The translations under genes were made by a program, and so were the position numbers. This document shows positions 1 to 64,000 of a DNA stretch of 64,000 bases, piece by piece (within the stretch, counting starts at the first letter, position 1; every line of letters starts with the position of its first letter). The stretch covers positions 1 through 64,000 of IMG/VR virus record IMGVR_UViG_3300037963_005450, one strand, 5' to 3'. Under the pieces are notes generated by a model. The model ran no database searches. It had not been told where the DNA came from and saw only the letters and a program-made list of their open reading frames with translations. This stretch comes from a virus.

Positions 1-623
1 TCCGCCTTTGTAATTTTTAAGAGTGCATGATTTAAATTATTTGGTCCTACAGAGATTTGTAATAAGTCAAATATTGCTTTATAAGTAGAACCAGAATTAA
101 ATCTCATAGTTGCTGCTTCATTCCAAGTATTAAAATTACCGGAAGTATCAACTAAATAAAATTGATCAATACCACCTGGTTGAGAAGGAGGTCCTGATGG
201 AGGTCCACCAACACCAGATGCTGTAGGTGCAACATAAGTTAATGTAAAATGTTCTCCACCACCACCTGATCCAGCTGGTCCTGCTGGCCCTTGAGGTCCA
301 GTAGCACCCGTAGCTCCTGTGGCTCCTGTTGCTCCATTTGCACCCGGATCTCCTTGAGGACCCTGAGCACCTGTTGCACCAGTAGCTCCTGTAGCACCAG
401 CAGGGCCTTGAGGCCCAACATTTCCTTGTGGTCCTGTATTTCCTTGAGGTCCTGTGGCTCCCTGTGGGCCAGTTGCTCCGGCTGGTCCTTGTGGACCTTG
501 TGGGCCTGGAGTACCAAGAGCTAAATTACTTTGAATAGTACTATCAATGTTTTTTACTTGAGCATGTAGATCTTTAAATCTTACAACACCTAATGCTTTA
601 CCTGATACTTTTTTTGTTCCCAT
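1..623 (-). CDS. Collagen-like fibre protein, C-terminus beyond the left edge
   Basis: The frame opens with ATG at 623 and stays open to the left edge, so at least 207 residues are visible and the 3' end is missing. After a helical N-terminal segment of about 35 residues comes an uninterrupted run of about 27 Gly-X-Y triplets ([15 protein letters not shown] types), a Gly-rich hinge (GSGGGG), and then a non-repetitive region that looks like a beta-rich tip. Collagen-like triple-helix stalks of this kind are common in phage side and tail fibres and trimerise the receptor-binding tip. The start codon overlaps the stop codon of the upstream 45-aa gene by one base (TAATG), indicating translational coupling. 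A 92-codon open frame at 239-517 is an out-of-frame shadow created by the repeats. Fibre function is inferred; the collagen repeat itself is read directly. Confidence 0.9.
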
Positions 624-760
624 TATTTACCGTATTTATGTAAACCTCTTTTAGTAGAATTTTTTTGATCATAAACTGATTTTATTTTTCCACTTTGCAA
701 TAACTTACTGGGTTGACTTTTTTTTACCCTTTTGGTTTTTTTACCACATCCACAACCCAT
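623..760 (-). CDS. Small Gly/Cys- and Lys-rich protein (45 aa)
   Basis: A 45-codon gene starts at 760 with MGCGCGKK and ends in TAA overlapping the next ATG by one base. The N-terminus carries a GCGCG motif that could bind metal or be modified, followed by a strongly basic stretch and a second half with KSVYDQKN. Short MGCGCG proteins of this kind are frequent beside fibre and structural genes in aquatic phages as I recall them. It sits four bases after the stop of the 66-aa gene and is coupled to the collagen-like gene. I do not recognise a function. Confidence 0.7.
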
Positions 761-764
761 AATA

Positions 765-965
765 TTATTTTTTCTTCATTGGTAACCCTTTGTATGTTTT
801 ACATACTCCGCCACCCATTCTGTATAAAGGTTTATTTTTAACTTCTGAACCAGTTTTATAAACTTCTTTACCTTTTTTCATCATCTGCATACCTGCAAGA
901 TCCTCTTTATACTGAGCCATCCCGGCTGCATCATAAGAGTATTTTTTTCCGTTTAAATTAGGCAT
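765..965 (-). CDS. Small basic hypothetical protein (66 aa)
   Basis: The 66-residue product starts MPNLNGKKY and is rich in Lys, Met and Gly, with an MGGG turn near the C-terminus and a KKK end. It has no membrane segment or signal peptide. The start overlaps the 3' end of the 90-aa gene by eight bases, so the small genes from 1230 down to 1 read as one compact coupled operon ending in the fibre gene. Proteins beginning with a similar MPN-NGKK pattern are recalled from aquatic phages but have no known role. It may be a virion-associated or fibre-associated accessory protein; this is only positional inference. Confidence 0.7.
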   Translation of the reverse strand: MPNLNGKKYSYDAAGMAQYKEDLAGMQMMKKGKEVYKTGSEVKNKPLYRMGGGVCKTYKGLPMKKK

Positions 966-1230
966 CTTTTTTCTTTTTATTAGTTGAACCTTTTTTTCTT
1001 CCTGGACGTTTTTTACCAGCTGCTGCTTTTGCTACATCACCAGCTTGATCGGCAACTTCAGCTATTGCTTCACCCACATCTTTGAGTTCTTCACCAACTG
1101 CTTTTACTCTTCGTTTAGTCTCTTTGGCTACTTCTATAGCTTTTTCGTCTATTGTAGTTTGATCCCAAACCCAATCCCAACCTTTTTTAAGGCTGAATGT
1201 CCATATACCGTTTAAAATTGTTTTAATCAT
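958..1230 (-). CDS. Small helical protein with basic tail (90 aa)
   Basis: The product begins with a short Trp-rich segment (WTFSLKKGWDWVWDQ), continues as a long amphipathic helix (about residues 30-70, with regularly spaced Val/Ala and Glu/Lys) and ends in a highly basic tail with the pattern KKRPGRKKG. The tail resembles nucleic-acid-binding AT-hook-like or nucleolar-type basic tails, so DNA or RNA contact is possible but unproven. It is the first gene of the leftmost cluster and carries the TTTGTATATTA motif 19 bp upstream. Similar helix-plus-basic-tail proteins are recalled from aquatic phage genomes without known function. Confidence 0.7.
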   Translation of the reverse strand: MIKTILNGIWTFSLKKGWDWVWDQTTIDEKAIEVAKETKRRVKAVGEELKDVGEAIAEVADQAGDVAKAAAGKKRPGRKKGSTNKKKKDA

Positions 1231-1249
1231 GATTATTAGTTTATACTAT

Positions 1250-1260
1250 TAATATACAAA
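1250..1260 (-). promoter_or_regulatory. Putative phage promoter motif TTTGTATATTA
   Basis: Exact match to the 11-bp motif seen upstream of seven minus-strand genes in this window. It lies 19 bp before the ATG of the 90-aa gene, squeezed between that gene and the stop of the 104-aa gene. Promoter function is inferred from position and recurrence only. Confidence 0.5.
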
Positions 1261-1264
1261 AAAT

Positions 1265-1579
1265 TTATATATTTTTCAAACGTTCATTTTCCTTTTCAAG
1301 ATGCTCAACCTTAACTTGAAGTGCTGATACCTCACTTGTTAAAGAAAGAATTTGTTCTCTCATCTCGTCTTTTTCTTTAGAACTTTCTTCTAATAAAGCT
1401 TCTAATTTTTTTACTCTTTCTCGTAAATCATCTCTGTACATATTTTTTTCTGATTTTTCATCTGAACTTTCTGCATGTTTTAGTGCCATCCTTTTTTCAT
1501 AAAATTTCCAAGCACCAGCTGAAAACAAAACTGTAAACAGAGATACAAGTACTGTGGTTAAACTATCTAAACTTTCCAT
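1265..1579 (-). CDS. Membrane-anchored coiled-coil protein (104 aa), possible lysis factor
   Basis: The protein has one N-terminal hydrophobic segment (about residues 7-26, LTTVLVSLFTVLFSAGAW) followed by charged sequence and a long coiled coil (about residues 50-104) with heptad Leu/Val spacing and Glu/Lys flanks. This topology, one N-terminal anchor with a rod, is seen in some phage holin or spanin-like accessory proteins. It starts just after the 135-aa multi-membrane gene and shares its transcription direction, so the pair could act together at the envelope. No catalytic motif is visible. Annotation as lysis-related is a guess from topology and neighbours. Confidence 0.65.
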   Translation of the reverse strand: MESLDSLTTVLVSLFTVLFSAGAWKFYEKRMALKHAESSDEKSEKNMYRDDLRERVKKLEALLEESSKEKDEMREQILSLTSEVSALQVKVEHLEKENERLKNI

Positions 1580-1583
1580 TATA

Positions 1584-1991
1584 TCATTTTTTAAGGCAAG
1601 ATTTTTTTGAATAATACCTTGCTGTAACTCTCTTTAAACTTGTTAAAGCACTAAATGCAACAAATATCCATCCTAAATGGGTTGCATCCTTTAATAGCCG
1701 TCCATCACACAAAAACAACATGCAAGCTAATAAAGACAATAAAAAACATGCATAAGCAAAAGTTTTTCTTTTACGTAAAGTAAAAAAACAAACTGCTCTT
1801 AATGTACCATAACCAATTAAAATACTTGGAATGACAATCCAAAGGTTTAAACCTATTTCTAAAATGTAAATAAGAGGGAAAAATATGAACCATATCAAAC
1901 CCTGCATAATTTCAGTAGGTTCTGAATCATAATACTTTAGTATATGAGCCAATTTTTTTAACATCGTAAATAAACAAAATTTTACATGCAT
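1584..1991 (-). CDS. Multi-spanning small membrane protein (135 aa)
   Basis: Three to four hydrophobic segments are visible (about residues 32-50, 52-67, 78-93 and 105-117) separated by short basic loops, with a Lys-rich C-terminus (YYSKKSCLKK). The coordinates use the first ATG; an internal Met at residue 10 (position 1964, MLKKLAHILK) gives a more typical membrane-protein start and may be the true one. A TTTGTATATTA motif lies 21 bp before the first ATG, and the plus-strand gene at 2071 diverges from the same region. Size and topology are compatible with a holin, but no family was recognised. Confidence 0.6.
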   Translation of the reverse strand: MHVKFCLFTMLKKLAHILKYYDSEPTEIMQGLIWFIFFPLIYILEIGLNLWIVIPSILIGYGTLRAVCFFTLRKRKTFAYACFLLSLLACMLFLCDGRLLKDATHLGWIFVAFSALTSLKRVTARYYSKKSCLKK

Positions 1992-2012
1992 TAATATTTA
2001 ATGCTTATAATA

Positions 2013-2023
2013 TAATATACAAA
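2013..2023 (-). promoter_or_regulatory. Putative phage promoter motif TTTGTATATTA
   Basis: Exact copy of the recurrent motif, 21 bp upstream of the 135-aa membrane-protein ATG, in the 79-bp divergent spacer between the minus-strand cluster and the plus-strand genes. It is extended on its 3' side by an AT-rich stretch. Function is inferred from recurrence. Confidence 0.5.
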
Positions 2024-2070
2024 GAAATTATTAAATTTCCTTAATTTTGAACAATATAAACTAAACTTAT

Positions 2071-2277
2071 ATGGAAGAAAAACAACCAAAAGTTAAAACT
2101 AGCATTAGTTTAAACAATAAACATAGACTTTTTCTAGATTTTTTACCCCAAGAACCAATGCTTGGAATTAAAATTAGAAACTGTGAAGTAAGAGATGATA
2201 ATGAAGAATTTCAAAATTGTGTTGGCATACACATTGGAATATTTTTTATAACATTAGGTTATCATCATCTTGTATAG
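2071..2277 (+). CDS. Small hypothetical protein (68 aa)
   Basis: First gene of the plus-strand block. The 68-residue product starts MEEKQPKVK, is mixed in charge, contains the segment LGIKIRNCEVRDD and ends in a hydrophobic stretch (IGIFFITLGYH). It has no signal peptide and no recognisable domain. It stops 91 bp before the ribonucleotide reductase gene; the interval contains two inverted repeats. Its position suggests an early or middle gene, transcribed opposite to the structural genes. Coding nature rests on the clean frame and position, so confidence is moderate. Confidence 0.6.
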   Translation: MEEKQPKVKTSISLNNKHRLFLDFLPQEPMLGIKIRNCEVRDDNEEFQNCVGIHIGIFFITLGYHHLV

Positions 2278-2290
2278 TAAATTAAATTTC

Positions 2291-2335
2291 TGTATCTTAA
2301 AGATACAATGCCACAGATTAGCAAGGAGGCTAATC
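2291..2335 (+). promoter_or_regulatory. Two adjacent inverted repeats in the leader of the ribonucleotide reductase gene
   Basis: The first is a perfect 17-bp palindrome, TGTATCTT-A-AAGATACA (2291-2307). The second is a hairpin with arms GATTAGC and GCTAATC around the loop AAGGAG (2316-2335), ending 33 bp before the ATG at 2369. No T-tract follows either, so they do not look like ordinary intrinsic terminators. They could be an operator, an RNA processing site or a structured leader. A standard cobalamin riboswitch core is not visible. Confidence 0.4.
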
Positions 2336-2368
2336 ATCATTTAATATTAACATTTTAAAACAATCAAT

Positions 2369-4228
2369 ATGGAATTAAGTAATCAAATTCTAAGTGAAAT
2401 CACTGTCTATATGAAGTACGCAAGATTTATTCCAGAATTAAACCGTAGGGAAAGTTGGAAAGAGCTTGTTACAAGAAATAAAAACATGCATATAAAGAAA
2501 TATCCTGATTTAAAAGATCAAATTAATGATGCTTATAAATTTGTTTATGATAAAAAAGTTTTACCATCAATGAGATCAATGCAATTTGGAGGTAAACCTA
2601 TTGAAATTAGTCCAAATAGAATTTATAACTGTGCATATTTACCTATAGATCATACTGATTCATTTAGTGAGATTATGTTTTTATTATTAGGAGGAACCGG
2701 TGTTGGTTACTCTGTACAAAAGCATCACGTAGCAAAATTACCACCTATTAATAAACCTTACCCAAAAAGGAAAAGAAGGTTTTTAATTGGTGATTCAATT
2801 GAAGGTTGGGCAGATGCTGTTAAAGTTCTTATGAAATCTTACTTAAATGGTAAAGGTTCTCGTATTGAATTTGACTATTCTGATATCCGTCCAAAAGGTG
2901 CAAGACTTGTTACATCTGGTGGTAAGGCCCCTGGTCCTCAACCACTTAAAGAATGTATTGTTAAACTAACCGGTATTTTAGAAAGTAAAGAAGATGGTGA
3001 TAAACTATCAACATTAGAAGTGCATGATATTGTTTGTCATATTGCTGATGCAGTATTGGCAGGTGGTATTCGTAGAGCTGCACTTATTAGTTTATTTTCT
3101 GCTGATGATAATGATATGATTGCAAGTAAGTCTGGTAACTGGTGGGAATTAAATCCACAACGTGGCCGTGCTAATAATTCTGCAGTTTTAATGAGACATA
3201 GAATTACTAAAGAATTCTTTATGGATCTATGGAAGCGTGTAGAAGCAAGTGGTGCTGGTGAACCAGGTATCTATTTCAACAATGACAAAGATTGGGGAAC
3301 TAATCCTTGTTGTGAAATTGCATTACGTCCATATCAATTCTGTAATTTATGTGAAGTTAATGTATCTAACATTGAATCACAGGAAGATCTTAATGCAAGA
3401 GTTAAAGCTGCTGCATTTATAGGAACTCTTCAGGCCGGATACACTGATTTTCATTATTTAAGAGATATATGGAGAGAAACTACAGAAAAAGATGCATTAA
3501 TTGGTGTATCAATGACTGGTATTGGTTCTGGTGCTGTACTTGGATATGATATGAGCAAAGCAGCAGATGTTGTAAAGAGAGAAAATAGTAGAGTAGCAAA
3601 ACTTATTGGTATTAATAAGTCTGCTAGAACTACAACTGTTAAACCTGCAGGAACTACATCTCTTACTTTAGGAACATCCTCTGGCATTCATGCATGGCAT
3701 AATGATTATTATATACGTACTTTACGTGTTGGTAAGAATGAAGCTATTTATGAGTATCTCTCTAAGAATATCCCTGAACTAGTTGAAGATGAGTATTTTA
3801 GTCCTCATACTACAGCTGTAATCAGTATTCCTCAAAAAGCTCCATCAGGTGCAATTATGAGAACTGAGTCTCCATTTCAATTATTAGATAGAGTTAAACG
3901 TATAGCACAAGAATGGATTAAACCAGGTCATAGAACTGGATCTAATACTCATAATGTTTCTGCAACAATTAGTTTAAAAGAAAATGAATGGGAAACTGCA
4001 GGTGATTGGATGTGGGATAACCGTGAATATTATAATGGTCTTTCTGTATTACCTTATAATGGTGGTACATATAAACAAGCTCCTTTTCAAGATATTACTA
4101 AGAAAGAATATGAAGATATGTTAGTATATCTAAAAGAAATAGATCTTTCTAAAATTATTGAAGAAAAGGATGAAACTAATCTAACAGGTGAATTAGCATG
4201 TGCTGGTGGTGCTTGTGAAATCCAATAA
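2369..4228 (+). CDS. nrdJ: Class II (adenosylcobalamin-dependent) ribonucleotide reductase, monomeric type
   Basis: The 619-residue enzyme converts ribonucleotides to deoxyribonucleotides with a cobalamin-generated thiyl radical. Seen in the sequence: an early substrate-site Cys (NCAYLP, about residue 90), a Gly-rich GGTGVGYS segment, the active-site region TNPCCEI (about residue 312), the STHNVSA-like GSNTHNVSATIS segment, and a C-terminal pair ACAGGAC, matching the Cys-x4-Cys tail that re-reduces the active site in the monomeric triphosphate reductases. It is shorter than the roughly 740-residue Lactobacillus enzyme, as is common for phage versions. The tail pair would need host thioredoxin, since none is encoded here. 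It uses B12 rather than a diiron or glycyl radical, so it works with or without oxygen if the host supplies cobalamin. It lies on the strand opposite the virion genes and ends in an intrinsic terminator. Confidence 0.93.
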   Translation: MELSNQILSEITVYMKYARFIPELNRRESWKELVTRNKNMHIKKYPDLKDQINDAYKFVYDKKVLPSMRSMQFGGKPIEISPNRIYNCAYLPIDHTDSFSEIMFLLLGGTGVGYSVQKHHVAKLPPINKPYPKRKRRFLIGDSIEGWADAVKVLMKSYLNGKGSRIEFDYSDIRPKGARLVTSGGKAPGPQPLKECIVKLTGILESKEDGDKLSTLEVHDIVCHIADAVLAGGIRRAALISLFSADDNDMIASKSGNWWELNPQRGRANNSAVLMRHRITKEFFMDLWKRVEASGAGEPGIYFNNDKDWGTNPCCEIALRPYQFCNLCEVNVSNIESQEDLNARVKAAAFIGTLQAGYTDFHYLRDIWRETTEKDALIGVSMTGIGSGAVLGYDMSKAADVVKRENSRVAKLIGINKSARTTTVKPAGTTSLTLGTSSGIHAWHNDYYIRTLRVGKNEAIYEYLSKNIPELVEDEYFSPHTTAVISIPQKAPSGAIMRTESPFQLLDRVKRIAQEWIKPGHRTGSNTHNVSATISLKENEWETAGDWMWDNREYYNGLSVLPYNGGTYKQAPFQDITKKEYEDMLVYLKEIDLSKIIEEKDETNLTGELACAGGACEIQ

Positions 4229-4276
4229 TTATGTGTTGGATTGAAAGATTATATTATAATTTACCAATTTAATAAT

Positions 4277-4304
4277 AAGGGAAGTAGCAATGCTTCCCTT
4301 TTAT
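4277..4304 (+). terminator. Intrinsic terminator after the ribonucleotide reductase gene
   Basis: An 8-bp GC-containing stem, AAGGGAAG (4277-4284) and CTTCCCTT (4293-4300), around an 8-base loop and followed by TTATTAT on the plus strand. It sits 48 bp after the reductase stop and separates that transcript from the secreted-protein gene at 4386. Confidence 0.8.
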
Positions 4305-4385
4305 TATAGCTATAACAAAGAAGTTTCTTAACATAAACATAACATTGTATTAAAAAAATCCCTATCTTTATAGGAAATATACCTT

Positions 4386-4658
4386 ATGAAATACATACTA
4401 TCAATATTAATGATAAGTATGTTCACTTTAAGTTATTCTCAAGCCTATGAGAAAAATTTGCTTAAAAAATCAAATAAAGTTACAGAAGCAAAAGATATGT
4501 TAGGGTATGATATAAAGGTCATTAAAGATAAAAAAGGGAATAAACTTTACATTGAACATACTATTGGAAATACATCCAGATTTGTTGTATATAAGAATAA
4601 CAAACAAGTAAGGCACGGAGTATTTTATACTGAAGAAACTTTAGCATCTAAAGATTAA
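4386..4658 (+). CDS. Small secreted or periplasmic protein (90 aa)
   Basis: The N-terminus MKYILSILMISMFTLSYSQA is a typical Bacteroidota Sec signal peptide with a short basic n-region, hydrophobic core and a cleavage zone around SYSQA. The mature part of about 70 residues is Lys-rich, with a beta-strand-like pattern (IKVIKDKKGNKLYIEH) but no known motif. Its stop codon abuts the stop codon of the convergent gene at 4659 with no gap. A phage-encoded exported protein could act in superinfection exclusion or envelope modification; that is inference only. No family was recognised. Confidence 0.75.
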   Translation: MKYILSILMISMFTLSYSQAYEKNLLKKSNKVTEAKDMLGYDIKVIKDKKGNKLYIEHTIGNTSRFVVYKNNKQVRHGVFYTEETLASKD

Positions 4659-4898
4659 TTATAAAAATAAATGTTTTAACCAGGCTAATAAACCATTTAT
4701 ATTTAATGCTACTAAATTCCATTGCTTTCGTACAAGAACTTGTACAATAACACAACAAAACCCTAACACATAAAGTGCTGGCTCAATGGTCCATTGTGCT
4801 GCTATTAAAAATCCTGCACCTAAATACCCTATTCTACTGGCTATTCTTTCTGTTGCAGTTAGCTTTCTCTTCCTGTTGATTATGTTTGTCCAATTCAT
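4659..4898 (-). CDS. Small membrane protein (79 aa)
   Basis: After a basic N-terminal helix (RKRKLTATERIASRIGY) two or three hydrophobic segments follow (about residues 27-38, 42-57 and 65-79), ending LKHLFL. The RKQWNLVALNINGLLAW segment looks conserved-family-like, and I recall related small proteins in aquatic phages, but without known role. It overlaps the 3' end of the 99-aa membrane gene by 65 bp and is convergent with the secreted-protein gene, so it is probably the last gene of the long leftward transcript that carries the vRNAP region. Confidence 0.6.
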   Translation of the reverse strand: MNWTNIINRKRKLTATERIASRIGYLGAGFLIAAQWTIEPALYVLGFCCVIVQVLVRKQWNLVALNINGLLAWLKHLFL

Positions 4899-5133
4899 TA
4901 CTATTATAATCTAACAAAAATCCTATTGCTACCAAAATATTCATACCAATAGATGAAAATATTTCTATTAAATCATGAAAATTGTGAATTGATAAATGTA
5001 TATGACCAACAATCCAAAAGGGTATGGCTAAATTTTGACTTATCCATATTAAAGTAAACTTTATAAATTTACTAATATTACTTGATATAAAAGTCTTTTT
5101 GATTTTCAAAATCAAACCATCTTTGAATACCAT
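4834..5133 (-). CDS. Small membrane protein (99 aa), start uncertain
   Basis: The frame predicts two hydrophobic segments (about residues 24-42 and 58-73) and a hydrophilic, Asn/Lys/Gln-rich C-terminus (HNQQEEKANCNRKNSQ). With the listed ATG it overlaps the end of the 1958-aa gene by 56 bp and the next membrane gene by 65 bp. Overlaps this long are unusual in this genome, so translation may start further in or the frame may be only partly used. It could form a pair with the 79-aa membrane protein. No family recognised. Confidence 0.4.
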   Translation of the reverse strand: MVFKDGLILKIKKTFISSNISKFIKFTLIWISQNLAIPFWIVGHIHLSIHNFHDLIEIFSSIGMNILVAIGFLLDYNSNELDKHNQQEEKANCNRKNSQ

Positions 5134-8100
5134 ATATTACTGGAACTGCATCCGCCCATTCTTTTGCTAGTTTAAGTTGACCTTTACGTGGCCTTCTTTG
5201 ATAATAAACTTCTGAATTTTTATAAAATTCTTCTGGTGGTTGAGTTAATCCATAATATGCATAATCTACAGTTGAAACAAAAGCTTCAGTTAATTCTCCC
5301 AATGTTCTTGTAGAAGCAACAGGAGATCCTACCATTTGCCATATTTGTTTTATACCATCTGGTGTAAACCATGCAAATTGTATTAATTCTTTATAAGCTC
5401 TATCTGCTTGATAAACTGTAGCATTTTTAAGCCTTCTCATTTCTGGTGAATCGTCATCATCATCTTCCCATAAACCTTTTAATATACTTGCTAATGTAAG
5501 TGTAGTTATCATTATAGCTACTTCACCGGCTGTTCTATATAGATTTAAAACTTTCATTTTAGCTCTATTGCCTTCACCATAATCTTTTTTAAATTGTTCT
5601 TTAAGATTACGCATATTAGCTTTATTTTTCCATAACCACTTAGTCATTTGTAATACAGTTGTATAACGGCCTTCTAACCAACCAAGATTTTCATCAAAAT
5701 ATTCAGATCTATATCTTGCTTTAATAGCCGGAACAACCCACTTATGAAATTGAGCTAATAACTCACCACCCCAATGTGCTTGAATTACCATTCTATCTTC
5801 ATGAGCATAGTTACCGTGTATTTGTTTATTTACCTCACGTATTTTATTTCTAAATTGATATCTCCAATCATCTGTAAAATCTTTCCACTGCCTTTCCGCA
5901 TTATTTGGATTAGCACTATTACGTTCTCCTACTTGATCATAACCTTCTTTTAATTTTAATTTATGAGTAACTGAATCAAATTCCATAGCATCCCATAAAC
6001 TTAATGTTTCTCCGTTTGGCCCATCTTCACTTCTTCTAACTTGAACATCCATAATCATGGCCATTCCTACTTTAGTTTGTACATTATATTCCGCACCATC
6101 TTGTAGTAAGTAACCTAAATCCATAAGTTTAGAAAACAAACCTTTTTTTCCATTATAACCTGATTCACGGATATCTGCAGTATTATCCATCATTCTAAAT
6201 AATTCAACAAAAGCTTCATATTTTGATTGTGGTTCATACTGATCATATTGACCTGATGTAAAATTTTTTCCAGCAAAAGCAGTTTTTCTTACAAGATCTG
6301 GTAAAACTCTTTTATCAAATTCAGCTGTAGCTCTTGCATATGATTTGGCAGAAAAATATCTTTGTCCTGCCACTTCTATTCCATTATTTAATCTTGCAAT
6401 AACATAGTTATTTATATTTCCAAATGGGTTCCATGCAACATATGACAATGAAGAATATCTAATTAATTTAGATACTATTTTATCACCGGTAGATTTACTC
6501 ATTGCGTCATTGTTATAGTAAACCATGCTTAACCATTTTTTTGCTCTTTTATAAACAAGTGAATCTGTACCTTTAACTTCTCCAATTCTTTCTTTTCTAC
6601 CTTTTACATATGCTGTAACAACATTGTCACTTGTTGTATAAGTTCTTTTTTCTATTACTTTAAGAAAAGCATTTAATGTATCTTCTGCTTGGCCCATAAC
6701 TTCATAATTTTCTGCCATTGCAGTAAATCTTAATAAACTATCCGCCATATCTTTACTTAACTCTTCTCTTGTAGGAACTTGTCTTATTTTAGCTTCTTCT
6801 CCTTTTAGGATTGCCATTTCTTTTTCATAGTTTTCAAATGTTATCCCATTAACACCTCCCTTTTGATATCTTTCTTCTAATGCTTCTATATCATCAAGAA
6901 TTTTTTTCAATTGTTCTTCTGTTCTTGGGCTACCTGTATAAAATATAGGTAACTGATCAGTTAAATTACCTTGTTCATCTAAAACTACTCTTTTACTATG
7001 TGCAGTACTTGTAAAAAAATCTTTAGTACCCCTACTCATTTTAGTCCATAGATTAGCTACTACATTTGGTTTTGCTTTTAAGCTTTCAAAGAAAGTATTT
7101 TTAATTAAAGGCATTTTACCTAACATTTTGTCTCTAGTAGTCATGGGTAATTTTTCCAACATGTCATTGTAAATCTCTACATAAGTTTCATAAAATGCTT
7201 TTCTAGCTTCTCCTAAAGCATCTGTAGGATTCATAATTTCTTGATATTTTTTACTTAACTGTGATCTAGATACACCGTTATCATCATAATAACTTTCTTG
7301 TATTTTTACAAACTTTCTTTTAGGGAAATATCTTGTAGGAACTTCATAAACTTTTCCTGTAAATTCACCATTAATATATTCTGCTTTAGTAAGCCCATCT
7401 CTTTGATCATAATATTTAACTAAATATTTTTGATACTTTGCGTGAGATATTCCCGGCTTTGCTTCCCAATGTCCATGATTGTCTCCTACTTGTACATATC
7501 TTTCATGTTCTAATCTTGCATTTATAAATTCATCATCATAATAATGATATTTACCTTTTCTTAATTTACCGCCCTCTGTATATTCAGCTCTCATAAATAA
7601 AGCAAATTCTGTTTTTCTTTTATGAAGCTCTTTATTATATTTAATATTTTCTCTACCTTCTGGAGTTCTTTTAGCTTCTTCTATATCATCAATCTCTCTA
7701 TATTGTAGTGGTGTACCACTAGCGTCAGATAGTTTGCTATATAATTCTTTCTTTTGATTATAATATTGTTGACCAATTTTTTGAACAATCATTCCTGTTG
7801 GAACACCTTCTTCATCAAATTCTAACATATAATCATAAAATTCATTTTGATCATTTCCTGGAGATAGTTTAGCTAAAGCTGAAGCAGCTTGTCTTATTCT
7901 ATATTCTCTATTAGCAATATTATCTAAAACTTGTTGGCGTTTTGCTTTAAATATTTTATCCATTAATGCTAGCAATGTATCTTTTGATGTAGATAAATCA
8001 TATGTCCCATATTCAAAAAGACCTATATCTTCACCTAATTTTAATACTTGATCTAAAGTAGCATCATCTAAATCTTCTCTATTACTATTTTCTTTTACAT

Positions 8101-10954
8101 ATGTTCTAACATAATTTTCAATAGCTCTATCTATAAGACCTTGTACTACTTCTCCGCCTGATTTTTCATAACCACCTATATCTTGAAGTCTTTTTTCTAA
8201 TGTTAATAAAAGCTTCATTTGTGAATTGTTTAGATCTTCAGACCCTTTTAAATTTCTTAAACCACTATAGCTAGTAATAAACTTTTCAAAATTTAAAGCA
8301 TAATTAATATACTTTTGGGAATTATAATTTTTTGGATCATTCATAAATTTTATAAATGTATCCATTTCTCTTATAGAATCTATTAAAAGTCTAGTTAATT
8401 CACCAGACATTCTTTTATTATCTCCACCTACTATAGTTGCTACTTCTATAGCTGCTATTTTATCATCAATTAATTCAATAGCTTCTGCTCTTGTTTTATC
8501 TAATGTAATTGCAGATCTTAATTGTAATAATGCGTCTTTTCTTTTAATTAATCCTTGTTTAAAATCTTGCAATGCTGTAAAAATAGTATTGTATTCTGTA
8601 TGACCATTAGCATCAGTAATATCTTCAGGTAAACCTTCTTGTGCATCTACATAACCATCTTTTAAAGGCCCTTCATCACTTTGATCAATTATTTCTTGCA
8701 TTCTTTTAGCACTTAACATGCTTGTATCAATAGGAATTAATTCATTTATTAGATCTTCATCTTGTTGCTCTGGATGATTTTGAAAATATTCTATTTGAAA
8801 AACACCTACATATTTACCATCTTCATTAAAATCTTTTTCTGACCAAGGAACATGGATATGATAAGTTTGTGCTGCTTCACCTTTTGAACCATATTCAAGA
8901 GTTAATCCCATATTCTCTGCCATCCTTCTATAGAGGTTAACTTGTAAATTATGTTGTTGTTTAGTTGTTAGTAATACTCTTTCATTTTTACCTTTTTTAT
9001 CTTTTTTTCTTATTTTATTACCTGCATCATCTAAAACATATTGCCCATCTTTAGTTTCATATAATAATTTAGAATCTTCTGCCACAGGATAAGTATTTGT
9101 ACTGTATGCAGGACTCTTAGAAAATTTATCAAGTTTTTTAACTGAATTTTTACTGGTTTTTAAATCTATAATTCTTATTTCACCTCTAGTATTTATTACC
9201 ATTAAATCTACAGTACCTGCTGTTTTTGTTTTTTCATCAAATAAAATTACTTGAGGTAAAACAATATTTTGATCTCTTTCACTAACACTTCCTGTTTCTG
9301 CTTTTATTCCTAATACAGCTACTTTTAATTGATTAAAAGCGTCTCTTGCAATATCAGCATCTAATATTGTTAATTTATCTTGTATATCTTCTAAAGTTAA
9401 TCCTGCAGCTATACCATCTGCAATTGCATCAAAATCATTTCCTAAATCAAGAGATATCCTTTTATCTATTCTTTGTTGTTCAGGCATTGTCCCTTTAATA
9501 ACAGTTGTTGCTGATGTATATTTTTCACCAGTTTCTACATTATAATATGTATGATCTGCTTTATTTAATACTATAATAGTTTTGCCGTCTCTTGCCCCGG
9601 TTGCTGTTAGAAAATCAAAATCTCCTTCAGGAGTAGTATATTCAGTTTTTTCTTGAGGTTTTAAAGCTACAGTATGAAATAATTGTGAAACAACTTTTTG
9701 TTGTAATTCATTTCCTCTTAACATTGCCGCTTTAACAATGCTTGTTTTTTCAGGTGATAAAGAATATTGAACTTTATTTACTTTATCTTTTCTTGATAAT
9801 GCTAAATTAAATGAAATATCAGATGTATTTAATAATCTGGCAATATCAGATAATGTTGCATTTTCAGATATTGATTCAACTCTAACCCCTCTTAATTTTT
9901 TACCACTAATATATTGATGTAAATCTTTTAATATTGTCATAAAAAAATCAAAAAGATCTTTTATCATTGTCATCCAACTTTCTGTCGGATTGTTTTCATA
10001 CTCTTTATTAAAATGTCTAGATAAAGCCTGTGTTACAATTTCTCTATTTATTTGAGTTTGATCAAAAAATACATCATCACTTGTTCTATATGCATTTTCA
10101 ATTTTAACAACCATTTCAGGAAACATTTCTCTTGCTTCTGATAATAATCCATTAAATAAAGTTTCATTTTGTGAAGCCACAGCATTAATAAAAGGATGCA
10201 ACATTTCTTCAATTGCAATTTCATTATTTACTCGTCCCTGTATTAAAATTACTTTCCCTCTATAGTAAAAGGAGTTTACCTGGTTAAATTTATTTTTATT
10301 TAACCCTCTTATATCTTGTGGTAATGATTCAAAATATCTACGTGCTTTTTCTTTACTTACTACTTCTACTTCTACTTGTGGAAACATTTGCATCATATGA
10401 TCTAATATTGCCATAGTATTAGGTGACATTTTTCTAGAAGCTTTTTTACCAATATTTATAACATCTTTTGGTTTAACAGCACTTTCGTTAATGTCTAATC
10501 TAATAGTTCTAGTAGTATTTACAGGAGTAAAATAATTATAAGGAATATTGTGAAATTGCAAATACTTTATAACTTTCTTAAAATTATCACTTGCTACTTT
10601 TCTTGCTTGTTCATTATTTAATATTTGTCCTTTCTCTGCTCTAAATATATAAGGGGCTCCTTCTTTAGGTGTATTTTGCACAAAGATTTTTAATTCACCA
10701 TTTATAGTTCTTCTTTGTACTAATCCTTGTTTTTTTAAATTTCCAATTAAAGCTTCATTAAATTCTTTTTGTTTTAATGAATACACAGCTGCTTTATTAT
10801 TAAGATATTCTTCAGCTTGTGCTACAGTAGGAAATAAATCACTACCATTAAAAGTTTGCCAGTTGTTTATAATACTATCTACTTTAACAGGACTTTTATA
10901 TTTTTTTAACAAGGGAGCATATTCTAATGCACTTCTATTTATACATTTAGCCAT
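5078..10954 (-). CDS. Giant virion/cargo protein with PD-(D/E)XK nuclease domain (1958 aa)
   Basis: This is the gene directly downstream of the vRNAP gene, as in crAss-like phages, whose counterpart is a very large vRNAP-associated virion protein. Seen in it: a zincin-like but degenerate segment IEEMLHPF (H253), a RecB-type PD-(D/E)XK core with GTVD (D583), IDLKTSK (D597, K599) and a QVNLYRR helix (near residue 670), then long helical stretches, a hydrophobic segment near residue 1800 (VAIMITTLTLASIL) and an acidic DDDDD patch after it. The C-terminus (VPVIYGIQRW, FYIK end) matches the pattern I recall for this family. It carries a single cysteine, at residue 4. The nuclease may process or degrade DNA during or after ejection. 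It starts 11 bp after the vRNAP stop, so the two are co-transcribed. Confidence 0.85.
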   Translation of the reverse strand: MAKCINRSALEYAPLLKKYKSPVKVDSIINNWQTFNGSDLFPTVAQAEEYLNNKAAVYSLKQKEFNEALIGNLKKQGLVQRRTINGELKIFVQNTPKEGAPYIFRAEKGQILNNEQARKVASDNFKKVIKYLQFHNIPYNYFTPVNTTRTIRLDINESAVKPKDVINIGKKASRKMSPNTMAILDHMMQMFPQVEVEVVSKEKARRYFESLPQDIRGLNKNKFNQVNSFYYRGKVILIQGRVNNEIAIEEMLHPFINAVASQNETLFNGLLSEAREMFPEMVVKIENAYRTSDDVFFDQTQINREIVTQALSRHFNKEYENNPTESWMTMIKDLFDFFMTILKDLHQYISGKKLRGVRVESISENATLSDIARLLNTSDISFNLALSRKDKVNKVQYSLSPEKTSIVKAAMLRGNELQQKVVSQLFHTVALKPQEKTEYTTPEGDFDFLTATGARDGKTIIVLNKADHTYYNVETGEKYTSATTVIKGTMPEQQRIDKRISLDLGNDFDAIADGIAAGLTLEDIQDKLTILDADIARDAFNQLKVAVLGIKAETGSVSERDQNIVLPQVILFDEKTKTAGTVDLMVINTRGEIRIIDLKTSKNSVKKLDKFSKSPAYSTNTYPVAEDSKLLYETKDGQYVLDDAGNKIRKKDKKGKNERVLLTTKQQHNLQVNLYRRMAENMGLTLEYGSKGEAAQTYHIHVPWSEKDFNEDGKYVGVFQIEYFQNHPEQQDEDLINELIPIDTSMLSAKRMQEIIDQSDEGPLKDGYVDAQEGLPEDITDANGHTEYNTIFTALQDFKQGLIKRKDALLQLRSAITLDKTRAEAIELIDDKIAAIEVATIVGGDNKRMSGELTRLLIDSIREMDTFIKFMNDPKNYNSQKYINYALNFEKFITSYSGLRNLKGSEDLNNSQMKLLLTLEKRLQDIGGYEKSGGEVVQGLIDRAIENYVRTYVKENSNREDLDDATLDQVLKLGEDIGLFEYGTYDLSTSKDTLLALMDKIFKAKRQQVLDNIANREYRIRQAASALAKLSPGNDQNEFYDYMLEFDEEGVPTGMIVQKIGQQYYNQKKELYSKLSDASGTPLQYREIDDIEEAKRTPEGRENIKYNKELHKRKTEFALFMRAEYTEGGKLRKGKYHYYDDEFINARLEHERYVQVGDNHGHWEAKPGISHAKYQKYLVKYYDQRDGLTKAEYINGEFTGKVYEVPTRYFPKRKFVKIQESYYDDNGVSRSQLSKKYQEIMNPTDALGEARKAFYETYVEIYNDMLEKLPMTTRDKMLGKMPLIKNTFFESLKAKPNVVANLWTKMSRGTKDFFTSTAHSKRVVLDEQGNLTDQLPIFYTGSPRTEEQLKKILDDIEALEERYQKGGVNGITFENYEKEMAILKGEEAKIRQVPTREELSKDMADSLLRFTAMAENYEVMGQAEDTLNAFLKVIEKRTYTTSDNVVTAYVKGRKERIGEVKGTDSLVYKRAKKWLSMVYYNNDAMSKSTGDKIVSKLIRYSSLSYVAWNPFGNINNYVIARLNNGIEVAGQRYFSAKSYARATAEFDKRVLPDLVRKTAFAGKNFTSGQYDQYEPQSKYEAFVELFRMMDNTADIRESGYNGKKGLFSKLMDLGYLLQDGAEYNVQTKVGMAMIMDVQVRRSEDGPNGETLSLWDAMEFDSVTHKLKLKEGYDQVGERNSANPNNAERQWKDFTDDWRYQFRNKIREVNKQIHGNYAHEDRMVIQAHWGGELLAQFHKWVVPAIKARYRSEYFDENLGWLEGRYTTVLQMTKWLWKNKANMRNLKEQFKKDYGEGNRAKMKVLNLYRTAGEVAIMITTLTLASILKGLWEDDDDDSPEMRRLKNATVYQADRAYKELIQFAWFTPDGIKQIWQMVGSPVASTRTLGELTEAFVSTVDYAYYGLTQPPEEFYKNSEVYYQRRPRKGQLKLAKEWADAVPVIYGIQRWFDFENQKDFYIK

Positions 10955-10965
10955 TTTATTTTATT

Positions 10966-13900
10966 TTATCCTTTACTACATTTTTTTAAGTAATCTAAAA
11001 ATTCATCTTGAGTTTCAAAATCACTTTCTTGAAAAACTTCTACCGCTGATTGATAATCACTTATTTTAGCAAAATCTTTAAGGTTTTTATACATTGCTTC
11101 TGATTCAGCTTTTGGCATATCATCTATTTCATCAAAGAAATCTTCAATTTCAGTAAATGATTCTTCGTTTTCATTAGCAAAGTTAAGAATTTCATTAATA
11201 CCTATTCCACCTTCTACATCATCTCCTATGTTTTCATCTGCTGGAATACTTGGTGTTTCTTCTTCAACTGCTGGTGCATCAGTATATTCAGAAATATTTT
11301 TTGTACCAACAATAACTTCATTTTCATTTGCTTTAACATTATTATTTTGAACAGCTAATTCTTTAGCTATTTCTTCTTCTGTTTTAAATCTATTTGAATC
11401 AAAAGTTCCTTCAGCCATGCCAATATCACTATTGTCTTCAAGACTTCCATCTTCTCTAGCTATTACCCCTCTTCTTACATCTTTATATGTTGGTACTATA
11501 CCATCAAATGAAAATGCAATTGGTGTTGCTTGATTAGATCCTACCGGTTCAGTTTCTATATATTCAGCTCTACTACCTGTTGTTAAAGGTTGATTTGCAG
11601 TTATTATTTCATTTGATCCAGTATTTGAACCGCTCCAAGCTTTGTTTAATTTAAATGTTCTATAAGTAGGGATTTGAGTTAATCTTCCAAATTCATTTTG
11701 AATAGATTCCATTTGCTTAATTCTTATTTCAGCTGGAAAAATTAATTCTGTACGTACACCAAACTTAGTGTCTTTTCTTACAGAATTAAATCCATGAGAA
11801 GCTTCTAATATTGATAAATTTCTTGAAATTTGTTTATTAGCTTTTTGTGAAGGATTTTGATAATGTCTTTCATTTAATTCATTCTTTGATTGATTATCAT
11901 TAGGACGGCCTAATACTCCATTATAAAGATCTATTATTAAACCTGTACCTTCTTCTGTTTCTAATATAAGAGCTGGTTGATTGGCAGCTGCTTTTTTACT
12001 AATTGTACCTTCAGATTCTATTTGATTAGTTGAAATATTATAATCAAACTCATCTTTCATTCTTTGTTTTAAATAATTAAATATTTTAGGTCCATATTTA
12101 TAAACATTAGATTTTTCAGCTTTACTTATAAAATACCTTGGTAATACAATTGGTCTACCATCATCTTTTATTCTTTTAATTTGACTATCAATTAACACTT
12201 TAAAATCAGCCTCATCATTATTTGTATAATAACTTGATTCAGTTGATCCACCATCTATTTTAAATTGAATGCCAAAAGCATTTTCAAGATCTTGAATTCT
12301 TGCATTTCCGGCATATCCTTCAGACTCTGGATAAATATATATGTTTTCAGTATCTTGTTGTACACTATCTATAGCAAATGATGCAGTTTTAAATTTATTT
12401 GAATCTGGAGCATATATTTGAATGTTTCTACCTCTTCGTTTTACATTACCCATAGTTGGTAACATCCAGTTAATAGGGTTGGCATTTAAATAACCATATA
12501 CAAAATCTTTTACCATTTCAGCATGACTCATTCCAAATATATCTGCAAAAGCTTTATCATCTTCTTTTGTTTGAAATGCTTCATGAGCTATATCAACATA
12601 ATCAATATATAGATCATAAATAAATGGGGCCAATGCTGATAAAATACTTCCTGATTTAAATTGTAAACCATCTTTAACCATTACATAATGTGCAATATGT
12701 ATAGCATCTGCTCTTGTTTCTGGATTACTAAATATATCAGCAAAACTATTTTGTATTTTTTCTACTTGAGCTGGTGACACTTTTGTCCAAGTTGTAGATT
12801 TTATTTGACTAACACCTGTTTTATTAGTACTTCTAAATGCAGAATCATTAAAGATAAATCTATTTAAGAAATAATTTTCTTTACCCTCATAGATTTTTCT
12901 TAATTTAATTATTACATCATCTATTTGTACAGCACTATCATTTTCTTTATATATAAGACCATTATTTAATGATGATAAACTAATTGGTTTTCCTGCTTTT
13001 CTTAAACCTTGTATATAAGCTTTCATTGTTACATATGCTAAAAGATCTGTAGATACTCTATTATGAATATCGGCTCCTTTCCATATGTCATTTACAACTC
13101 TAGGGTTTAAATTTGCCATTGTTGTGTTTAATATATCAGTAAACTTTTTAGTTTTTGATAAAAATATTTTTGGCAAAAGTTCTTGCAATTGCCTATCCAT
13201 ATTAACATTATTACCGTGGAAAGTTGAATCATCACCTTTAAATATTTTTCTCCAGCCTTCTTCTAATGGTAATTCAATACCTTCTTTAGTAATATTACTC
13301 ATAGTTAAAGAGCTATATGGGCCTTCATAAAATAATCCTAAGTTATCTATAGACATGTTTCTTTCAGTTACATCTCTAAAATTTTGACCTAGTGTTTTTG
13401 CAAGGTTCACCATACTTTGCATTTCACCTGTAAACTTTTTAAGCCTATGAGCATTTTGCCATTGTTTTAATATTGCATAATCTCTGTGAAACATTGATTT
13501 ACTATATCTTCTTTCTTCAGCATTTTTTGCAGTAAATAAAGTACCGTATTTTCTTTCATCTCTATTAAAGCTTTTCATCTCTTTAATAGCTTCCATTAAA
13601 CTTTCATTGGTAACTTCAACTTTGGCATCTTGTGAAAGATTTTTATCATAAATATTTGCATAAGAAGTTTCCATATCTCTGATATGTGCTTTAACCATTG
13701 CATAAATACCAGCTTCTGTTTTAGATTCTCTATTAGCATTTTCCCAATAAAAATTCTTTATTAATGGATTATTAATTAATAAAATAGAAGTTCTTATTGG
13801 AACACCTAATGCTGTAAGATTTACCACGGTTGCTAAAGCATCTTTATTTAATCCTAATTTAGCAGCTAATCTTTCTTTAGCATTATCTGTCATTGCAGTA

Positions 13901-16900
13901 ATTAAAGCAGATATAATAAATTGAGTTCTTTCCCCTTTAGGATTTTGTTTTCCTGTTTCTAAATCAATTTCAAATTGAGTGTTAAAATCTCTAAAAGTTA
14001 CACCATTATATTTTATTTGTGGATACGTCTCTCTATTATTAACTTTTATACTTCTATATTTTACATTAGCTTCTGCAAGTAAATTTACTATAACATTTGG
14101 TAATACCGCTGCACCAATTGAACGTGCACCTTCTTTATTATTTGTCCAAGCTTTTAATTTACCGTTTAAGTTATCTACATCTACATCATCTTCTTGTACT
14201 AATTCTGCTAATTCAGGTAAATTTTCTTCTATCCATTTCCACTCTGTAATCAATGGATCAATAACTGCAGATTCATATGCAACAGGAACTTGTCTTCCAC
14301 CAACAGTTTGAGTCATTGCTTCATTACCTAACAATGCAAATTTTTGATCTAATATATCATTATTCATAGGAGCTGCATATGGCTCTGTTTGAAATGTCAT
14401 TTTAGTTTTACCTTTTCCTACAGTATAAGTACGCTCTTCTTTATATGTTTCATATTGTTTTTGAGTTATAGGTAAACCTAATATCATTAATGCACCAATA
14501 ACATCATCACTTAAACCTGCTTCTTTAGCTTTAGCTTTTTGTTTGTCTGTTAATGATGTTGCCATATTAACACCTTTAGCTAAATATTTTTTTCTAGCAG
14601 CATTTAAAGATGAATTAGTTGCATAAGCATCTTTCATTTGATAATCAATATACTCTCTATACTTACCTATTTTAGTAGTAGCATCCCCATATGCTTTAAA
14701 CTCTCCGTTTTCTTCATAGAATTCTTTTACTTGCATGTATAGAGCATCAATATCAAAATCCGCTCCTGATACTTCAATCAATTGATCTGGGAATACAGCA
14801 GTTGAACCATAAAAAGCAGGCATAAAATCAACTAACTTTAAGTTAATAGATGAATGCATATCTTGAGAAGGAATACGTACACCAAATGCTTTTGCTAATG
14901 CTGCTGGAATAGTAACCATACCTTTTCCATTTTTTGGCAAAAAGACTGTGTTACCTTTTTGATTTGTAGTTGTAGCATAACCAAATGCAGCTGCATATTC
15001 TTTTTTAGATCTATTTGCATCAAATCCTTCTATTTCTGATCTTACTATAAAATCATTTGCTTTAGGTGAAAAAGATTTTGTATTAGCCCAAGTTTTCCAT
15101 TTCTTTTCAATTTCAGAAACTGTAATTGTTTCTCCTCCAGTAGCAATGACCTTATCCATTATTGATTTAAAATGAGGAGGCATAATAAACTCTGCATATC
15201 TTTGCCCAGTTTCTTTACCGTTTTCATCAAATTCTACAGCATTAAATCTAAGCTCATCTAAAACAACTACACCACCTTTTATATTGTCTTTTAATGCTTG
15301 TTCTAATCCAACAAAAGTTTTATTTTGAACATCATCAAATTCAGTTCTGAATAAAGTAGGTCTTTCATTTTCATTCATTGCTTCCCATTGATCATCTCTT
15401 ATTATTTCTGATCTTAATGGTTGACCATTTTCATCTACACTTAATACTTTTCTATAAACTTTAAATCCTTTACCAGAAAGTAATGATACTTTATGTCCTG
15501 GTATTTTTTCTCTAAACACTTGTTTACCAAAATAAGATAAAAACAATTGTTCAAATTTACTTATAGTTATAGGATTATTAAGATTTCTAGATTCTCCAGA
15601 AGTATCTTGTCTAAAATATTCTATTATGCTAGCAGAAGTTTGTGATGCTTCTAACCCATCAATTGCATATTCTAAAAAGGAATATAAATCTACAGTAAAT
15701 TGATTATTAATTTTGCTTGTCTCTAATTCACGCATTGCTGTTTCAATATTAAAATCAAGCAATAAGTTTCTTTGATTTACAAATTTTAATTGACCTCTAT
15801 TTGAAGTAGATTTTTGATAAGCTTTTCTTATAGTTCCTAAATCAGTTTCTTTACCGTTAATTATTACTGCCGTGTCATCTTTTTGTTCACTAGTAATAAT
15901 ACTTTTCATTTGCGTAGGATCTGTAATAATTACTTTATTAGATGGATTTATCATTTGTAATCTCATCCATTCCGCACTTAACGTTGTTGATTGATTTAAA
16001 TTTAATGGCAATTCTTCATTAAATAATTTACCTTCATTAAGTACTCTTCCTTTACGCATTTTACTTGCACTCATTGGTGCAGCAATAGCTAATGTTCCAT
16101 TACCATTTTCTTCCCACTCTCTAGTCTCAAATTGTTCTAAATTAACTCTAAGGTTATGAAGTTCTTTTCTATTTTCTTTAGCAATCCACTCTCCTTTTGA
16201 ATTTTTTCTGGATGTTAATTCTTTAGTAAGAACAAATGCTGACATTTTTAAGAATGTATCACCGTCAGCATACACTAATTTTTTAGAATTAATAAATGCA
16301 TTAAATGATTTTAAACCTGATACTCCAGTTTCTGGATTTCCAAATACATCTTCAGAAGTTAATTTTTCACCTCTTTTTAATTTTTCTATAATTTCCTGTT
16401 GTTTAGCATTTAATTTACCAAACCCAAACCACATATACTGAAATGCTTTAATTGTCATCCACATCTGAGCATCAGCTTTATCTCCTTGTCTATTAGCACC
16501 AAAATCAAAAAGTTGTTGATATTTAGGATCTGTTATAGTAAATAAGGAAATGTTTTCTACAGGATGTAATATATCTATAGAAGGATCAAATATATCTGTT
16601 TGTGCACTATAACCTGCTGCATTTTGAGCTTTAGCTCTTTTAATCTTATCTACAGCATCTTTTAATGACATTGCTTGATCTCCTAATATTAAATCATTAA
16701 AAGATTTTGAATTAAGCCAATCATTAAAGAAAACTTGCATTAAATTAAACTCAGCATCATCCGGCTTTAAATTAAGTGCTTCCATTGCATCATTTTCTTG
16801 TGGACCCACTTTACCGTTTTCATTTTTAAATCCTTCTGTAATTTTAGAAGATATGCTTCCAGTTGCTCTAATTTCATCTAATGTAATTCTAAAGTCTTCA

Positions 16901-19900
16901 AACTCTTGAATCAATCTTTCTTCAATTAAAGATTTTAAAACATCTTCATTAAGACCTTCAATATCATTTATTGCTTGAGCAAAAGTTTTACCCTCAACAG
17001 CTGCAGCTTCTAATTTAGCTTTTAATCCATTAAATATTTCTGTTTCTGTTAATTTAGTTTTTTCAAATACTTCACTTCCGCTTTCAACAAACTCTTTAAA
17101 CATTTCCAAGTCTTTTTCATTTCCTAATAAATGAACTTGACTAGGTTTAAATACTACTACAATATTGTGATTTTCAGGTTTAAATGCTTCAAGTCTTTGT
17201 TTAGCCCTTGCTTTTTGTTTTTCAGTATCCTCTTTTTGAGTCCGTACATATGTACCAAAAATAGCATCACTTTTCTTATTACGCCTTCTACCTCTAAATG
17301 CATCAGTTTCATAACCTTTTTCTGGATTTTTAATATTTACTATTGCAGCAGTTATAACTTTTCCATATTCCTCTGCAGGATGAGAATTTCCAGAATATTC
17401 CTTTTCTCTTGAAAAAAAGAGTCCATCTTCAATTGGGTAATCCATTTGTTCCTCTCTTTCTACATCTTGAAACTCCTTAACTTCTTCTATCCTTTTATTA
17501 CTTCCATGGAATAAAATATCTTTTAATTGACTATCTGGAAATATAGTTGTTAAATAATTTATATAATCTTGCTTAGAACCTATATTACTTAACTCTGGAT
17601 GTAATTCAAATACATCATTTATTCCTTTTATTGGTGATACAACTCCTTCTTCTACTACTTCTTCTACTGCTAGGGATTCTACTTCTCCTTTAGCAATATC
17701 ATAAGCAACCATTGCTTTTTTACCTCGTAAGAATTGTAGGATTTGGAAGTTTTCTACCCACCAAACTTTATCACCTATTCTTAATTCAGGCCAACCTTCT
17801 TTTTTAGTTGTAACTACAGAACTACCAAATGCTTTAATTAAAGAATCAATGTTACTTGAATCTACTGTAATTTTACCTCTACTTCTTAATGTAAATTCTT
17901 CTGTTACATTGTCTGCTGCTTTTTTCCCTTTTTTAGTTATTTCAACAGTAGCTGTTTCACCTGGACGAATCCCTAGTTTTATAGAAGTTGCTGGTGTTCT
18001 AATAATTAAATTAGTTGGATTTGCTTCATCAAATAATAATTCTGTTTGACCTTCAGATGCATACATCCTATCTACAGCTTTACTTCTATCAATAGATCTT
18101 TCTGTTTTTGGTGTTACTAAATTACCCGTATTGGTAAGTTTATATGCTCTTCCAGTATCATCTGGTACAAGATCATTTCCTGCCAATCGTGCATTATAAC
18201 CATCTATAAGATCAGTTGTTTTTGTATCTTCATTTGATTCACGTCTAATCCTATCATATTCATTTTGTAATTCTGTTACAAATTTTTGTATAGTTTCTTC
18301 TGTTAATGCAGTTTCACCATCATTATTTTTTGTTACCGTTTTAATTACAGGTAACCCAATAAAATCACCTTGGTTACTTGCCTCAATAACTCTTATTAAA
18401 GAAGGAGCTATTGCTCTTGGAATATCTTCTCCTATTGAAACACCATCTATTTCTTTTCTTTTAGTATTATAGAAGTATGTATATACATTAATTAAATCTG
18501 TAATAAATTCTTTTGGTGTTGATTCTCCGTAAGTACTTCCTTCAATATCATTAGCAATACCGCTTGTTTCAACTAATGTATCTTCATCAACGTTTCCACC
18601 TTCTTTACTACCAGCAACTCTTATAACTTGTAATCTATTTTCAGTTGCTAATTGATAAAAATAAGGATCGTTTAATAGAGCATTCTTTTCTAAATATGCA
18701 ACATCTTTTAAATTTTCCAACTTATTAATATCATTTAACTGATTAATTTTTACAGTATGCATTGTTGGCAATTGATGTGCATATACTAAATCTCCATTTG
18801 GATTTCTAAACACTGATGCACCAATTCTTTCATCAAAAATTGCATTTCCTCTTGCTAGCTTTTCTATACGGCCTCTTATACCTTCATCAGCTTCATCTAC
18901 AAAAAAGTTTCTATTTAAATTTAAATGAAGCATCATTTGGTTTAGATCTTCAAACTCTAAAGCTTCAGCATCATAAACATCTAGTAATGCTTGTTGGTTT
19001 ATGTCTTTTGTTAAAACATTTTGTAAAACACTATATTGTAAATAAACAGGGCTAAGTGAAATACCTAATTTATCTTGAATAAGATTTGCATATTTTTTAG
19101 AATCTTGAATCATTTGTTCATACTCCTTTTCATTTAAAGAAGATATGCTTTCCGTAAAATATTCACTTTGGAATTCTCTTAACTCATCTATAATTTCTTC
19201 TCTTAATTGTGAATCAAATCTTAATTTATCAAACTGCATATCATATGCATCATTCCAATGATTAAATTGAGATTTAGCATCATCTCTTGAAGCTGCATCA
19301 TAAAGTAATACATTTCCTTCTTGATCTCTATGAACAAAAATATAATCTAATCTTACTTGATCAAATGCTTTCATTACTGAATTATAGAAATAAGGATTTT
19401 TAATATTTTCAAAATTACCAGCTGCAACATCTTCTCTTGAAAGACCTATTTCAGTAAATATTCTATCTACTACAGCCGCACCTTCATAATTACCATTTAA
19501 TGTAAAACCATTTAATGCTTTTAATATTTCTGTACTACTCTTTCTATTAGCAGAAGCTTTTAATAATAAATTATAAGCTTCCATAACATTAACCGGTACA
19601 ATTAATTTTTCTCCTGATGGTAATTCAGTATTACCAAATGAATCAGTAGATTGAACTGCAGTAGTTAATATAAATTGTCTAATGCCTGATGATAAAGAAG
19701 AAAAACCTCCTATCATACTTGCATCCTTGTCCCATTGAGAAGTATCTCTTAAACCTTTTTCATCTTCCTCTTCTTCTAAAATTTCTTCTTTTTCATTTAT
19801 TTGAAGATCTGCAAAACCTAATATTTTTTCTACAGCTAATCTAATTTCCATCCTAGTTATTGGATTTTCAAAAGCATCAGAATATAATCTTAACTGATCT

Positions 19901-22900
19901 TCCATTTGATCTAAATCAGGCTTTATTAAATTTATTTCTGATTCAGGATTATAAAGAATTGCAAATTGATCTAAAATATCTTCTATTTGTTCCGCACCAA
20001 TCCAAGTTCCTTTAGCTTTTTGTTTTCTATTAGTATATACAGCTGCAATACTATATAAAATTTTATCTACATCCCTAGCAGGCATATAAATCTGCTGATA
20101 TTGAGTTTCTTCTTGCTTTGTAAATGGATTATATGCTTCATACTCAATAAAATCAATTGGTATTTGTGCTAAAGCAATATTTGCACCAGTCAATAATGTT
20201 TGTTTATCAGTAAATGCATTATTTTGTATAGTAGCATTTTTATATCTGCCCTCATCAATAGCTTTATATAAATCTGTTAATTCACTTCTATTTTTATTAC
20301 TAAATATGCTTTTAATCCATTCAACAAATCTGTTAAATAATGATTTAATTAAAGAATTAGTTTTAGTACTTTTTGGATTCTTTTTAAATTTTTGGAATTC
20401 ATCCGCCATATACTCTTCATAATATTCTTTCTTTAGTTGTTCTAAAGTCATTTCAGAATATATCTCTGATGAGTTTTTAAGTTTTTGTAACTCCTCATTA
20501 AATACTTTACCTTCTTTTCTTAGTTTTTCTCTAACCTCTTTGGCTGCCGCACTGTAATAAACTGCTTGTTCTTCAGGTGTAAGTAACATTCTAAATACAG
20601 CATGAAATGCTTCATGATATCTAGAAGGCATATTTTCTCCAGTAAATATTGTACCATTGATATCTATGCCTCCTGATATTTGCTTTAGGTTCATTACAAA
20701 TGCACCAACAGTATAACCATTTGTTATTATACGGTCCCTTAATGTATTAATATCCCCAATGGTTATAAACTCTGGTAAAACACTTTCAACCCAAGCTACA
20801 AACGTATCTAAGTTTTCAGGATTTTCTATCCTTTCATTTTTATCTATAACTTTTAATGCACCTTTTGCTAATTGACCATCTATTTTTTTCTTTTCTTTTT
20901 CAAGTTCAACTATTCTTTTATCTTTTCTGTTAAGTTTTATCCTTTCTTGATTCATTTTAACAGTATCTTCAGGATGCAATGCTTCAGCAGCTTCTCTATT
21001 TTCTTGCTTAATAACTTCTATTTCAGCTAAAACTTCTTTTCTTCTAGTTTTTAATTTATTATGTTTTTCTGCAGCTGTATTCATATTAACAGCTTTAGCA
21101 GCAAGTAATGGTTGATATCTTTTATCTAATACTTTAACTACTAAGGCTTCTCTACTAGATAATTTGTCTTGATTTTTATCTGCTATAATTTGTAATTGTT
21201 CATCACTAATATCTTCAAATCCTAATTGTCTGCTTTCATTAAAAGCTTCTTCACTAAGTTCATCAATTGTTTTTGTTTCATTTTCAATAACATCAGATTT
21301 TGTAACTTCATTTTCACTTTCATCAAGTTGAACTTGTGCACTATCTTCTTTAACTTTTATTGATTGAATTTCTGATGAATCTGTAACATCAACTAATAAT
21401 CCTACATCATATCTAATTCTAGAATCTATTTTTGAATTAAGCGTATTAAGAAATTCTTGAACATCTGTAATTTTTCTATCTACTGATTTACGGAAATTTT
21501 CTGTTGAAAAAATAGCACCGCCTGTAACTAATGTATCTAAAGCATTTTTTTGAGATTTTGATAATTCACTTTCTCTAGTAACAAGTTGACTAACAATTTC
21601 ACTAACAACCTCATTAAAGCTTGTAATATCAGGTTTCATTTCACTAATTCTATCCTGATCAATTTTTATAGTAAATGTTTTTTCTGAATTTCTTTGATTG
21701 TAAAATTCTAATTGAACATAACCATAAGAACTTACTTTCATACTTACAGTATATCCAGGTAAACTGTAGATGTAGAATTTTTTATTTAGTTCATTATTAT
21801 ATCCTTCAGGATAATTCTTAGTTTTTTTAGTATTATAAAACTCATCTTTTACTGTAACATCAGACCAAGGTTCACCTTCTTCTCTATTAACATTATTTTT
21901 AATAGTATCTGTAGCTCTTTCTTTAATATCTAGTAAAATATTATTTACTTCTTCTTCACTAAGTTTTTGAGATTGTAATTCAGCATAAGTATATACACCA
22001 TTTGGTAATTTAATTATAGCAACATATCTACCAGCGGCCATTGCATCTTTCATAAAATTACCCATGCCTACTTTAACATCATTATAAAGCTTGGTTAATT
22101 TTTTACCTTTTAAATTACTTATAGGATTTCCCGCAACTATATATACATTACCGTTATTATCTACTTTATATACAGTATCTGGATTATCTTTTTCTAACTG
22201 TTTTAAATCTTTTTGTGTATACTTAGTATCAACACGTTGATTGTCTAAAATTAAAACATTGCCATTATCATCAGCTGAATTATTAGTTAATTCAGACATT
22301 GGTGCTAACTCTGCTCCTTTAGGTACATATGCTAATCTACCAGGACTAGATTTTAAAATTACATCACCATCTAAATTAGACAACGGAATAGTTGTTTCTC
22401 CAGCTTCATATGCTTGTAATAATTGATTTAAAATATATTGTTGTTTAGCATAACCATCTTTAATATGCTTATCTAAATAAATAGGATTTCTATTATCAAA
22501 ATTATAAGAAGGTCTAAATATTTGTCTTATTTGAGCAGATGTCATATTAGGAACTTCAATTTCATTTCCAGAAGAATCTTTAAAAACTCTTTGTAATGCT
22601 GCTGGATAAAATGCTATAATGCCATCACTATTTAAATATTGCTCAGTATTATTTCCATCATTATCTATTAATTCAGAAAAAGCACCTGATTCTTTTAATA
22701 TATTTTCAATTTTTTGTTTTAATGCAGGATCTGTTGCTACTAATGCAATACTATATCTTTCACTACCAATTAATATTTGATTGTTTGGTTCATATTGTTT
22801 ACCATCTTTAGTTTTCTTAATACTAAATGGTTCTGGGTTATTTAAATTTTTATTTAATGTTATTTGAAATTCTAAACTATTTAACTCTTCATTAGTTAGA

Positions 22901-25900
22901 TTATTTAAAATATAATCCATTCTCATTTGAGCATCAGCTTTTGTTTCATTCATTCTTTTATTTTCCCAAGCATAAAAAGTTGTAAACTCATTTGGACTTA
23001 ACTTACTTGTATTAGTTATTACAGGATCATATATTTCATCTTTTAATTCAAACTGATTTTTAAATTGTCCAGTTAATAATTTAACTTGCTTTGGTTTTTT
23101 ATTACCAATTTCATCAAAAGCTACTAAAAATAATCTTCTTTTTCCTAACTCTGCTCCACGTCTTAATTTAGCTAATGTTGATATTATAACATAATCTTTT
23201 CCTTTAACTATACCTTGTTTAGCATTAGTCTTAGTTGCTGTAACTATTTTCCCGTAATGAAGACCTTCAACTTTATCAAAATCAAACAATGCATCATCAG
23301 GTAACTCTGATTCTATTTTTTTATATGCTTCTTTAGCTTCTTTAAGGCTGATATAGTTTTCCTTTATTGGAATTTTTTCAGTTCCTAAATCTGCATATGT
23401 TTCAGCTGTATTTAAACCATCTTCATCAAGAATAACATAATAAGTTATTGATTTATTATCTTCACTTTGCCCTGTTCTCTCTATAAGATATAATCCTGGA
23501 TTTTGATATCCTTTAACCGGTTTATCAGCTGGTTGTAATTTATCTTGAGGTATATTTTCAGGAATTGGTTCAGAAGAAAAATCTGAAAAAGACATTCCAT
23601 ATTTATTTACTATATCTGCAATAAGAGGATTTGTTTCATTAGTTGCTAACCATTGTTCAAAATTCAATGACTCACTTCCTTCAGGCACTGTTGCTAAATA
23701 CTCTTCATATTGTTCTTCAAGTCTTATAAAAGTTTTTATAATGTTTTGACCTTCTTGACTCTTTTTATAACCTGCTTCTGTTAATGGTTGTTTATTACCA
23801 CTAATTATAGTTTTACTAATATAGCTTCTATGTTTCTTTTTAAGTACTTTGTTTGCTTCATCTTTTAAAATCTCAACTTTTCTTTTTGGTTTTTTAACAG
23901 TTTCATCATCAGTTGTTTCTGTTTCTTCTTCAGTTAAATCTGAAACATCAAACTCATCTCCAACAGAATAATCTGCAGTAGCTTCTGATTCAGTTTTTCC
24001 TTGAGCTCTGTTATATTGACCAACAAGCCTAACAATTTCATTATAGAGAAGAGGGCTACCTTCTTTATTAATATTACCTGTTTCTGTAAATAAATATTTT
24101 AAAGTACCATCTTCAGTTGTTTCTAAAAATATACTTGCATCACTATTTTTAAAAAAGAAATCAATAGCTTCTGGAGTAGCAACTACACTATCACCTTCTT
24201 CTAAATTTTCAAAAGCTTTTAATAAAGCAACACCTTCTTGTTGAGCTACATATTTTTTAATTCTATCTCTTGTTTCTGCTTTAGCGTTTTTAAATCTTTT
24301 TTCTAAAACTTCAAATGTTAAATCAACAATTTTTTCAAATTCATTTTTATCACTTAAAAAACGTGCAGATCTTGCATATTTTCCAGAATCATCTTTTAAA
24401 TTAGTTCTATCAACTAATAATTGAACCGCATCTTTAACTTCACTCCATTTTATTTGATCACCTTTTTGTTCTGCTAAAAACTCTAAATATTTTACAATTG
24501 ATTTTTCTAAAACATTTATTTTCTTTTTACTAAAATGACCTTTTCTTTCACCGGTTTTGTTATAATTTTTTTCATTTGATAAAACCTTATGTATATTTTC
24601 TATCAAACGTAATTTATCTGTTTTGCTTTTTAATAGTTTTTTCTCAGTCTCTGTTTTTGCATCAGTTAATTTAATATCTTCTTTTAATAAATTCATTTCC
24701 CTATCTAAAGTTTTTAAATCAGATAGTGTAACTAAATCATTTGCTGCTATTTTACTAAGCACTGGATGAGATTCTAACATCTTATCAATTTCTTGAACTC
24801 TTTCTTCAGCTCTTTGAAATTTGTTATTAGTAAATAATTTTAAATATCTAACATGCTCATATGCTCTTTCTCTTAATAATTCTCGTCTCCACTCTTTAGA
24901 ACCATGTTCATATAAAGATCTATCATAAGGGTTTTTATTATCCCTCATATCTTTTTTAATTGCTTTGTCATGAATGTCTATTTGATCAATCATGTCTTGC
25001 ATTCTCTCTCTAAACTTTCCGTTTTTAATATCAGTTTTATGAGCTGGAAAAGCTTCCATCAACATTTTATCATCAAGATTTATATAATCTCTTAATTGAT
25101 CTTGGAAATACCCTTTCATTTTGTATTCTCCAATCACAGAATAAATAGCTCTATATTTTAAATCATCTTTAGCATTATAAAATCCATATACATCTCCTTT
25201 ATACGCAGAATCCATCATGTCTTCAGTAGCTTGTTTTTGAGCCACAAACATCATTCTTTCTATATCCATGTATTTGTCTGGATTTGACATTTGTTCATTA
25301 TGAACTTTATTTAAATTTGATACAGCTAAATCAATATAATCTTCTTTATTTTTTTGATACTCCGCCCATTTTTCTTTTTGAAATTTCATTTGATATAATG
25401 CAGGCATTCCGTCAAACAATAATTTTTGTGGTCCTTGTATCATACCTCCCATTAAAAACCCAGACATAAATACTTCACCACCTTCTTTGCTCCATTGACT
25501 TTGAATTCCTTCTCCCATTGCTGCTAAAACCGCATCTTGTCCAGCATAAGATGGATCATCAAATATTTTTCCATAGTAATCTTTTACACCATGAGAAACT
25601 GCTTCTTGATAAAGTTCTTGAACACCTTCTCCTAAATTTGCTGAAAAATATCTTAAAGATCCTGCAGCTCCTCTTTTAACAGAACCTTTTATAGTCCACT
25701 GCTTCATCATTTCTTTACTAGGTAACCAACCGCCTAAAGGACCTTTTGCCATTTTTTTCCAAATGTTTTTTTGTGGAGCACCGCCTTTCATTGCTGCTTG
25801 ACGCATAACTCTTCTTTGAAAACCACTTAGTGATTCATCCATTAATCTACTAATAGGTTTAAATCCAGTTAATGCACCAGTTAAAACAAGTCTATTTGTT

Positions 25901-27354
25901 AAAAATATAAATGGAGCATTCCATAAAGCTGTAGTAGCTGCAGCATCAGTGGCATTTTTAACTATTTCATCCATATCTGAACTAGTCATTTGTTTACCCT
26001 TATTTTCTGGTTTTGCATACCATTGTTGTATACCTGTCTGAATTCTTTCATTATAAACTAAACCACCTTCTAATTTAGCTTCTGAAACAGCAAGATTTAC
26101 TGCTCTAAGATCTCTATAAAATGCACCAGCTGTTCTTGATACCTTTGCTAGATTGGTCATATTTTCAGCAGCTTTTCCAGTTGTCCTCCAATATTTCATT
26201 GCATATAAAGTATTGGGTGTTAACAATTTACCCGTAAATTTACCCGTTCCTTTTACAATCCCTTTAGAAACATTATAAATTCCTTTAGCAACATTGGCAG
26301 CTCTCATTTCATTTAACATTGCTTTTGTTCTACCAACCATTTTAGTAAAACCAGTAGCTAATCTTGTTATTCTACCCGCATTTCTTACAGTTGCCCCTAC
26401 AGCTAATGCGTCTGATGCTGGATTTAAACCACCTTGCAAAGCTGCAGCTCCCCATAATACAAGTTCTTCAAGAGCTATTTCTGAAATTATACCCGTTGTA
26501 TAACCCAAATTTAATGCAAGATTGCTCATAAAAGGACTAACACCAGATTTAGTACTCATACCAATCCTCATTGCATCTTCCATTTCTTGTGCACTTTCTA
26601 TATCAGGTGCTGTAAAGTATGGATCATCATCAAATAAATCTCCTATTGATCTCCATATAGATGAAAATCCTGTTGCAAATTGACTTCCAAAATGAGGAAT
26701 CATTCTTGCCCAATCATCCCAATTACTAGAATTAGCATTATAATAAGATTCATTATCTACATATGGATTAAAACCTAATTCATGAAATTTATTATGCTCA
26801 TAATATCTTTGAAGATTGCTAGATCTAATGCCAAATTGCATAGGATCTCCTTCATATTTTGTTTGTTTATTGGCAGGATCAAGTGTAAAATTTCCTAAAT
26901 CTTGCAGTGCTTGATCTTCAGCAGACATTCCAACAGGATTATAATCTACACCTGAAGGTCCTGGTCTTAAACCTAATGTATTGCTTACTCCACCAATAGA
27001 ATATCTATTAATATTTGGAGCATTTGCTTCAATCATATTAGCTGTTTCTACATCTACAGCAGTTGTCCAACCTTCATGAATATCTGGTGCTAAATATTCT
27101 TGAATTGGTTTATAATCAAACTCTTGCCTCATTTCATAGCCTGTAGGAAAATTAAGACTATCTCCTGCAATTTGTTCAGTAAATGTTGGATTTACTGGTG
27201 TTGGATTAATAGGTGCTGCCGGCAAACCATAATTAAAATTTTCATCCGTTGTTGAATTTGGATTATTTATGGTTTCATCTACCGTTGGATCCGGAATATT
27301 TGGATCTGGTATGATTGGATCTAAATTATACATATTTTGATCAAAATCTGCCAT
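10966..27354 (-). CDS. Giant virion RNA polymerase polyprotein with zincin-like and ADP-ribosyltransferase-like domains (5462 aa)
   Basis: A single uninterrupted frame of 16.4 kb. The catalytic DFDID of crAss-like vRNAPs (QDE-1-like double-psi beta-barrel polymerases) is at D4199, D4201 and D4203, in the expected context GVRIPSQDM...VSGADFDID. Other regions: Pro/Asn-rich N-terminus with a cargo-type signature (FHELGFNPYVDN, about 190); hydrophobic helical region (about 280-700); coiled coils (about 700-1050); acidic linker (near 1160); zincin motif HEAFH (H2247, E2248, H2251) with a candidate third ligand in EEYMADEF (2313-2320); ADP-ribosyltransferase-like region with FHGS (H3283), GLFFS (3311-3315), NIKNP (3340-3344) and FKPSQVHLLG (3402-3411); polymerase about 3500-4900; acidic C-terminal tail. 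I see only one cysteine, C5459. By analogy the protein is packaged, ejected, and transcribes early genes. Domain borders are approximate. Confidence 0.92.
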   Translation of the reverse strand: MADFDQNMYNLDPIIPDPNIPDPTVDETINNPNSTTDENFNYGLPAAPINPTPVNPTFTEQIAGDSLNFPTGYEMRQEFDYKPIQEYLAPDIHEGWTTAVDVETANMIEANAPNINRYSIGGVSNTLGLRPGPSGVDYNPVGMSAEDQALQDLGNFTLDPANKQTKYEGDPMQFGIRSSNLQRYYEHNKFHELGFNPYVDNESYYNANSSNWDDWARMIPHFGSQFATGFSSIWRSIGDLFDDDPYFTAPDIESAQEMEDAMRIGMSTKSGVSPFMSNLALNLGYTTGIISEIALEELVLWGAAALQGGLNPASDALAVGATVRNAGRITRLATGFTKMVGRTKAMLNEMRAANVAKGIYNVSKGIVKGTGKFTGKLLTPNTLYAMKYWRTTGKAAENMTNLAKVSRTAGAFYRDLRAVNLAVSEAKLEGGLVYNERIQTGIQQWYAKPENKGKQMTSSDMDEIVKNATDAAATTALWNAPFIFLTNRLVLTGALTGFKPISRLMDESLSGFQRRVMRQAAMKGGAPQKNIWKKMAKGPLGGWLPSKEMMKQWTIKGSVKRGAAGSLRYFSANLGEGVQELYQEAVSHGVKDYYGKIFDDPSYAGQDAVLAAMGEGIQSQWSKEGGEVFMSGFLMGGMIQGPQKLLFDGMPALYQMKFQKEKWAEYQKNKEDYIDLAVSNLNKVHNEQMSNPDKYMDIERMMFVAQKQATEDMMDSAYKGDVYGFYNAKDDLKYRAIYSVIGEYKMKGYFQDQLRDYINLDDKMLMEAFPAHKTDIKNGKFRERMQDMIDQIDIHDKAIKKDMRDNKNPYDRSLYEHGSKEWRRELLRERAYEHVRYLKLFTNNKFQRAEERVQEIDKMLESHPVLSKIAANDLVTLSDLKTLDREMNLLKEDIKLTDAKTETEKKLLKSKTDKLRLIENIHKVLSNEKNYNKTGERKGHFSKKKINVLEKSIVKYLEFLAEQKGDQIKWSEVKDAVQLLVDRTNLKDDSGKYARSARFLSDKNEFEKIVDLTFEVLEKRFKNAKAETRDRIKKYVAQQEGVALLKAFENLEEGDSVVATPEAIDFFFKNSDASIFLETTEDGTLKYLFTETGNINKEGSPLLYNEIVRLVGQYNRAQGKTESEATADYSVGDEFDVSDLTEEETETTDDETVKKPKRKVEILKDEANKVLKKKHRSYISKTIISGNKQPLTEAGYKKSQEGQNIIKTFIRLEEQYEEYLATVPEGSESLNFEQWLATNETNPLIADIVNKYGMSFSDFSSEPIPENIPQDKLQPADKPVKGYQNPGLYLIERTGQSEDNKSITYYVILDEDGLNTAETYADLGTEKIPIKENYISLKEAKEAYKKIESELPDDALFDFDKVEGLHYGKIVTATKTNAKQGIVKGKDYVIISTLAKLRRGAELGKRRLFLVAFDEIGNKKPKQVKLLTGQFKNQFELKDEIYDPVITNTSKLSPNEFTTFYAWENKRMNETKADAQMRMDYILNNLTNEELNSLEFQITLNKNLNNPEPFSIKKTKDGKQYEPNNQILIGSERYSIALVATDPALKQKIENILKESGAFSELIDNDGNNTEQYLNSDGIIAFYPAALQRVFKDSSGNEIEVPNMTSAQIRQIFRPSYNFDNRNPIYLDKHIKDGYAKQQYILNQLLQAYEAGETTIPLSNLDGDVILKSSPGRLAYVPKGAELAPMSELTNNSADDNGNVLILDNQRVDTKYTQKDLKQLEKDNPDTVYKVDNNGNVYIVAGNPISNLKGKKLTKLYNDVKVGMGNFMKDAMAAGRYVAIIKLPNGVYTYAELQSQKLSEEEVNNILLDIKERATDTIKNNVNREEGEPWSDVTVKDEFYNTKKTKNYPEGYNNELNKKFYIYSLPGYTVSMKVSSYGYVQLEFYNQRNSEKTFTIKIDQDRISEMKPDITSFNEVVSEIVSQLVTRESELSKSQKNALDTLVTGGAIFSTENFRKSVDRKITDVQEFLNTLNSKIDSRIRYDVGLLVDVTDSSEIQSIKVKEDSAQVQLDESENEVTKSDVIENETKTIDELSEEAFNESRQLGFEDISDEQLQIIADKNQDKLSSREALVVKVLDKRYQPLLAAKAVNMNTAAEKHNKLKTRRKEVLAEIEVIKQENREAAEALHPEDTVKMNQERIKLNRKDKRIVELEKEKKKIDGQLAKGALKVIDKNERIENPENLDTFVAWVESVLPEFITIGDINTLRDRIITNGYTVGAFVMNLKQISGGIDINGTIFTGENMPSRYHEAFHAVFRMLLTPEEQAVYYSAAAKEVREKLRKEGKVFNEELQKLKNSSEIYSEMTLEQLKKEYYEEYMADEFQKFKKNPKSTKTNSLIKSLFNRFVEWIKSIFSNKNRSELTDLYKAIDEGRYKNATIQNNAFTDKQTLLTGANIALAQIPIDFIEYEAYNPFTKQEETQYQQIYMPARDVDKILYSIAAVYTNRKQKAKGTWIGAEQIEDILDQFAILYNPESEINLIKPDLDQMEDQLRLYSDAFENPITRMEIRLAVEKILGFADLQINEKEEILEEEEDEKGLRDTSQWDKDASMIGGFSSLSSGIRQFILTTAVQSTDSFGNTELPSGEKLIVPVNVMEAYNLLLKASANRKSSTEILKALNGFTLNGNYEGAAVVDRIFTEIGLSREDVAAGNFENIKNPYFYNSVMKAFDQVRLDYIFVHRDQEGNVLLYDAASRDDAKSQFNHWNDAYDMQFDKLRFDSQLREEIIDELREFQSEYFTESISSLNEKEYEQMIQDSKKYANLIQDKLGISLSPVYLQYSVLQNVLTKDINQQALLDVYDAEALEFEDLNQMMLHLNLNRNFFVDEADEGIRGRIEKLARGNAIFDERIGASVFRNPNGDLVYAHQLPTMHTVKINQLNDINKLENLKDVAYLEKNALLNDPYFYQLATENRLQVIRVAGSKEGGNVDEDTLVETSGIANDIEGSTYGESTPKEFITDLINVYTYFYNTKRKEIDGVSIGEDIPRAIAPSLIRVIEASNQGDFIGLPVIKTVTKNNDGETALTEETIQKFVTELQNEYDRIRRESNEDTKTTDLIDGYNARLAGNDLVPDDTGRAYKLTNTGNLVTPKTERSIDRSKAVDRMYASEGQTELLFDEANPTNLIIRTPATSIKLGIRPGETATVEITKKGKKAADNVTEEFTLRSRGKITVDSSNIDSLIKAFGSSVVTTKKEGWPELRIGDKVWWVENFQILQFLRGKKAMVAYDIAKGEVESLAVEEVVEEGVVSPIKGINDVFELHPELSNIGSKQDYINYLTTIFPDSQLKDILFHGSNKRIEEVKEFQDVEREEQMDYPIEDGLFFSREKEYSGNSHPAEEYGKVITAAIVNIKNPEKGYETDAFRGRRRNKKSDAIFGTYVRTQKEDTEKQKARAKQRLEAFKPENHNIVVVFKPSQVHLLGNEKDLEMFKEFVESGSEVFEKTKLTETEIFNGLKAKLEAAAVEGKTFAQAINDIEGLNEDVLKSLIEERLIQEFEDFRITLDEIRATGSISSKITEGFKNENGKVGPQENDAMEALNLKPDDAEFNLMQVFFNDWLNSKSFNDLILGDQAMSLKDAVDKIKRAKAQNAAGYSAQTDIFDPSIDILHPVENISLFTITDPKYQQLFDFGANRQGDKADAQMWMTIKAFQYMWFGFGKLNAKQQEIIEKLKRGEKLTSEDVFGNPETGVSGLKSFNAFINSKKLVYADGDTFLKMSAFVLTKELTSRKNSKGEWIAKENRKELHNLRVNLEQFETREWEENGNGTLAIAAPMSASKMRKGRVLNEGKLFNEELPLNLNQSTTLSAEWMRLQMINPSNKVIITDPTQMKSIITSEQKDDTAVIINGKETDLGTIRKAYQKSTSNRGQLKFVNQRNLLLDFNIETAMRELETSKINNQFTVDLYSFLEYAIDGLEASQTSASIIEYFRQDTSGESRNLNNPITISKFEQLFLSYFGKQVFREKIPGHKVSLLSGKGFKVYRKVLSVDENGQPLRSEIIRDDQWEAMNENERPTLFRTEFDDVQNKTFVGLEQALKDNIKGGVVVLDELRFNAVEFDENGKETGQRYAEFIMPPHFKSIMDKVIATGGETITVSEIEKKWKTWANTKSFSPKANDFIVRSEIEGFDANRSKKEYAAAFGYATTTNQKGNTVFLPKNGKGMVTIPAALAKAFGVRIPSQDMHSSINLKLVDFMPAFYGSTAVFPDQLIEVSGADFDIDALYMQVKEFYEENGEFKAYGDATTKIGKYREYIDYQMKDAYATNSSLNAARKKYLAKGVNMATSLTDKQKAKAKEAGLSDDVIGALMILGLPITQKQYETYKEERTYTVGKGKTKMTFQTEPYAAPMNNDILDQKFALLGNEAMTQTVGGRQVPVAYESAVIDPLITEWKWIEENLPELAELVQEDDVDVDNLNGKLKAWTNNKEGARSIGAAVLPNVIVNLLAEANVKYRSIKVNNRETYPQIKYNGVTFRDFNTQFEIDLETGKQNPKGERTQFIISALITAMTDNAKERLAAKLGLNKDALATVVNLTALGVPIRTSILLINNPLIKNFYWENANRESKTEAGIYAMVKAHIRDMETSYANIYDKNLSQDAKVEVTNESLMEAIKEMKSFNRDERKYGTLFTAKNAEERRYSKSMFHRDYAILKQWQNAHRLKKFTGEMQSMVNLAKTLGQNFRDVTERNMSIDNLGLFYEGPYSSLTMSNITKEGIELPLEEGWRKIFKGDDSTFHGNNVNMDRQLQELLPKIFLSKTKKFTDILNTTMANLNPRVVNDIWKGADIHNRVSTDLLAYVTMKAYIQGLRKAGKPISLSSLNNGLIYKENDSAVQIDDVIIKLRKIYEGKENYFLNRFIFNDSAFRSTNKTGVSQIKSTTWTKVSPAQVEKIQNSFADIFSNPETRADAIHIAHYVMVKDGLQFKSGSILSALAPFIYDLYIDYVDIAHEAFQTKEDDKAFADIFGMSHAEMVKDFVYGYLNANPINWMLPTMGNVKRRGRNIQIYAPDSNKFKTASFAIDSVQQDTENIYIYPESEGYAGNARIQDLENAFGIQFKIDGGSTESSYYTNNDEADFKVLIDSQIKRIKDDGRPIVLPRYFISKAEKSNVYKYGPKIFNYLKQRMKDEFDYNISTNQIESEGTISKKAAANQPALILETEEGTGLIIDLYNGVLGRPNDNQSKNELNERHYQNPSQKANKQISRNLSILEASHGFNSVRKDTKFGVRTELIFPAEIRIKQMESIQNEFGRLTQIPTYRTFKLNKAWSGSNTGSNEIITANQPLTTGSRAEYIETEPVGSNQATPIAFSFDGIVPTYKDVRRGVIAREDGSLEDNSDIGMAEGTFDSNRFKTEEEIAKELAVQNNNVKANENEVIVGTKNISEYTDAPAVEEETPSIPADENIGDDVEGGIGINEILNFANENEESFTEIEDFFDEIDDMPKAESEAMYKNLKDFAKISDYQSAVEVFQESDFETQDEFLDYLKKCSKG

Positions 27355-27364
27355 GTTATATGTT

Positions 27365-30300
27365 TTAGTTTGTTAATGCTTTGGGTATATTATACTGTAC
27401 CGTTTTGTTTGGATTATTTTTTTTCCATGTTTGCATAGGTATCTTAATAAATCTATTGTGGTTTTGAAGTGCTTCTTTTTGAAAGCCTTGCATCCACATA
27501 TCTAAATCTTGTTTTTCTACAGGTTGTCCAGTATATTTATTTAGTATAGGAGCTGCTCTACCGGCTTCAACATCTGGATGTTGTTTTACAGTTCCTGTTT
27601 TATCATCAAATGTTACAGCTCCAAAAGATCTATAGTAAATACCATTATCTTTCCAAACATTTAAACTTAAACTTGGTCCAGTTGATGGTACAGTCCATTT
27701 ATATACCCCATCATTTTTTTGTATATTATAATCAGTTGTTGAATGAACTAAATCAGGCAATCCTTTAGGATTATTATCTAAACTTTTATCAAACATTATT
27801 GTAACAGTTTGTTTGTCAATATTTGTTATTAGATCTGATGTTTCACCGGTCAAATATTTTTGTAGGGTTTGAGCAGTTTTTTTAGGAACTTGAATTTGAT
27901 ATGCAGCTTTTTTACTAGTTGTAGCTCCTCCACCATATCCACTAAAATATTTAATTGAAAAAGTATTTCTTCCTTGAGCTTTTGATCCAGATTGAGCATC
28001 TTTAATAGAATTTTGAATTGTTCCTATTACTAAATTTCTTGCTTCATCTGATCCTTTTGGGTTTTCTACAGTTGCTGCTCCAATTGTAAATGGTTGTTCA
28101 CCAAAACCAACAGCATATGTTGCTTCTGGACCATTTAATATTTTTATAATTTCTCCCATCATTAATGCATCATCTTTTTCTAAGTTTAAAGGATCTATAT
28201 ATTGAGTAAATATAGGATACTTTGTTCCTCCTTCTGCACTCATATCTTTTGCACTAGTTCCTTGCATATATTGATAATGAGAAAAAATTGGTTGTTCTAA
28301 AGGATTTCCATCATTATCTTTCATTCCAGCATATGCTGATGTATATGGTCTATTTATAGCATAAGCATAACTATCATAAATTTGATCAGGACCTCCTCCT
28401 TCTTTTACTAATTGACCTGCAGATTTTTCATATTTACCAGGAACCCAATATGTTTTTGATCCTCCCAACATTCCACCCGGACCACCACCAACATAAGAAG
28501 TAGTTTCATTATGTCCCGGTACCCATTTATAATGAGAAGTTTTTGAATTAAAATACAACTCTTTAAAACGTTCTTTACTAAGAAGTCTTTTAGTATATTC
28601 TAAAGCTTCCCATGAATCTAAAGGTATATCATCTTCTCCTTTTTTTAATTTTCCTACATTTATACCATATATAGTTTCAATTTTTGAAAATAATTTTGGA
28701 TCATCTTTTTTAAGTGTATGTTCTGTTCCTGCTTTATCTTTGTATTTTAATCCTTTTGCATCTGATTTTAATACATCTTCAAGCAACATGGTTTCAAAAG
28801 GACTAATATATGGTTTTACAATACTTGCTTTTTCAAAAGCTTCAATTGAACTTTTTTTACCATCAATAGTCATATTTTTATTTGTCATCAAGTTTCCATA
28901 ATCAACCATCATTTTTTTCCATCCACCATCAGTATATTTTTGGACTAAACCGCTAGTGTTATCAAACTTTGCTTTAATGCTAGGAAAATTATCACTTTCT
29001 GCCATATTTGGCATAAAACCATTATCTTTTCCGCTTACTTTTTCTACTTTCCTTTTTGTATCATCATACATTAAATTAAGTGCCCCTTGATTTTTCATGA
29101 AAAAGTTTTTTGCATCTGACCAACTCATTTTTTCTGTCTTACCTTCCAATGCATTATAAAATTCAAAAAAGCCTTGATTTTCTGGGTTGTCTAAAGCATC
29201 ACGTTCTTGATAAAATGATTTTATAGCATCCCATTTTGCTTCAGGAATGGCTTTATTCCAAAATTCTTTTTCAACTTTTTGATTATCCATTTGATTTATT
29301 GGTGCATTTGGATTTGGATCACCATCTGCATCAGGCACATATCCCAAATTCATATTTCCACCAGAATCAAAATCTTTACCTTGAATTAAACTTTCTAACC
29401 AATTTGACCAATACTTATCTTTCTTTTCTTTTTCAGATTCTCTTTTTTCTTTTTCTTGATTAACCCAATCATCAGCATTTGCTTTGGCTATTATTTTATT
29501 TAAATCTAATTGATGTTGATATGATTTTTTTTGTAGATCAAACTCTTGTTGTTTATACATTTTCCATTTTTGATCTATTTCCATTTCCATTTGCTCTGTC
29601 CCAGCAGCATATAAAATAGAAGCATCACTAATTTCACTCATAATGTTACTTGAAATAACTATACCATAAGCTTGATTTAATAATCCTTTTAAATCTTCTG
29701 TTTGATTAATTTGTACAGGATCTAAATCTTTAGTATTTGCATTTACATCTGTTGCAACTTCTACTTCTTGATTGGCTGCTTCTATAGCCATTATTTGTTT
29801 AAGAAATTCCATTTCTTGCGGTGACCCTTTAACTATACCATATTTATCTTTATATGTTTGCCAAGATGTAGCATTAGTTGTAACCTTATTTTGATTTGTT
29901 TTTGCTAAATTTAATCTTTTATCATTAACTAGTTTGGCAAATTCAATTCTATCTGTGGCCCAAGCTCTTTTTGCAGCATCTCCATATAAAGTTTGTCCTG
30001 ATGAAACATACCCGTTTTCTGCAGCTTCTCTAGATCCTACATATGCTTTTGTCCATTCAGAATCTAATACTCTAGGATCTTGCATTAATTGTTTTTGAAC
30101 AAATGCAGCAGCTATATTTTCTGTAATAGGTTGTAATTTTTCTTGACCATTTTCATCAAGTTCTCCAGTTTTAGCATAACCAACTACTCTGTTAGTTAAT
30201 AAATCACCATTTGTCTTTTTAATTTTCCAACCGTTTTCTAAAAAATCTTGTGTTAATGTCATTCCTTTTCCCTCACCCCATGCATTTTTTAACAAATCCA

Positions 30301-30838
30301 TAGACATTGCATAAATATTTGCATTAGGTACAAATTTAGGAATAGGCATATTTAAAGCTTCTTCTGGAGAAGCATTTATAAAATCTTGCATTTCATAATT
30401 CATTCTTTTAATACCATCTCCATTCCCGTATTTATCTCTTTCTTCTGCATTATCAGAATCTCTAAATCTATATGCTTTTGCTGTTTCTTTTTTTAAAGCA
30501 GCAGTTCTAACTAAATCACCAACAATTAATTCGTCCTCATAAAAAGGTTTAAATAATGCTTTAGCAGCATCTGCATTTTGAACCATTGATAAATCCATTC
30601 CTGCTATTTGTTCTAATCTAGGTGCTAATTCTTGTGCATATTGATCTCTTTGCTGTTGAGTATCTAATCTTGATAAATCAGAATGAATTAACCTACCATA
30701 AACATCATTAATTGCTTTATAGTTAGTTTCATACCTAGTTGTTTTTGTGTCCAATACATCAGATAAAAACTTATAATCTGGTGTAAATGGTTGAAACGTA
30801 GGCATAAATGTTTGCGTTCCTGGTATATAAGTTGCCAT
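27365..30838 (-). CDS. Large cargo (ejected virion) protein, 1157 aa
   Basis: The N-terminus contains the pattern DTKTTRYETNYKAIND, then DLSRLDTQQQRDQYA and AGMDLSMVQNADAAKALF, which I recall as characteristic of a cargo protein encoded just upstream of the vRNAP in crAss-like phages. The N-terminal third is helical; residues about 430-480 are a charged coiled coil (KEKRESEKEKKDK); the C-terminal half is mixed, with Gly-rich loops (GGGPGGMLGG, GYGGGATTSKKA) and beta-rich sequence. No cysteine was seen. No catalytic motif is evident, so a structural or DNA-ejection role is likely. It lies ten bases before the vRNAP gene in the same transcript. Confidence 0.8.
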   Translation of the reverse strand: MATYIPGTQTFMPTFQPFTPDYKFLSDVLDTKTTRYETNYKAINDVYGRLIHSDLSRLDTQQQRDQYAQELAPRLEQIAGMDLSMVQNADAAKALFKPFYEDELIVGDLVRTAALKKETAKAYRFRDSDNAEERDKYGNGDGIKRMNYEMQDFINASPEEALNMPIPKFVPNANIYAMSMDLLKNAWGEGKGMTLTQDFLENGWKIKKTNGDLLTNRVVGYAKTGELDENGQEKLQPITENIAAAFVQKQLMQDPRVLDSEWTKAYVGSREAAENGYVSSGQTLYGDAAKRAWATDRIEFAKLVNDKRLNLAKTNQNKVTTNATSWQTYKDKYGIVKGSPQEMEFLKQIMAIEAANQEVEVATDVNANTKDLDPVQINQTEDLKGLLNQAYGIVISSNIMSEISDASILYAAGTEQMEMEIDQKWKMYKQQEFDLQKKSYQHQLDLNKIIAKANADDWVNQEKEKRESEKEKKDKYWSNWLESLIQGKDFDSGGNMNLGYVPDADGDPNPNAPINQMDNQKVEKEFWNKAIPEAKWDAIKSFYQERDALDNPENQGFFEFYNALEGKTEKMSWSDAKNFFMKNQGALNLMYDDTKRKVEKVSGKDNGFMPNMAESDNFPSIKAKFDNTSGLVQKYTDGGWKKMMVDYGNLMTNKNMTIDGKKSSIEAFEKASIVKPYISPFETMLLEDVLKSDAKGLKYKDKAGTEHTLKKDDPKLFSKIETIYGINVGKLKKGEDDIPLDSWEALEYTKRLLSKERFKELYFNSKTSHYKWVPGHNETTSYVGGGPGGMLGGSKTYWVPGKYEKSAGQLVKEGGGPDQIYDSYAYAINRPYTSAYAGMKDNDGNPLEQPIFSHYQYMQGTSAKDMSAEGGTKYPIFTQYIDPLNLEKDDALMMGEIIKILNGPEATYAVGFGEQPFTIGAATVENPKGSDEARNLVIGTIQNSIKDAQSGSKAQGRNTFSIKYFSGYGGGATTSKKAAYQIQVPKKTAQTLQKYLTGETSDLITNIDKQTVTIMFDKSLDNNPKGLPDLVHSTTDYNIQKNDGVYKWTVPSTGPSLSLNVWKDNGIYYRSFGAVTFDDKTGTVKQHPDVEAGRAAPILNKYTGQPVEKQDLDMWMQGFQKEALQNHNRFIKIPMQTWKKNNPNKTVQYNIPKALTN

Positions 30839-30900
30839 AATACTAAATTACTAAAATTTTTTAAGTTTGCTTGTTTTTCTTTTCACACTTTTTAAGTTTA

Positions 30901-33900
30901 TTATACTCCCATTTTTCCTGTATAAAAAGGTCTAGCCCATTTTTTTAATTCTTTTCCTTTTTTTGCATAACCAATAATTTGACCTTGATTATTAAATATT
31001 GGTCTTCTACCACCACCACCAACATTAACATTGGCTCCTCCAGGATATCCTTGTGTTTGATTAAATCCTGATGGTCCATATCCGGTATACATCATATTAG
31101 GATGTGTATTATAATTATAGACATTAGTACCTGGATAACCTTGGTTATTTGTAGTTCCTTTAGTTGGTGCAGGTGCTCCTCTTAAATAATCATTAATCAT
31201 TGTATTAGTTACCTTGCCATCAGATCCTGCTATTTCTTGTAATTCTTTATAGGCATTTTTATATTGTTCTTGATAACTAGCTTTATCAGCTGTAGGTTTA
31301 TCACCAGTAAAACTTCTTTTACCTACTTGTCTTACAGTACCACCTTGACCAGGCATTACATGATAATATGGATTTTTGGCATTCATTGCTTGTGTGTTTG
31401 CCGCATTTGTATAGTAACTAGCTAATTTTTGAGCATAGTTCCAATCATCCATGTTTCTTTCATTCTGATAGTTTTGAAGTGTTCTATTAACGTCATCAAC
31501 ATATTTTACATTTCTGTTTCTTCTCTCTAGATTAGTTTGAGCATCTAATTTTGCTTGATCTCTAAAATATTGATTTTTAATGTTAACGTTATTAGTTTGA
31601 ACTCTTTGTAAAGCTTTAGCATTAGCATCCATTGCTTCACCAGCTGATTTACCAGTAAATGCTGCTAATCCTTGTCTACCTCCAAATGCTCCTGCTGCTT
31701 GATCACTTATAGCTTTTGCTGCATTATTTGCTGCAATTTGTGTTGTTGGATCATCTAAAACATAATCTAGTTCTACTCTTTCTACATCAGGTTGCCAAGG
31801 CATAAACATATCTCTCCTTGGATTTGTATTGAGAAGTATTTCATCTTGTAACCAAGGCTCCCATCTTGCTTCTGGTGCTTTTGCACAACATAAATAAGAT
31901 ACTGATCCATCACTACACGGACATCCTTTTTTAATTTCTGTTTTTGGTTCTGGTTCTTCTTTTGGTTCTGGACAAGGAGGACACTCTTCATCTTCTTTTA
32001 CTTGTGTTGTAGTTACATTTCCATCTGCATCTGTACAAGGACAATCCTTTAAACCAGGAGGTGGTGGAGGCAATTGATTAGCCAACAATACACTAGTTGC
32101 CGTGTGATCTCCTACAATACCATCTATTTTAGATGGATGATATGCATCTGAATCATAAACTTCTTGTTTTTCTCCTTGAGTACCTGCAAATTCACTACCT
32201 AAAAATTCCATTCCAGATTCATCTTCAGCATCAGCTTTTCTAAATCCTTGCATTCCTGCTTGGAATTGCATTATGTTATTTTTATCACTTGCCCATTTTA
32301 TTGCATCTTCTGGATTTAACCCAGTGTATTCTTTTAAATAATTTTGAACATCTTCATCTGCAAGAATATTTTTCCAATATCCAGAATCAGCTTTATTTTT
32401 TAAACCTTCTGCAACTTTTCTTCCTAAATCACTATCTTGATTTTTTAAATCTCTTAATGTTAAATTAATGGCATTACCCATTAATACATTTTTTTGAAAA
32501 TCTTCAGAACTTGTTCCTTTAACGCCTTTTGGATTATAATCTTTACTATCCACTATAAAATTATATCCAGCATATGCTTTATCTAAATATTCTACCCATT
32601 GTGCGTTTTCACTAGCAAATACTTTTTCAAGCTTTTTATAATCATTAAGCTCATCCCATAATTCTTTTTTCTCTTCAGGATTATCTGTATTTTCATATTC
32701 TTCTGTTAATTCATTTATAACTTTATTAACATCTTCTTTATTTTCAATTTTTTTATCTTCAATTTTTTCTTGATTTGTTATATCAGTAATGATTTGTGCA
32801 CCATTGTATTCATCAGGATCATATGCGTCATATTTACTAACAGACCCTTTATCATATGTAAAGAATTTATCTGATGTATTTTTTGGTTTAACTGAACTAA
32901 ATGTAACATTTCCATTATCATCTACTTCTCTTATAGTTTGTGTTCTAAAATCTCCTTTTTCTGTAAATCCTTCAGGATAATCTAACCCATGCCTTTCTGA
33001 TAAAAATTTGATTCTTTCTTGCCATACAGGATAGTTTGTTGACATACCAGTAGCTGGATCAATTGGATATGTATCACTGCTTGTATTCTTATAAATATCA
33101 GTAACTTCTTCCAATAATCTACCTGGATCAATTTCAGCTAAATTAATTCCTTTTACATCATTAATATCTAATTCAGCAGGTTTTCCATCTTTTGACCAAT
33201 ACTTAGATCTATCTTCAGAAGGTATTAAGCCTTGTGCAATACCAGCAGCTACTCTAGGATCAAAACCACTGTTTACATTAAACATTCTCATTAATTCCCC
33301 ATTAGCAGTACCCATTAAATTTGGATTAGCTTTTAATTCAGGAAATAAAGATTGTATTCCCATTTTTGAATTACCACTTCTCATATCACCCTCTAACTCA
33401 CCTTCTCCATCATATTTTGCAAATGTTCCTGCAGGTTGATTTGTTGGGCCAGCTTTACCATCTACAACATTTCCTATATTTGCTTCTAATACTTTTTGTA
33501 CCTCTGTAAAGTCATCTAACTTAATAGCATTATTAAGATTTGTTCTTTGTACATCTGATACTGCAGGATTAGAATATGTATCTGATTCAGGTTCTTCAAC
33601 TGTCTCTGTTGTTTTTTCAGTTACAACCGTTTCTTCTTGAGGTCCTGGTGTTGGTGCATTTGCTAAAATATTAGCAGTTAATGGATCTGCATCTGTATCT
33701 GTATCTGCAACATTCATTAAATTTTGTTGTAATACATTGCTAGGCATTTGTATTTCCTCACCTGAAACTGGATTAATTGCTGACATTAATGGAGCACCTT
33801 CAGTTTGAACAACTGGGTTTATATTTTCAATAACCGGTTGTTCTCTTGGATCTATCTTTTCTTGAATCTCCATTGTATTTTGTATATCTGCTAAATCTTC

Positions 33901-35229
33901 TTGACTAAATACATTATTTTGTATCATAGCAGCTATCTCATTATGAGTAGCTTGTCTTAAAGATGGATCACTCATCATCATTTGCCCTTGTTGGACTCCA
34001 AATAACATAGGTGGTTGATTACCAAACCTTTGAGCATTCCCATATTGATCTACAAATTTAATTTCATACATTCCATCACCTGCATTGTTTGGATCTATTT
34101 GTTGACCTCTTGCATCTACTACTATTGCAGTTAATCCCATTGATGCTGCTCCATCAATATATGGTTGTATACCATCTATTAAATCAATTCCGTCTGCTGA
34201 AGGTATAGGTTGTTCAGTAGCTATAGGACCAACCTTTTCTCCTCTAAGTTGAAATTCAGGTAGTTCATATCCATATTGAGCCATTGGCATTGGAGCAGAC
34301 ATAGCTCCTTGATCCATAGGAGGCATCATTTGTTGTGGAGGCATTCCTTGTTGTGACATAGGATCCATTCCAGGCATTCCTTGCATAGGAGGTGTTCCCA
34401 TTTGTTCAGGTTGCTGTGAAGGATCTTGACTAGTTGCAGCTTGTTGTTGCATTGCTTGTTGTTGCAACATTTGTTCAACCATTGCAACTTGCTCTCTTTG
34501 TTCTGGAGATAATTGTTCTAATACTCTATTTTGAGCTTGTTGCATACCCAACTCTTCTACTTTAGCAGTAAACTCTATTGGATCCATTCCTTGCTCTACT
34601 ATATAAGGATGAGCAGCTAAAGGAACACCATCTTCCCAATCTTTTTTAGCTTCTTGTCCAAATGCAAGTTTAGATAAACTTCTTTTATTTTTATCTAACA
34701 TTAATTCTGCACTACGCAAACCAATATTATCTGTATAAGGATCTACAATATTTTTGTAGTATTTATTTAATTCAAATTTTTTAGATATTTTGGCAGGTGT
34801 TTTTTTCTTTTTAGATTCAATGCCAAATTCAGCCATTTCTGACTTATTAAATTTCATTTTAGTTGTATCAGAAAATACAAAAGATTGTTCTGGTAAATAC
34901 ATTGGTACACCACCACTACCATGTCTTGGCCCCTCTATATCATAAAGACCAAACATTCCATCTCCATTTAGATCAGTTAAAACAGTTTCTCCACCTTCAG
35001 CTTCAATATTAGCTTCATCTCTTGGAACAGAAGATAAACTATATCTAACATCAGGAGTATCAGAATCATTAAGTTCTGTACCATAAGCAGCATTTGTAGG
35101 AACTGTAACAAGACCCCAATTAAATTGATCTCCGGTAGTTAAACTACCACCGTCTTTTTTTTGTTCTACTACTTGACCGTTTTCTAATGTAAAACCTTCA
35201 GGTAAATTATTTATTTTAATTTTAGCCAT
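30901..35229 (-). CDS. Large cargo protein with Met/Gln/Pro-rich linker and Cys cluster (1442 aa)
   Basis: Near residues 75-125 is the conserved-looking block EAEGGETVLTDLNGDGMFG ... GSGGVPMYLPEQSFVFSDT, which I recall from cargo proteins of crAss-like and related Bacteroidota phages. It is followed by a low-complexity Met/Gln/Pro/Gly linker (about 245-320), then YELPEFQLRGE (E322-E331), a member of a repeated linear motif. The middle is helical with acidic linkers; a cysteine cluster near residues 1050-1115 (CPCTDADG, CPPCPEP, CPCSDG, LCC) may bind metal; the C-terminus contains LAAFTGKSAG and NVNIKNQ, again cargo-family-like, and a basic Gly/Asn tail. It starts two bases after the 1019-aa gene stop. 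No enzymatic domain was found. Confidence 0.8.
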   Translation of the reverse strand: MAKIKINNLPEGFTLENGQVVEQKKDGGSLTTGDQFNWGLVTVPTNAAYGTELNDSDTPDVRYSLSSVPRDEANIEAEGGETVLTDLNGDGMFGLYDIEGPRHGSGGVPMYLPEQSFVFSDTTKMKFNKSEMAEFGIESKKKKTPAKISKKFELNKYYKNIVDPYTDNIGLRSAELMLDKNKRSLSKLAFGQEAKKDWEDGVPLAAHPYIVEQGMDPIEFTAKVEELGMQQAQNRVLEQLSPEQREQVAMVEQMLQQQAMQQQAATSQDPSQQPEQMGTPPMQGMPGMDPMSQQGMPPQQMMPPMDQGAMSAPMPMAQYGYELPEFQLRGEKVGPIATEQPIPSADGIDLIDGIQPYIDGAASMGLTAIVVDARGQQIDPNNAGDGMYEIKFVDQYGNAQRFGNQPPMLFGVQQGQMMMSDPSLRQATHNEIAAMIQNNVFSQEDLADIQNTMEIQEKIDPREQPVIENINPVVQTEGAPLMSAINPVSGEEIQMPSNVLQQNLMNVADTDTDADPLTANILANAPTPGPQEETVVTEKTTETVEEPESDTYSNPAVSDVQRTNLNNAIKLDDFTEVQKVLEANIGNVVDGKAGPTNQPAGTFAKYDGEGELEGDMRSGNSKMGIQSLFPELKANPNLMGTANGELMRMFNVNSGFDPRVAAGIAQGLIPSEDRSKYWSKDGKPAELDINDVKGINLAEIDPGRLLEEVTDIYKNTSSDTYPIDPATGMSTNYPVWQERIKFLSERHGLDYPEGFTEKGDFRTQTIREVDDNGNVTFSSVKPKNTSDKFFTYDKGSVSKYDAYDPDEYNGAQIITDITNQEKIEDKKIENKEDVNKVINELTEEYENTDNPEEKKELWDELNDYKKLEKVFASENAQWVEYLDKAYAGYNFIVDSKDYNPKGVKGTSSEDFQKNVLMGNAINLTLRDLKNQDSDLGRKVAEGLKNKADSGYWKNILADEDVQNYLKEYTGLNPEDAIKWASDKNNIMQFQAGMQGFRKADAEDESGMEFLGSEFAGTQGEKQEVYDSDAYHPSKIDGIVGDHTATSVLLANQLPPPPPGLKDCPCTDADGNVTTTQVKEDEECPPCPEPKEEPEPKTEIKKGCPCSDGSVSYLCCAKAPEARWEPWLQDEILLNTNPRRDMFMPWQPDVERVELDYVLDDPTTQIAANNAAKAISDQAAGAFGGRQGLAAFTGKSAGEAMDANAKALQRVQTNNVNIKNQYFRDQAKLDAQTNLERRNRNVKYVDDVNRTLQNYQNERNMDDWNYAQKLASYYTNAANTQAMNAKNPYYHVMPGQGGTVRQVGKRSFTGDKPTADKASYQEQYKNAYKELQEIAGSDGKVTNTMINDYLRGAPAPTKGTTNNQGYPGTNVYNYNTHPNMMYTGYGPSGFNQTQGYPGGANVNVGGGGRRPIFNNQGQIIGYAKKGKELKKWARPFYTGKMGV

Positions 35230-35231
35230 AT

Positions 35232-38200
35232 CTATAAAATTTCAATGTCAGCACCTGCTGCTATTAGTTTTAATAATGTATCATATGATACTTCTGCTTC
35301 TCCCGTAGTTGGGGTAGGGGGTAGCATTTGTTGTAAATTATTAAATGGATCTCCTCCCATTTGAACTACTTTATTATCAATAAAATATCCGGTATTTTCA
35401 TCTTGATCTCCTCTATCAGTAGCTGCAACCATACCATATATTTTGTCAGCTTGTGTACGGCTTTTATCATTTTTTTCTTGAAGAAATTTACCGTACCTTA
35501 AAAAATCTGTAGCTGCATCTGCAACATTAACAACACCTTCAGAAAATTTACCAAACTTTTGTACACCCGGTCTATCAAGTTGACGGTTTGTCCAATTAGT
35601 TATTTTTTCACCAGCAGTATCACCATATCTTGAATCTACTACAGATGGATCTACAGATAAATCTTTTTCAGGATCATCTGCAGGAGGTTGATTTTGTGGA
35701 CCTACCATTGGAGCTTTTGGATATAAATCATTTACACCATCCCCATCATAATCAATTGTACTTATAGGTAAATCATCATCTTGAAGTGGAGGTATATTAT
35801 TTTTAGTATCACCTGTATTTTGATTACCCATATTAGCAACTTGATTAAATGTTGCACTTGGATCATTATCAACATTTAAATTAGTTTTATCAGCTTCTAA
35901 TAAATTAGCAGTAAGTTGACCAGGTTCTGTTGTTAAGTTGCTATAATCTGTATCATCATCATCAGTATTTGATAACATGCTATTATTAACAGGCCCAACA
36001 TTATTATTTGTTGGTCCAATCATTGAAGTTTCAGTTGCTGTTTCTTCTTCTTCTTGTTCACTTGTAGGGTTATAAAAAATACTATTAGGATTATCTGTAC
36101 TAAATACAGATTGATCACTCATCATTAATTGAGGTTCTGGTAAACTTGATTCAATTATTGATGGTGGCCTCATTGGTGCAATAGTATTTGGATTTCTTTT
36201 AGCATTTATAGTTATTTCATCTAAATCTTGATCTAAAGGTATATTATCTGTTCTTTTTAAATACTCTAATAATTTTTTATTTTCAGAAGCTGTACCAGTA
36301 TAGCCACTTCCTAAACCAGATGCTTTAAATAAATCAGCTCTTTCTGCTATTGAAGGTAAATTTCCTTCATAAAATTCATACAGGTTAGATGCGTTTTCAC
36401 CACCACCTTGTCTAAAAAGTTTTCCTGGATTTGCAAATACTTTTGGAGCTAATTTATGTCCTAACCATTGACTACCATATCCTGTTAACCATCCAGCTCC
36501 TGCACCTAATGCAGTTCTACCAAGGGTTTTTCCCCAAGCCTTTCCTACATTTCCTGTAGCAAATTCATCTGAACTAAAATAACCAGGTCTATTTGGATCT
36601 TCTCCAATACCTAATTCCATATTTGCACGGTTAGTATAATCTTTCCAATCAGTTGAACCAGCAGGGCATGTATTATCTGTACACATTTGTTGTGCAGTAT
36701 TTTTAACCTTTATGTTTTTACTTATACTAGAACTAGGATTTGTAAAACTTGAAAGCAAACCAAATGTTGCTCCTGTTCCTAACCCTATTTTTTCTGCATC
36801 AGTAAGTTTTGGTAAATTAAGATTAAATTCTCCTCTATATTGATATGATGGCAATCCTTGTTGCATAGCCAAATACTCTTCATGTGTTGCACCAGGATGT
36901 ACTGTACCATCAGGCATAGTGTGTGTTGGTGTTCCTTGATTAACAACTTGCATAAATGCTTGTAAAAATTCAGGCCCTACTTTTTTTAAATCTTTTTGCA
37001 TAGAATCATGTTCCATAAGATTTTCACCACCATGTGATAAAGAGCCTCCATGCTTTTTAAGAGTATTTTCATACATTGCTGTTTTATAAAAATCTGGATT
37101 AACTGTACCTGGTGCATAAGATGTACCATACCCATCTTTATCTATACCTAATGTTGTTCCTGTTGGTATCCCAGTTTCTTTTTCTGTTTGACCATAATAA
37201 TCAAAAAGCATTTTTGCTTGATCAGGATTATCTTTCATTCTTTGACCAAACTCTTGTAAATCTACTGCATCATGTTTTCTAATGTTTCTTCTATTGTCTC
37301 TTTTATTATCAGAAGCATACATTTTATACCTTCCTGTTTCTTCATCAAATGCTATACTAGAGTTATCTGTAAACCTTTGAAGTACATCATCTTTACTAAG
37401 AACTTCTCTATTTGTTTGATCAAAAACATAATTCTCTTTAAAGTCAGCTTCACTTCTTGGAGTTCCATCTGCATTTAGTCCTGCATCAATTGTATGTCTT
37501 TGGTAAGCTCCTTTATTATCTCTCCATTCTTTCTTTCGTGATTTATACCCCGGAACACTTTTTTGTTCTTTTGTGTCTCTTCTAAAAATACCATCAGAAT
37601 GACCATCACCATCTCTATCTTTTTTGCTAAACAAAGTTCGTCCAAAATCAGCTACAGATGTAACAAGATTAGCCAATGGGTTTTGATGCATCATTACATT
37701 ATTGTATAATGGTCTTGGCATTTTAGGCATATTTAAAACATCAGTTTCCCATTTTTGATCTGTACCATAATCTGGAAGATACAATGATCCTCCTCCTCTA
37801 CCTATTCCTCTTTGATGTGGTGGAATAAATGCTCCTGTACTGGCTTTAGGTAACATTGCTTCTAATTGAGCAATATCCTCTGAACTTGCTGGCTCAGGAT
37901 TTTCTTGCATCATTTGATCAGGTAATCCATATTCTTGTGGAATATTTGGATTCATTGGAGCCATTTGCTCTTGAGCTGCCATTTGATCAGGTGAAGCTTC
38001 TGGCATCATTGGTTGTTCCATCATACCCATTTCTTCTTCTGAAGCTTTGGCGTTTAATTGTTGAACAGCAACATCTATTGCTGCAATTACCTGATCTTCA
38101 GGCATTCCCAAACTTTCAAATGCAACTTTAATATCTTGTTCTGAAATTTGCATTTGCAATAATTCAGCAATTAATGCTTCCGGTTGTGCTCCACCTTCTA

Positions 38201-38291
38201 ATTGCTTTTTAATTTGTAATTGCAATTCCATTGGTGATGGCATATTTGCTTCACCTCCTTCTTGATATTTCATACGTTTTATTGTGCCCAT
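35232..38291 (-). CDS. Large cargo protein, 1019 aa
   Basis: The N-terminus MKYQEGGE leads into helical Gln-rich sequence and a Met/Pro/Gln-rich linker with MLPKASTG (M146) and later GLPSYQYRGE (G479), both matching a motif shared with the neighbouring cargo proteins. Around residue 225 is a calcium-loop-like DRDGDGHSDG, typical of EF-hand or dockerin-type loops. A Gly/Ala-rich hydrophobic segment (about 580-615) could contact membrane, and the C-terminal half is acidic and Asn/Pro-rich. It begins the leftward transcript that includes the vRNAP gene and has a TTTGTATATTA motif ten bases before the ATG. No catalytic site was seen; packaging and ejection are inferred from context. Confidence 0.75.
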   Translation of the reverse strand: MGTIKRMKYQEGGEANMPSPMELQLQIKKQLEGGAQPEALIAELLQMQISEQDIKVAFESLGMPEDQVIAAIDVAVQQLNAKASEEEMGMMEQPMMPEASPDQMAAQEQMAPMNPNIPQEYGLPDQMMQENPEPASSEDIAQLEAMLPKASTGAFIPPHQRGIGRGGGSLYLPDYGTDQKWETDVLNMPKMPRPLYNNVMMHQNPLANLVTSVADFGRTLFSKKDRDGDGHSDGIFRRDTKEQKSVPGYKSRKKEWRDNKGAYQRHTIDAGLNADGTPRSEADFKENYVFDQTNREVLSKDDVLQRFTDNSSIAFDEETGRYKMYASDNKRDNRRNIRKHDAVDLQEFGQRMKDNPDQAKMLFDYYGQTEKETGIPTGTTLGIDKDGYGTSYAPGTVNPDFYKTAMYENTLKKHGGSLSHGGENLMEHDSMQKDLKKVGPEFLQAFMQVVNQGTPTHTMPDGTVHPGATHEEYLAMQQGLPSYQYRGEFNLNLPKLTDAEKIGLGTGATFGLLSSFTNPSSSISKNIKVKNTAQQMCTDNTCPAGSTDWKDYTNRANMELGIGEDPNRPGYFSSDEFATGNVGKAWGKTLGRTALGAGAGWLTGYGSQWLGHKLAPKVFANPGKLFRQGGGENASNLYEFYEGNLPSIAERADLFKASGLGSGYTGTASENKKLLEYLKRTDNIPLDQDLDEITINAKRNPNTIAPMRPPSIIESSLPEPQLMMSDQSVFSTDNPNSIFYNPTSEQEEEETATETSMIGPTNNNVGPVNNSMLSNTDDDDTDYSNLTTEPGQLTANLLEADKTNLNVDNDPSATFNQVANMGNQNTGDTKNNIPPLQDDDLPISTIDYDGDGVNDLYPKAPMVGPQNQPPADDPEKDLSVDPSVVDSRYGDTAGEKITNWTNRQLDRPGVQKFGKFSEGVVNVADAATDFLRYGKFLQEKNDKSRTQADKIYGMVAATDRGDQDENTGYFIDNKVVQMGGDPFNNLQQMLPPTPTTGEAEVSYDTLLKLIAAGADIEIL

Positions 38292-38301
38292 TATACTATA
38301 T

Positions 38302-38312
38302 TAATATACAAA
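38302..38312 (-). promoter_or_regulatory. Putative phage promoter motif TTTGTATATTA
   Basis: Exact motif copy in the 45-bp gap between the 2275-aa and 1019-aa genes, ten bases before the ATG at 38291. It would give the cargo and vRNAP genes (38291 down to about 4659) their own start. The close spacing implies a very short 5' leader if transcription starts within or just after it. Confidence 0.5.
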
Positions 38313-38336
38313 TATTTATGCAGATTGCCTAAATTA

Positions 38337-41300
38337 TTATTCATTACCTTTTTTAATTATGTGCGTCATTATATAATTTGGCACATGCATTCCTAATTTC
38401 TTAGCATCTTTATAATGCATTCTATTAAGTTTATCATAAACTTTTTCAGCAAAAGTTATATCATCAGTATTATCATATACACCGTTTATGTAATCTTTAT
38501 AAACTTGTAATTTATCTGTTTTTTTATTTTGCTTTTTGCTCATTTCTCCACCAACTTTCATGCTAGGAAATGCCAATGCTCCTCCAACATGTGGGTTACT
38601 AGCTTTATTAAATCCGCTCCATTGGTTAAAATCTAATTTTCCATTACTAGCTTGAGGTCTTGCACTAAAACTTCCTACATCATGATAACCAAATATAAGT
38701 TCTTCAGGTTTTAGTTTATATTTTTTCATTATTTCATTGGCTGTTTTTTTTATCATATTAATTGAACCAGCCATTTCTATTGCCTCTCTTTGACCATTAG
38801 GTCTTTCTATAAAGAAAATAACACCTGTTCCACCAAATCTACCATATGCATTTTTACCACCTCTAGAGTTACTGGTAGGAAATATTAAATGTGTTTCATT
38901 AGATTTTTTTCCACCTATGGTATAACTTTTACTAGTAGGTATTGATGATACTGTACTTTGAAATCCTTGAGCACTGGTTCTACCATCCCAATTTAAATCA
39001 GACCATTTGTATTGTCGTAATGGTGAAGCAATAGAAGCATAATCTTTTATTTCATTCTTTTTTAAATACTTTATATTAACTTGACCATTTTCTAATCTTT
39101 CATATACTGGAAAATAACCATCAGTTACAGTTGATCCTGGTGCTACAGGTTTTCCATTTAATTGGTCAGCAATCATTTTTTTAGCATAAGGATGCTTGTA
39201 TCCATCTGTTAAATCAGAGTCTAATAAAAAATGTGCAATTCCTTTAACATTTGAATATTGAGTGTTATCATCTGATTTACCATAGTTCTTTATAGGAACA
39301 TAATTAAAACCATTCTTAGCATCAAAAGAATTTTGATACATCATTAAATTACCTTTACTATCTTTAACAGTTCCTAAATCTTTATATATAGGTTTTATTA
39401 AATTTACTTTTTCTAGATTTGGTGATTCTTGAATGTTTGTTTCTCCTGATACTCCATCAACATATAAAGGTGTTTCTCCTTCTTTTGCATTTAAAGCTAA
39501 ACGTGCATTAAAAAGATCTACTTTATCCATTAATGGAGATTTTTCTTCTTCAAGATTAATATCAACATCAACTTTTTCTGTACTATAAACATCACCATCC
39601 ATATATTTTACATAACCTCTATGTAGATTATCTATTTTATCATCAATCCAATTCATAGCTATATCCAATGGAGAGTCTTTTTCTTTTGGTTTTGGCGGTT
39701 CTTTTTTATTAGGATCATATGCATAATGATGCTCCCCTAATGTTAAAGTATCATTTATATTAACTACTGTATTATCTCCGGGTGGCATAAATGATTCAAC
39801 GGGCATTGTAATTAAATTTACATCAGTAGTTGATGGTTCTGCTTTATATTCATACTGTGTAAAATCTATCTTAGGTAAAAGTTTTTCTGTTGTTTCTTCT
39901 TTTACAATAGGTTTTGGTTGTTCAGTAATTACCGGTTCTGTTGGTGTATTTACTGAAGTGATTTTATTTGGTTTATTTATAACAGGTTTTTGTTGTACAA
40001 CTTCTTGTACAACTTTTTCTTTTGTAGATGGTACTGTAACAGGCTGTTTTATTGGTGTTACAGGAGGTGTTACAATTGTTTGTTCAATTGGTTGTTCAAC
40101 TGGTGCTATTGTTTCTTCAACAACTGTTTGTTGAATTGGTGTTCCCACTCCTGGAATATTTATTGAAGTGCCTTTAGCAATCATCATTGGATTAACTCCG
40201 GGATTGGCATCTAATAATTCTTTTAATGTAATTCCAAATTTAGCAGCTATTCTAGGTCCTATTTCACCTTGTGAAACATATACACTATCTGTTTTAATTT
40301 CATCACCAGTTTGTTTTTTTGGAAGTTCAAATAATTGATCATAATATGTTTCACTAATACTATCATGTTTAGATTTTAAATATTCTTCTTCCCACTTTTC
40401 ATTATCTGCTAAAACTATTTTATGAACATAATCTTTAGTTTCTTCTGGTAATGATTCTAACCATTTCATATCATCACTATATATATCAACACCTTTTTCT
40501 TTTTGGTTATTTAAAAATTCAGACATATTACCTCTTCCCCAATTATAAGCAGCAAATGTTTTTGCTCTTCTTACTATAGGAGATTGATTGGGTTTATTTA
40601 TAAAACTGGCATTATATAAATGATCCATATACCATTTTTGTACTTTAGTAGCATCTTCAGGATCAAAAGGATCAACTTCTGTTTCTCCTGTTGCTTTTTT
40701 ATAATCTTTAATAACAGCGTCTCCTAATTGAGCTATTCCTTTATAACCTGCTGGAGAAACAGCTTCTGGATCAAATGTAGATTCTTTATACGCTTGTCTT
40801 ACCAACATTTCTTGAGGTATAGTATTTTCACGTTGTTCAAACAATTTTTGCATAAGTTTTAATTGTTCTAATTTTGTTGATGTTGCTGGTGCAGATGGTG
40901 CTGCTTTAGCTGCTATTGCAGACATTTTTTTTATAAAATTTCCATTTCCATTTTGAGCTTTTGGTAATGCCCCACCATATTGCATTCCTTCATTAGAACC
41001 TGAAGAACCTGCTGCTACTCCAAGCCCTCCTGTAGCTACAGCACCTGCAACAACAGGTGTCCTATTTATTAAATCAATTATACCTTTTTTTCCTTCTGTA
41101 GATGGTTGTAAAAAACTTAATATTCTATTTTGTTTACCAGCATCTGATTTCCAAAACTGCATTAATGTCTTTTCATCAATAGGATCTTGAAAGTTTTTAA
41201 TTATTCCATTCTGATATAATTCATTTCTAAGTTCTCTTAACATTGCAAGAGGTTCATGTTGATGTGTAGTTTGATTAATAAAAGTAGTTTCATCTGGATA

Positions 41301-44300
41301 TCTTTTTGTAAACTCTGATAATCTTTTATTTGCAAGTTCTTGATGTTCAACCATACTCTGCCATAAATCTTTTGTTTCTTTATCTCTAAAATAAGACTTA
41401 AAACCTTTATCACCCATTCCTTGCATTCTAGCTTCTTCAATATTTTTTGCTGCGGCATTAGCCTCATCAGTAAGATCTTTCAGCTGTACTTTATACCTAT
41501 CTTGTGGTAATAAAAGATTTCCTTTATTATTTATATTATAATCCTTTTGAGTATAAGCAAAATTTTCAGCGTCTTTAGTAGACAACCAATCATCTTCTTT
41601 TTTAAAGTTTCTAAAGAATTCAGAAGCTTCTTCATCAAATTTTGTCATAGGTTTATTTACAGTTTTAGGACTAATCCCCTCTATAGGTAAACCAGTTTTT
41701 GTACTTTTTACAGAATATGTTCTTTGAGGTAAATTCAACCCTCTTTTTTCCATATATCTTTGAATCAAATGACCAATTTCATGATCTCCAGTATGAGATG
41801 TTATATTTGGAACATAAGCAAATCTTTCAGTATGTTGACCAATACCTAAATTAACTAAATCATCTACACCGGATACATTTCCTACTGAACTTCCTGCATA
41901 TCCTCCTCTTCCTGGTACATTTGTATATTGAACTTCGTTTAAAAGATATTGTATAAAATCATCTGGATCTTTAACTCCTAAATTAATTAATTTTTCTTTA
42001 GCTGCAGGATTGTTAAAATTTTCTATTAAAGGCATTATATGATCATCAACATTTTCTAAAGGTTGTTCTAAATTTTTATAGGGTAGTGTAGTTTGATCTT
42101 TAAATTGTTCTCTTACTTTAGGATCTTTACTAGCTTTACCAGTATTAACTTTTATATTATGTTCAGATATTAATTCATTTTGTTTAGCTATTTGTTCATT
42201 TACTTCAGTAAGGCTTTGGTTATATTTTTCATTACCATAAAACGTAGATGGTTGTGTATCTACTTTTTGAGGCTTTTTTGGTATATAAGTACCAGGCCAA
42301 AATTCAGTATCAACTCCTGTATTATCTGGAATGTTTGCCCAATCTGTATCATCTGCTTGATTTAATGTTGTTCGTGTCTCAACTACTTCATCTGTTTCCT
42401 TTATAATATTAGGTTTTGTAGAACTTGTTTTTGATGATTTAACTGGTTTTACAATAATATCATTAAAGTGTCCTGTGTTATCTCTACCAATAACTTTAAG
42501 GTTTGGCATTCCAAGTAATTCTTTCTCACCTAAAAGCTTTTCTGTAGTCATGAAAAAAGGTTTCTCTTTAGTTCCAACATTAGTAGTATTTATTAAATCT
42601 TGTAAGTTTTGGTTTTCTTTAATAGGAACTTTAAAAAAATCTTCTCCCATGTTTTTTGCATACCTTTCAGGTATTACTATTCTTTGAGTACCTGCTGGAT
42701 TAAGTGGTGCACCATCTTTCCAAGCTCCTGTACTCCAAGATCTTGGAGAATCCCAAGTTACTTTAGAACCATATTCAGTAGGGAAGTTTTTTTGACTTCC
42801 ATAATAACCTTGTATTCTAGATATAGGTGTATTTATAGATTGATCTCCTAAGTTGTATTTAGCAACAATTTCATCTAGCTTTAATCTATCAGCACCTTTT
42901 ATATCAGCTGGACTATGTTGCCAAAGTCTTACAATTTCAGCTTCCTCATCAGTTAAATTAGCACCTTTTAAAGCATCATAGTTTTTAGAACCTTGATAAG
43001 CAGCACTAATATTTCCTTCATTTAATCCAGATTTCCATGCAATAGGTAACGGAGAGTTTCCAGTAGCAACTGCATTATATCCACTTTTAATGGTTGGAAT
43101 ATATTGTTTTGCTGCTGCATATCCACCAGCACCTATACCAAACAAATCTAATCCTATAGACCCTGCATTACCCCAAGTTGGATTATTAGCAAACTCTTGA
43201 ACATCTCCTGGTAAATGTGTAGCTCCGTGATAAGCACCATAAGCATCCATAAGACCCCCAACAGTTACATCCCCAACAACTTTAGTTCCCATTACTTCAC
43301 TAGCTGCAGGCATTACATAAGGTAATGCAGATGCAACCAATGGTAAAGCTGCAACAGTCATACCTGGTTTAACTATAGCATCAGTTATTTGTTGCCCATA
43401 ATCATCTAAGTAATCACCTCCTCTAACACCCTCTATTATAGCTTGTCTTATGAGAGGATTGCTTGATCTATTTGCTGTTGAGCCAAATGTAGTACTATAA
43501 GGATTATGATGATCCCATAATGTTTCTTTTTGATTGTCACTTATAGTCTCCCATGCAGGATACCTTTTTTTCATTTCCTCCTCATGCCTTAATCTCCATG
43601 AAGTTTCATCCCTTTGTCTTTGTGTTTCATCTGAAACAGTTTCTATTTCAAAATCAGGAAGATTACCTCCTATAAATATAGGTTCTAATTCACCTTCTGG
43701 TCCTGTAACATTTTCATCAAAGACATAATGTTTTAGTTGCCCTGCTTCATTTAATGCTCTAAATTCTTCCACCGTATAAGGTTTGCCAGTATTAGGATTT
43801 ATACCTTTATCAGCCATCCAAACAGGAGCAGCCTCTTGCAACTTTTTTTCATAAACATAATTCTCTCTGTCTTGAGCTGCTTGATCATTTTTATTTTTTT
43901 GATCCATAGCATAATTATAACGTAACCATTGAGAATTGCTATATGTTATAGGATTTCCACTTTTATCTAAAGGATTGGCTTGATCATCATAACTTGCAAC
44001 TTGAGCATCAAACTCTGCCTCCATTTCTGCAGGAGACTTATCAAATGAAAAGTTTTGTGTACCTGTTTCTACTCTAGTGGGTTCATTAGAATTTTCCCCT
44101 TTAAATTGAAATATTGGAAGAATATCCCCACCGTCTTTTTTAATGCCTTGATTATATTGCATATTATCTTGCACATAACCAGCATCACCTTGAAGCATAG
44201 CTTGTATTTGATTAAGTCTTTCTTTTTGAGATTGATTAAGACCGCTTCTAGCTTCTAAAGATTGTAAATCATTTTTTTCTCTATTTAACTCAACTATGTC

Positions 44301-45164
44301 TTTTTGTAAAAGCTTTTTATATTCTATTTGTTCTTGCTCTACTTGTTCTATAGTAGGTTGTGGTTCAATAATATCATTCGTATTTATTGTAAAATTGTTT
44401 TCTTCATTATTTGTTGGATAACCCAAATCATGAATCATACTTCTTACTACTATATTTTGAGGAGGTAATCCTTTTAATAATTCTTCAATATTATGTTCAG
44501 CAAAATATTCAGGATTATTTGTTTGTGCCCAAGATATATATTGTTGATATTCATCATCAGTCATAGAATGTCGTGGTAATTTTCTATGATAATTTTCTAT
44601 TGTTGGTGATTTAGCTCCTTCCCAATCTGATTCTCCCCAACTTTTATCTACTATTAAATTTGACCCTGTTTTAAATTTTTTAGAAATAGTTGCTTCACCA
44701 GGTTTAACTAGATCTTTATATTGTTCAAACCCTAAAAATTCAGGAGAATTCATCCATTCTGTACTATCAGTATAATCATCTACTACTGACCATCTTAATT
44801 CATAAGCGTCTTTAGCAGCATCTATTTCTTTATTAAGTGATTCAATATTTTTATTCTCTTTTCTTATTTTTTTATACTCTTTGTACCGTGGATCAAAAAT
44901 GCTATTTATTTCTCCCTTAGATTGATATGAGGGTAGTATTGGAGATTCATCTACATAGTCTGCATTAGGAAAATAATAATCTTTACCGGGATTCATTAAT
45001 GTTGGTGGTCCTACATTTGGTTGAGCCCATACAGGATATGGTACACCTTTCATTGTAATATCATTACCCATTATACGTGTATTTTGACCAGGATATTTCC
45101 ATTGACCTTGCTGATCTTTAACCAAATAATTTGGTCCTCCTTTTAACCCTATTCCTTTTCCCAT
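38337..45164 (-). CDS. Multidomain cargo protein: ART-like, metallopeptidase-like, lytic transglycosylase, LysM (2275 aa)
   Basis: Order of regions: N-terminal cargo signature (NDITMKGVPYPVW) with ILPSYQSKGE (76-85) and ILPIFQFKGE (348-357); Gly/Ala-rich hydrophobic part (about 600-690); candidate R-S-E ADP-ribosyltransferase (R783, S811-T812, E880-x-E882); zinc-peptidase motif HEIGH (H1128, E1129, H1132) with acidic DEEASE (1177-1182) as possible third ligand; ALPKAQNGN (1399); SLT-type lytic transglycosylase with catalytic-type Glu in YKES (E1461), GIAQLG and AAYNWGRG; ELPKKQTGDE (1613); LysM (about 1628-1675) with LLDANPGVNP; Pro/Thr/Val linker; C-terminal domain with GYHDVGSF (Y2160). No cysteine was seen. 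The LysM plus transglycosylase parts fit local peptidoglycan opening during DNA entry. Its ATG overlaps the muzzle-like gene stop by one base. Confidence 0.85.
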   Translation of the reverse strand: MGKGIGLKGGPNYLVKDQQGQWKYPGQNTRIMGNDITMKGVPYPVWAQPNVGPPTLMNPGKDYYFPNADYVDESPILPSYQSKGEINSIFDPRYKEYKKIRKENKNIESLNKEIDAAKDAYELRWSVVDDYTDSTEWMNSPEFLGFEQYKDLVKPGEATISKKFKTGSNLIVDKSWGESDWEGAKSPTIENYHRKLPRHSMTDDEYQQYISWAQTNNPEYFAEHNIEELLKGLPPQNIVVRSMIHDLGYPTNNEENNFTINTNDIIEPQPTIEQVEQEQIEYKKLLQKDIVELNREKNDLQSLEARSGLNQSQKERLNQIQAMLQGDAGYVQDNMQYNQGIKKDGGDILPIFQFKGENSNEPTRVETGTQNFSFDKSPAEMEAEFDAQVASYDDQANPLDKSGNPITYSNSQWLRYNYAMDQKNKNDQAAQDRENYVYEKKLQEAAPVWMADKGINPNTGKPYTVEEFRALNEAGQLKHYVFDENVTGPEGELEPIFIGGNLPDFEIETVSDETQRQRDETSWRLRHEEEMKKRYPAWETISDNQKETLWDHHNPYSTTFGSTANRSSNPLIRQAIIEGVRGGDYLDDYGQQITDAIVKPGMTVAALPLVASALPYVMPAASEVMGTKVVGDVTVGGLMDAYGAYHGATHLPGDVQEFANNPTWGNAGSIGLDLFGIGAGGYAAAKQYIPTIKSGYNAVATGNSPLPIAWKSGLNEGNISAAYQGSKNYDALKGANLTDEEAEIVRLWQHSPADIKGADRLKLDEIVAKYNLGDQSINTPISRIQGYYGSQKNFPTEYGSKVTWDSPRSWSTGAWKDGAPLNPAGTQRIVIPERYAKNMGEDFFKVPIKENQNLQDLINTTNVGTKEKPFFMTTEKLLGEKELLGMPNLKVIGRDNTGHFNDIIVKPVKSSKTSSTKPNIIKETDEVVETRTTLNQADDTDWANIPDNTGVDTEFWPGTYIPKKPQKVDTQPSTFYGNEKYNQSLTEVNEQIAKQNELISEHNIKVNTGKASKDPKVREQFKDQTTLPYKNLEQPLENVDDHIMPLIENFNNPAAKEKLINLGVKDPDDFIQYLLNEVQYTNVPGRGGYAGSSVGNVSGVDDLVNLGIGQHTERFAYVPNITSHTGDHEIGHLIQRYMEKRGLNLPQRTYSVKSTKTGLPIEGISPKTVNKPMTKFDEEASEFFRNFKKEDDWLSTKDAENFAYTQKDYNINNKGNLLLPQDRYKVQLKDLTDEANAAAKNIEEARMQGMGDKGFKSYFRDKETKDLWQSMVEHQELANKRLSEFTKRYPDETTFINQTTHQHEPLAMLRELRNELYQNGIIKNFQDPIDEKTLMQFWKSDAGKQNRILSFLQPSTEGKKGIIDLINRTPVVAGAVATGGLGVAAGSSGSNEGMQYGGALPKAQNGNGNFIKKMSAIAAKAAPSAPATSTKLEQLKLMQKLFEQRENTIPQEMLVRQAYKESTFDPEAVSPAGYKGIAQLGDAVIKDYKKATGETEVDPFDPEDATKVQKWYMDHLYNASFINKPNQSPIVRRAKTFAAYNWGRGNMSEFLNNQKEKGVDIYSDDMKWLESLPEETKDYVHKIVLADNEKWEEEYLKSKHDSISETYYDQLFELPKKQTGDEIKTDSVYVSQGEIGPRIAAKFGITLKELLDANPGVNPMMIAKGTSINIPGVGTPIQQTVVEETIAPVEQPIEQTIVTPPVTPIKQPVTVPSTKEKVVQEVVQQKPVINKPNKITSVNTPTEPVITEQPKPIVKEETTEKLLPKIDFTQYEYKAEPSTTDVNLITMPVESFMPPGDNTVVNINDTLTLGEHHYAYDPNKKEPPKPKEKDSPLDIAMNWIDDKIDNLHRGYVKYMDGDVYSTEKVDVDINLEEEKSPLMDKVDLFNARLALNAKEGETPLYVDGVSGETNIQESPNLEKVNLIKPIYKDLGTVKDSKGNLMMYQNSFDAKNGFNYVPIKNYGKSDDNTQYSNVKGIAHFLLDSDLTDGYKHPYAKKMIADQLNGKPVAPGSTVTDGYFPVYERLENGQVNIKYLKKNEIKDYASIASPLRQYKWSDLNWDGRTSAQGFQSTVSSIPTSKSYTIGGKKSNETHLIFPTSNSRGGKNAYGRFGGTGVIFFIERPNGQREAIEMAGSINMIKKTANEIMKKYKLKPEELIFGYHDVGSFSARPQASNGKLDFNQWSGFNKASNPHVGGALAFPSMKVGGEMSKKQNKKTDKLQVYKDYINGVYDNTDDITFAEKVYDKLNRMHYKDAKKLGMHVPNYIMTHIIKKGNE

Positions 45165-48100
45165 TATCTAAAAGATTGATTAAGTTTGGTATTAGCTACT
45201 TTTAATAACATTTTTCTATTTCTTTCACCTTCTGTACTACGTCTTAAAATAAGTTTATTGTAATAATGTCTAAACTTTTTACGTTGTTCAGCAGGTTTAT
45301 TATAATCTAAATTTAAAAAATTTAAATCTCTTATATACCCATTTAATTGAGTATTCCATATTTGTTGTTCAGCATTAGTAAATTCACCTCTATCATTAGT
45401 AATATCCCAGAACATATTAAATCTATATTTTTGTTCTACTTTATTAAAAATAATATCTATATCAGCTGGATTAAATATTGGGTAATCTAATGCTGTAATT
45501 GGATCTAATTGTGGTTGAAGATTTAGTTTTAACAATCCAGATACTTGTTCACTATTATGTATAATAGCTTCATCAAAATTCCAAAATAAATCATGATATC
45601 TATCATCTCCACATCCATTTCTTAAATCTCCTTTATAGACAAAACTTTCTAATTGATACTCTACACTTCTTAAAGTATTAACTACTTGACCGCTATTTTC
45701 TACAAATTCTATTTCCCAAGGATAACTTACGCCATAATATCCAGCAAAATCATCACATCTATCATTATGCCTCCAAATACTTCCTGTAGATTTAGGTGGG
45801 AAATAACTTTCAAAATCATCTTTTGTATATGTACACATCAAAGGTGATGGGTTAACATATGTTGGATCTCCATATAAATAAACGTCATCACATGATCCTG
45901 ATGGAGTTCCTGGATCATTACCTCCAAATGGATCTGGTGGACAATCACATTCTATTTTTCTACAAACTAATGGTATTTCTCCTGGACAAGGACCAGTTGG
46001 TTCAGTAAAATATCCTGTAGCTGGATTTTCCCAAACTTGAGTGTACCCTGAAGGACAATCACAACCCGGTCTAGTTTGCACTTCCCCTTCAAATGCTATA
46101 TCATAAAAATATGTAGCTGGTTGAGAAAAAGTAAAGAATCCTATTTTACAATTATTTTGAAATTTTAATAATTCATTTCCAGTTGCAAATGTTGGTGCGT
46201 CTGTCCATGTTGCAACATTTGCTAAATCTATTGATATTACGGGAGTTGGGTTATATTGATTAGTTCCTCCTGGAGCTACTGCAGCATCAGTTTGTGGCCC
46301 CATTGTTTCTGTTGTAAATATATCTATTAAAGTTCCGGTTTTTTCTACCTTTACTCTTACAGAGCCTTGATCATCATAGGATCCACCTTGAGTTTGAGCA
46401 CCACCATTCCATGGAGAAGGAACTCTTTTAACTAATACAGGTCTTTGTCCGCCAGGATTTGCAGGATCAAAGAAAGCATAAGCACTATTTCCATAATTAT
46501 AATATATACTTATAGTTCCTTTACCATTAGAATCTTGGGTAGCATTAGAAAACATTAAAAGTAAATTATGTGTTTCATTTGTTGGTCCATATATACCATC
46601 AACATCTTTAACAGCTCCTAAAACAACACCTATAAAATCATTATCACTATTACCACTTCTAAGCGTTACTTCATGAGTATAATTACCAAATTCACATTTA
46701 CTCCAATATCCATTTACAAGACCACTATTAATTGGCATTCTAACTTTTTTAGGAAATGCTGCATTTTTAATGCTTGCTAATATTACATTTCCTTGTGAAT
46801 CAATAGTATAATCATTACCATCTAATGGTACTGTATTCCATGTTTGATTTGTAGTTAAATATTCTGTTGATGTTGGATTTCCAACATTCCCATAATTTTC
46901 TCTTGGATCAAATGTTGTCCATTGCCATGCGTTACCAGAACCCGTTCCTCTAACATTTATACAAATAATATATTTATTTATTGCAGAATTATACCACCAA
47001 TAATCTTGATTTGATTGAGCTGCATTTTGAGGTGCACCATCAGCTGTTGTAACATTTTCACCTTCTTGCATAGGAACATTAAAAGTTCCTAAATTATATG
47101 TACTTGCAGGATCAAAATATGTTCCTGGTGCAGCAGAGGGTATCCCAGTAGTTTGATCTACATCACTCCAAACAACAGGCCCACTACCTGAAGGCTGTCT
47201 TCTTCCTCCAAATGCTGTTATACACCACCTATCCCAATTTGCTGTTAAATCATCTATATCATCATCTTTAGTGAATATTAAATCTCCTACAGGACAATCA
47301 TCTACTATTGTACCAGTAGCTGGAACTTCATCTACTGTAGTTATTGCTAATTTTTCTTCTTCTATTGTTGTACCTCTTTCACACATTCCTGTAGCAGGGT
47401 TGTATGTATATCCTTCATCACATTGTATTTCTAAATCTTGTGATTTTGTTGTTAAAAAATGATTAATGCTTGGTAAGCATAATTCAGGATGCCAATCATG
47501 AAAAGAAATCCATGCTTTAACTTTAGGATCATAACTAACTGTCCATGAACTATCTGTAAAATAAATAGGATCACCTAATGAAATATTTATTCCACGGGGA
47601 CTTATAATTGGATCAATTACATCTAAAAATTCACATAACCATTGACCAGCAGAATTTTGAATTAATGTTTCTCCCTCATTACACTCATATTGATTATCTC
47701 CTATTAATGTAGGAATAGAATATGTTCTTTTTTCACACATTCCTGTTTGACTATTATATGAATAGCCATCAGGACAAGTTTGAACTCCGGGTTGACCACT
47801 ATATGAAGTAAGATTTAATTGAAATCCTTCATCATCATCATATAATATATGACCGCTAAATTCTTCTACAACTGCATAATCTCTTTTACAGAAATAAACA
47901 ATACCGTCTGTTGGATCATATATTGTTTGACAACCCACACCTATTACTGGATTATCTACAATAGGTTTTCCTTCTATACTAGGAACTTCTTTTAATAATT
48001 GACATGGTAGATATTTATTAAACCACCATTTCATACCTGCATCAGAAATAGGTACTAAACCTTGACCTGACGTTTGAAATATTTTACCTTGTTCTTGAGA

Positions 48101-51100
48101 TATAAAGAAAACACCCAATGGAGTATTCATTACACTTCTTGCACTTTCACAAGAACCATATTCATTTGATAAATCTGAATTAACTATATTTTGTGGTTCT
48201 TGATTAAATAATCCACCATCACCTATAATAATTTTAGTATCTAAACTTGTTTGTAAAGTATCTACACCTTTAAATAATTTAGGAGATTCATATGGAAATA
48301 ACATAAGAGCTCCCGTTTGATTTATAGGTTTTATAGTATTAACTATGGATTTAAAATCTTTGTAATTAGCCGGTAAGAAAACTCTCCAAAAATCTTTTTT
48401 AGATTCTTGTTGAGCTCGTAATGAATATATTAATCTTTTAGGATAATATTGAAAACATTTTTCTGCTACTAATGGATCATAATCTCTTGGTTGTACTGTA
48501 CCAAAACTGCTTAAATTAGTTATAAATTTAGCAACACTTAATGAATAATCATATTTATAATAATTACCTTCTCTAATAAATTGAGCATCAAATAAAGTAT
48601 CAATATCTGCAAAATTTTGATGATCAAAATGGAATGTACTGAATGTATTATCTTTCCAATCTCTTTGTGCTACATTAATTTCTGATTCAACATAGAAATC
48701 TAAAATACCATTTACATGAGTATACATGTATGTATTTTTCATATTAAATATTGGCATTCTATCACCATCAAAATTTCCAAATACAGCATCCCATGCATTA
48801 TAATCACTATTAGAAGGTCTATCTAAATAAAACATACCACTGGGTAATATTTGTGCACCATATTGTCCTGCATTACTACCACCTAACATTGCGGTTGTAA
48901 ATTCTGTAAATTTTTCTATAACCTTACTAACATTATATCTTTGAGTATCCATCCAATATCTTGGTAATGGAATATTTTGATATCTTAAATAATCAAAAGG
49001 TGTTTCATCTGGTTGATCATATTGAAAGTTTGTAAATATTGGCATAATAGTTTTTTCTGTATACCTATTTACATAATTATCTCCTCCCCAAATTGGTTCT
49101 GAATTATATCTTTCTTGTGAATTACCTAAATCTTTATCGGGAAATAATTCAACACATCCTCTCATTTGGATTTGTCTAACACCTTCTAATTGACCATATT
49201 GATTATCTTGATTAAATTTTATTGCTCCATAGTGTGCAGATATATTAGTTAACCTCCATTTGCCAGGTTTTAATAATCCATCATCCCAACCAAATGAACC
49301 TAGTATAATTCTTGATACATCATTTTGAATTGGATCCGGAAATGGCTTTTCTGTTTCAACTGCTACAGTTTTAGGTCTTTGTAGATTATTAATTTTATAA
49401 CCACCTATAGTATTTCCACCTTGTGCAAATGCTGTAAATGTATTACCTATATAATTGGACGCAGTATTTTTTGTTCTAAATAAACTTCCAGATTGTCCTT
49501 CATAAAATTGTTTAAGAAAACCGTGTGAATTATATTTTAAGGCATAATCTTGAGTACTAATTAATTCATATATAAAATCAATTATTTTTTGTGCACCAAT
49601 AGAAGCTTGTTGCAAAAATTGCATTATTGAACTCATTAGATAAAATAATGGCGGCACTTCTTTTAATTCACTTCCTTCAATATCATAATGTTTTCCACCC
49701 CCTGATGTACCAGGAAAAACTCCTTGAATTCCATCAGAAACGTTTGCAGCAAGTTCTGTTGCAAGATATGTAGCAGATCCACCACTAACTATATCTAATG
49801 GAAAAGCTAGTGTATCTATAGCAGCATTTATTACAGCATCTAATGCTAAATCTGCTGCTACTTGAAGACCACTTGTTACACCAGATGCAGCAGAACTACC
49901 TCCATAAAAAGGTGCAATAACATACCCACTACCAACAGCAAAAGTTCCATTTGCACCTATATTAAGTTGCTTTATTGGATCATAAGTTTTATTCTTACGC
50001 CCTCTCATTTTTTCAAGACCATAACCTACACCAAATACACCGGCAACAAGAATACCTGAATTTCTTAATAGTTTATGTTGTGGGTGTTTTTCAGACTTTA
50101 TCCAATGCCCTGTTGATTTTCCACCTAATGAACCATACATTCTTGTCTCATAAGCATTTAAAAAAGGATTTCTAAAACTTAATTCAGGTGAATGAAAAGT
50201 AAATACATCTTGTTTATATCCATCTAAAGGTGGAAAAGCACTAAATGTATCATAATAACTTTCTTTACCATAAGATTGATTATCTTGGTTAGCATTAGGT
50301 TGAATAAAATATCTATCCTCTCTTAAATCATTATAAGGGTAATTAGGATATAATCCTTGCATACCCGTATCAGCATTATTAGCTCCATCAGGAATTACGT
50401 ATTTCCTCATATTTCTAAAAATACCTTTTCCTAATATAGATTTATTTCCTTCTCTTGTACCTCTTAAAAATTCATAACCAATAATATTTGGTATTATTGT
50501 ACCATCATTAAATAATGGTCTAGCTATATTTTTAAATTCTACACCTATTAATCTTATAGTTTCTCCTTGAGGATTTGATAAATGCAAATTATTACTGGTT
50601 TCTTCAGTTGGCATTTTATGATGCCTAATATGTTTACCGCACAAATCTCCCCAAATATCAGGTCTAGTAACAGGATATCTTTCTGTAGATTCCCAATATG
50701 CCATATCTCCTTTAGCAATTATAGTTCCACCATCATCTGTTGGAATATTTAAACCACTTGATGTTTCTATAGCCGTATTAAATACTTCAAAATTTCTTTC
50801 TGTAGATGATAATTGATTTGGTCCAGTACCTATTCCAAGTTCATCTATTACATTATTATATTGATCTACACCTGCTGGAAAAGTAGTTGCATTTCTAGGT
50901 GGTCTTCCTGGTATATGATATGATGCAGATCTTTCTCCTGTATTATAAATAAACCTAATAAAAAATGCATATTGCTCATCTCTTAAAAAAGTTGGTTTAT
51001 TTCCACCATTATAATAATATTTATTTGAATATTCTGCACACACCCAATGTGCAGTTATTTCATTTGCTAATGGTTGATAATTAAAATCAAATTGTTCTGT

Positions 51101-52111
51101 AGGTCCTTTTCTTATTAAATAATCATTAACTACAAACATAGCATCTGATTTTTCATATGCTGGGTTTTGTAATGGTAATAATTTTAAAGATACATTAGGT
51201 AATGCTTGATCAACATAATCAATATTTATTTTAGTTGTCTCTGTACTAAATAAACCAATCTTTTTAGCTTGAGTTTGTTGAGCATATATTGATAATAAAA
51301 CTACTTCATAATATTCAAAATCTTTATCTAAATTACTTACTTCAATATTTAATGAACATGCTGTATCATTATGATCCCATAAACTTTGAATGTTAGATAC
51401 CCCTATATAATCAGTTGTTTTTTGTTCATTCTCAGTATATGCAATAAATACTTGGTATGACCCATTTCTTAATTGTCCTCCATCTTCCGCCTTTGATATT
51501 TTTACACAAGGTGTATCTACTAAAGGAGCCAATCTAATTTTTTCACAATCTAAATCTGTTGTATCTTCATATATAACACAATCATCACCAATAGGTGAAG
51601 TTTGAATTTGAATATAAGGTATATCATTAATGTTCATAGAACGGGATGGATTAAAACCATCATCCCAATATAATTGCCATGTGCAATCATAATTTTCTTT
51701 AGCTGCCCCTTTAATTAAATGAAGTCTTTTAAAATTTAAACATAGATCATTAACAAGCGTTTCATATGTACACTCACTATCATCAAATAATCCAATTTCA
51801 GAATTATCATCATCTGTAGAAAAAATTGCCCATTTATCTTGATATAAATGTATTGCACCTATAACTGTATATGGAACATTAACACAATGTAAATTAGAAG
51901 GTTCATTTCCAATTACACCTAAATCCCCATCAATAGAATTATTAGCCGCATTTCTAGCATGAGTCCAAGATTGTTTATCTTCAAAACTGGGAAAAGGATC
52001 TTTTACCATCCCTTTTACAAACCCATTGGTTTCTATTGAAGATGTATTTCCAAGTTTAGCTTTCTTGGATTCAAATGGTGGCTGTTCTTTTTGTTTCCTA
52101 CGCTTTGCCAT
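45164..52111 (-). CDS. Muzzle-like tail protein with large inserted Cys-rich and lectin-like domains (2315 aa)
   Basis: The start region (ETNGFVKGMVKDPFPSF, then WTHARNAANNS and GDLGVIGNEPSN) and the ends (SYDPKVKAWISFHDWHP near W1540; SIWRHNDRC near W2113; LNQSFR terminus) match the pattern I recall for the muzzle protein that closes the tail of crAss-like phages. Those are normally shorter; here extra sequence interrupts the core. Residues about 1440-1515 and about 1556-2108 contain repeats of the type CxxGYxYNxxTGMCE (C1446, C1564), a beta-rich segment (about 1790-2000) resembling a concanavalin/LamG-type lectin fold, and CDC/CDCPP motifs. A hydrophobic Gly/Ala-rich stretch lies around 695-790. 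The inserts are plausible receptor-binding modules. The gene is 11 bp downstream of a ring-protein gene. Confidence 0.8.
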   Translation of the reverse strand: MAKRRKQKEQPPFESKKAKLGNTSSIETNGFVKGMVKDPFPSFEDKQSWTHARNAANNSIDGDLGVIGNEPSNLHCVNVPYTVIGAIHLYQDKWAIFSTDDDNSEIGLFDDSECTYETLVNDLCLNFKRLHLIKGAAKENYDCTWQLYWDDGFNPSRSMNINDIPYIQIQTSPIGDDCVIYEDTTDLDCEKIRLAPLVDTPCVKISKAEDGGQLRNGSYQVFIAYTENEQKTTDYIGVSNIQSLWDHNDTACSLNIEVSNLDKDFEYYEVVLLSIYAQQTQAKKIGLFSTETTKINIDYVDQALPNVSLKLLPLQNPAYEKSDAMFVVNDYLIRKGPTEQFDFNYQPLANEITAHWVCAEYSNKYYYNGGNKPTFLRDEQYAFFIRFIYNTGERSASYHIPGRPPRNATTFPAGVDQYNNVIDELGIGTGPNQLSSTERNFEVFNTAIETSSGLNIPTDDGGTIIAKGDMAYWESTERYPVTRPDIWGDLCGKHIRHHKMPTEETSNNLHLSNPQGETIRLIGVEFKNIARPLFNDGTIIPNIIGYEFLRGTREGNKSILGKGIFRNMRKYVIPDGANNADTGMQGLYPNYPYNDLREDRYFIQPNANQDNQSYGKESYYDTFSAFPPLDGYKQDVFTFHSPELSFRNPFLNAYETRMYGSLGGKSTGHWIKSEKHPQHKLLRNSGILVAGVFGVGYGLEKMRGRKNKTYDPIKQLNIGANGTFAVGSGYVIAPFYGGSSAASGVTSGLQVAADLALDAVINAAIDTLAFPLDIVSGGSATYLATELAANVSDGIQGVFPGTSGGGKHYDIEGSELKEVPPLFYLMSSIMQFLQQASIGAQKIIDFIYELISTQDYALKYNSHGFLKQFYEGQSGSLFRTKNTASNYIGNTFTAFAQGGNTIGGYKINNLQRPKTVAVETEKPFPDPIQNDVSRIILGSFGWDDGLLKPGKWRLTNISAHYGAIKFNQDNQYGQLEGVRQIQMRGCVELFPDKDLGNSQERYNSEPIWGGDNYVNRYTEKTIMPIFTNFQYDQPDETPFDYLRYQNIPLPRYWMDTQRYNVSKVIEKFTEFTTAMLGGSNAGQYGAQILPSGMFYLDRPSNSDYNAWDAVFGNFDGDRMPIFNMKNTYMYTHVNGILDFYVESEINVAQRDWKDNTFSTFHFDHQNFADIDTLFDAQFIREGNYYKYDYSLSVAKFITNLSSFGTVQPRDYDPLVAEKCFQYYPKRLIYSLRAQQESKKDFWRVFLPANYKDFKSIVNTIKPINQTGALMLFPYESPKLFKGVDTLQTSLDTKIIIGDGGLFNQEPQNIVNSDLSNEYGSCESARSVMNTPLGVFFISQEQGKIFQTSGQGLVPISDAGMKWWFNKYLPCQLLKEVPSIEGKPIVDNPVIGVGCQTIYDPTDGIVYFCKRDYAVVEEFSGHILYDDDEGFQLNLTSYSGQPGVQTCPDGYSYNSQTGMCEKRTYSIPTLIGDNQYECNEGETLIQNSAGQWLCEFLDVIDPIISPRGINISLGDPIYFTDSSWTVSYDPKVKAWISFHDWHPELCLPSINHFLTTKSQDLEIQCDEGYTYNPATGMCERGTTIEEEKLAITTVDEVPATGTIVDDCPVGDLIFTKDDDIDDLTANWDRWCITAFGGRRQPSGSGPVVWSDVDQTTGIPSAAPGTYFDPASTYNLGTFNVPMQEGENVTTADGAPQNAAQSNQDYWWYNSAINKYIICINVRGTGSGNAWQWTTFDPRENYGNVGNPTSTEYLTTNQTWNTVPLDGNDYTIDSQGNVILASIKNAAFPKKVRMPINSGLVNGYWSKCEFGNYTHEVTLRSGNSDNDFIGVVLGAVKDVDGIYGPTNETHNLLLMFSNATQDSNGKGTISIYYNYGNSAYAFFDPANPGGQRPVLVKRVPSPWNGGAQTQGGSYDDQGSVRVKVEKTGTLIDIFTTETMGPQTDAAVAPGGTNQYNPTPVISIDLANVATWTDAPTFATGNELLKFQNNCKIGFFTFSQPATYFYDIAFEGEVQTRPGCDCPSGYTQVWENPATGYFTEPTGPCPGEIPLVCRKIECDCPPDPFGGNDPGTPSGSCDDVYLYGDPTYVNPSPLMCTYTKDDFESYFPPKSTGSIWRHNDRCDDFAGYYGVSYPWEIEFVENSGQVVNTLRSVEYQLESFVYKGDLRNGCGDDRYHDLFWNFDEAIIHNSEQVSGLLKLNLQPQLDPITALDYPIFNPADIDIIFNKVEQKYRFNMFWDITNDRGEFTNAEQQIWNTQLNGYIRDLNFLNLDYNKPAEQRKKFRHYYNKLILRRSTEGERNRKMLLKVANTKLNQSFR

Positions 52112-52121
52112 GAGTTATATA

Positions 52122-53018
52122 TTATCTTGTTGGTCTTAGAACAGGTGTACTAGAAAACATATCATAATATTTATGATACATTGCATTTCTATTCATCCAC
52201 CATACACGTTGTAATTCTTTAAAGTCCGGGGTATTAACAAAACTTAAAGCATTATTTCTTGATGCTCTATATCTATTTTCTACCATTGCTAATTGATTTT
52301 GTACAGGTTCTCCTGCAAAAATCATATTTTCTAAAATTCTTTGTTTTAAGCCATATTCATAATATTCATTACAATAAGGATGATCTAACACAAGTAAATT
52401 ACCATCTGCATCTTCCATAGCACCTTGATAACTTATATAAACTTTACCGCTTTTAAAATTAGTAATTAACCAACCATCTCTTATTTCTGCAATATCAGGA
52501 GCTTGTTCTGTTATGTTAGGACATTCACATTGTTCAGAATTAACATCTTGTATTCTTAATTTTCTAAACATAGTAAAAGTTCTATACTCAGCACTTCCTA
52601 TTTTTTGTACAACTTGATAAGATGTATTTTTATCTTCACATGGTTGAATAACACAAACTTCATTGCATGTTGGATCTTCACACGGTCCTGTATATCCAGG
52701 ATCTGGAACATAAGGTACTGGATTAGTTGTATCAACATGTGTACCAGATGGCATTTTTTGTGAAATAGTATAATCACCACAAATAAATGCATAATTCATA
52801 TATGCAAAGTCTGCAGGTAATTTAACTTTATTATGCTCTACATTTAAAACAGTTTGTTTAGTTCTATGAATTTTTAACCCTAAATCATAATTTATTCTAG
52901 TAGCAACTTTAATTAATTGCTGCGGATCAATCATACCTTCTAATGCATATGTATTAAAATCAATAGATACATCTTCTAGTAATTGATCAAAAGTTCTATA
53001 TTTATGTGATACACTCAT
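52122..53018 (-). CDS. Ring/tail adaptor protein (298 aa) with Cys-rich insertion
   Basis: The N-terminus (FDQLLEDVSIDF, LIKVATRINYDLGLKIH, VKLPADFAYMNYAF) has the helix-plus-beta layout of the head-tail connector or P22 gp4-like tail stabilisation proteins that precede the muzzle gene in crAss-like phages. Between about residues 95 and 175 there is a Pro/Cys-rich insertion with four to six cysteines (CEDPTCNEVCVIQPCED, later QCECPN). The C-terminus is helical and aromatic (WWMNRNAMYHKYYDMF). It would form one of the rings linking portal and muzzle. Position immediately upstream of the muzzle-like gene supports this. Exact ring identity cannot be set from sequence alone. Confidence 0.65.
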   Translation of the reverse strand: MSVSHKYRTFDQLLEDVSIDFNTYALEGMIDPQQLIKVATRINYDLGLKIHRTKQTVLNVEHNKVKLPADFAYMNYAFICGDYTISQKMPSGTHVDTTNPVPYVPDPGYTGPCEDPTCNEVCVIQPCEDKNTSYQVVQKIGSAEYRTFTMFRKLRIQDVNSEQCECPNITEQAPDIAEIRDGWLITNFKSGKVYISYQGAMEDADGNLLVLDHPYCNEYYEYGLKQRILENMIFAGEPVQNQLAMVENRYRASRNNALSFVNTPDFKELQRVWWMNRNAMYHKYYDMFSSTPVLRPTR

Positions 53019-53029
53019 CTTATTTTAAT

Positions 53030-53353
53030 TTACCATTTTACTTTATGTGACCAATATCTTGCAGAAAGTTTTGATGGTTTTGAATCTTGAGCATTATGTC
53101 TTGCATAATACGCTTTCTTTCTAGCTTTATCTTTTTTACTTTTAGGATTTTTACCAGCACCTTTTACCCCTTGTTGACCAAACCTTATTAATTTAGTTTT
53201 ATCTCCAACTTTAGCAACAACAACATGTGATTTTTTAGGATGATTTGGTGTACGTTTAGGTTTATTATATCCAGAAACACCAGCTCTTGTTAACTTAGAA
53301 TCTTTCTTTTTCTTAGTAGATCCTCCTTTTTTATATGTTTCTATTTTTCTCAT
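53030..53353 (-). CDS. Small basic protein with KPKRTPNHP motif (107 aa)
   Basis: A very basic protein with an N-terminal KKGGSTKKKK, then LTRAGVSGYNKPKRTPNHP, a VVVAKVGDKTK strand, RFGQQGVKGAGKNPKS and a C-terminal ARYWSHKVKW. I recall this pattern as a widespread small protein of aquatic tailed phages, often near portal or neck genes, with unknown role. The YKKGGS start also resembles the Gly-Gly N-termini of the cargo proteins. Its ATG overlaps the stop of the upstream basic gene by four bases (ATGA). A packaged DNA-binding or neck-filling role is possible. Confidence 0.8.
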   Translation of the reverse strand: MRKIETYKKGGSTKKKKDSKLTRAGVSGYNKPKRTPNHPKKSHVVVAKVGDKTKLIRFGQQGVKGAGKNPKSKKDKARKKAYYARHNAQDSKPSKLSARYWSHKVKW

Positions 53354-53592
53354 CTTTTTTTTCCTTTATGCAATCCATGTTTTGCGTGTTGTTTTCCTTT
53401 TTTTGTAGCTGCTCTTTTTTTTGCATTTGCAGCTGCTAACTTTTTTTTACCTTTTTTAGTGCTTTTAAGTTTAGCAATAGTTTTAGCTGGAGCATAAACC
53501 TCTCCTGTTTCTGAAGATTTTTTACCGCTAGCAGTTCTCCATTTTTGCTTAGTCCATCTATCTAAACTTTTTTGTCTTTTAGTTTTAGCCAT
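53350..53592 (-). CDS. Small basic protein of KSLDRWT/KWRTASGK type (80 aa)
   Basis: The sequence KSLDRWTKQKWRTASGKKSSETGEVY followed by Ala/Lys-rich helices (KKRAATKKGKQHAKH) resembles the C-terminal half of small basic proteins (DUF5872-type, as I recall) found in large algal viruses and aquatic phages. It is very basic and has no acidic cluster, so DNA or RNA binding in the virion is likely but unproven. It overlaps the preceding 51-aa gene by one base and the following gene by four, showing tight translational coupling in a four-gene block. Confidence 0.8.
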   Translation of the reverse strand: MAKTKRQKSLDRWTKQKWRTASGKKSSETGEVYAPAKTIAKLKSTKKGKKKLAAANAKKRAATKKGKQHAKHGLHKGKKR

Positions 53593-53747
53593 TATTTTTT
53601 ATGTTTGGTTTGCACATCAAAACTAGCATACAAACTTGCACCTTTATGAGGTACAAACTTTCCTGTATGTTTCATTAACTTTGGTGTTTTTTTACCATCT
53701 TTCATCCAATGAAATCCAGCTGGTGCTTTTATTTTTTTCTTTGCCAT
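53592..53747 (-). CDS. Tiny basic protein (51 aa)
   Basis: A 51-codon frame from ATG at 53747 to TAA at 53592, product MAKKKIKAPAGFHWMKDGKK ..., ending DVQTKHKK. The elements IKAPAGFHWMK, KLMKHTGKFVPHKGASL and a Lys/His end match a pattern I recall from other aquatic phages, which supports it as a real gene despite its size. The stop overlaps the next ATG by one base (TAATG), and it starts two bases after the upstream stop. Function unknown; probably part of the same packaged basic-protein set. Confidence 0.8.
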   Translation of the reverse strand: MAKKKIKAPAGFHWMKDGKKTPKLMKHTGKFVPHKGASLYASFDVQTKHKK

Positions 53748-53749
53748 AA

Positions 53750-53959
53750 CTATTTCTTTTTGCTTTTATATCCTCCACCTTTAGCTTTATATTGTTTAGC
53801 TAACATTTGTGCTTTTCTAGCAGACCATTGCCCAGGTTTTCCTCCTTTACTGCCAGCTTTAATTTTATTAAAAAGATTTTTACGCATAGTAGGTTTTGTA
53901 TAATTACCTGATGCATTTACCGTACTTTTTTTCTTTGTTGTTTTTTTCTTTGCTGGCAT
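53750..53959 (-). CDS. Small basic protein of SARKAQMLAKQYKAKGGGY type (69 aa)
   Basis: An N-terminal Lys/Thr-rich tail (KKKTTKKKS) leads to NASGNYTKPTMRKNLFNKIKAGSKGGKPGQWSARKAQ, then LAKQYKAKGGGY. This matches the N-terminal half of the DUF5872-type small basic proteins I recall from algal viruses and phages, the partner half being the separate 80-aa gene two genes downstream. It lies between the second ring-like protein and the tiny basic gene, within the neck/tail module. DNA condensation or packaging is a plausible role, not shown. Confidence 0.82.
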   Translation of the reverse strand: MPAKKKTTKKKSTVNASGNYTKPTMRKNLFNKIKAGSKGGKPGQWSARKAQMLAKQYKAKGGGYKSKKK

Positions 53960-53962
53960 AAC

Positions 53963-54634
53963 TTATCTATTAACATTTTGTTTATTATCTGAATCTTCTG
54001 CTGGAATTTGAAGAGTATTCATCATTACTTGTAATACTTGTTGTTCTATTTCAGCAAATAAAGCTTCAGGTATATTAATTGCTTGCTCATATCTAGGAAC
54101 ACATTTTTCTTCTGCTCCACATAACCATGCTGATATATCATCATCAAAAACACCTTCTAATTTTACTGCATCCCAATCCATATCTGGGAAATATAAATAA
54201 TTATTTAAATACCAAAAATATTTTTTATTGTTGTATTTAAATGATGTTGTTTTAGTCATAGAAGTATATGTACCTGGTTGAGTTGGTTGTAATTCAATAG
54301 AACCATCTATAGAGCTGACCGTCCTAATTAATGGTCCCCAATAACCTTCTATCATATCTGGCAATTTTTCTGCTGTACGTTTTATTGTACAACCTGATTG
54401 AATTCCTGTACATTCTGCTTCAACTTTGTCTACTTCAATTAATTCAACAAAAGGTAAACTTTTCCAAACAGAATTAAACTTCATTAGTTTATTAGTACTA
54501 TCTTGCCTTCTCATTAAGAATTGGGCATACTTAGTAATCAGACTATAGATATATCTATCTGTTACAAAAGAATCTTGGTATTCAGCTTTTAATTGACCTC
54601 TTATTCTTGATATTACTTCACCTATTGTTGTCAT
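53963..54634 (-). CDS. Ring/head-tail adaptor protein (223 aa)
   Basis: The N-terminus IGEVISRIRGQLKAEYQDSFVTDRYIYSLITKYAQFLMRRQD is helical and typical of the head-tail adaptor (P22 gp4-like or 'ring') proteins conserved in the tail module of crAss-like phages. It is followed by a beta-rich middle (WGPLIRTVSSIDG, FWYLNNYLYFPD) and a C-terminal helix (LFAEIEQQVLQVMMNTLQIP). Four cysteines lie in two short pairs (ECTGIQSGC; LCGAEEKC). It overlaps the upstream 184-aa gene by 17 bp. Assignment relies on remembered family patterns and gene order. Confidence 0.7.
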   Translation of the reverse strand: MTTIGEVISRIRGQLKAEYQDSFVTDRYIYSLITKYAQFLMRRQDSTNKLMKFNSVWKSLPFVELIEVDKVEAECTGIQSGCTIKRTAEKLPDMIEGYWGPLIRTVSSIDGSIELQPTQPGTYTSMTKTTSFKYNNKKYFWYLNNYLYFPDMDWDAVKLEGVFDDDISAWLCGAEEKCVPRYEQAINIPEALFAEIEQQVLQVMMNTLQIPAEDSDNKQNVNR

Positions 54635-55172
54635 AACTAATTTTTTCTTCTTTGGGTTTATTTTTATATAGATCTGCTATTCTATATTTATTTTTCATTA
54701 CAATATATTTTGTCCAAGTTTTTGGGTATTCTGAAGCTACAGCTCTTTTAAAATCTCTAACCGCAGTAAATTTCCATAACTCTCTATTTTTAAATCTATA
54801 TCGTGTACTATAATTTGTATAAAATATTTTACCTATATTACCATCAGTTTCCCAGTTTTTATTTTGTAAAACCTTTCCATATTGCTTTGATAATGAGTAA
54901 TTTGTATTTACACTCTTTGGAGGAGGGCATGTACCAATAAATAAATAACCCAAAAAATCAGGTAATTCAACACCATCTCTGTGTTCTATTACACCATTCC
55001 AAAGGTTTTTATTATACATAGTAATTATCTTTTTTAATTTTTCATTATCTATATTAGCATAAGCAGGTTTTTTGCTTTTAAACTCTTCAATTATTTCTTT
55101 ATTTAATAGCCCGTTTCTTTTTTCTCTATATCTAGGAGCATTTAAATTAGGTTTTTTAAAATTATTTATCAT
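54618..55172 (-). CDS. Conserved crAss-like phage protein of unknown function (184 aa)
   Basis: Elements such as KKPNLNAPRYREK, LWNGVIEHRDGVELPDFLGYLFIGTC and IFYTNYSTRYRFKNRELWKF match a family I recall next to the ring-protein genes in many crAss-like phage genomes. The protein is basic and aromatic, with no membrane segment and no catalytic motif. It begins a new transcription unit: a TTTGTAAATTA motif lies 11 bp upstream, directly overlapping the U-tract of the previous terminator. It overlaps the next gene by 17 bp. It is useful as a lineage marker; its role may be in tail assembly or gene regulation. Confidence 0.75.
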   Translation of the reverse strand: MINNFKKPNLNAPRYREKRNGLLNKEIIEEFKSKKPAYANIDNEKLKKIITMYNKNLWNGVIEHRDGVELPDFLGYLFIGTCPPPKSVNTNYSLSKQYGKVLQNKNWETDGNIGKIFYTNYSTRYRFKNRELWKFTAVRDFKRAVASEYPKTWTKYIVMKNKYRIADLYKNKPKEEKISYDNNR

Positions 55173-55183
55173 AGCTACATTTA

Positions 55184-55194
55184 TAATTTACAAA
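55184..55194 (-). promoter_or_regulatory. Putative phage promoter motif, one mismatch (TTTGTAAATTA)
   Basis: Differs from the common motif at one base. It lies 11 bp before the ATG at 55172 and shares bases with the T-tract of the terminator upstream, so termination and initiation signals are fused in about 40 bp. It would drive the tail module down to the 2275-aa gene. Confidence 0.45.
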
Positions 55195-55224
55195 AAAAAG
55201 AGCACTTATAAAAGTTAAAGTGCT
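55191..55224 (-). terminator. Intrinsic terminator after the phosphoesterase gene
   Basis: On the minus strand a perfect 7-bp stem, AGCACTT (55224-55218) and AAGTGCT (55207-55201), with a 10-base loop, followed within two bases by a run of eight T. It begins ten bases after the phosphoesterase stop and closes that transcript. Confidence 0.85.
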
Positions 55225-55233
55225 ACTGTTTTA

Positions 55234-56439
55234 TTACGGTGAAAATGTTAATTCACATATATTTCCTTTTAGTGGGTCTTGTAATTCTAATTTTCCAGAT
55301 CTTTTATTTCCAACAAATTTATTATGTTTATGCCAATAATCTGATCTTGAAAGACTTGGTAATGTTTTATGAATAAATCCAGTATTTTCATTTGCTGTTA
55401 TATATTCAACTTTTCTATTGCTATGAAAATGACCAGTAAATAAAGTTCTATTTTTGCATTTACCCCATTCTATTGAAAATTCAGTTGCATAAACTAATGG
55501 AGTATTCTTTTTATTAACATCTCCATGTTCAAATGCGTTAAAGTTAACTCCATACATATGGACTTTTCTTTCTTCATATTTCACATCCCAAGTTATCTTT
55601 TTACTTTTTATAGTTTTAGATAATGCATGAGCAAGATGAAATGATGATAATCTATCATGATTACCCGGTATATATACAACTGTTATTTTTTCACAATGTT
55701 GAGCTAAATAATTTATAGACCAATGAATTGCATCAAATGCTTGAATATAAGCTTCTGTGGCAGTACAACTATTATCTACAGGTGTCCCGCTTGTAGTTGT
55801 ACCATTAAAAGTATCCATGTTAATAAGATCTCCTCCTACTACATAAAAAAGATTCTCTATATAATGAGAAGATGTAGCTCTGGTAATAAGATTTATTATG
55901 GTTTCTTCAAAATCTTTATCTATAGTATAATTACCTTCTTTACCAAAATGTATATCTTGTAAAGATAATACACCACAAACTTTTTGTTTTTTTCCTTGAT
56001 TGATTTTAATCTTAGGAATTCTATAAGTTTTTGGTTTCCAATGTTTTAATAAATCTTCTAAAACAGTTTCTGTATCAAATCTTTTTCTTGTAACTAATGC
56101 AGAAACTCTCCAATGATCTCCCATTTGTTTATTCCAATAACTGGATAATTTCCAAATAGAAGTATCTATTTTTAAAAGCTTAATTATTTCATTTGCACTT
56201 TTTGGTTCTTTATCAGTTTTAGCTTGAAATTTAGCTTCTCCTGATTCAACATTTACAGCTTGACTATAATCTCCCTCATCCTCTAATTTTTCTATTTCTC
56301 TTTTTCTAGCGTCTTCCTCTCTAATTTGTTTTCTTACTTCTAACCATTCTTCAACGCTAATGCCACATCTTTTGGCAGAAATTTCTGGAGATTTTTTTTG
56401 TTTTAATGATTCTAAAACTAATTTTTTTAATCCATCCAT
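55234..56439 (-). CDS. Calcineurin-like metallophosphoesterase with N-terminal helical domain (401 aa)
   Basis: All five metal-site motifs of the calcineurin-like superfamily are present in order: QDIH (D162, H164), GGDLINMD (D204), GNHD (N260, H261, D262), EHGD (H305) and GHFH (H337, H339). Such enzymes hydrolyse phosphodiesters or phosphomonoesters with two metal ions; DNA/RNA repair nucleases (Mre11/SbcD-like) and phosphatases both belong here. The N-terminal 130 residues are unlike the core: a helix-turn-helix-like segment (ISAKRCGISVEEWLEVR), an acidic-basic coiled region and a beta-rich linker (HWRVSALVTRKRF). The gene sits alone between two terminators, with its own promoter motif, inside the virion-gene region. 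The substrate cannot be told from sequence; nuclease activity on DNA is one option. Confidence 0.9.
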   Translation of the reverse strand: MDGLKKLVLESLKQKKSPEISAKRCGISVEEWLEVRKQIREEDARKREIEKLEDEGDYSQAVNVESGEAKFQAKTDKEPKSANEIIKLLKIDTSIWKLSSYWNKQMGDHWRVSALVTRKRFDTETVLEDLLKHWKPKTYRIPKIKINQGKKQKVCGVLSLQDIHFGKEGNYTIDKDFEETIINLITRATSSHYIENLFYVVGGDLINMDTFNGTTTSGTPVDNSCTATEAYIQAFDAIHWSINYLAQHCEKITVVYIPGNHDRLSSFHLAHALSKTIKSKKITWDVKYEERKVHMYGVNFNAFEHGDVNKKNTPLVYATEFSIEWGKCKNRTLFTGHFHSNRKVEYITANENTGFIHKTLPSLSRSDYWHKHNKFVGNKRSGKLELQDPLKGNICELTFSP

Positions 56440-56463
56440 TTATTTGAGTGTTATAAAGTTCAG

Positions 56464-56474
56464 CAATATACAAA
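56464..56474 (-). promoter_or_regulatory. Putative phage promoter motif, last base differs (TTTGTATATTG)
   Basis: Ten of eleven bases match the motif. It lies 24 bp before the phosphoesterase ATG and just downstream of the terminator at 56505-56540, giving that gene its own transcription unit. Confidence 0.5.
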
Positions 56475-56504
56475 AAAGATGTTGATTGCCTGTTAATATC
56501 TTTT

Positions 56505-56540
56505 GAAAAAAAAAGGGAGCCCTAAATAACTAAGGCTCCC
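56505..56540 (-). terminator. Intrinsic terminator after the 190-aa FN3 protein
   Basis: Minus-strand hairpin with 7-bp GC-rich arms, GGGAGCC (56540-56534) and GGCTCCC (56521-56515), loop of 12 bases, followed by nine consecutive T. It lies 44 bp after the stop at 56585 and ends the transcript that carries the two FN3-type surface proteins. Confidence 0.9.
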
Positions 56541-56584
56541 CCAACGTTTGTGATAGAAAACCAACAAACCATCACTTGTTGTTT

Positions 56585-57157
56585 TTACAATGTTTTTGCG
56601 TAAACTACAATACTTTTACATGCACCAAACCCATCACTAGCATCTATTCTAAATTTATACTCTGTAGCTGGAGTTAAACCAGTTATTGTATAATTAAATA
56701 CCCCAGGATTAATTAAAGGACTGCTTGACCAACCTGTTGGTGTTGCAGTATCATGTAATACACTAAGTTGTGTTACACCAGGACCTTCTCCACCCCATAC
56801 AATAGTTATTGAATTAGCAGTAATTGTACTAAAATAAATATTTTGAACTGCATGTAAACCTGAAGGTTGACCATTACTTGATGTACATGGTATTAAACCT
56901 AAAGCTAAAACATGCATCATTCTTTGTAATATTGAATCAAGTCTTTCACCTGCTTGTATTACAAATGTATCTCCGTCTCCATTTTCTATCTCAGATGTTG
57001 GACCGCACCATGTTACACATTCTGCACATGTTACTTCATCACATCTTTCTGTGGTAGGATCAACGCAATCAGTATATGAACAAGGTGTTGTTAAGCCATG
57101 ATCTTGACATCCACAAGGATCAGAACTATTACATGTATTACAATTTCCACAAGCCAT
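56585..57157 (-). CDS. Cys-rich protein with fibronectin type III domain (190 aa)
   Basis: The first 60 residues contain about 13 cysteines in CxxC and CxC patterns (CGNCNTCNSSDPCGCQ, CDEVTCAECVTWC). A helix (AGERLDSILQRMMHVL) links to a C-terminal FN3 domain (about residues 100-190) with ITANSITIVWGGEG, LTPATEYKFRI and a final VYAKTL strand. FN3 domains in phage virion proteins are usually surface-exposed and help particles stick to glycans or host cells. The same Cys-rich-then-helix-then-FN3 plan appears in the 1201-aa neighbour, 27 bp upstream, so the two probably decorate the same part of the virion. Capsid or tail decoration is inferred. Confidence 0.75.
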   Translation of the reverse strand: MACGNCNTCNSSDPCGCQDHGLTTPCSYTDCVDPTTERCDEVTCAECVTWCGPTSEIENGDGDTFVIQAGERLDSILQRMMHVLALGLIPCTSSNGQPSGLHAVQNIYFSTITANSITIVWGGEGPGVTQLSVLHDTATPTGWSSSPLINPGVFNYTITGLTPATEYKFRIDASDGFGACKSIVVYAKTL

Positions 57158-57184
57158 AATTTATTTTTTTTAATTTATTTATAT

Positions 57185-60100
57185 TTAAGATACTTCAGGG
57201 TCTAATGGATCTTCATCTTCTTCATCTGGCACTCCATCATTATCATCATCTTCATCTGCATTATTTCCTACACCATCTCCATCAGTATCTACACTTTCTT
57301 CTGGATCTAGTGGGAATGCATCATCTTCATCAGGAACACCATCTCCATCTGTATCAGGACCTTCTTCTTCTCCTTCAAGTGCTTCTTCACATGCATCACA
57401 ATCTTCATAAGTATCTTCTGTTATATTTTCATTTTCTTCAGCATCACCTACTACTTCCCAACATTGCTCTTCCCATTTAACTGCTTGTCCTACAAGCAAT
57501 GAAACTGGTGTTTGAACATCTTGTGAACCATCTCCCTCACAAGGTTTTAATTGGTAATAATAAACATCTTCATCAGCTTCACATGCTTCACAATTTTCAA
57601 ATGTTACTTCTTGAATATTATCATTTGGTTCAGCTGGTCCGCTTATTTCATAACATACACCACCTATTTTTAACGCTTCTCCTATACCATGTTCCCCTGG
57701 AGTTTGAATAATTTGAACTTCACCTTCACCACATGGGCTTATAGTATAATAATTTGGTTCTGCTGGTTCTCCACATCCTTCTATTGTACCACCTACAGAA
57801 TTTAAATCAGATTTAAGTGTAGATGCTTCAAATGAAGTTTGATCAATAAATGCCCATACATTTAAATCTAATAATGGAGCAGTTTGTAATCCAACAACGC
57901 CTGTTTCAGCACCTTCATATGGATTTAATATTCCCACACCTTCCATTAACCAAGGAGTTAAATCAACTGCAGTATTCCAACCCCAATCATTTGGTGCTGT
58001 CATTTGTGCTGTTAAAGCTCCTAATGCCATTAATAAAGCTGCCGCATCACTTCCTGTTGTTCCAGTAGTTATTGGATAATATGTAAGAGAGTAACCATCA
58101 GGAAATGCTGGTGTTCCACTTAACCCTTGAGCTGTTGCCCAAGCAGAATTTTCTGTATTATTTTTAATATCATATGCTTCTACATATGCTGTTTTATATT
58201 CAGGTGTAGGTTGCAATGTATTTAAAAAGCCCCATCCTTCTACTAAAGTATTTGGATGAAATGGTATTGATGCTTGATTATCTGAAAATGCAATAATCCA
58301 TGCTGAATCTGGAGGAGTTGCAGGGCCTGCACCTGTCCATGAGTCAGGTAAAACTTTTATTTCATTCCATTCTGGACCTGCTGCTACAATTCCTGATGCA
58401 TTAACATCCCATACAGCTTTTGTATATGCACTTACCCAGTTTGAATCAGTTACAGGAATGATATATAAATTACCCGTATGATTTGGACATTGTGCTTGGA
58501 AATCATTAAACCATGTTTCTAAACCAGATTTAATATCTCCTGCTTCTCCAACTGATTTTGTATTTGTATCAATAAACGCCCATGCATCAGTTTGCAATGA
58601 TTTCCATCCTTGACTAATTCCACTTATAGATTGAACATTATACAGTAATGTATCACTTCCTGCACATGTACCTGCAGCATCTGTTAATTCAATTGTAAAC
58701 GTATCTGTACCATTATAATTAGGATCATTAGGCGTATACAACATTTGTGGTGAATTTGGACCAAGAGGTTGAGTTAATACACCATGAGTAGGTTGAACTG
58801 TAATTGTAAATAAAGGTAATGTTCCTCCAAAAACATAAGGTATATCAAATGTTGTTGGAATTCCTTTAAGAGTTCTAATTTGAGGTTGACTAGATAACAT
58901 TACTGGACAATCACAACAATATACTACCATTACTGGACCATTTTGTAATACTGGAAATCCTGCAACATCCCATAAAGCATATGCATGATATGTTATTGCT
59001 CCTTGTGGAGTAACTACAACTTGAGGTCCTAAATAAAACCATCCACCACTGGTTAATGATGTATCATTATATTGTACACCTTCACATACTAAATCAGGGT
59101 ATATCCATCTATCTTGTGGACCAGCTAATGCTGTTCCTGCAGTATATATAGTATCAGATGGAGTTTGGAAAACAACATTATCATTTGGTTGTCCACCAGG
59201 ACATGCACCTAAACTATTTTCTACTACAATTTGATTTCCTCCTGGATCATAATAAAATGTTCTATATCCATCTCCAAAACAATGTTGTCCTAAATAAATA
59301 TAACCTGCAGCAAATGATCCCGTAGTTACAGCTTGTGTTTGAATAGGACTACAATTTGTTCCTTGCATTGTGTATGTTACTCCAGGACATGTTTGACCAA
59401 CACCGGCTACTGTTAATGTTAATGTAAATACATATGTTGTTGCAGGTGTTAAATTAGGTACTGTAATTGATACATTTATTGGTTGATTTGATAATTGACC
59501 AGTACTGTATACTTGTGTACCATTAAGCGTTGTTACTGTTAAATCAAAACTTGCTGCTGCTCCTATTTGATTAGTCCATGTTACAGTAGCTTCATCACCC
59601 GCAGGATTTGATGATGGAGTAATAGGTGGACAAGGATATCCTAATGCTAATGTTTGTGAAGAACTATTTTGACATGTATCTGTCCCATCTGTCAAACAAA
59701 AATCAACAGCTACTTGAACTGCTGTTGCAACATTTAATGCTGCTATATTAATTTGTAAACCAAGATTATTATTTTGCTCTACTACTGCATTAAAACCTTG
59801 AGAAATTTGTTGCCCATTAGAATCTGTTATAGTTATGTTTGATCCACAATCTGTCCATCCTGCTGGAATTGTTGTACTAGTAAAATTAATATTAATTGAA
59901 TTTGATCCTGCACCACCTCCAACAGAACTTGGAACAAAACCATAAATTATACTATCACAATTTGAATCACAACAATTATTTTGAATATTTTCTATTGCAT
60001 TATAAAGATCACAAATTACTAACCATTGATTTTGGGTAGTTTGTGCCATTGTAGAATTTGCTTGCCATCCTGTTAAACCTCCGTATGTACCTTGACCAGA

Positions 60101-60790
60101 TAAAAGATCTGTATTAGCAAATATACATTGAGCATTATATGCATTTTCTATTAAATTTACATCACCAAGTGCACCAACTATACCACAAAATGCTGCTTCT
60201 AATCCTGCCAATAAAACATCAGCATCTACTAAATTACCGGCATTAATACATACAGACATTATTTGATTTGCTGTTCCACCACTTCCATCACACGGTAAAA
60301 CACAATTTTCTAGTATAGTAATTCTATTTTCATGATCAGCAAGTTGCTCATTAATAATTGCAATAGAAGTTAAAATTTCACATATTCTATTTGCAAGTAA
60401 AAAAGCATATTCCGCTATTTCAAGAACAGTTACCGGATTTCCAGCTTCATCAGCATATTGTAAACATGGAGGTAATTGTATTGTTGTTTTACCATCATCC
60501 CCTGGTGTTAACGTACATAAGTAATCTATAATAGCTTGTACAATTTCTTGTAAAGTTTCTGCATCTGGATCTACATTTACTAAACATTCCAATTTAATAT
60601 CGGACATATCTGGTTCACATAAACAACTGCTATCAATAAGTTCACATAGTTTTTCTGCTAATTTTGCAACTACATCACTAATTGTATCCCCATTGCATAA
60701 TTCTATACATGGGATGTCTGGACCTTGCCAAACCACGCAATTGGATGAAATTGGAGAACAAGGTTTATTATTTCCGGAAATTGGTAACAT
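57185..60790 (-). CDS. Large modular virion surface protein: FN3, cadherin-like, Cys repeats and calcium-loop tail (1201 aa)
   Basis: The N-terminus (NCVVWQGPDIPCIELCNGDTI) is a Cys-rich start shared with aquatic phage structural proteins. Then come helical Cys-rich sequence (to about 285), an FN3 domain (about 380-480, TYVFTLTLTVAG), a cadherin/Ig-like domain (about 630-725, YTPNDPNYNGTDTFTIEL), a region of about 270 residues with two WAFID elements, two tandem Cys repeats (about 1013-1066 and 1070-1125, each YY-x-L/I-x-PC ... CYE/CWE ... EACE/DACE), and an acidic C-terminus with thrombospondin type 3-like DTDGDGVPDEDD and DEDDDNDGVPDEED calcium loops. It is probably a fibre or capsid decoration that depends on calcium. 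A promoter motif lies 44 bp upstream of the ATG. Confidence 0.8.
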   Translation of the reverse strand: MLPISGNNKPCSPISSNCVVWQGPDIPCIELCNGDTISDVVAKLAEKLCELIDSSCLCEPDMSDIKLECLVNVDPDAETLQEIVQAIIDYLCTLTPGDDGKTTIQLPPCLQYADEAGNPVTVLEIAEYAFLLANRICEILTSIAIINEQLADHENRITILENCVLPCDGSGGTANQIMSVCINAGNLVDADVLLAGLEAAFCGIVGALGDVNLIENAYNAQCIFANTDLLSGQGTYGGLTGWQANSTMAQTTQNQWLVICDLYNAIENIQNNCCDSNCDSIIYGFVPSSVGGGAGSNSININFTSTTIPAGWTDCGSNITITDSNGQQISQGFNAVVEQNNNLGLQINIAALNVATAVQVAVDFCLTDGTDTCQNSSSQTLALGYPCPPITPSSNPAGDEATVTWTNQIGAAASFDLTVTTLNGTQVYSTGQLSNQPINVSITVPNLTPATTYVFTLTLTVAGVGQTCPGVTYTMQGTNCSPIQTQAVTTGSFAAGYIYLGQHCFGDGYRTFYYDPGGNQIVVENSLGACPGGQPNDNVVFQTPSDTIYTAGTALAGPQDRWIYPDLVCEGVQYNDTSLTSGGWFYLGPQVVVTPQGAITYHAYALWDVAGFPVLQNGPVMVVYCCDCPVMLSSQPQIRTLKGIPTTFDIPYVFGGTLPLFTITVQPTHGVLTQPLGPNSPQMLYTPNDPNYNGTDTFTIELTDAAGTCAGSDTLLYNVQSISGISQGWKSLQTDAWAFIDTNTKSVGEAGDIKSGLETWFNDFQAQCPNHTGNLYIIPVTDSNWVSAYTKAVWDVNASGIVAAGPEWNEIKVLPDSWTGAGPATPPDSAWIIAFSDNQASIPFHPNTLVEGWGFLNTLQPTPEYKTAYVEAYDIKNNTENSAWATAQGLSGTPAFPDGYSLTYYPITTGTTGSDAAALLMALGALTAQMTAPNDWGWNTAVDLTPWLMEGVGILNPYEGAETGVVGLQTAPLLDLNVWAFIDQTSFEASTLKSDLNSVGGTIEGCGEPAEPNYYTISPCGEGEVQIIQTPGEHGIGEALKIGGVCYEISGPAEPNDNIQEVTFENCEACEADEDVYYYQLKPCEGDGSQDVQTPVSLLVGQAVKWEEQCWEVVGDAEENENITEDTYEDCDACEEALEGEEEGPDTDGDGVPDEDDAFPLDPEESVDTDGDGVGNNADEDDDNDGVPDEEDEDPLDPEVS

Positions 60791-60834
60791 ATATTTAATT
60801 TTTTGTAGTTATTTTTTCTGCCATACTACTATTA

Positions 60835-60845
60835 TAATATACAAA
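60835..60845 (-). promoter_or_regulatory. Putative phage promoter motif TTTGTATATTA
   Basis: Exact motif copy 44 bp before the 1201-aa gene ATG, in the 104-bp gap after the 369-aa gene. No convincing terminator lies upstream in this gap. The rest of the gap (60791-60834 and 60846-60894) shows nothing else that I can name. Confidence 0.5.
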
Positions 60846-60894
60846 AGTTTTATGAAACAACCAAGTTACTATATGTAGTATTAATCTTTTCATT

Positions 60895-62004
60895 TTAAGC
60901 TGCTGGTGGATTTGGTACTCCTGATGATCCAATTACTCCAGTAATTGTTTCTGATATTGTTATATCTGAGCAAGCAGGGGTTGGATTTTCACATGTAGGT
61001 GCACATTCATCACCTTGTACTGTTATTGTTATATGTTGTTGTCTACAATCACCAGCTGTTTCAAAACAATAACATATTTCTAAAGTATGTTGTGTATTTA
61101 CAGAAGCATTGGGAATAGAATATACAATAGTTCCACTTGAATCTGTTTGACCAATATTTCCACCATCTATTACTAATGGATATCCTGCTATAGGATTACC
61201 ATTTGTATCTATAACTTCTATTATTATACATTCTGAATCATCACAAAATAAAGCTTGTAATTGTTCTAATTGGTCAGTAGTTTTATTTATTAATACTGTT
61301 AACTCTTCAATTAGAGCATTATTTTCTTCAATTTCTGCTTCTATATTATTAATTTGTGCTTGTATTTCTTTAATTTCAGTTTGCTTTTCTTTTGCTTGAT
61401 CTGTAAGTGCAGCTAATTGTGCATCTAAATCTTTTATTTGAACCTCTAAAGTTAAACATTCTGGTAATGTTGGATTAGATAAACAATCAAGAGCTTCATA
61501 TTGCTCAAATAACTCTTTAAGATCAATTTGTAATACTTTTATTTGTTCAATTAATGAGGCTTCTTCTGTCTGTAAATTTTCTAATAATTCATTAAGTGCT
61601 TTTAATTGTAAAGTTTTTTCTTCATTTTCAGCAGTTAATGTTGCAAGTTCATCTTGCATTTCTAGCAATTCTTGTTTGTATTTTGCTATTAACTCTAATG
61701 TTTTTGATGCATTTGGTGGTTCAGTATAACCACAATCTACACACCAATATGGAGCATTAGAATCAGAACATGGATCAACAGGTCCTGAAGGAATAAAAAT
61801 CTCACTAGATAAAGAGACTATTGGTGCTGGATAACTGTCTTTTAAACTTTGCCAGTCACATAAATATTTTTTAATTGCAATTTTTTCTAAATCAAAAGGG
61901 CAACAAGATGTAATACCATATTTTTTTTCTCTAAAGCTTTTATGAGCAACATCTGCAAACTTTTGTTCTGTTTGTATTTGCTTAATTAATTTTTCTTCTT
62001 CCAT
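60895..62004 (-). CDS. Coiled-coil virion protein with C-terminal Ig-like domain (369 aa)
   Basis: The N-terminal 100 residues contain a CCPFDLEKIAIKKYLCDW segment and a CVDCGYT motif. From about residue 108 to 265 there is a long heptad-rich coiled coil (LEMQDELATLTAENEEK onward), interrupted once by a short Cys loop (CLSNPTLPECL). The C-terminus (about 275-345) is an Ig-like/carboxypeptidase-regulatory-type beta domain with IIIEVIDTNGNPIAGYPLVI, followed by a Cys- and Pro-rich tail. A trimeric fibre or whisker is the simplest reading. It belongs to the transcript that starts before the 184-aa gene at 62799. Confidence 0.65.
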   Translation of the reverse strand: MEEEKLIKQIQTEQKFADVAHKSFREKKYGITSCCPFDLEKIAIKKYLCDWQSLKDSYPAPIVSLSSEIFIPSGPVDPCSDSNAPYWCVDCGYTEPPNASKTLELIAKYKQELLEMQDELATLTAENEEKTLQLKALNELLENLQTEEASLIEQIKVLQIDLKELFEQYEALDCLSNPTLPECLTLEVQIKDLDAQLAALTDQAKEKQTEIKEIQAQINNIEAEIEENNALIEELTVLINKTTDQLEQLQALFCDDSECIIIEVIDTNGNPIAGYPLVIDGGNIGQTDSSGTIVYSIPNASVNTQHTLEICYCFETAGDCRQQHITITVQGDECAPTCENPTPACSDITISETITGVIGSSGVPNPPAA

Positions 62005-62018
62005 AGCTTTAGTTATTA

Positions 62019-62225
62019 TTAACTGCGTCCTAATTTTGCATTTGCTTTTTTAATAGTATTCATCAATTGTCTTTTTTTACTTGATTTACTACCATTACCT
62101 ACCATTATTCTTTTACTGTTATATATATTTTTGCAACTTTTACATATTGTTTGTCCATTTTTAGCAACTGTCTTTTGACATCCACATGTAAATTTTTTAC
62201 CACAATTTGCACAATTAGTTTTCAT
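62019..62225 (-). CDS. Small zinc-ribbon-like protein (68 aa)
   Basis: The cysteines are arranged CANCGKKFTCGC then CKSCKNIY, a Cys4-6 zinc-ribbon pattern with two CxxC knuckles about 25 residues apart. A basic, Ser/Lys-rich C-terminal tail (SKSSKKRQLMNTIKKANAK) follows. Small zinc-ribbon proteins in phages often bind nucleic acids or act as transcription factors; here the location among virion genes could also mean a small structural role. It starts 19 bp after the 184-aa gene and is followed 14 bp later by the coiled-coil gene. Confidence 0.75.
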   Translation of the reverse strand: MKTNCANCGKKFTCGCQKTVAKNGQTICKSCKNIYNSKRIMVGNGSKSSKKRQLMNTIKKANAKLGRS

Positions 62226-62244
62226 TTTGTTGGCTTTAAAAAAA

Positions 62245-62799
62245 TTAACAACATGATGCTGTAGAACATGTTATTTTTTCTAATTTCTTTTTGGCAAAAT
62301 TATAAATGTCCATTCCTGCTGCAGGACTTTGACAATATTCTACTTTTGCCACAGCTGCATCAATTAATGTTCTTATATAATTCATTTCTAAAACAAGTTC
62401 TTTTTTACTTCTATCTGGTTCACATACTAATGCATCTATTTCACATAATTTTGAATAGTAAGAAGATAAAAGAGTTGTTACTCTTAAATGATTATATTCT
62501 ACATATACTTTATCGTTTGGTGCAACACTATATTTAATAATGTAAACACCATCTTGAATATGAGTTCTTACCGTTCCACAATCATCTTTTTGTAGAGCTA
62601 AAGCACAAGAATTTAAATTTAAATCAAAGTGTGGTTGAACCTTTATTAATGTTGGAGAATTAAAACCAGGCGTTGTGATTAATAATTCAGGACAATCAAT
62701 GGCCAAATTATCTGCATATTGTGATGTATCTCTTATACTTAATATTTCACAATTAGCACTCGGTTGAATTTCCAAACTTAAAATATGCTTATTTGCCAT
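62245..62799 (-). CDS. Conserved structural-module protein (184 aa)
   Basis: Beta-rich N-terminal half (ILSLEIQPSANCEILSIRDTS, LLITTPGF, YIIKYSVAPNDKVYVEYNHLR) and a helical C-terminal half that includes RSKKELVLEMNYIRTLIDAAVAKVEYC, ending in a Cys-rich CSTASCC. I recall the whole pattern as a conserved protein encoded beside the major structural proteins of aquatic Bacteroidota phages. It follows the truncated virion gene after a terminator and carries its own promoter motif. A decoration or adaptor role is inferred; no enzyme motif is present. Confidence 0.75.
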   Translation of the reverse strand: MANKHILSLEIQPSANCEILSIRDTSQYADNLAIDCPELLITTPGFNSPTLIKVQPHFDLNLNSCALALQKDDCGTVRTHIQDGVYIIKYSVAPNDKVYVEYNHLRVTTLLSSYYSKLCEIDALVCEPDRSKKELVLEMNYIRTLIDAAVAKVEYCQSPAAGMDIYNFAKKKLEKITCSTASCC

Positions 62800-62837
62800 T
62801 TTTAAAATTTTTTATAGGTAATATTATATTACATAAA

Positions 62838-62848
62838 TAATATACAAA
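62838..62848 (-). promoter_or_regulatory. Putative phage promoter motif TTTGTATATTA
   Basis: Exact motif copy, 38 bp before the ATG at 62799 and 23 bp downstream of the terminator hairpin at 62871-62898. It would start the transcript with the 184-aa, zinc-ribbon and coiled-coil genes. Confidence 0.55.
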
Positions 62849-62870
62849 AAATACTAGAGAATAGAAAATA

Positions 62871-62898
62871 AAAAGGGCAGGAAAAAATCCCGCCCTTT
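62871..62898 (-). terminator. Intrinsic terminator after the right-edge virion gene
   Basis: Minus-strand hairpin with arms AAAGGGCGGGA (62898-62888) and TCCTGCCCTTT (62882-62872), one internal mismatch and a 5-base loop, followed by TTATTTTC. It lies 27 bp after the stop of the virion gene and fits a strong terminator after a highly expressed gene. Confidence 0.85.
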
Positions 62899-62925
62899 AT
62901 TATTTAGAAATTAATTATTATCTAA

Positions 62926-64000
62926 TTATGATGAGCTACTTGAGTAAGAAGTTGCACAAGCATCAGGTTTTTCAAATGGAACTGCAGCAACGCCTTCTGT
63001 GCATAGATCAGATAATTCGTCAAATATATCATCTAAGTTATCTTGTGTAGTTGTATCATCACAAGCAACATAAATTATTAAATGATATTGATCATTATCA
63101 AATACTCCAGTAGGATTGTTTAATCTTGGAATATTGTGTAAGATATTATATGATAAATAAAGAATTGGATCTCCATTAGCATCAAATCTAGGAACTGCAT
63201 CTACTACAGCAGAAGAACCTTCAATTTCACGGATTCTTGCAGAATCTGCATTTCCTTGATTGTAAGGAGATTGTCTGTAACGCTCTGTCATTAAGATATC
63301 TCTTAATACAGTATCACCATGAGTTTGTTGAGTTGTTCCAGCTGTTCTTGTAATAGTTGCACATTTAACATCACAAGGATTTCCGCTTTCATCTTTAAGA
63401 TCAAAATATAATTGAACTGGTTCAACATTGTAATGATCTCTAGTATCAAATGAACAGTTACCAAATTTAGTATCTACATAAGCACCAGTAATAGTAATTC
63501 TACCACAGTTGTTAGAAGTAGTACCACTCCAAGTTTGCCCTTCATATGTTGCTAAATCATCATTTGGAATTGCTATGTAATTAGTACCACCATCAGTAGA
63601 GTATTCAACTACTACAGAAATAAATGGAGCTAAAACTGGATTTTCTATTAATCCTAAAGCTAATCTAGCTAATACTAAACTAGGCTCAACATAGTCAACA
63701 TCATTTACTGTTACTGAATTAGTACTATCACAGCAAATTCCTCCACTGTCAGTATCTCCATAAGCATTGTGATTTAAAAATCTTAATGCTGGTGAACCTT
63801 TAACATCCATTCTTCCAAAATATGTTTCGTCACATTTAAAACATGTATCACATGCTTCAATTACAACTGTAGAAGGAGCTGCATCACAGCATTCTGTTTT
63901 CCATAATTTACTAATATATCTTGGGTTAATACCTTTAGATTTTACAGATTCTTTATATCCACCGTGACCAGGATTGTTTCCAATCTTATCAGCAGGAGCA
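62926..64000 (-). CDS. Virion structural protein, N-terminus beyond the right edge
   Basis: The frame is open from the right edge to the stop at 62926, giving at least 357 residues; the internal ATG at 63810 is not the start, because in-frame coding sequence with FKCDETYFGR precedes it. The product is beta-rich, with the block RMDVKGSPALRFLNHNAYG, then AYVDTKFGNCSFDTRDHYNVEPVQ, TVLRDILMTERYRQSPYNQG, NNPTGVFDNDQYHL and a final run of five serines. I recall this pattern in an abundant structural protein of aquatic phages, but cannot say whether it is the major capsid protein or a neighbouring shell protein. It has many cysteines (CFKC, CC pairs). A strong terminator follows, as expected for a highly expressed virion gene. 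Confidence 0.75.
   Translation of the reverse strand, partial: APADKIGNNPGHGGYKESVKSKGINPRYISKLWKTECCDAAPSTVVIEACDTCFKCDETYFGRMDVKGSPALRFLNHNAYGDTDSGGICCDSTNSVTVNDVDYVEPSLVLARLALGLIENPVLAPFISVVVEYSTDGGTNYIAIPNDDLATYEGQTWSGTTSNNCGRITITGAYVDTKFGNCSFDTRDHYNVEPVQLYFDLKDESGNPCDVKCATITRTAGTTQQTHGDTVLRDILMTERYRQSPYNQGNADSARIREIEGSSAVVDAVPRFDANGDPILYLSYNILHNIPRLNNPTGVFDNDQYHLIIYVACDDTTTQDNLDDIFDELSDLCTEGVAAVPFEKPDACATSYSSSSS

What the first reader, a model, noticed from the sequence alone, without database searches (positions are those of the whole stretch)
5078..45164. Ejected cargo proteins are almost free of cysteine while shell proteins are cysteine-rich
Reading the translations, the 5462-aa protein has one cysteine (C5459), the 1958-aa protein one (C4), and the 1157-aa and 2275-aa proteins none that I can find. 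The 1019-aa protein has two, and the 1442-aa protein has them only in one cluster. By contrast, the ring, muzzle-like, FN3 and right-edge virion proteins have many, often in CxxC or CC patterns. At even half a percent cysteine, about 50 would be expected in the four depleted proteins together (roughly 10,850 residues). One explanation is selection against disulfides or tangles in proteins that must unfold, pass through a narrow tail and refold. Cysteine content could then predict which phage proteins are ejected.
Basis: partly seen in the sequence, partly recalled or inferred. Interest (0 to 1): 0.85.

Follow-up and report, generated by a model that had tools for sequence, protein, structure and literature searches.

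The report
Cysteines mark breaks in ejected polymerase
In crAss-like phages the giant RNA polymerase that is injected into the host is almost free of cysteine, except for one cysteine at each end where the polymerase is broken into separate proteins, which suggests that the pieces are joined end to end by disulfide bonds and pass through the tail as one thread.

Summary

The 5462-aa polymerase has its one Cys 4 residues from its C-terminus; the next polypeptide has its one Cys at position 4. In 139 non-redundant crass-like contigs, 113 of 117 catalytic-to-next junctions carry a Cys at both facing ends, while outer ends carry none (0/34, 0/110). Layouts A|B|C, AB|C and A|BC have Cys exactly at the breaks; fused proteins lack them; break positions differ and Cys follows; genes on opposite strands or with inserted genes keep them. 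It holds in Suoli-, Intesti- and Steigviridae and in Flavobacterium and cyanobacterial phages.

Best explanation: interchain disulfides replace the missing peptide bonds, making one reducible thread of the polymerase; interior Cys are purged. The code is shown; the bond and its role are inferred. No description was found in the held library.

The parts
10966..27354 (-). 5462-aa virion RNA polymerase (fused first + catalytic parts, 'AB'), internally Cys-free
   Evidence: DFDID motif in GADFDIDALY; homologous to phi14:2 gp66 region (A1/A2)
14746..14760 (-). RNAP catalytic motif DFDID, residues 4199-4203
10978..10980 (-). the only Cys of the 5462-aa protein, C5459 (three residues follow it): C-terminal junction cysteine
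   Evidence: same position in the relatives
10943..10945 (-). the only Cys of the 1958-aa protein, C4: N-terminal junction cysteine
5078..10954 (-). 1958-aa last RNAP-chain polypeptide ('C'), crAss001 gp49 / phi14:2 gp65 position, with exonuclease-like (PD-(D/E)XK) stretch 465-683
   Evidence: position and partner
27365..30838 (-). 1157-aa Cys-free putative cargo protein, no terminal Cys
30901..35229 (-). 1442-aa putative cargo protein, eight Cys in one cluster (residues 1063-1115)
35232..38291 (-). 1019-aa putative cargo protein with one Cys pair (C537, C542)
38337..45164 (-). 2275-aa Cys-free putative cargo protein with transglycosylase SLT domain and weak LysM
45164..52111 (-). 2315-aa virion protein in the muzzle position, 38 Cys (contrast)
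52122..53018 (-). 298-aa virion structural protein, 8 Cys (contrast)
53963..54634 (-). 223-aa virion structural protein, 4 Cys, ring-protein relative
57185..60790 (-). 1201-aa Cys-rich virion protein, 43 Cys (contrast)

Best explanation
The Cys-poor proteins are the ejected cargo of a crAss-like phage. The RNAP part of the cargo is one long functional chain (A-B-C) that different lineages break into two or three separately translated polypeptides. Wherever the chain is broken, each of the two facing ends carries a single cysteine (0-8 residues from the C-terminus of the upstream piece, position 3-8 of the downstream piece); nearly all other cysteines are purged. The most likely reason is that the two end cysteines form an interchain disulfide in the virion that replaces the missing peptide bond, so that the polymerase pieces form one covalent thread. 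The thread can be extruded in order through the portal and tail, and comes apart by reduction in the host cytoplasm, where the enzyme refolds. Purging interior Cys keeps these end-to-end bonds unique and keeps the threading chains from tangling. SHOWN: the depletion, the junction code, its polarity and its co-variation with fusion and splitting. INFERRED: the disulfide, its partner choice (A-end with B-start, B-end with C-start), the threading role and the release by reduction.
For: Depletion. Junction code: 113 of 117 catalytic-to-next junctions have Cys on both facing ends within 12 residues; outer ends 0/34 and 0/110. Background ORFs in the same loci have Cys in the last 6 residues in 6.0%, in residues 2-8 in 9.3%, both in 3/216. 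With splits defined from ORF layout alone: 40/40 split catalytic pieces have N-terminal Cys and 39/40 preceding pieces C-terminal Cys; 27 fused ones with a real N-terminus have none, and the 2 apparent exceptions (L089, L090) have the first piece on the opposite strand. Truth table in named phages: A|B|C in phi14:2, crAss001, DAC15, cr111_1; AB|C in cr55_1, cr50_1, cr118_1, TAG-recoded cr4_1 and the window; A|BC in cr3_1. Fused B+C in L042/L043 aligns through the junction with split relatives at 37-45% identity and has no Cys there. Break sites differ (Steigviridae-type versus L156-type) and Cys follows. Not operon- or DNA-driven: in crAss001 the A gene is on the other strand; L055 and L151 have genes of 573 and 356 aa inserted between the pieces; both Cys codons are used. 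Split state changes about 8 times on the tree and Cys goes the same way in 4.8 of 5 independent pairs, never the other way. The crAss001 virion holds real disulfides in its tail, and partial unfolding of cargo on ejection is the published model (PMC10172136).
Against: No direct evidence of the bond; no coordinates or mass-spectrometry data could be examined. The gut and some hosts are anaerobic, so oxidation of these thiols in the virion is not assured, although tail disulfides form in crAss001. The threading role cannot be told from a simple staple that holds split subunits together. Other cargo (gp45/gp46 class, the window's 2275, 1019, 1442, 1157) is equally or nearly Cys-poor but has no junction Cys, so threading alone does not require linking. 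phiKZ vRNAP is not strongly depleted. Only ~5 phylogenetically independent pairs could be tested (sign test p = 0.06), on a FastTree tree with long branches. Four of 117 junctions lack one or both Cys (L054 assembly-like break, L056 start probably mis-called, L066 extra inserted gene, L138 odd tail). Alignments A3/A4, in which the terminal Cys is the invariant column, were drawn from loci already filtered for it.
Confidence: 0.65

Rival explanations
1. Staple, not thread: the end cysteines link split RNAP subunits so that they stay together at fixed stoichiometry in the capsid or in the refolded enzyme; passing the tail as one chain is not the point.
For: The same sequence facts. In fused relatives the facing ends are contiguous, so the ends should lie close in the folded enzyme; AlphaFold places the C-terminal Cys at the end of a confident helix.
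Against: Assembly takes place in a reducing cytoplasm, where disulfides would not hold subunits together, and the bond would be lost again after delivery; it is most useful between lysis and arrival, i.e. in the virion and during ejection (inference). The near-total purge of interior Cys is not needed for a staple.
Confidence: 0.2
2. The end cysteines do something else: homodimer bonds, bonds to another virion protein, a lipid or metal site, or a packaging or recognition signal.
For: Only sequence is known; the segments around the Cys have some shared character in the window family (K-K-C near the C-terminus, C-x-N-R/K at the N-terminus).
Against: Cys appears in pairs on the two sides of every break and never at the outer ends; fusion removes both; one Cys per end is too little for a usual metal site; flanking residues differ between families.
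Confidence: 0.1
3. One reading: plain selection against disulfides or tangles in proteins that unfold to pass the tail; the terminal Cys are leftovers under relaxed constraint.
For: Depletion recurs in N4, T7 and P22 ejected proteins, which have no junction Cys; published for N4.
Against: Relaxed ends would carry Cys at or below the background 6-9% and at outer ends too; observed ~97% at junction ends and 0/144 at outer ends.
Confidence: 0.04
4. Artefact of composition, gene calling or gene-end DNA signals (for example TGT next to stop or start codons).
For: Genomes are AT-rich; genes are often 1-16 bases apart.
Against: 125-136 Cys expected, 2 found; other genes in the same loci do not show it; TGT and TGC both used; opposite-strand and interrupted cases keep it; assembly-like breaks (L054, L125) lack it.
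Confidence: 0.01

Closest known systems
N4 virion RNA polymerase (Schitoviridae gp50) and its Cys-free relatives
   Same: Giant ejected vRNAP without cysteine; the idea that this is needed to pass the tail or the oxidising periplasm is published (PMC2784036, PMC3715699, PMC3915230); N4 gp50 has 0 Cys in 3500 aa here.
   Different: A single polypeptide of the T7-type polymerase fold; no breaks and no terminal Cys. The crass-like enzyme is a DFDxD, double-psi-barrel-type RNAP in two or three pieces with Cys at each break.
crAss001 cargo proteins gp45, gp46, gp47, gp49, gp50 (PMC10172136)
   Same: Same gene neighbourhood and order (muzzle, cargo, RNAP pieces); same depletion; gp47, gp50 and gp49 carry the junction Cys.
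   Different: In the window A and B are fused (5462 aa), so one junction instead of two. The paper's main text has no 'cystein' and reports disulfides only in the tail and portal-vertex protein.
phi14:2 gp65-gp66-gp67 (gp66 solved, PDB 6VR4)
   Same: Virion RNAP proteins by the record's MS annotation; C1797 is the last residue of gp67, C3 and C2179 of gp66, C3 of gp65.
   Different: Three pieces instead of two. The structure paper (Drobysheva 2021) is not held and could not be checked for mention of the Cys.
T7 gp14/gp15/gp16 and P22 gp7/gp16/gp20 ejection proteins
   Same: Ejected, Cys-free but for T7 gp14 C2.
   Different: No junction Cys pairs; they form a channel rather than a polymerase (gp16 of T7 carries a transglycosylase domain).
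Interchain disulfides between virion proteins in general (e.g. crAss001 tail hubs and rings)
   Same: Disulfides that stabilise virion parts.
   Different: Those sit inside folded shell proteins; here the Cys are at the extreme chain ends and track breaks in a chain that is fused elsewhere.

Membership tests
Crassvirales-type virion RNA polymerase | DFDxD catalytic motif in a giant late-operon protein | tested here: met
   GADFDIDALY at residue 4199; profile match to crass RNAPs
Crassvirales-type virion RNA polymerase | crass-type order: ring proteins, muzzle, cargo, RNAP pieces; crass TerL, portal and MCP | tested here: met
Crassvirales-type virion RNA polymerase | presence in the virion and ejection into the host | not testable with these tools
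   shown by MS for crAss001 homologues (PMC10172136); inferred for the window
N4-like vRNAP | single-subunit T7-type polymerase fold in one ~3500-aa chain | tested here: not met
   the catalytic motif and homology are those of the crass DFDxD RNAP
N4-like vRNAP | Cys-free ejected polymerase | tested here: met
   interior Cys-free; works like N4 in this respect, not a member
End-to-end disulfide-joined cargo (proposed) | Cys on both facing ends at every break, none at outer ends, none in fused forms | tested here: met
End-to-end disulfide-joined cargo (proposed) | the disulfide exists in virions | not testable with these tools
   no wet data available

The most novel reading that the evidence does not exclude
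Crass-like phages rebuild a broken giant protein with disulfides instead of peptide bonds: separately translated polymerase pieces are joined end to end into one covalent thread of roughly 5,000-7,700 residues that is pushed through the tail in order and is cut by the reducing cytoplasm of the host. It would be a redox-releasable protein concatemer and a sequence-readable code for the order of protein ejection.
Probability: 0.5. Interest if true: 0.95.

Novelty: categorically new. Interest (0 to 1): 0.87.

Why it matters
How very large folded proteins pass a channel under 50 angstroms wide, in order and with the right partners, is an open question for podoviruses and crassviruses. A code of single cysteines at chain breaks gives a direct handle on it: which pieces belong together, in what order they go, and how they come apart. 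It makes the thread model testable with a reducing versus non-reducing gel on existing phages. It also corrects gene starts (crAss002 gp33), could identify RNAP pieces in unannotated genomes, and turns an old remark about N4 into a tested rule with limits. The depletion on its own is the known part; the junction code is the new part.

Tried and rejected
(1) Base composition or codon bias as the cause: rejected. (2) Terminal Cys as leftovers or start/stop DNA signals: rejected. (3) 'Shell proteins are Cys-rich' as a rule: rejected, MCP has 0 Cys. (4) I first took L156-L170 first pieces as 690-870 aa; they were cut by the 10-kb flank and are 1103-1644 aa once upstream DNA was fetched. (5) A first tree labelled splits partly by Cys and was circular; it was redone with labels from ORF layout alone. 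(6) Split N4-like vRNAPs as a test: the 13 loci gave no clear split except L205, an apparent break without Cys. (7) Foldseek of the two AlphaFold models (380 aa each) against PDB: no match with E <= 0.001. (8) phiKZ as a further positive: vRNAP subunits only mildly low; the first phiKZ region fetched held no vRNAP gene. (9) Papers: no mention of terminal Cys or disulfide-linked RNAP pieces in the held library; Drobysheva 2021 is not held. (10) p-crAssphage NC_024711 is not in the collection. (11) Mapping of downstream break shifts (L048, L076, L088) was left open: insertion and shift could not be told apart.

Full report
OBSERVATION. The counts in the finding are exact. Against the 1.25% cysteine of the non-virion half of the same 115,963-bp record, the four depleted proteins should hold about 136 Cys; they hold 2 (P ~ 3e-56). 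Codon-position composition gives 125 expected. The contrast with 'shell' proteins is real for the muzzle-like, 1201-aa and small right-edge proteins but is not a rule: the major capsid protein (538 aa) and its 444-aa neighbour have no Cys at all and the portal has 3 in 925 aa.

WHAT THE PROTEINS ARE. The window is the late half of a divergent crAss-like phage: TerL, portal, MCP and ring relatives match Crassvirales. The 5462-aa protein carries the crass RNAP motif GADFDIDALY and aligns with phi14:2 gp66, whose structure is solved. The gene order muzzle, cargo, RNAP pieces is that of crAss001, where gp45, gp46, gp47, gp49 and gp50 were found in virions by mass spectrometry and are described as cargo that must partly unfold to leave the tail (PMC10172136). 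In crAss001 these five proteins have 2, 0, 1, 1 and 3 Cys. For the window itself, cargo status is inferred from homology and position.

IS THE IDEA NEW? No, for the depletion. PMC2784036 (2009, citing Kazmierczak 2002), PMC3715699 (2010) and PMC3915230 (2014) say that N4-like vRNAPs lack cysteine and that this may be needed to pass the tail or the oxidising periplasm; PMC10747016 (2023) uses absence of Cys as one argument to call a protein a vRNAP. My counts extend it: T7 gp14/15/16, P22 gp7/20/16 and N4 gp50/51/52 together hold 1 Cys in 7,864 aa. Limits: phiKZ vRNAP subunits gp178 and gp180 hold 7 Cys in 1,941 aa, and small Cys-free proteins that stay behind exist (P22 scaffold gp8, N4 MCP).

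WHERE THE LAST CYSTEINES SIT. The leftover Cys of the RNAP polypeptides are at the extreme ends, and only at ends that face a neighbouring piece of the same polymerase. phi14:2: gp67 Cys is its last residue (1797/1797); gp66 has C3 and C2179/2180; gp65 has C3. DAC15: 2220/2222; C5 and 2265/2265; C4 (a few interior Cys besides). crAss001: gp47 2339/2341; gp50 C5 and 2404/2412; gp49 C5. Window: 5462-aa protein 5459/5462; 1958-aa protein C4. First pieces have it only at the C-terminus, last pieces only at the N-terminus, middle pieces at both.

SURVEY. Two scans of IMG/VR with the catalytic region gave 159 contigs besides phi14:2 itself, 139 after removal of near copies. Of 117 junctions between the catalytic piece and the next polypeptide, 113 have Cys on both sides within 12 residues, most often 0-3 residues from the C-terminus and at position 3-5. 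Complete first pieces have no Cys at their outer N-terminus (0/34) and last pieces none at their outer C-terminus (0/110). Other ORFs of the same loci: 6.0% and 9.3%, both in 3/216. Interior Cys of RNAP pieces: 106 in 758,341 residues (0.014%); 241 of 294 pieces have none. The four exceptions: L054 is an assembly-like break compared with its near copy L055; in L056 the start is probably mis-called and an internal M-V-C lies nearby; L066 has an inserted gene and extra pieces; L138 has an odd tail.

TRUTH TABLE. Steigviridae have A|B|C; Suoliviridae (cr55_1, cr50_1, cr118_1 and cr4_1, whose genes are open only if TAG is read as sense) and the window have AB|C; Intestiviridae cr3_1 has A|BC, and crAss002 fits if its annotated start is moved from M1 to an internal M-S-C 32 codons later. 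In every layout the Cys are at the breaks and not at fused sites. L042 and L043, with B and C fused, align through the junction at 37-45% identity with split relatives and have no Cys there. Cys also holds in the Flavobacterium phage Fpv3 (4286/4287; C3), the cyanophage Lbo-JY46 (1552/1552; C4) and csAssE-Sib.

THE BREAK MOVES AND CYS FOLLOWS. Profile alignment to fused relatives puts the Steigviridae break at about columns 1524-1748 of the fused reference, while L156-type phages break upstream of column 1410. The region between anchors is poorly conserved, so exact sites are uncertain, but the two sites are not the same. With split or fused scored from ORF layout alone, 40/40 split catalytic pieces have an N-terminal Cys and 39/40 preceding pieces a C-terminal one; 27 fused ones have none; the two apparent exceptions have their first piece on the opposite strand. 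On the tree the split state changes about 8 times; in independent pairs Cys goes with it in 4.8 of 5 and never against it (sign test p = 0.06, too few pairs for more).

NOT A DNA EFFECT. In crAss001 the A gene lies on the other strand; L055 and L151 have genes of 573 and 356 aa between the pieces; TGT and TGC are both used; assembly-like breaks (L054, L125) lack Cys. In the window family the terminal Cys is the only invariant column of the last 380 residues (35 sequences, mean column identity 13%), and C4 is one of two in the first 380 of the next protein; these rows had been chosen among loci that keep the code, so this shows only how little else is conserved.

MECHANISM. Shown: depletion, junction code, polarity, co-variation with fusion. 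Inferred: the two end Cys form a disulfide that replaces the peptide bond. Natural fusions AB and BC give the order A-B-C and hence the pairing. Because the cytoplasm is reducing on both sides of the infection cycle, the bond would act between lysis and delivery, which points to the virion and ejection rather than to assembly; disulfides are seen in the crAss001 virion tail. A covalent thread would let one piece pull the next through a channel that folded domains cannot pass, and reduction in the host would free the pieces to refold. A staple without threading is the main rival (0.2). AlphaFold puts the C-terminal Cys at the tip of a confident terminal helix and C4 in a short N-terminal segment, compatible with both. 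Confidence: code 0.99, end-to-end bond about 0.75, threading role about 0.5 to 0.65.

OTHER CARGO. The remaining window cargo (2275, 1019, 1442, 1157 aa) is depleted but has no junction Cys, as in relatives, so it is probably not on the thread. gp45-class proteins keep Cys pairs 8 apart in crAss001, DAC15 and cr111_1 (C390/C398; C211/C219 and C273/C281; C224/C232), and the 1442-aa protein keeps one compact cluster; these may be local structural pairs.

Noticed in passing
window 31885-32043 (1442-aa protein, residues 1063-1115): All eight Cys of this putative cargo protein lie in a proline-rich stretch with a CPCSDGSVSYLCC motif; the same motif is in the 1426-aa homologue of stitched locus L093. 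It looks like a small disulfide- or metal-bound module in an otherwise Cys-free protein.
   Followed up: partly
window 5078-10954, residues 465-683: The last RNAP-chain polypeptide matches a phage exonuclease family (phrog_298, E 1e-7) and weakly PD-(D/E)XK, so a nuclease may be carried in with the polymerase.
   Followed up: no
window 38337-45164, residues 1410-1671: The 2275-aa Cys-free cargo protein has an SLT transglycosylase domain and a weak LysM, as expected of a cargo protein that opens the cell wall.
   Followed up: no
L009 (crAss002) 9270-9372: Annotated start of the giant RNAP gene gp33 is probably 32 codons early; an internal ATG gives M-S-C, matching the junction rule and the start of the cr3_1 homologue (MSC).
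   Followed up: partly
L201 (cr116_1) 14500-15470: The catalytic RNAP gene is interrupted inside its GSDFD|VDK motif by a stretch that holds another ORF, like an intron with a homing endonuclease.
   Followed up: no
L055 15082-16803, L066 12447-15932: Genes of a family starting M-(S/N)-K-(N/H)-I-E-(V/A)-E-G sit between RNAP pieces and carry one C-x6-C pair; the RNAP junction Cys stay in place around the L055 one. Function unknown.
   Followed up: no
G000 67109-70111: The major capsid protein (538 aa) and the adjacent 444-aa protein contain no cysteine, although other virion proteins of the same phage reach 4-7%.
   Followed up: no
L007, L005, L008, L012 (gp45/gp46-class cargo): gp45-class cargo keeps a Cys pair exactly 8 residues apart in crAss001, DAC15 (two pairs) and cr111_1; a 420-aa cargo protein of phi14:2 has one 9 apart.
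   Followed up: no
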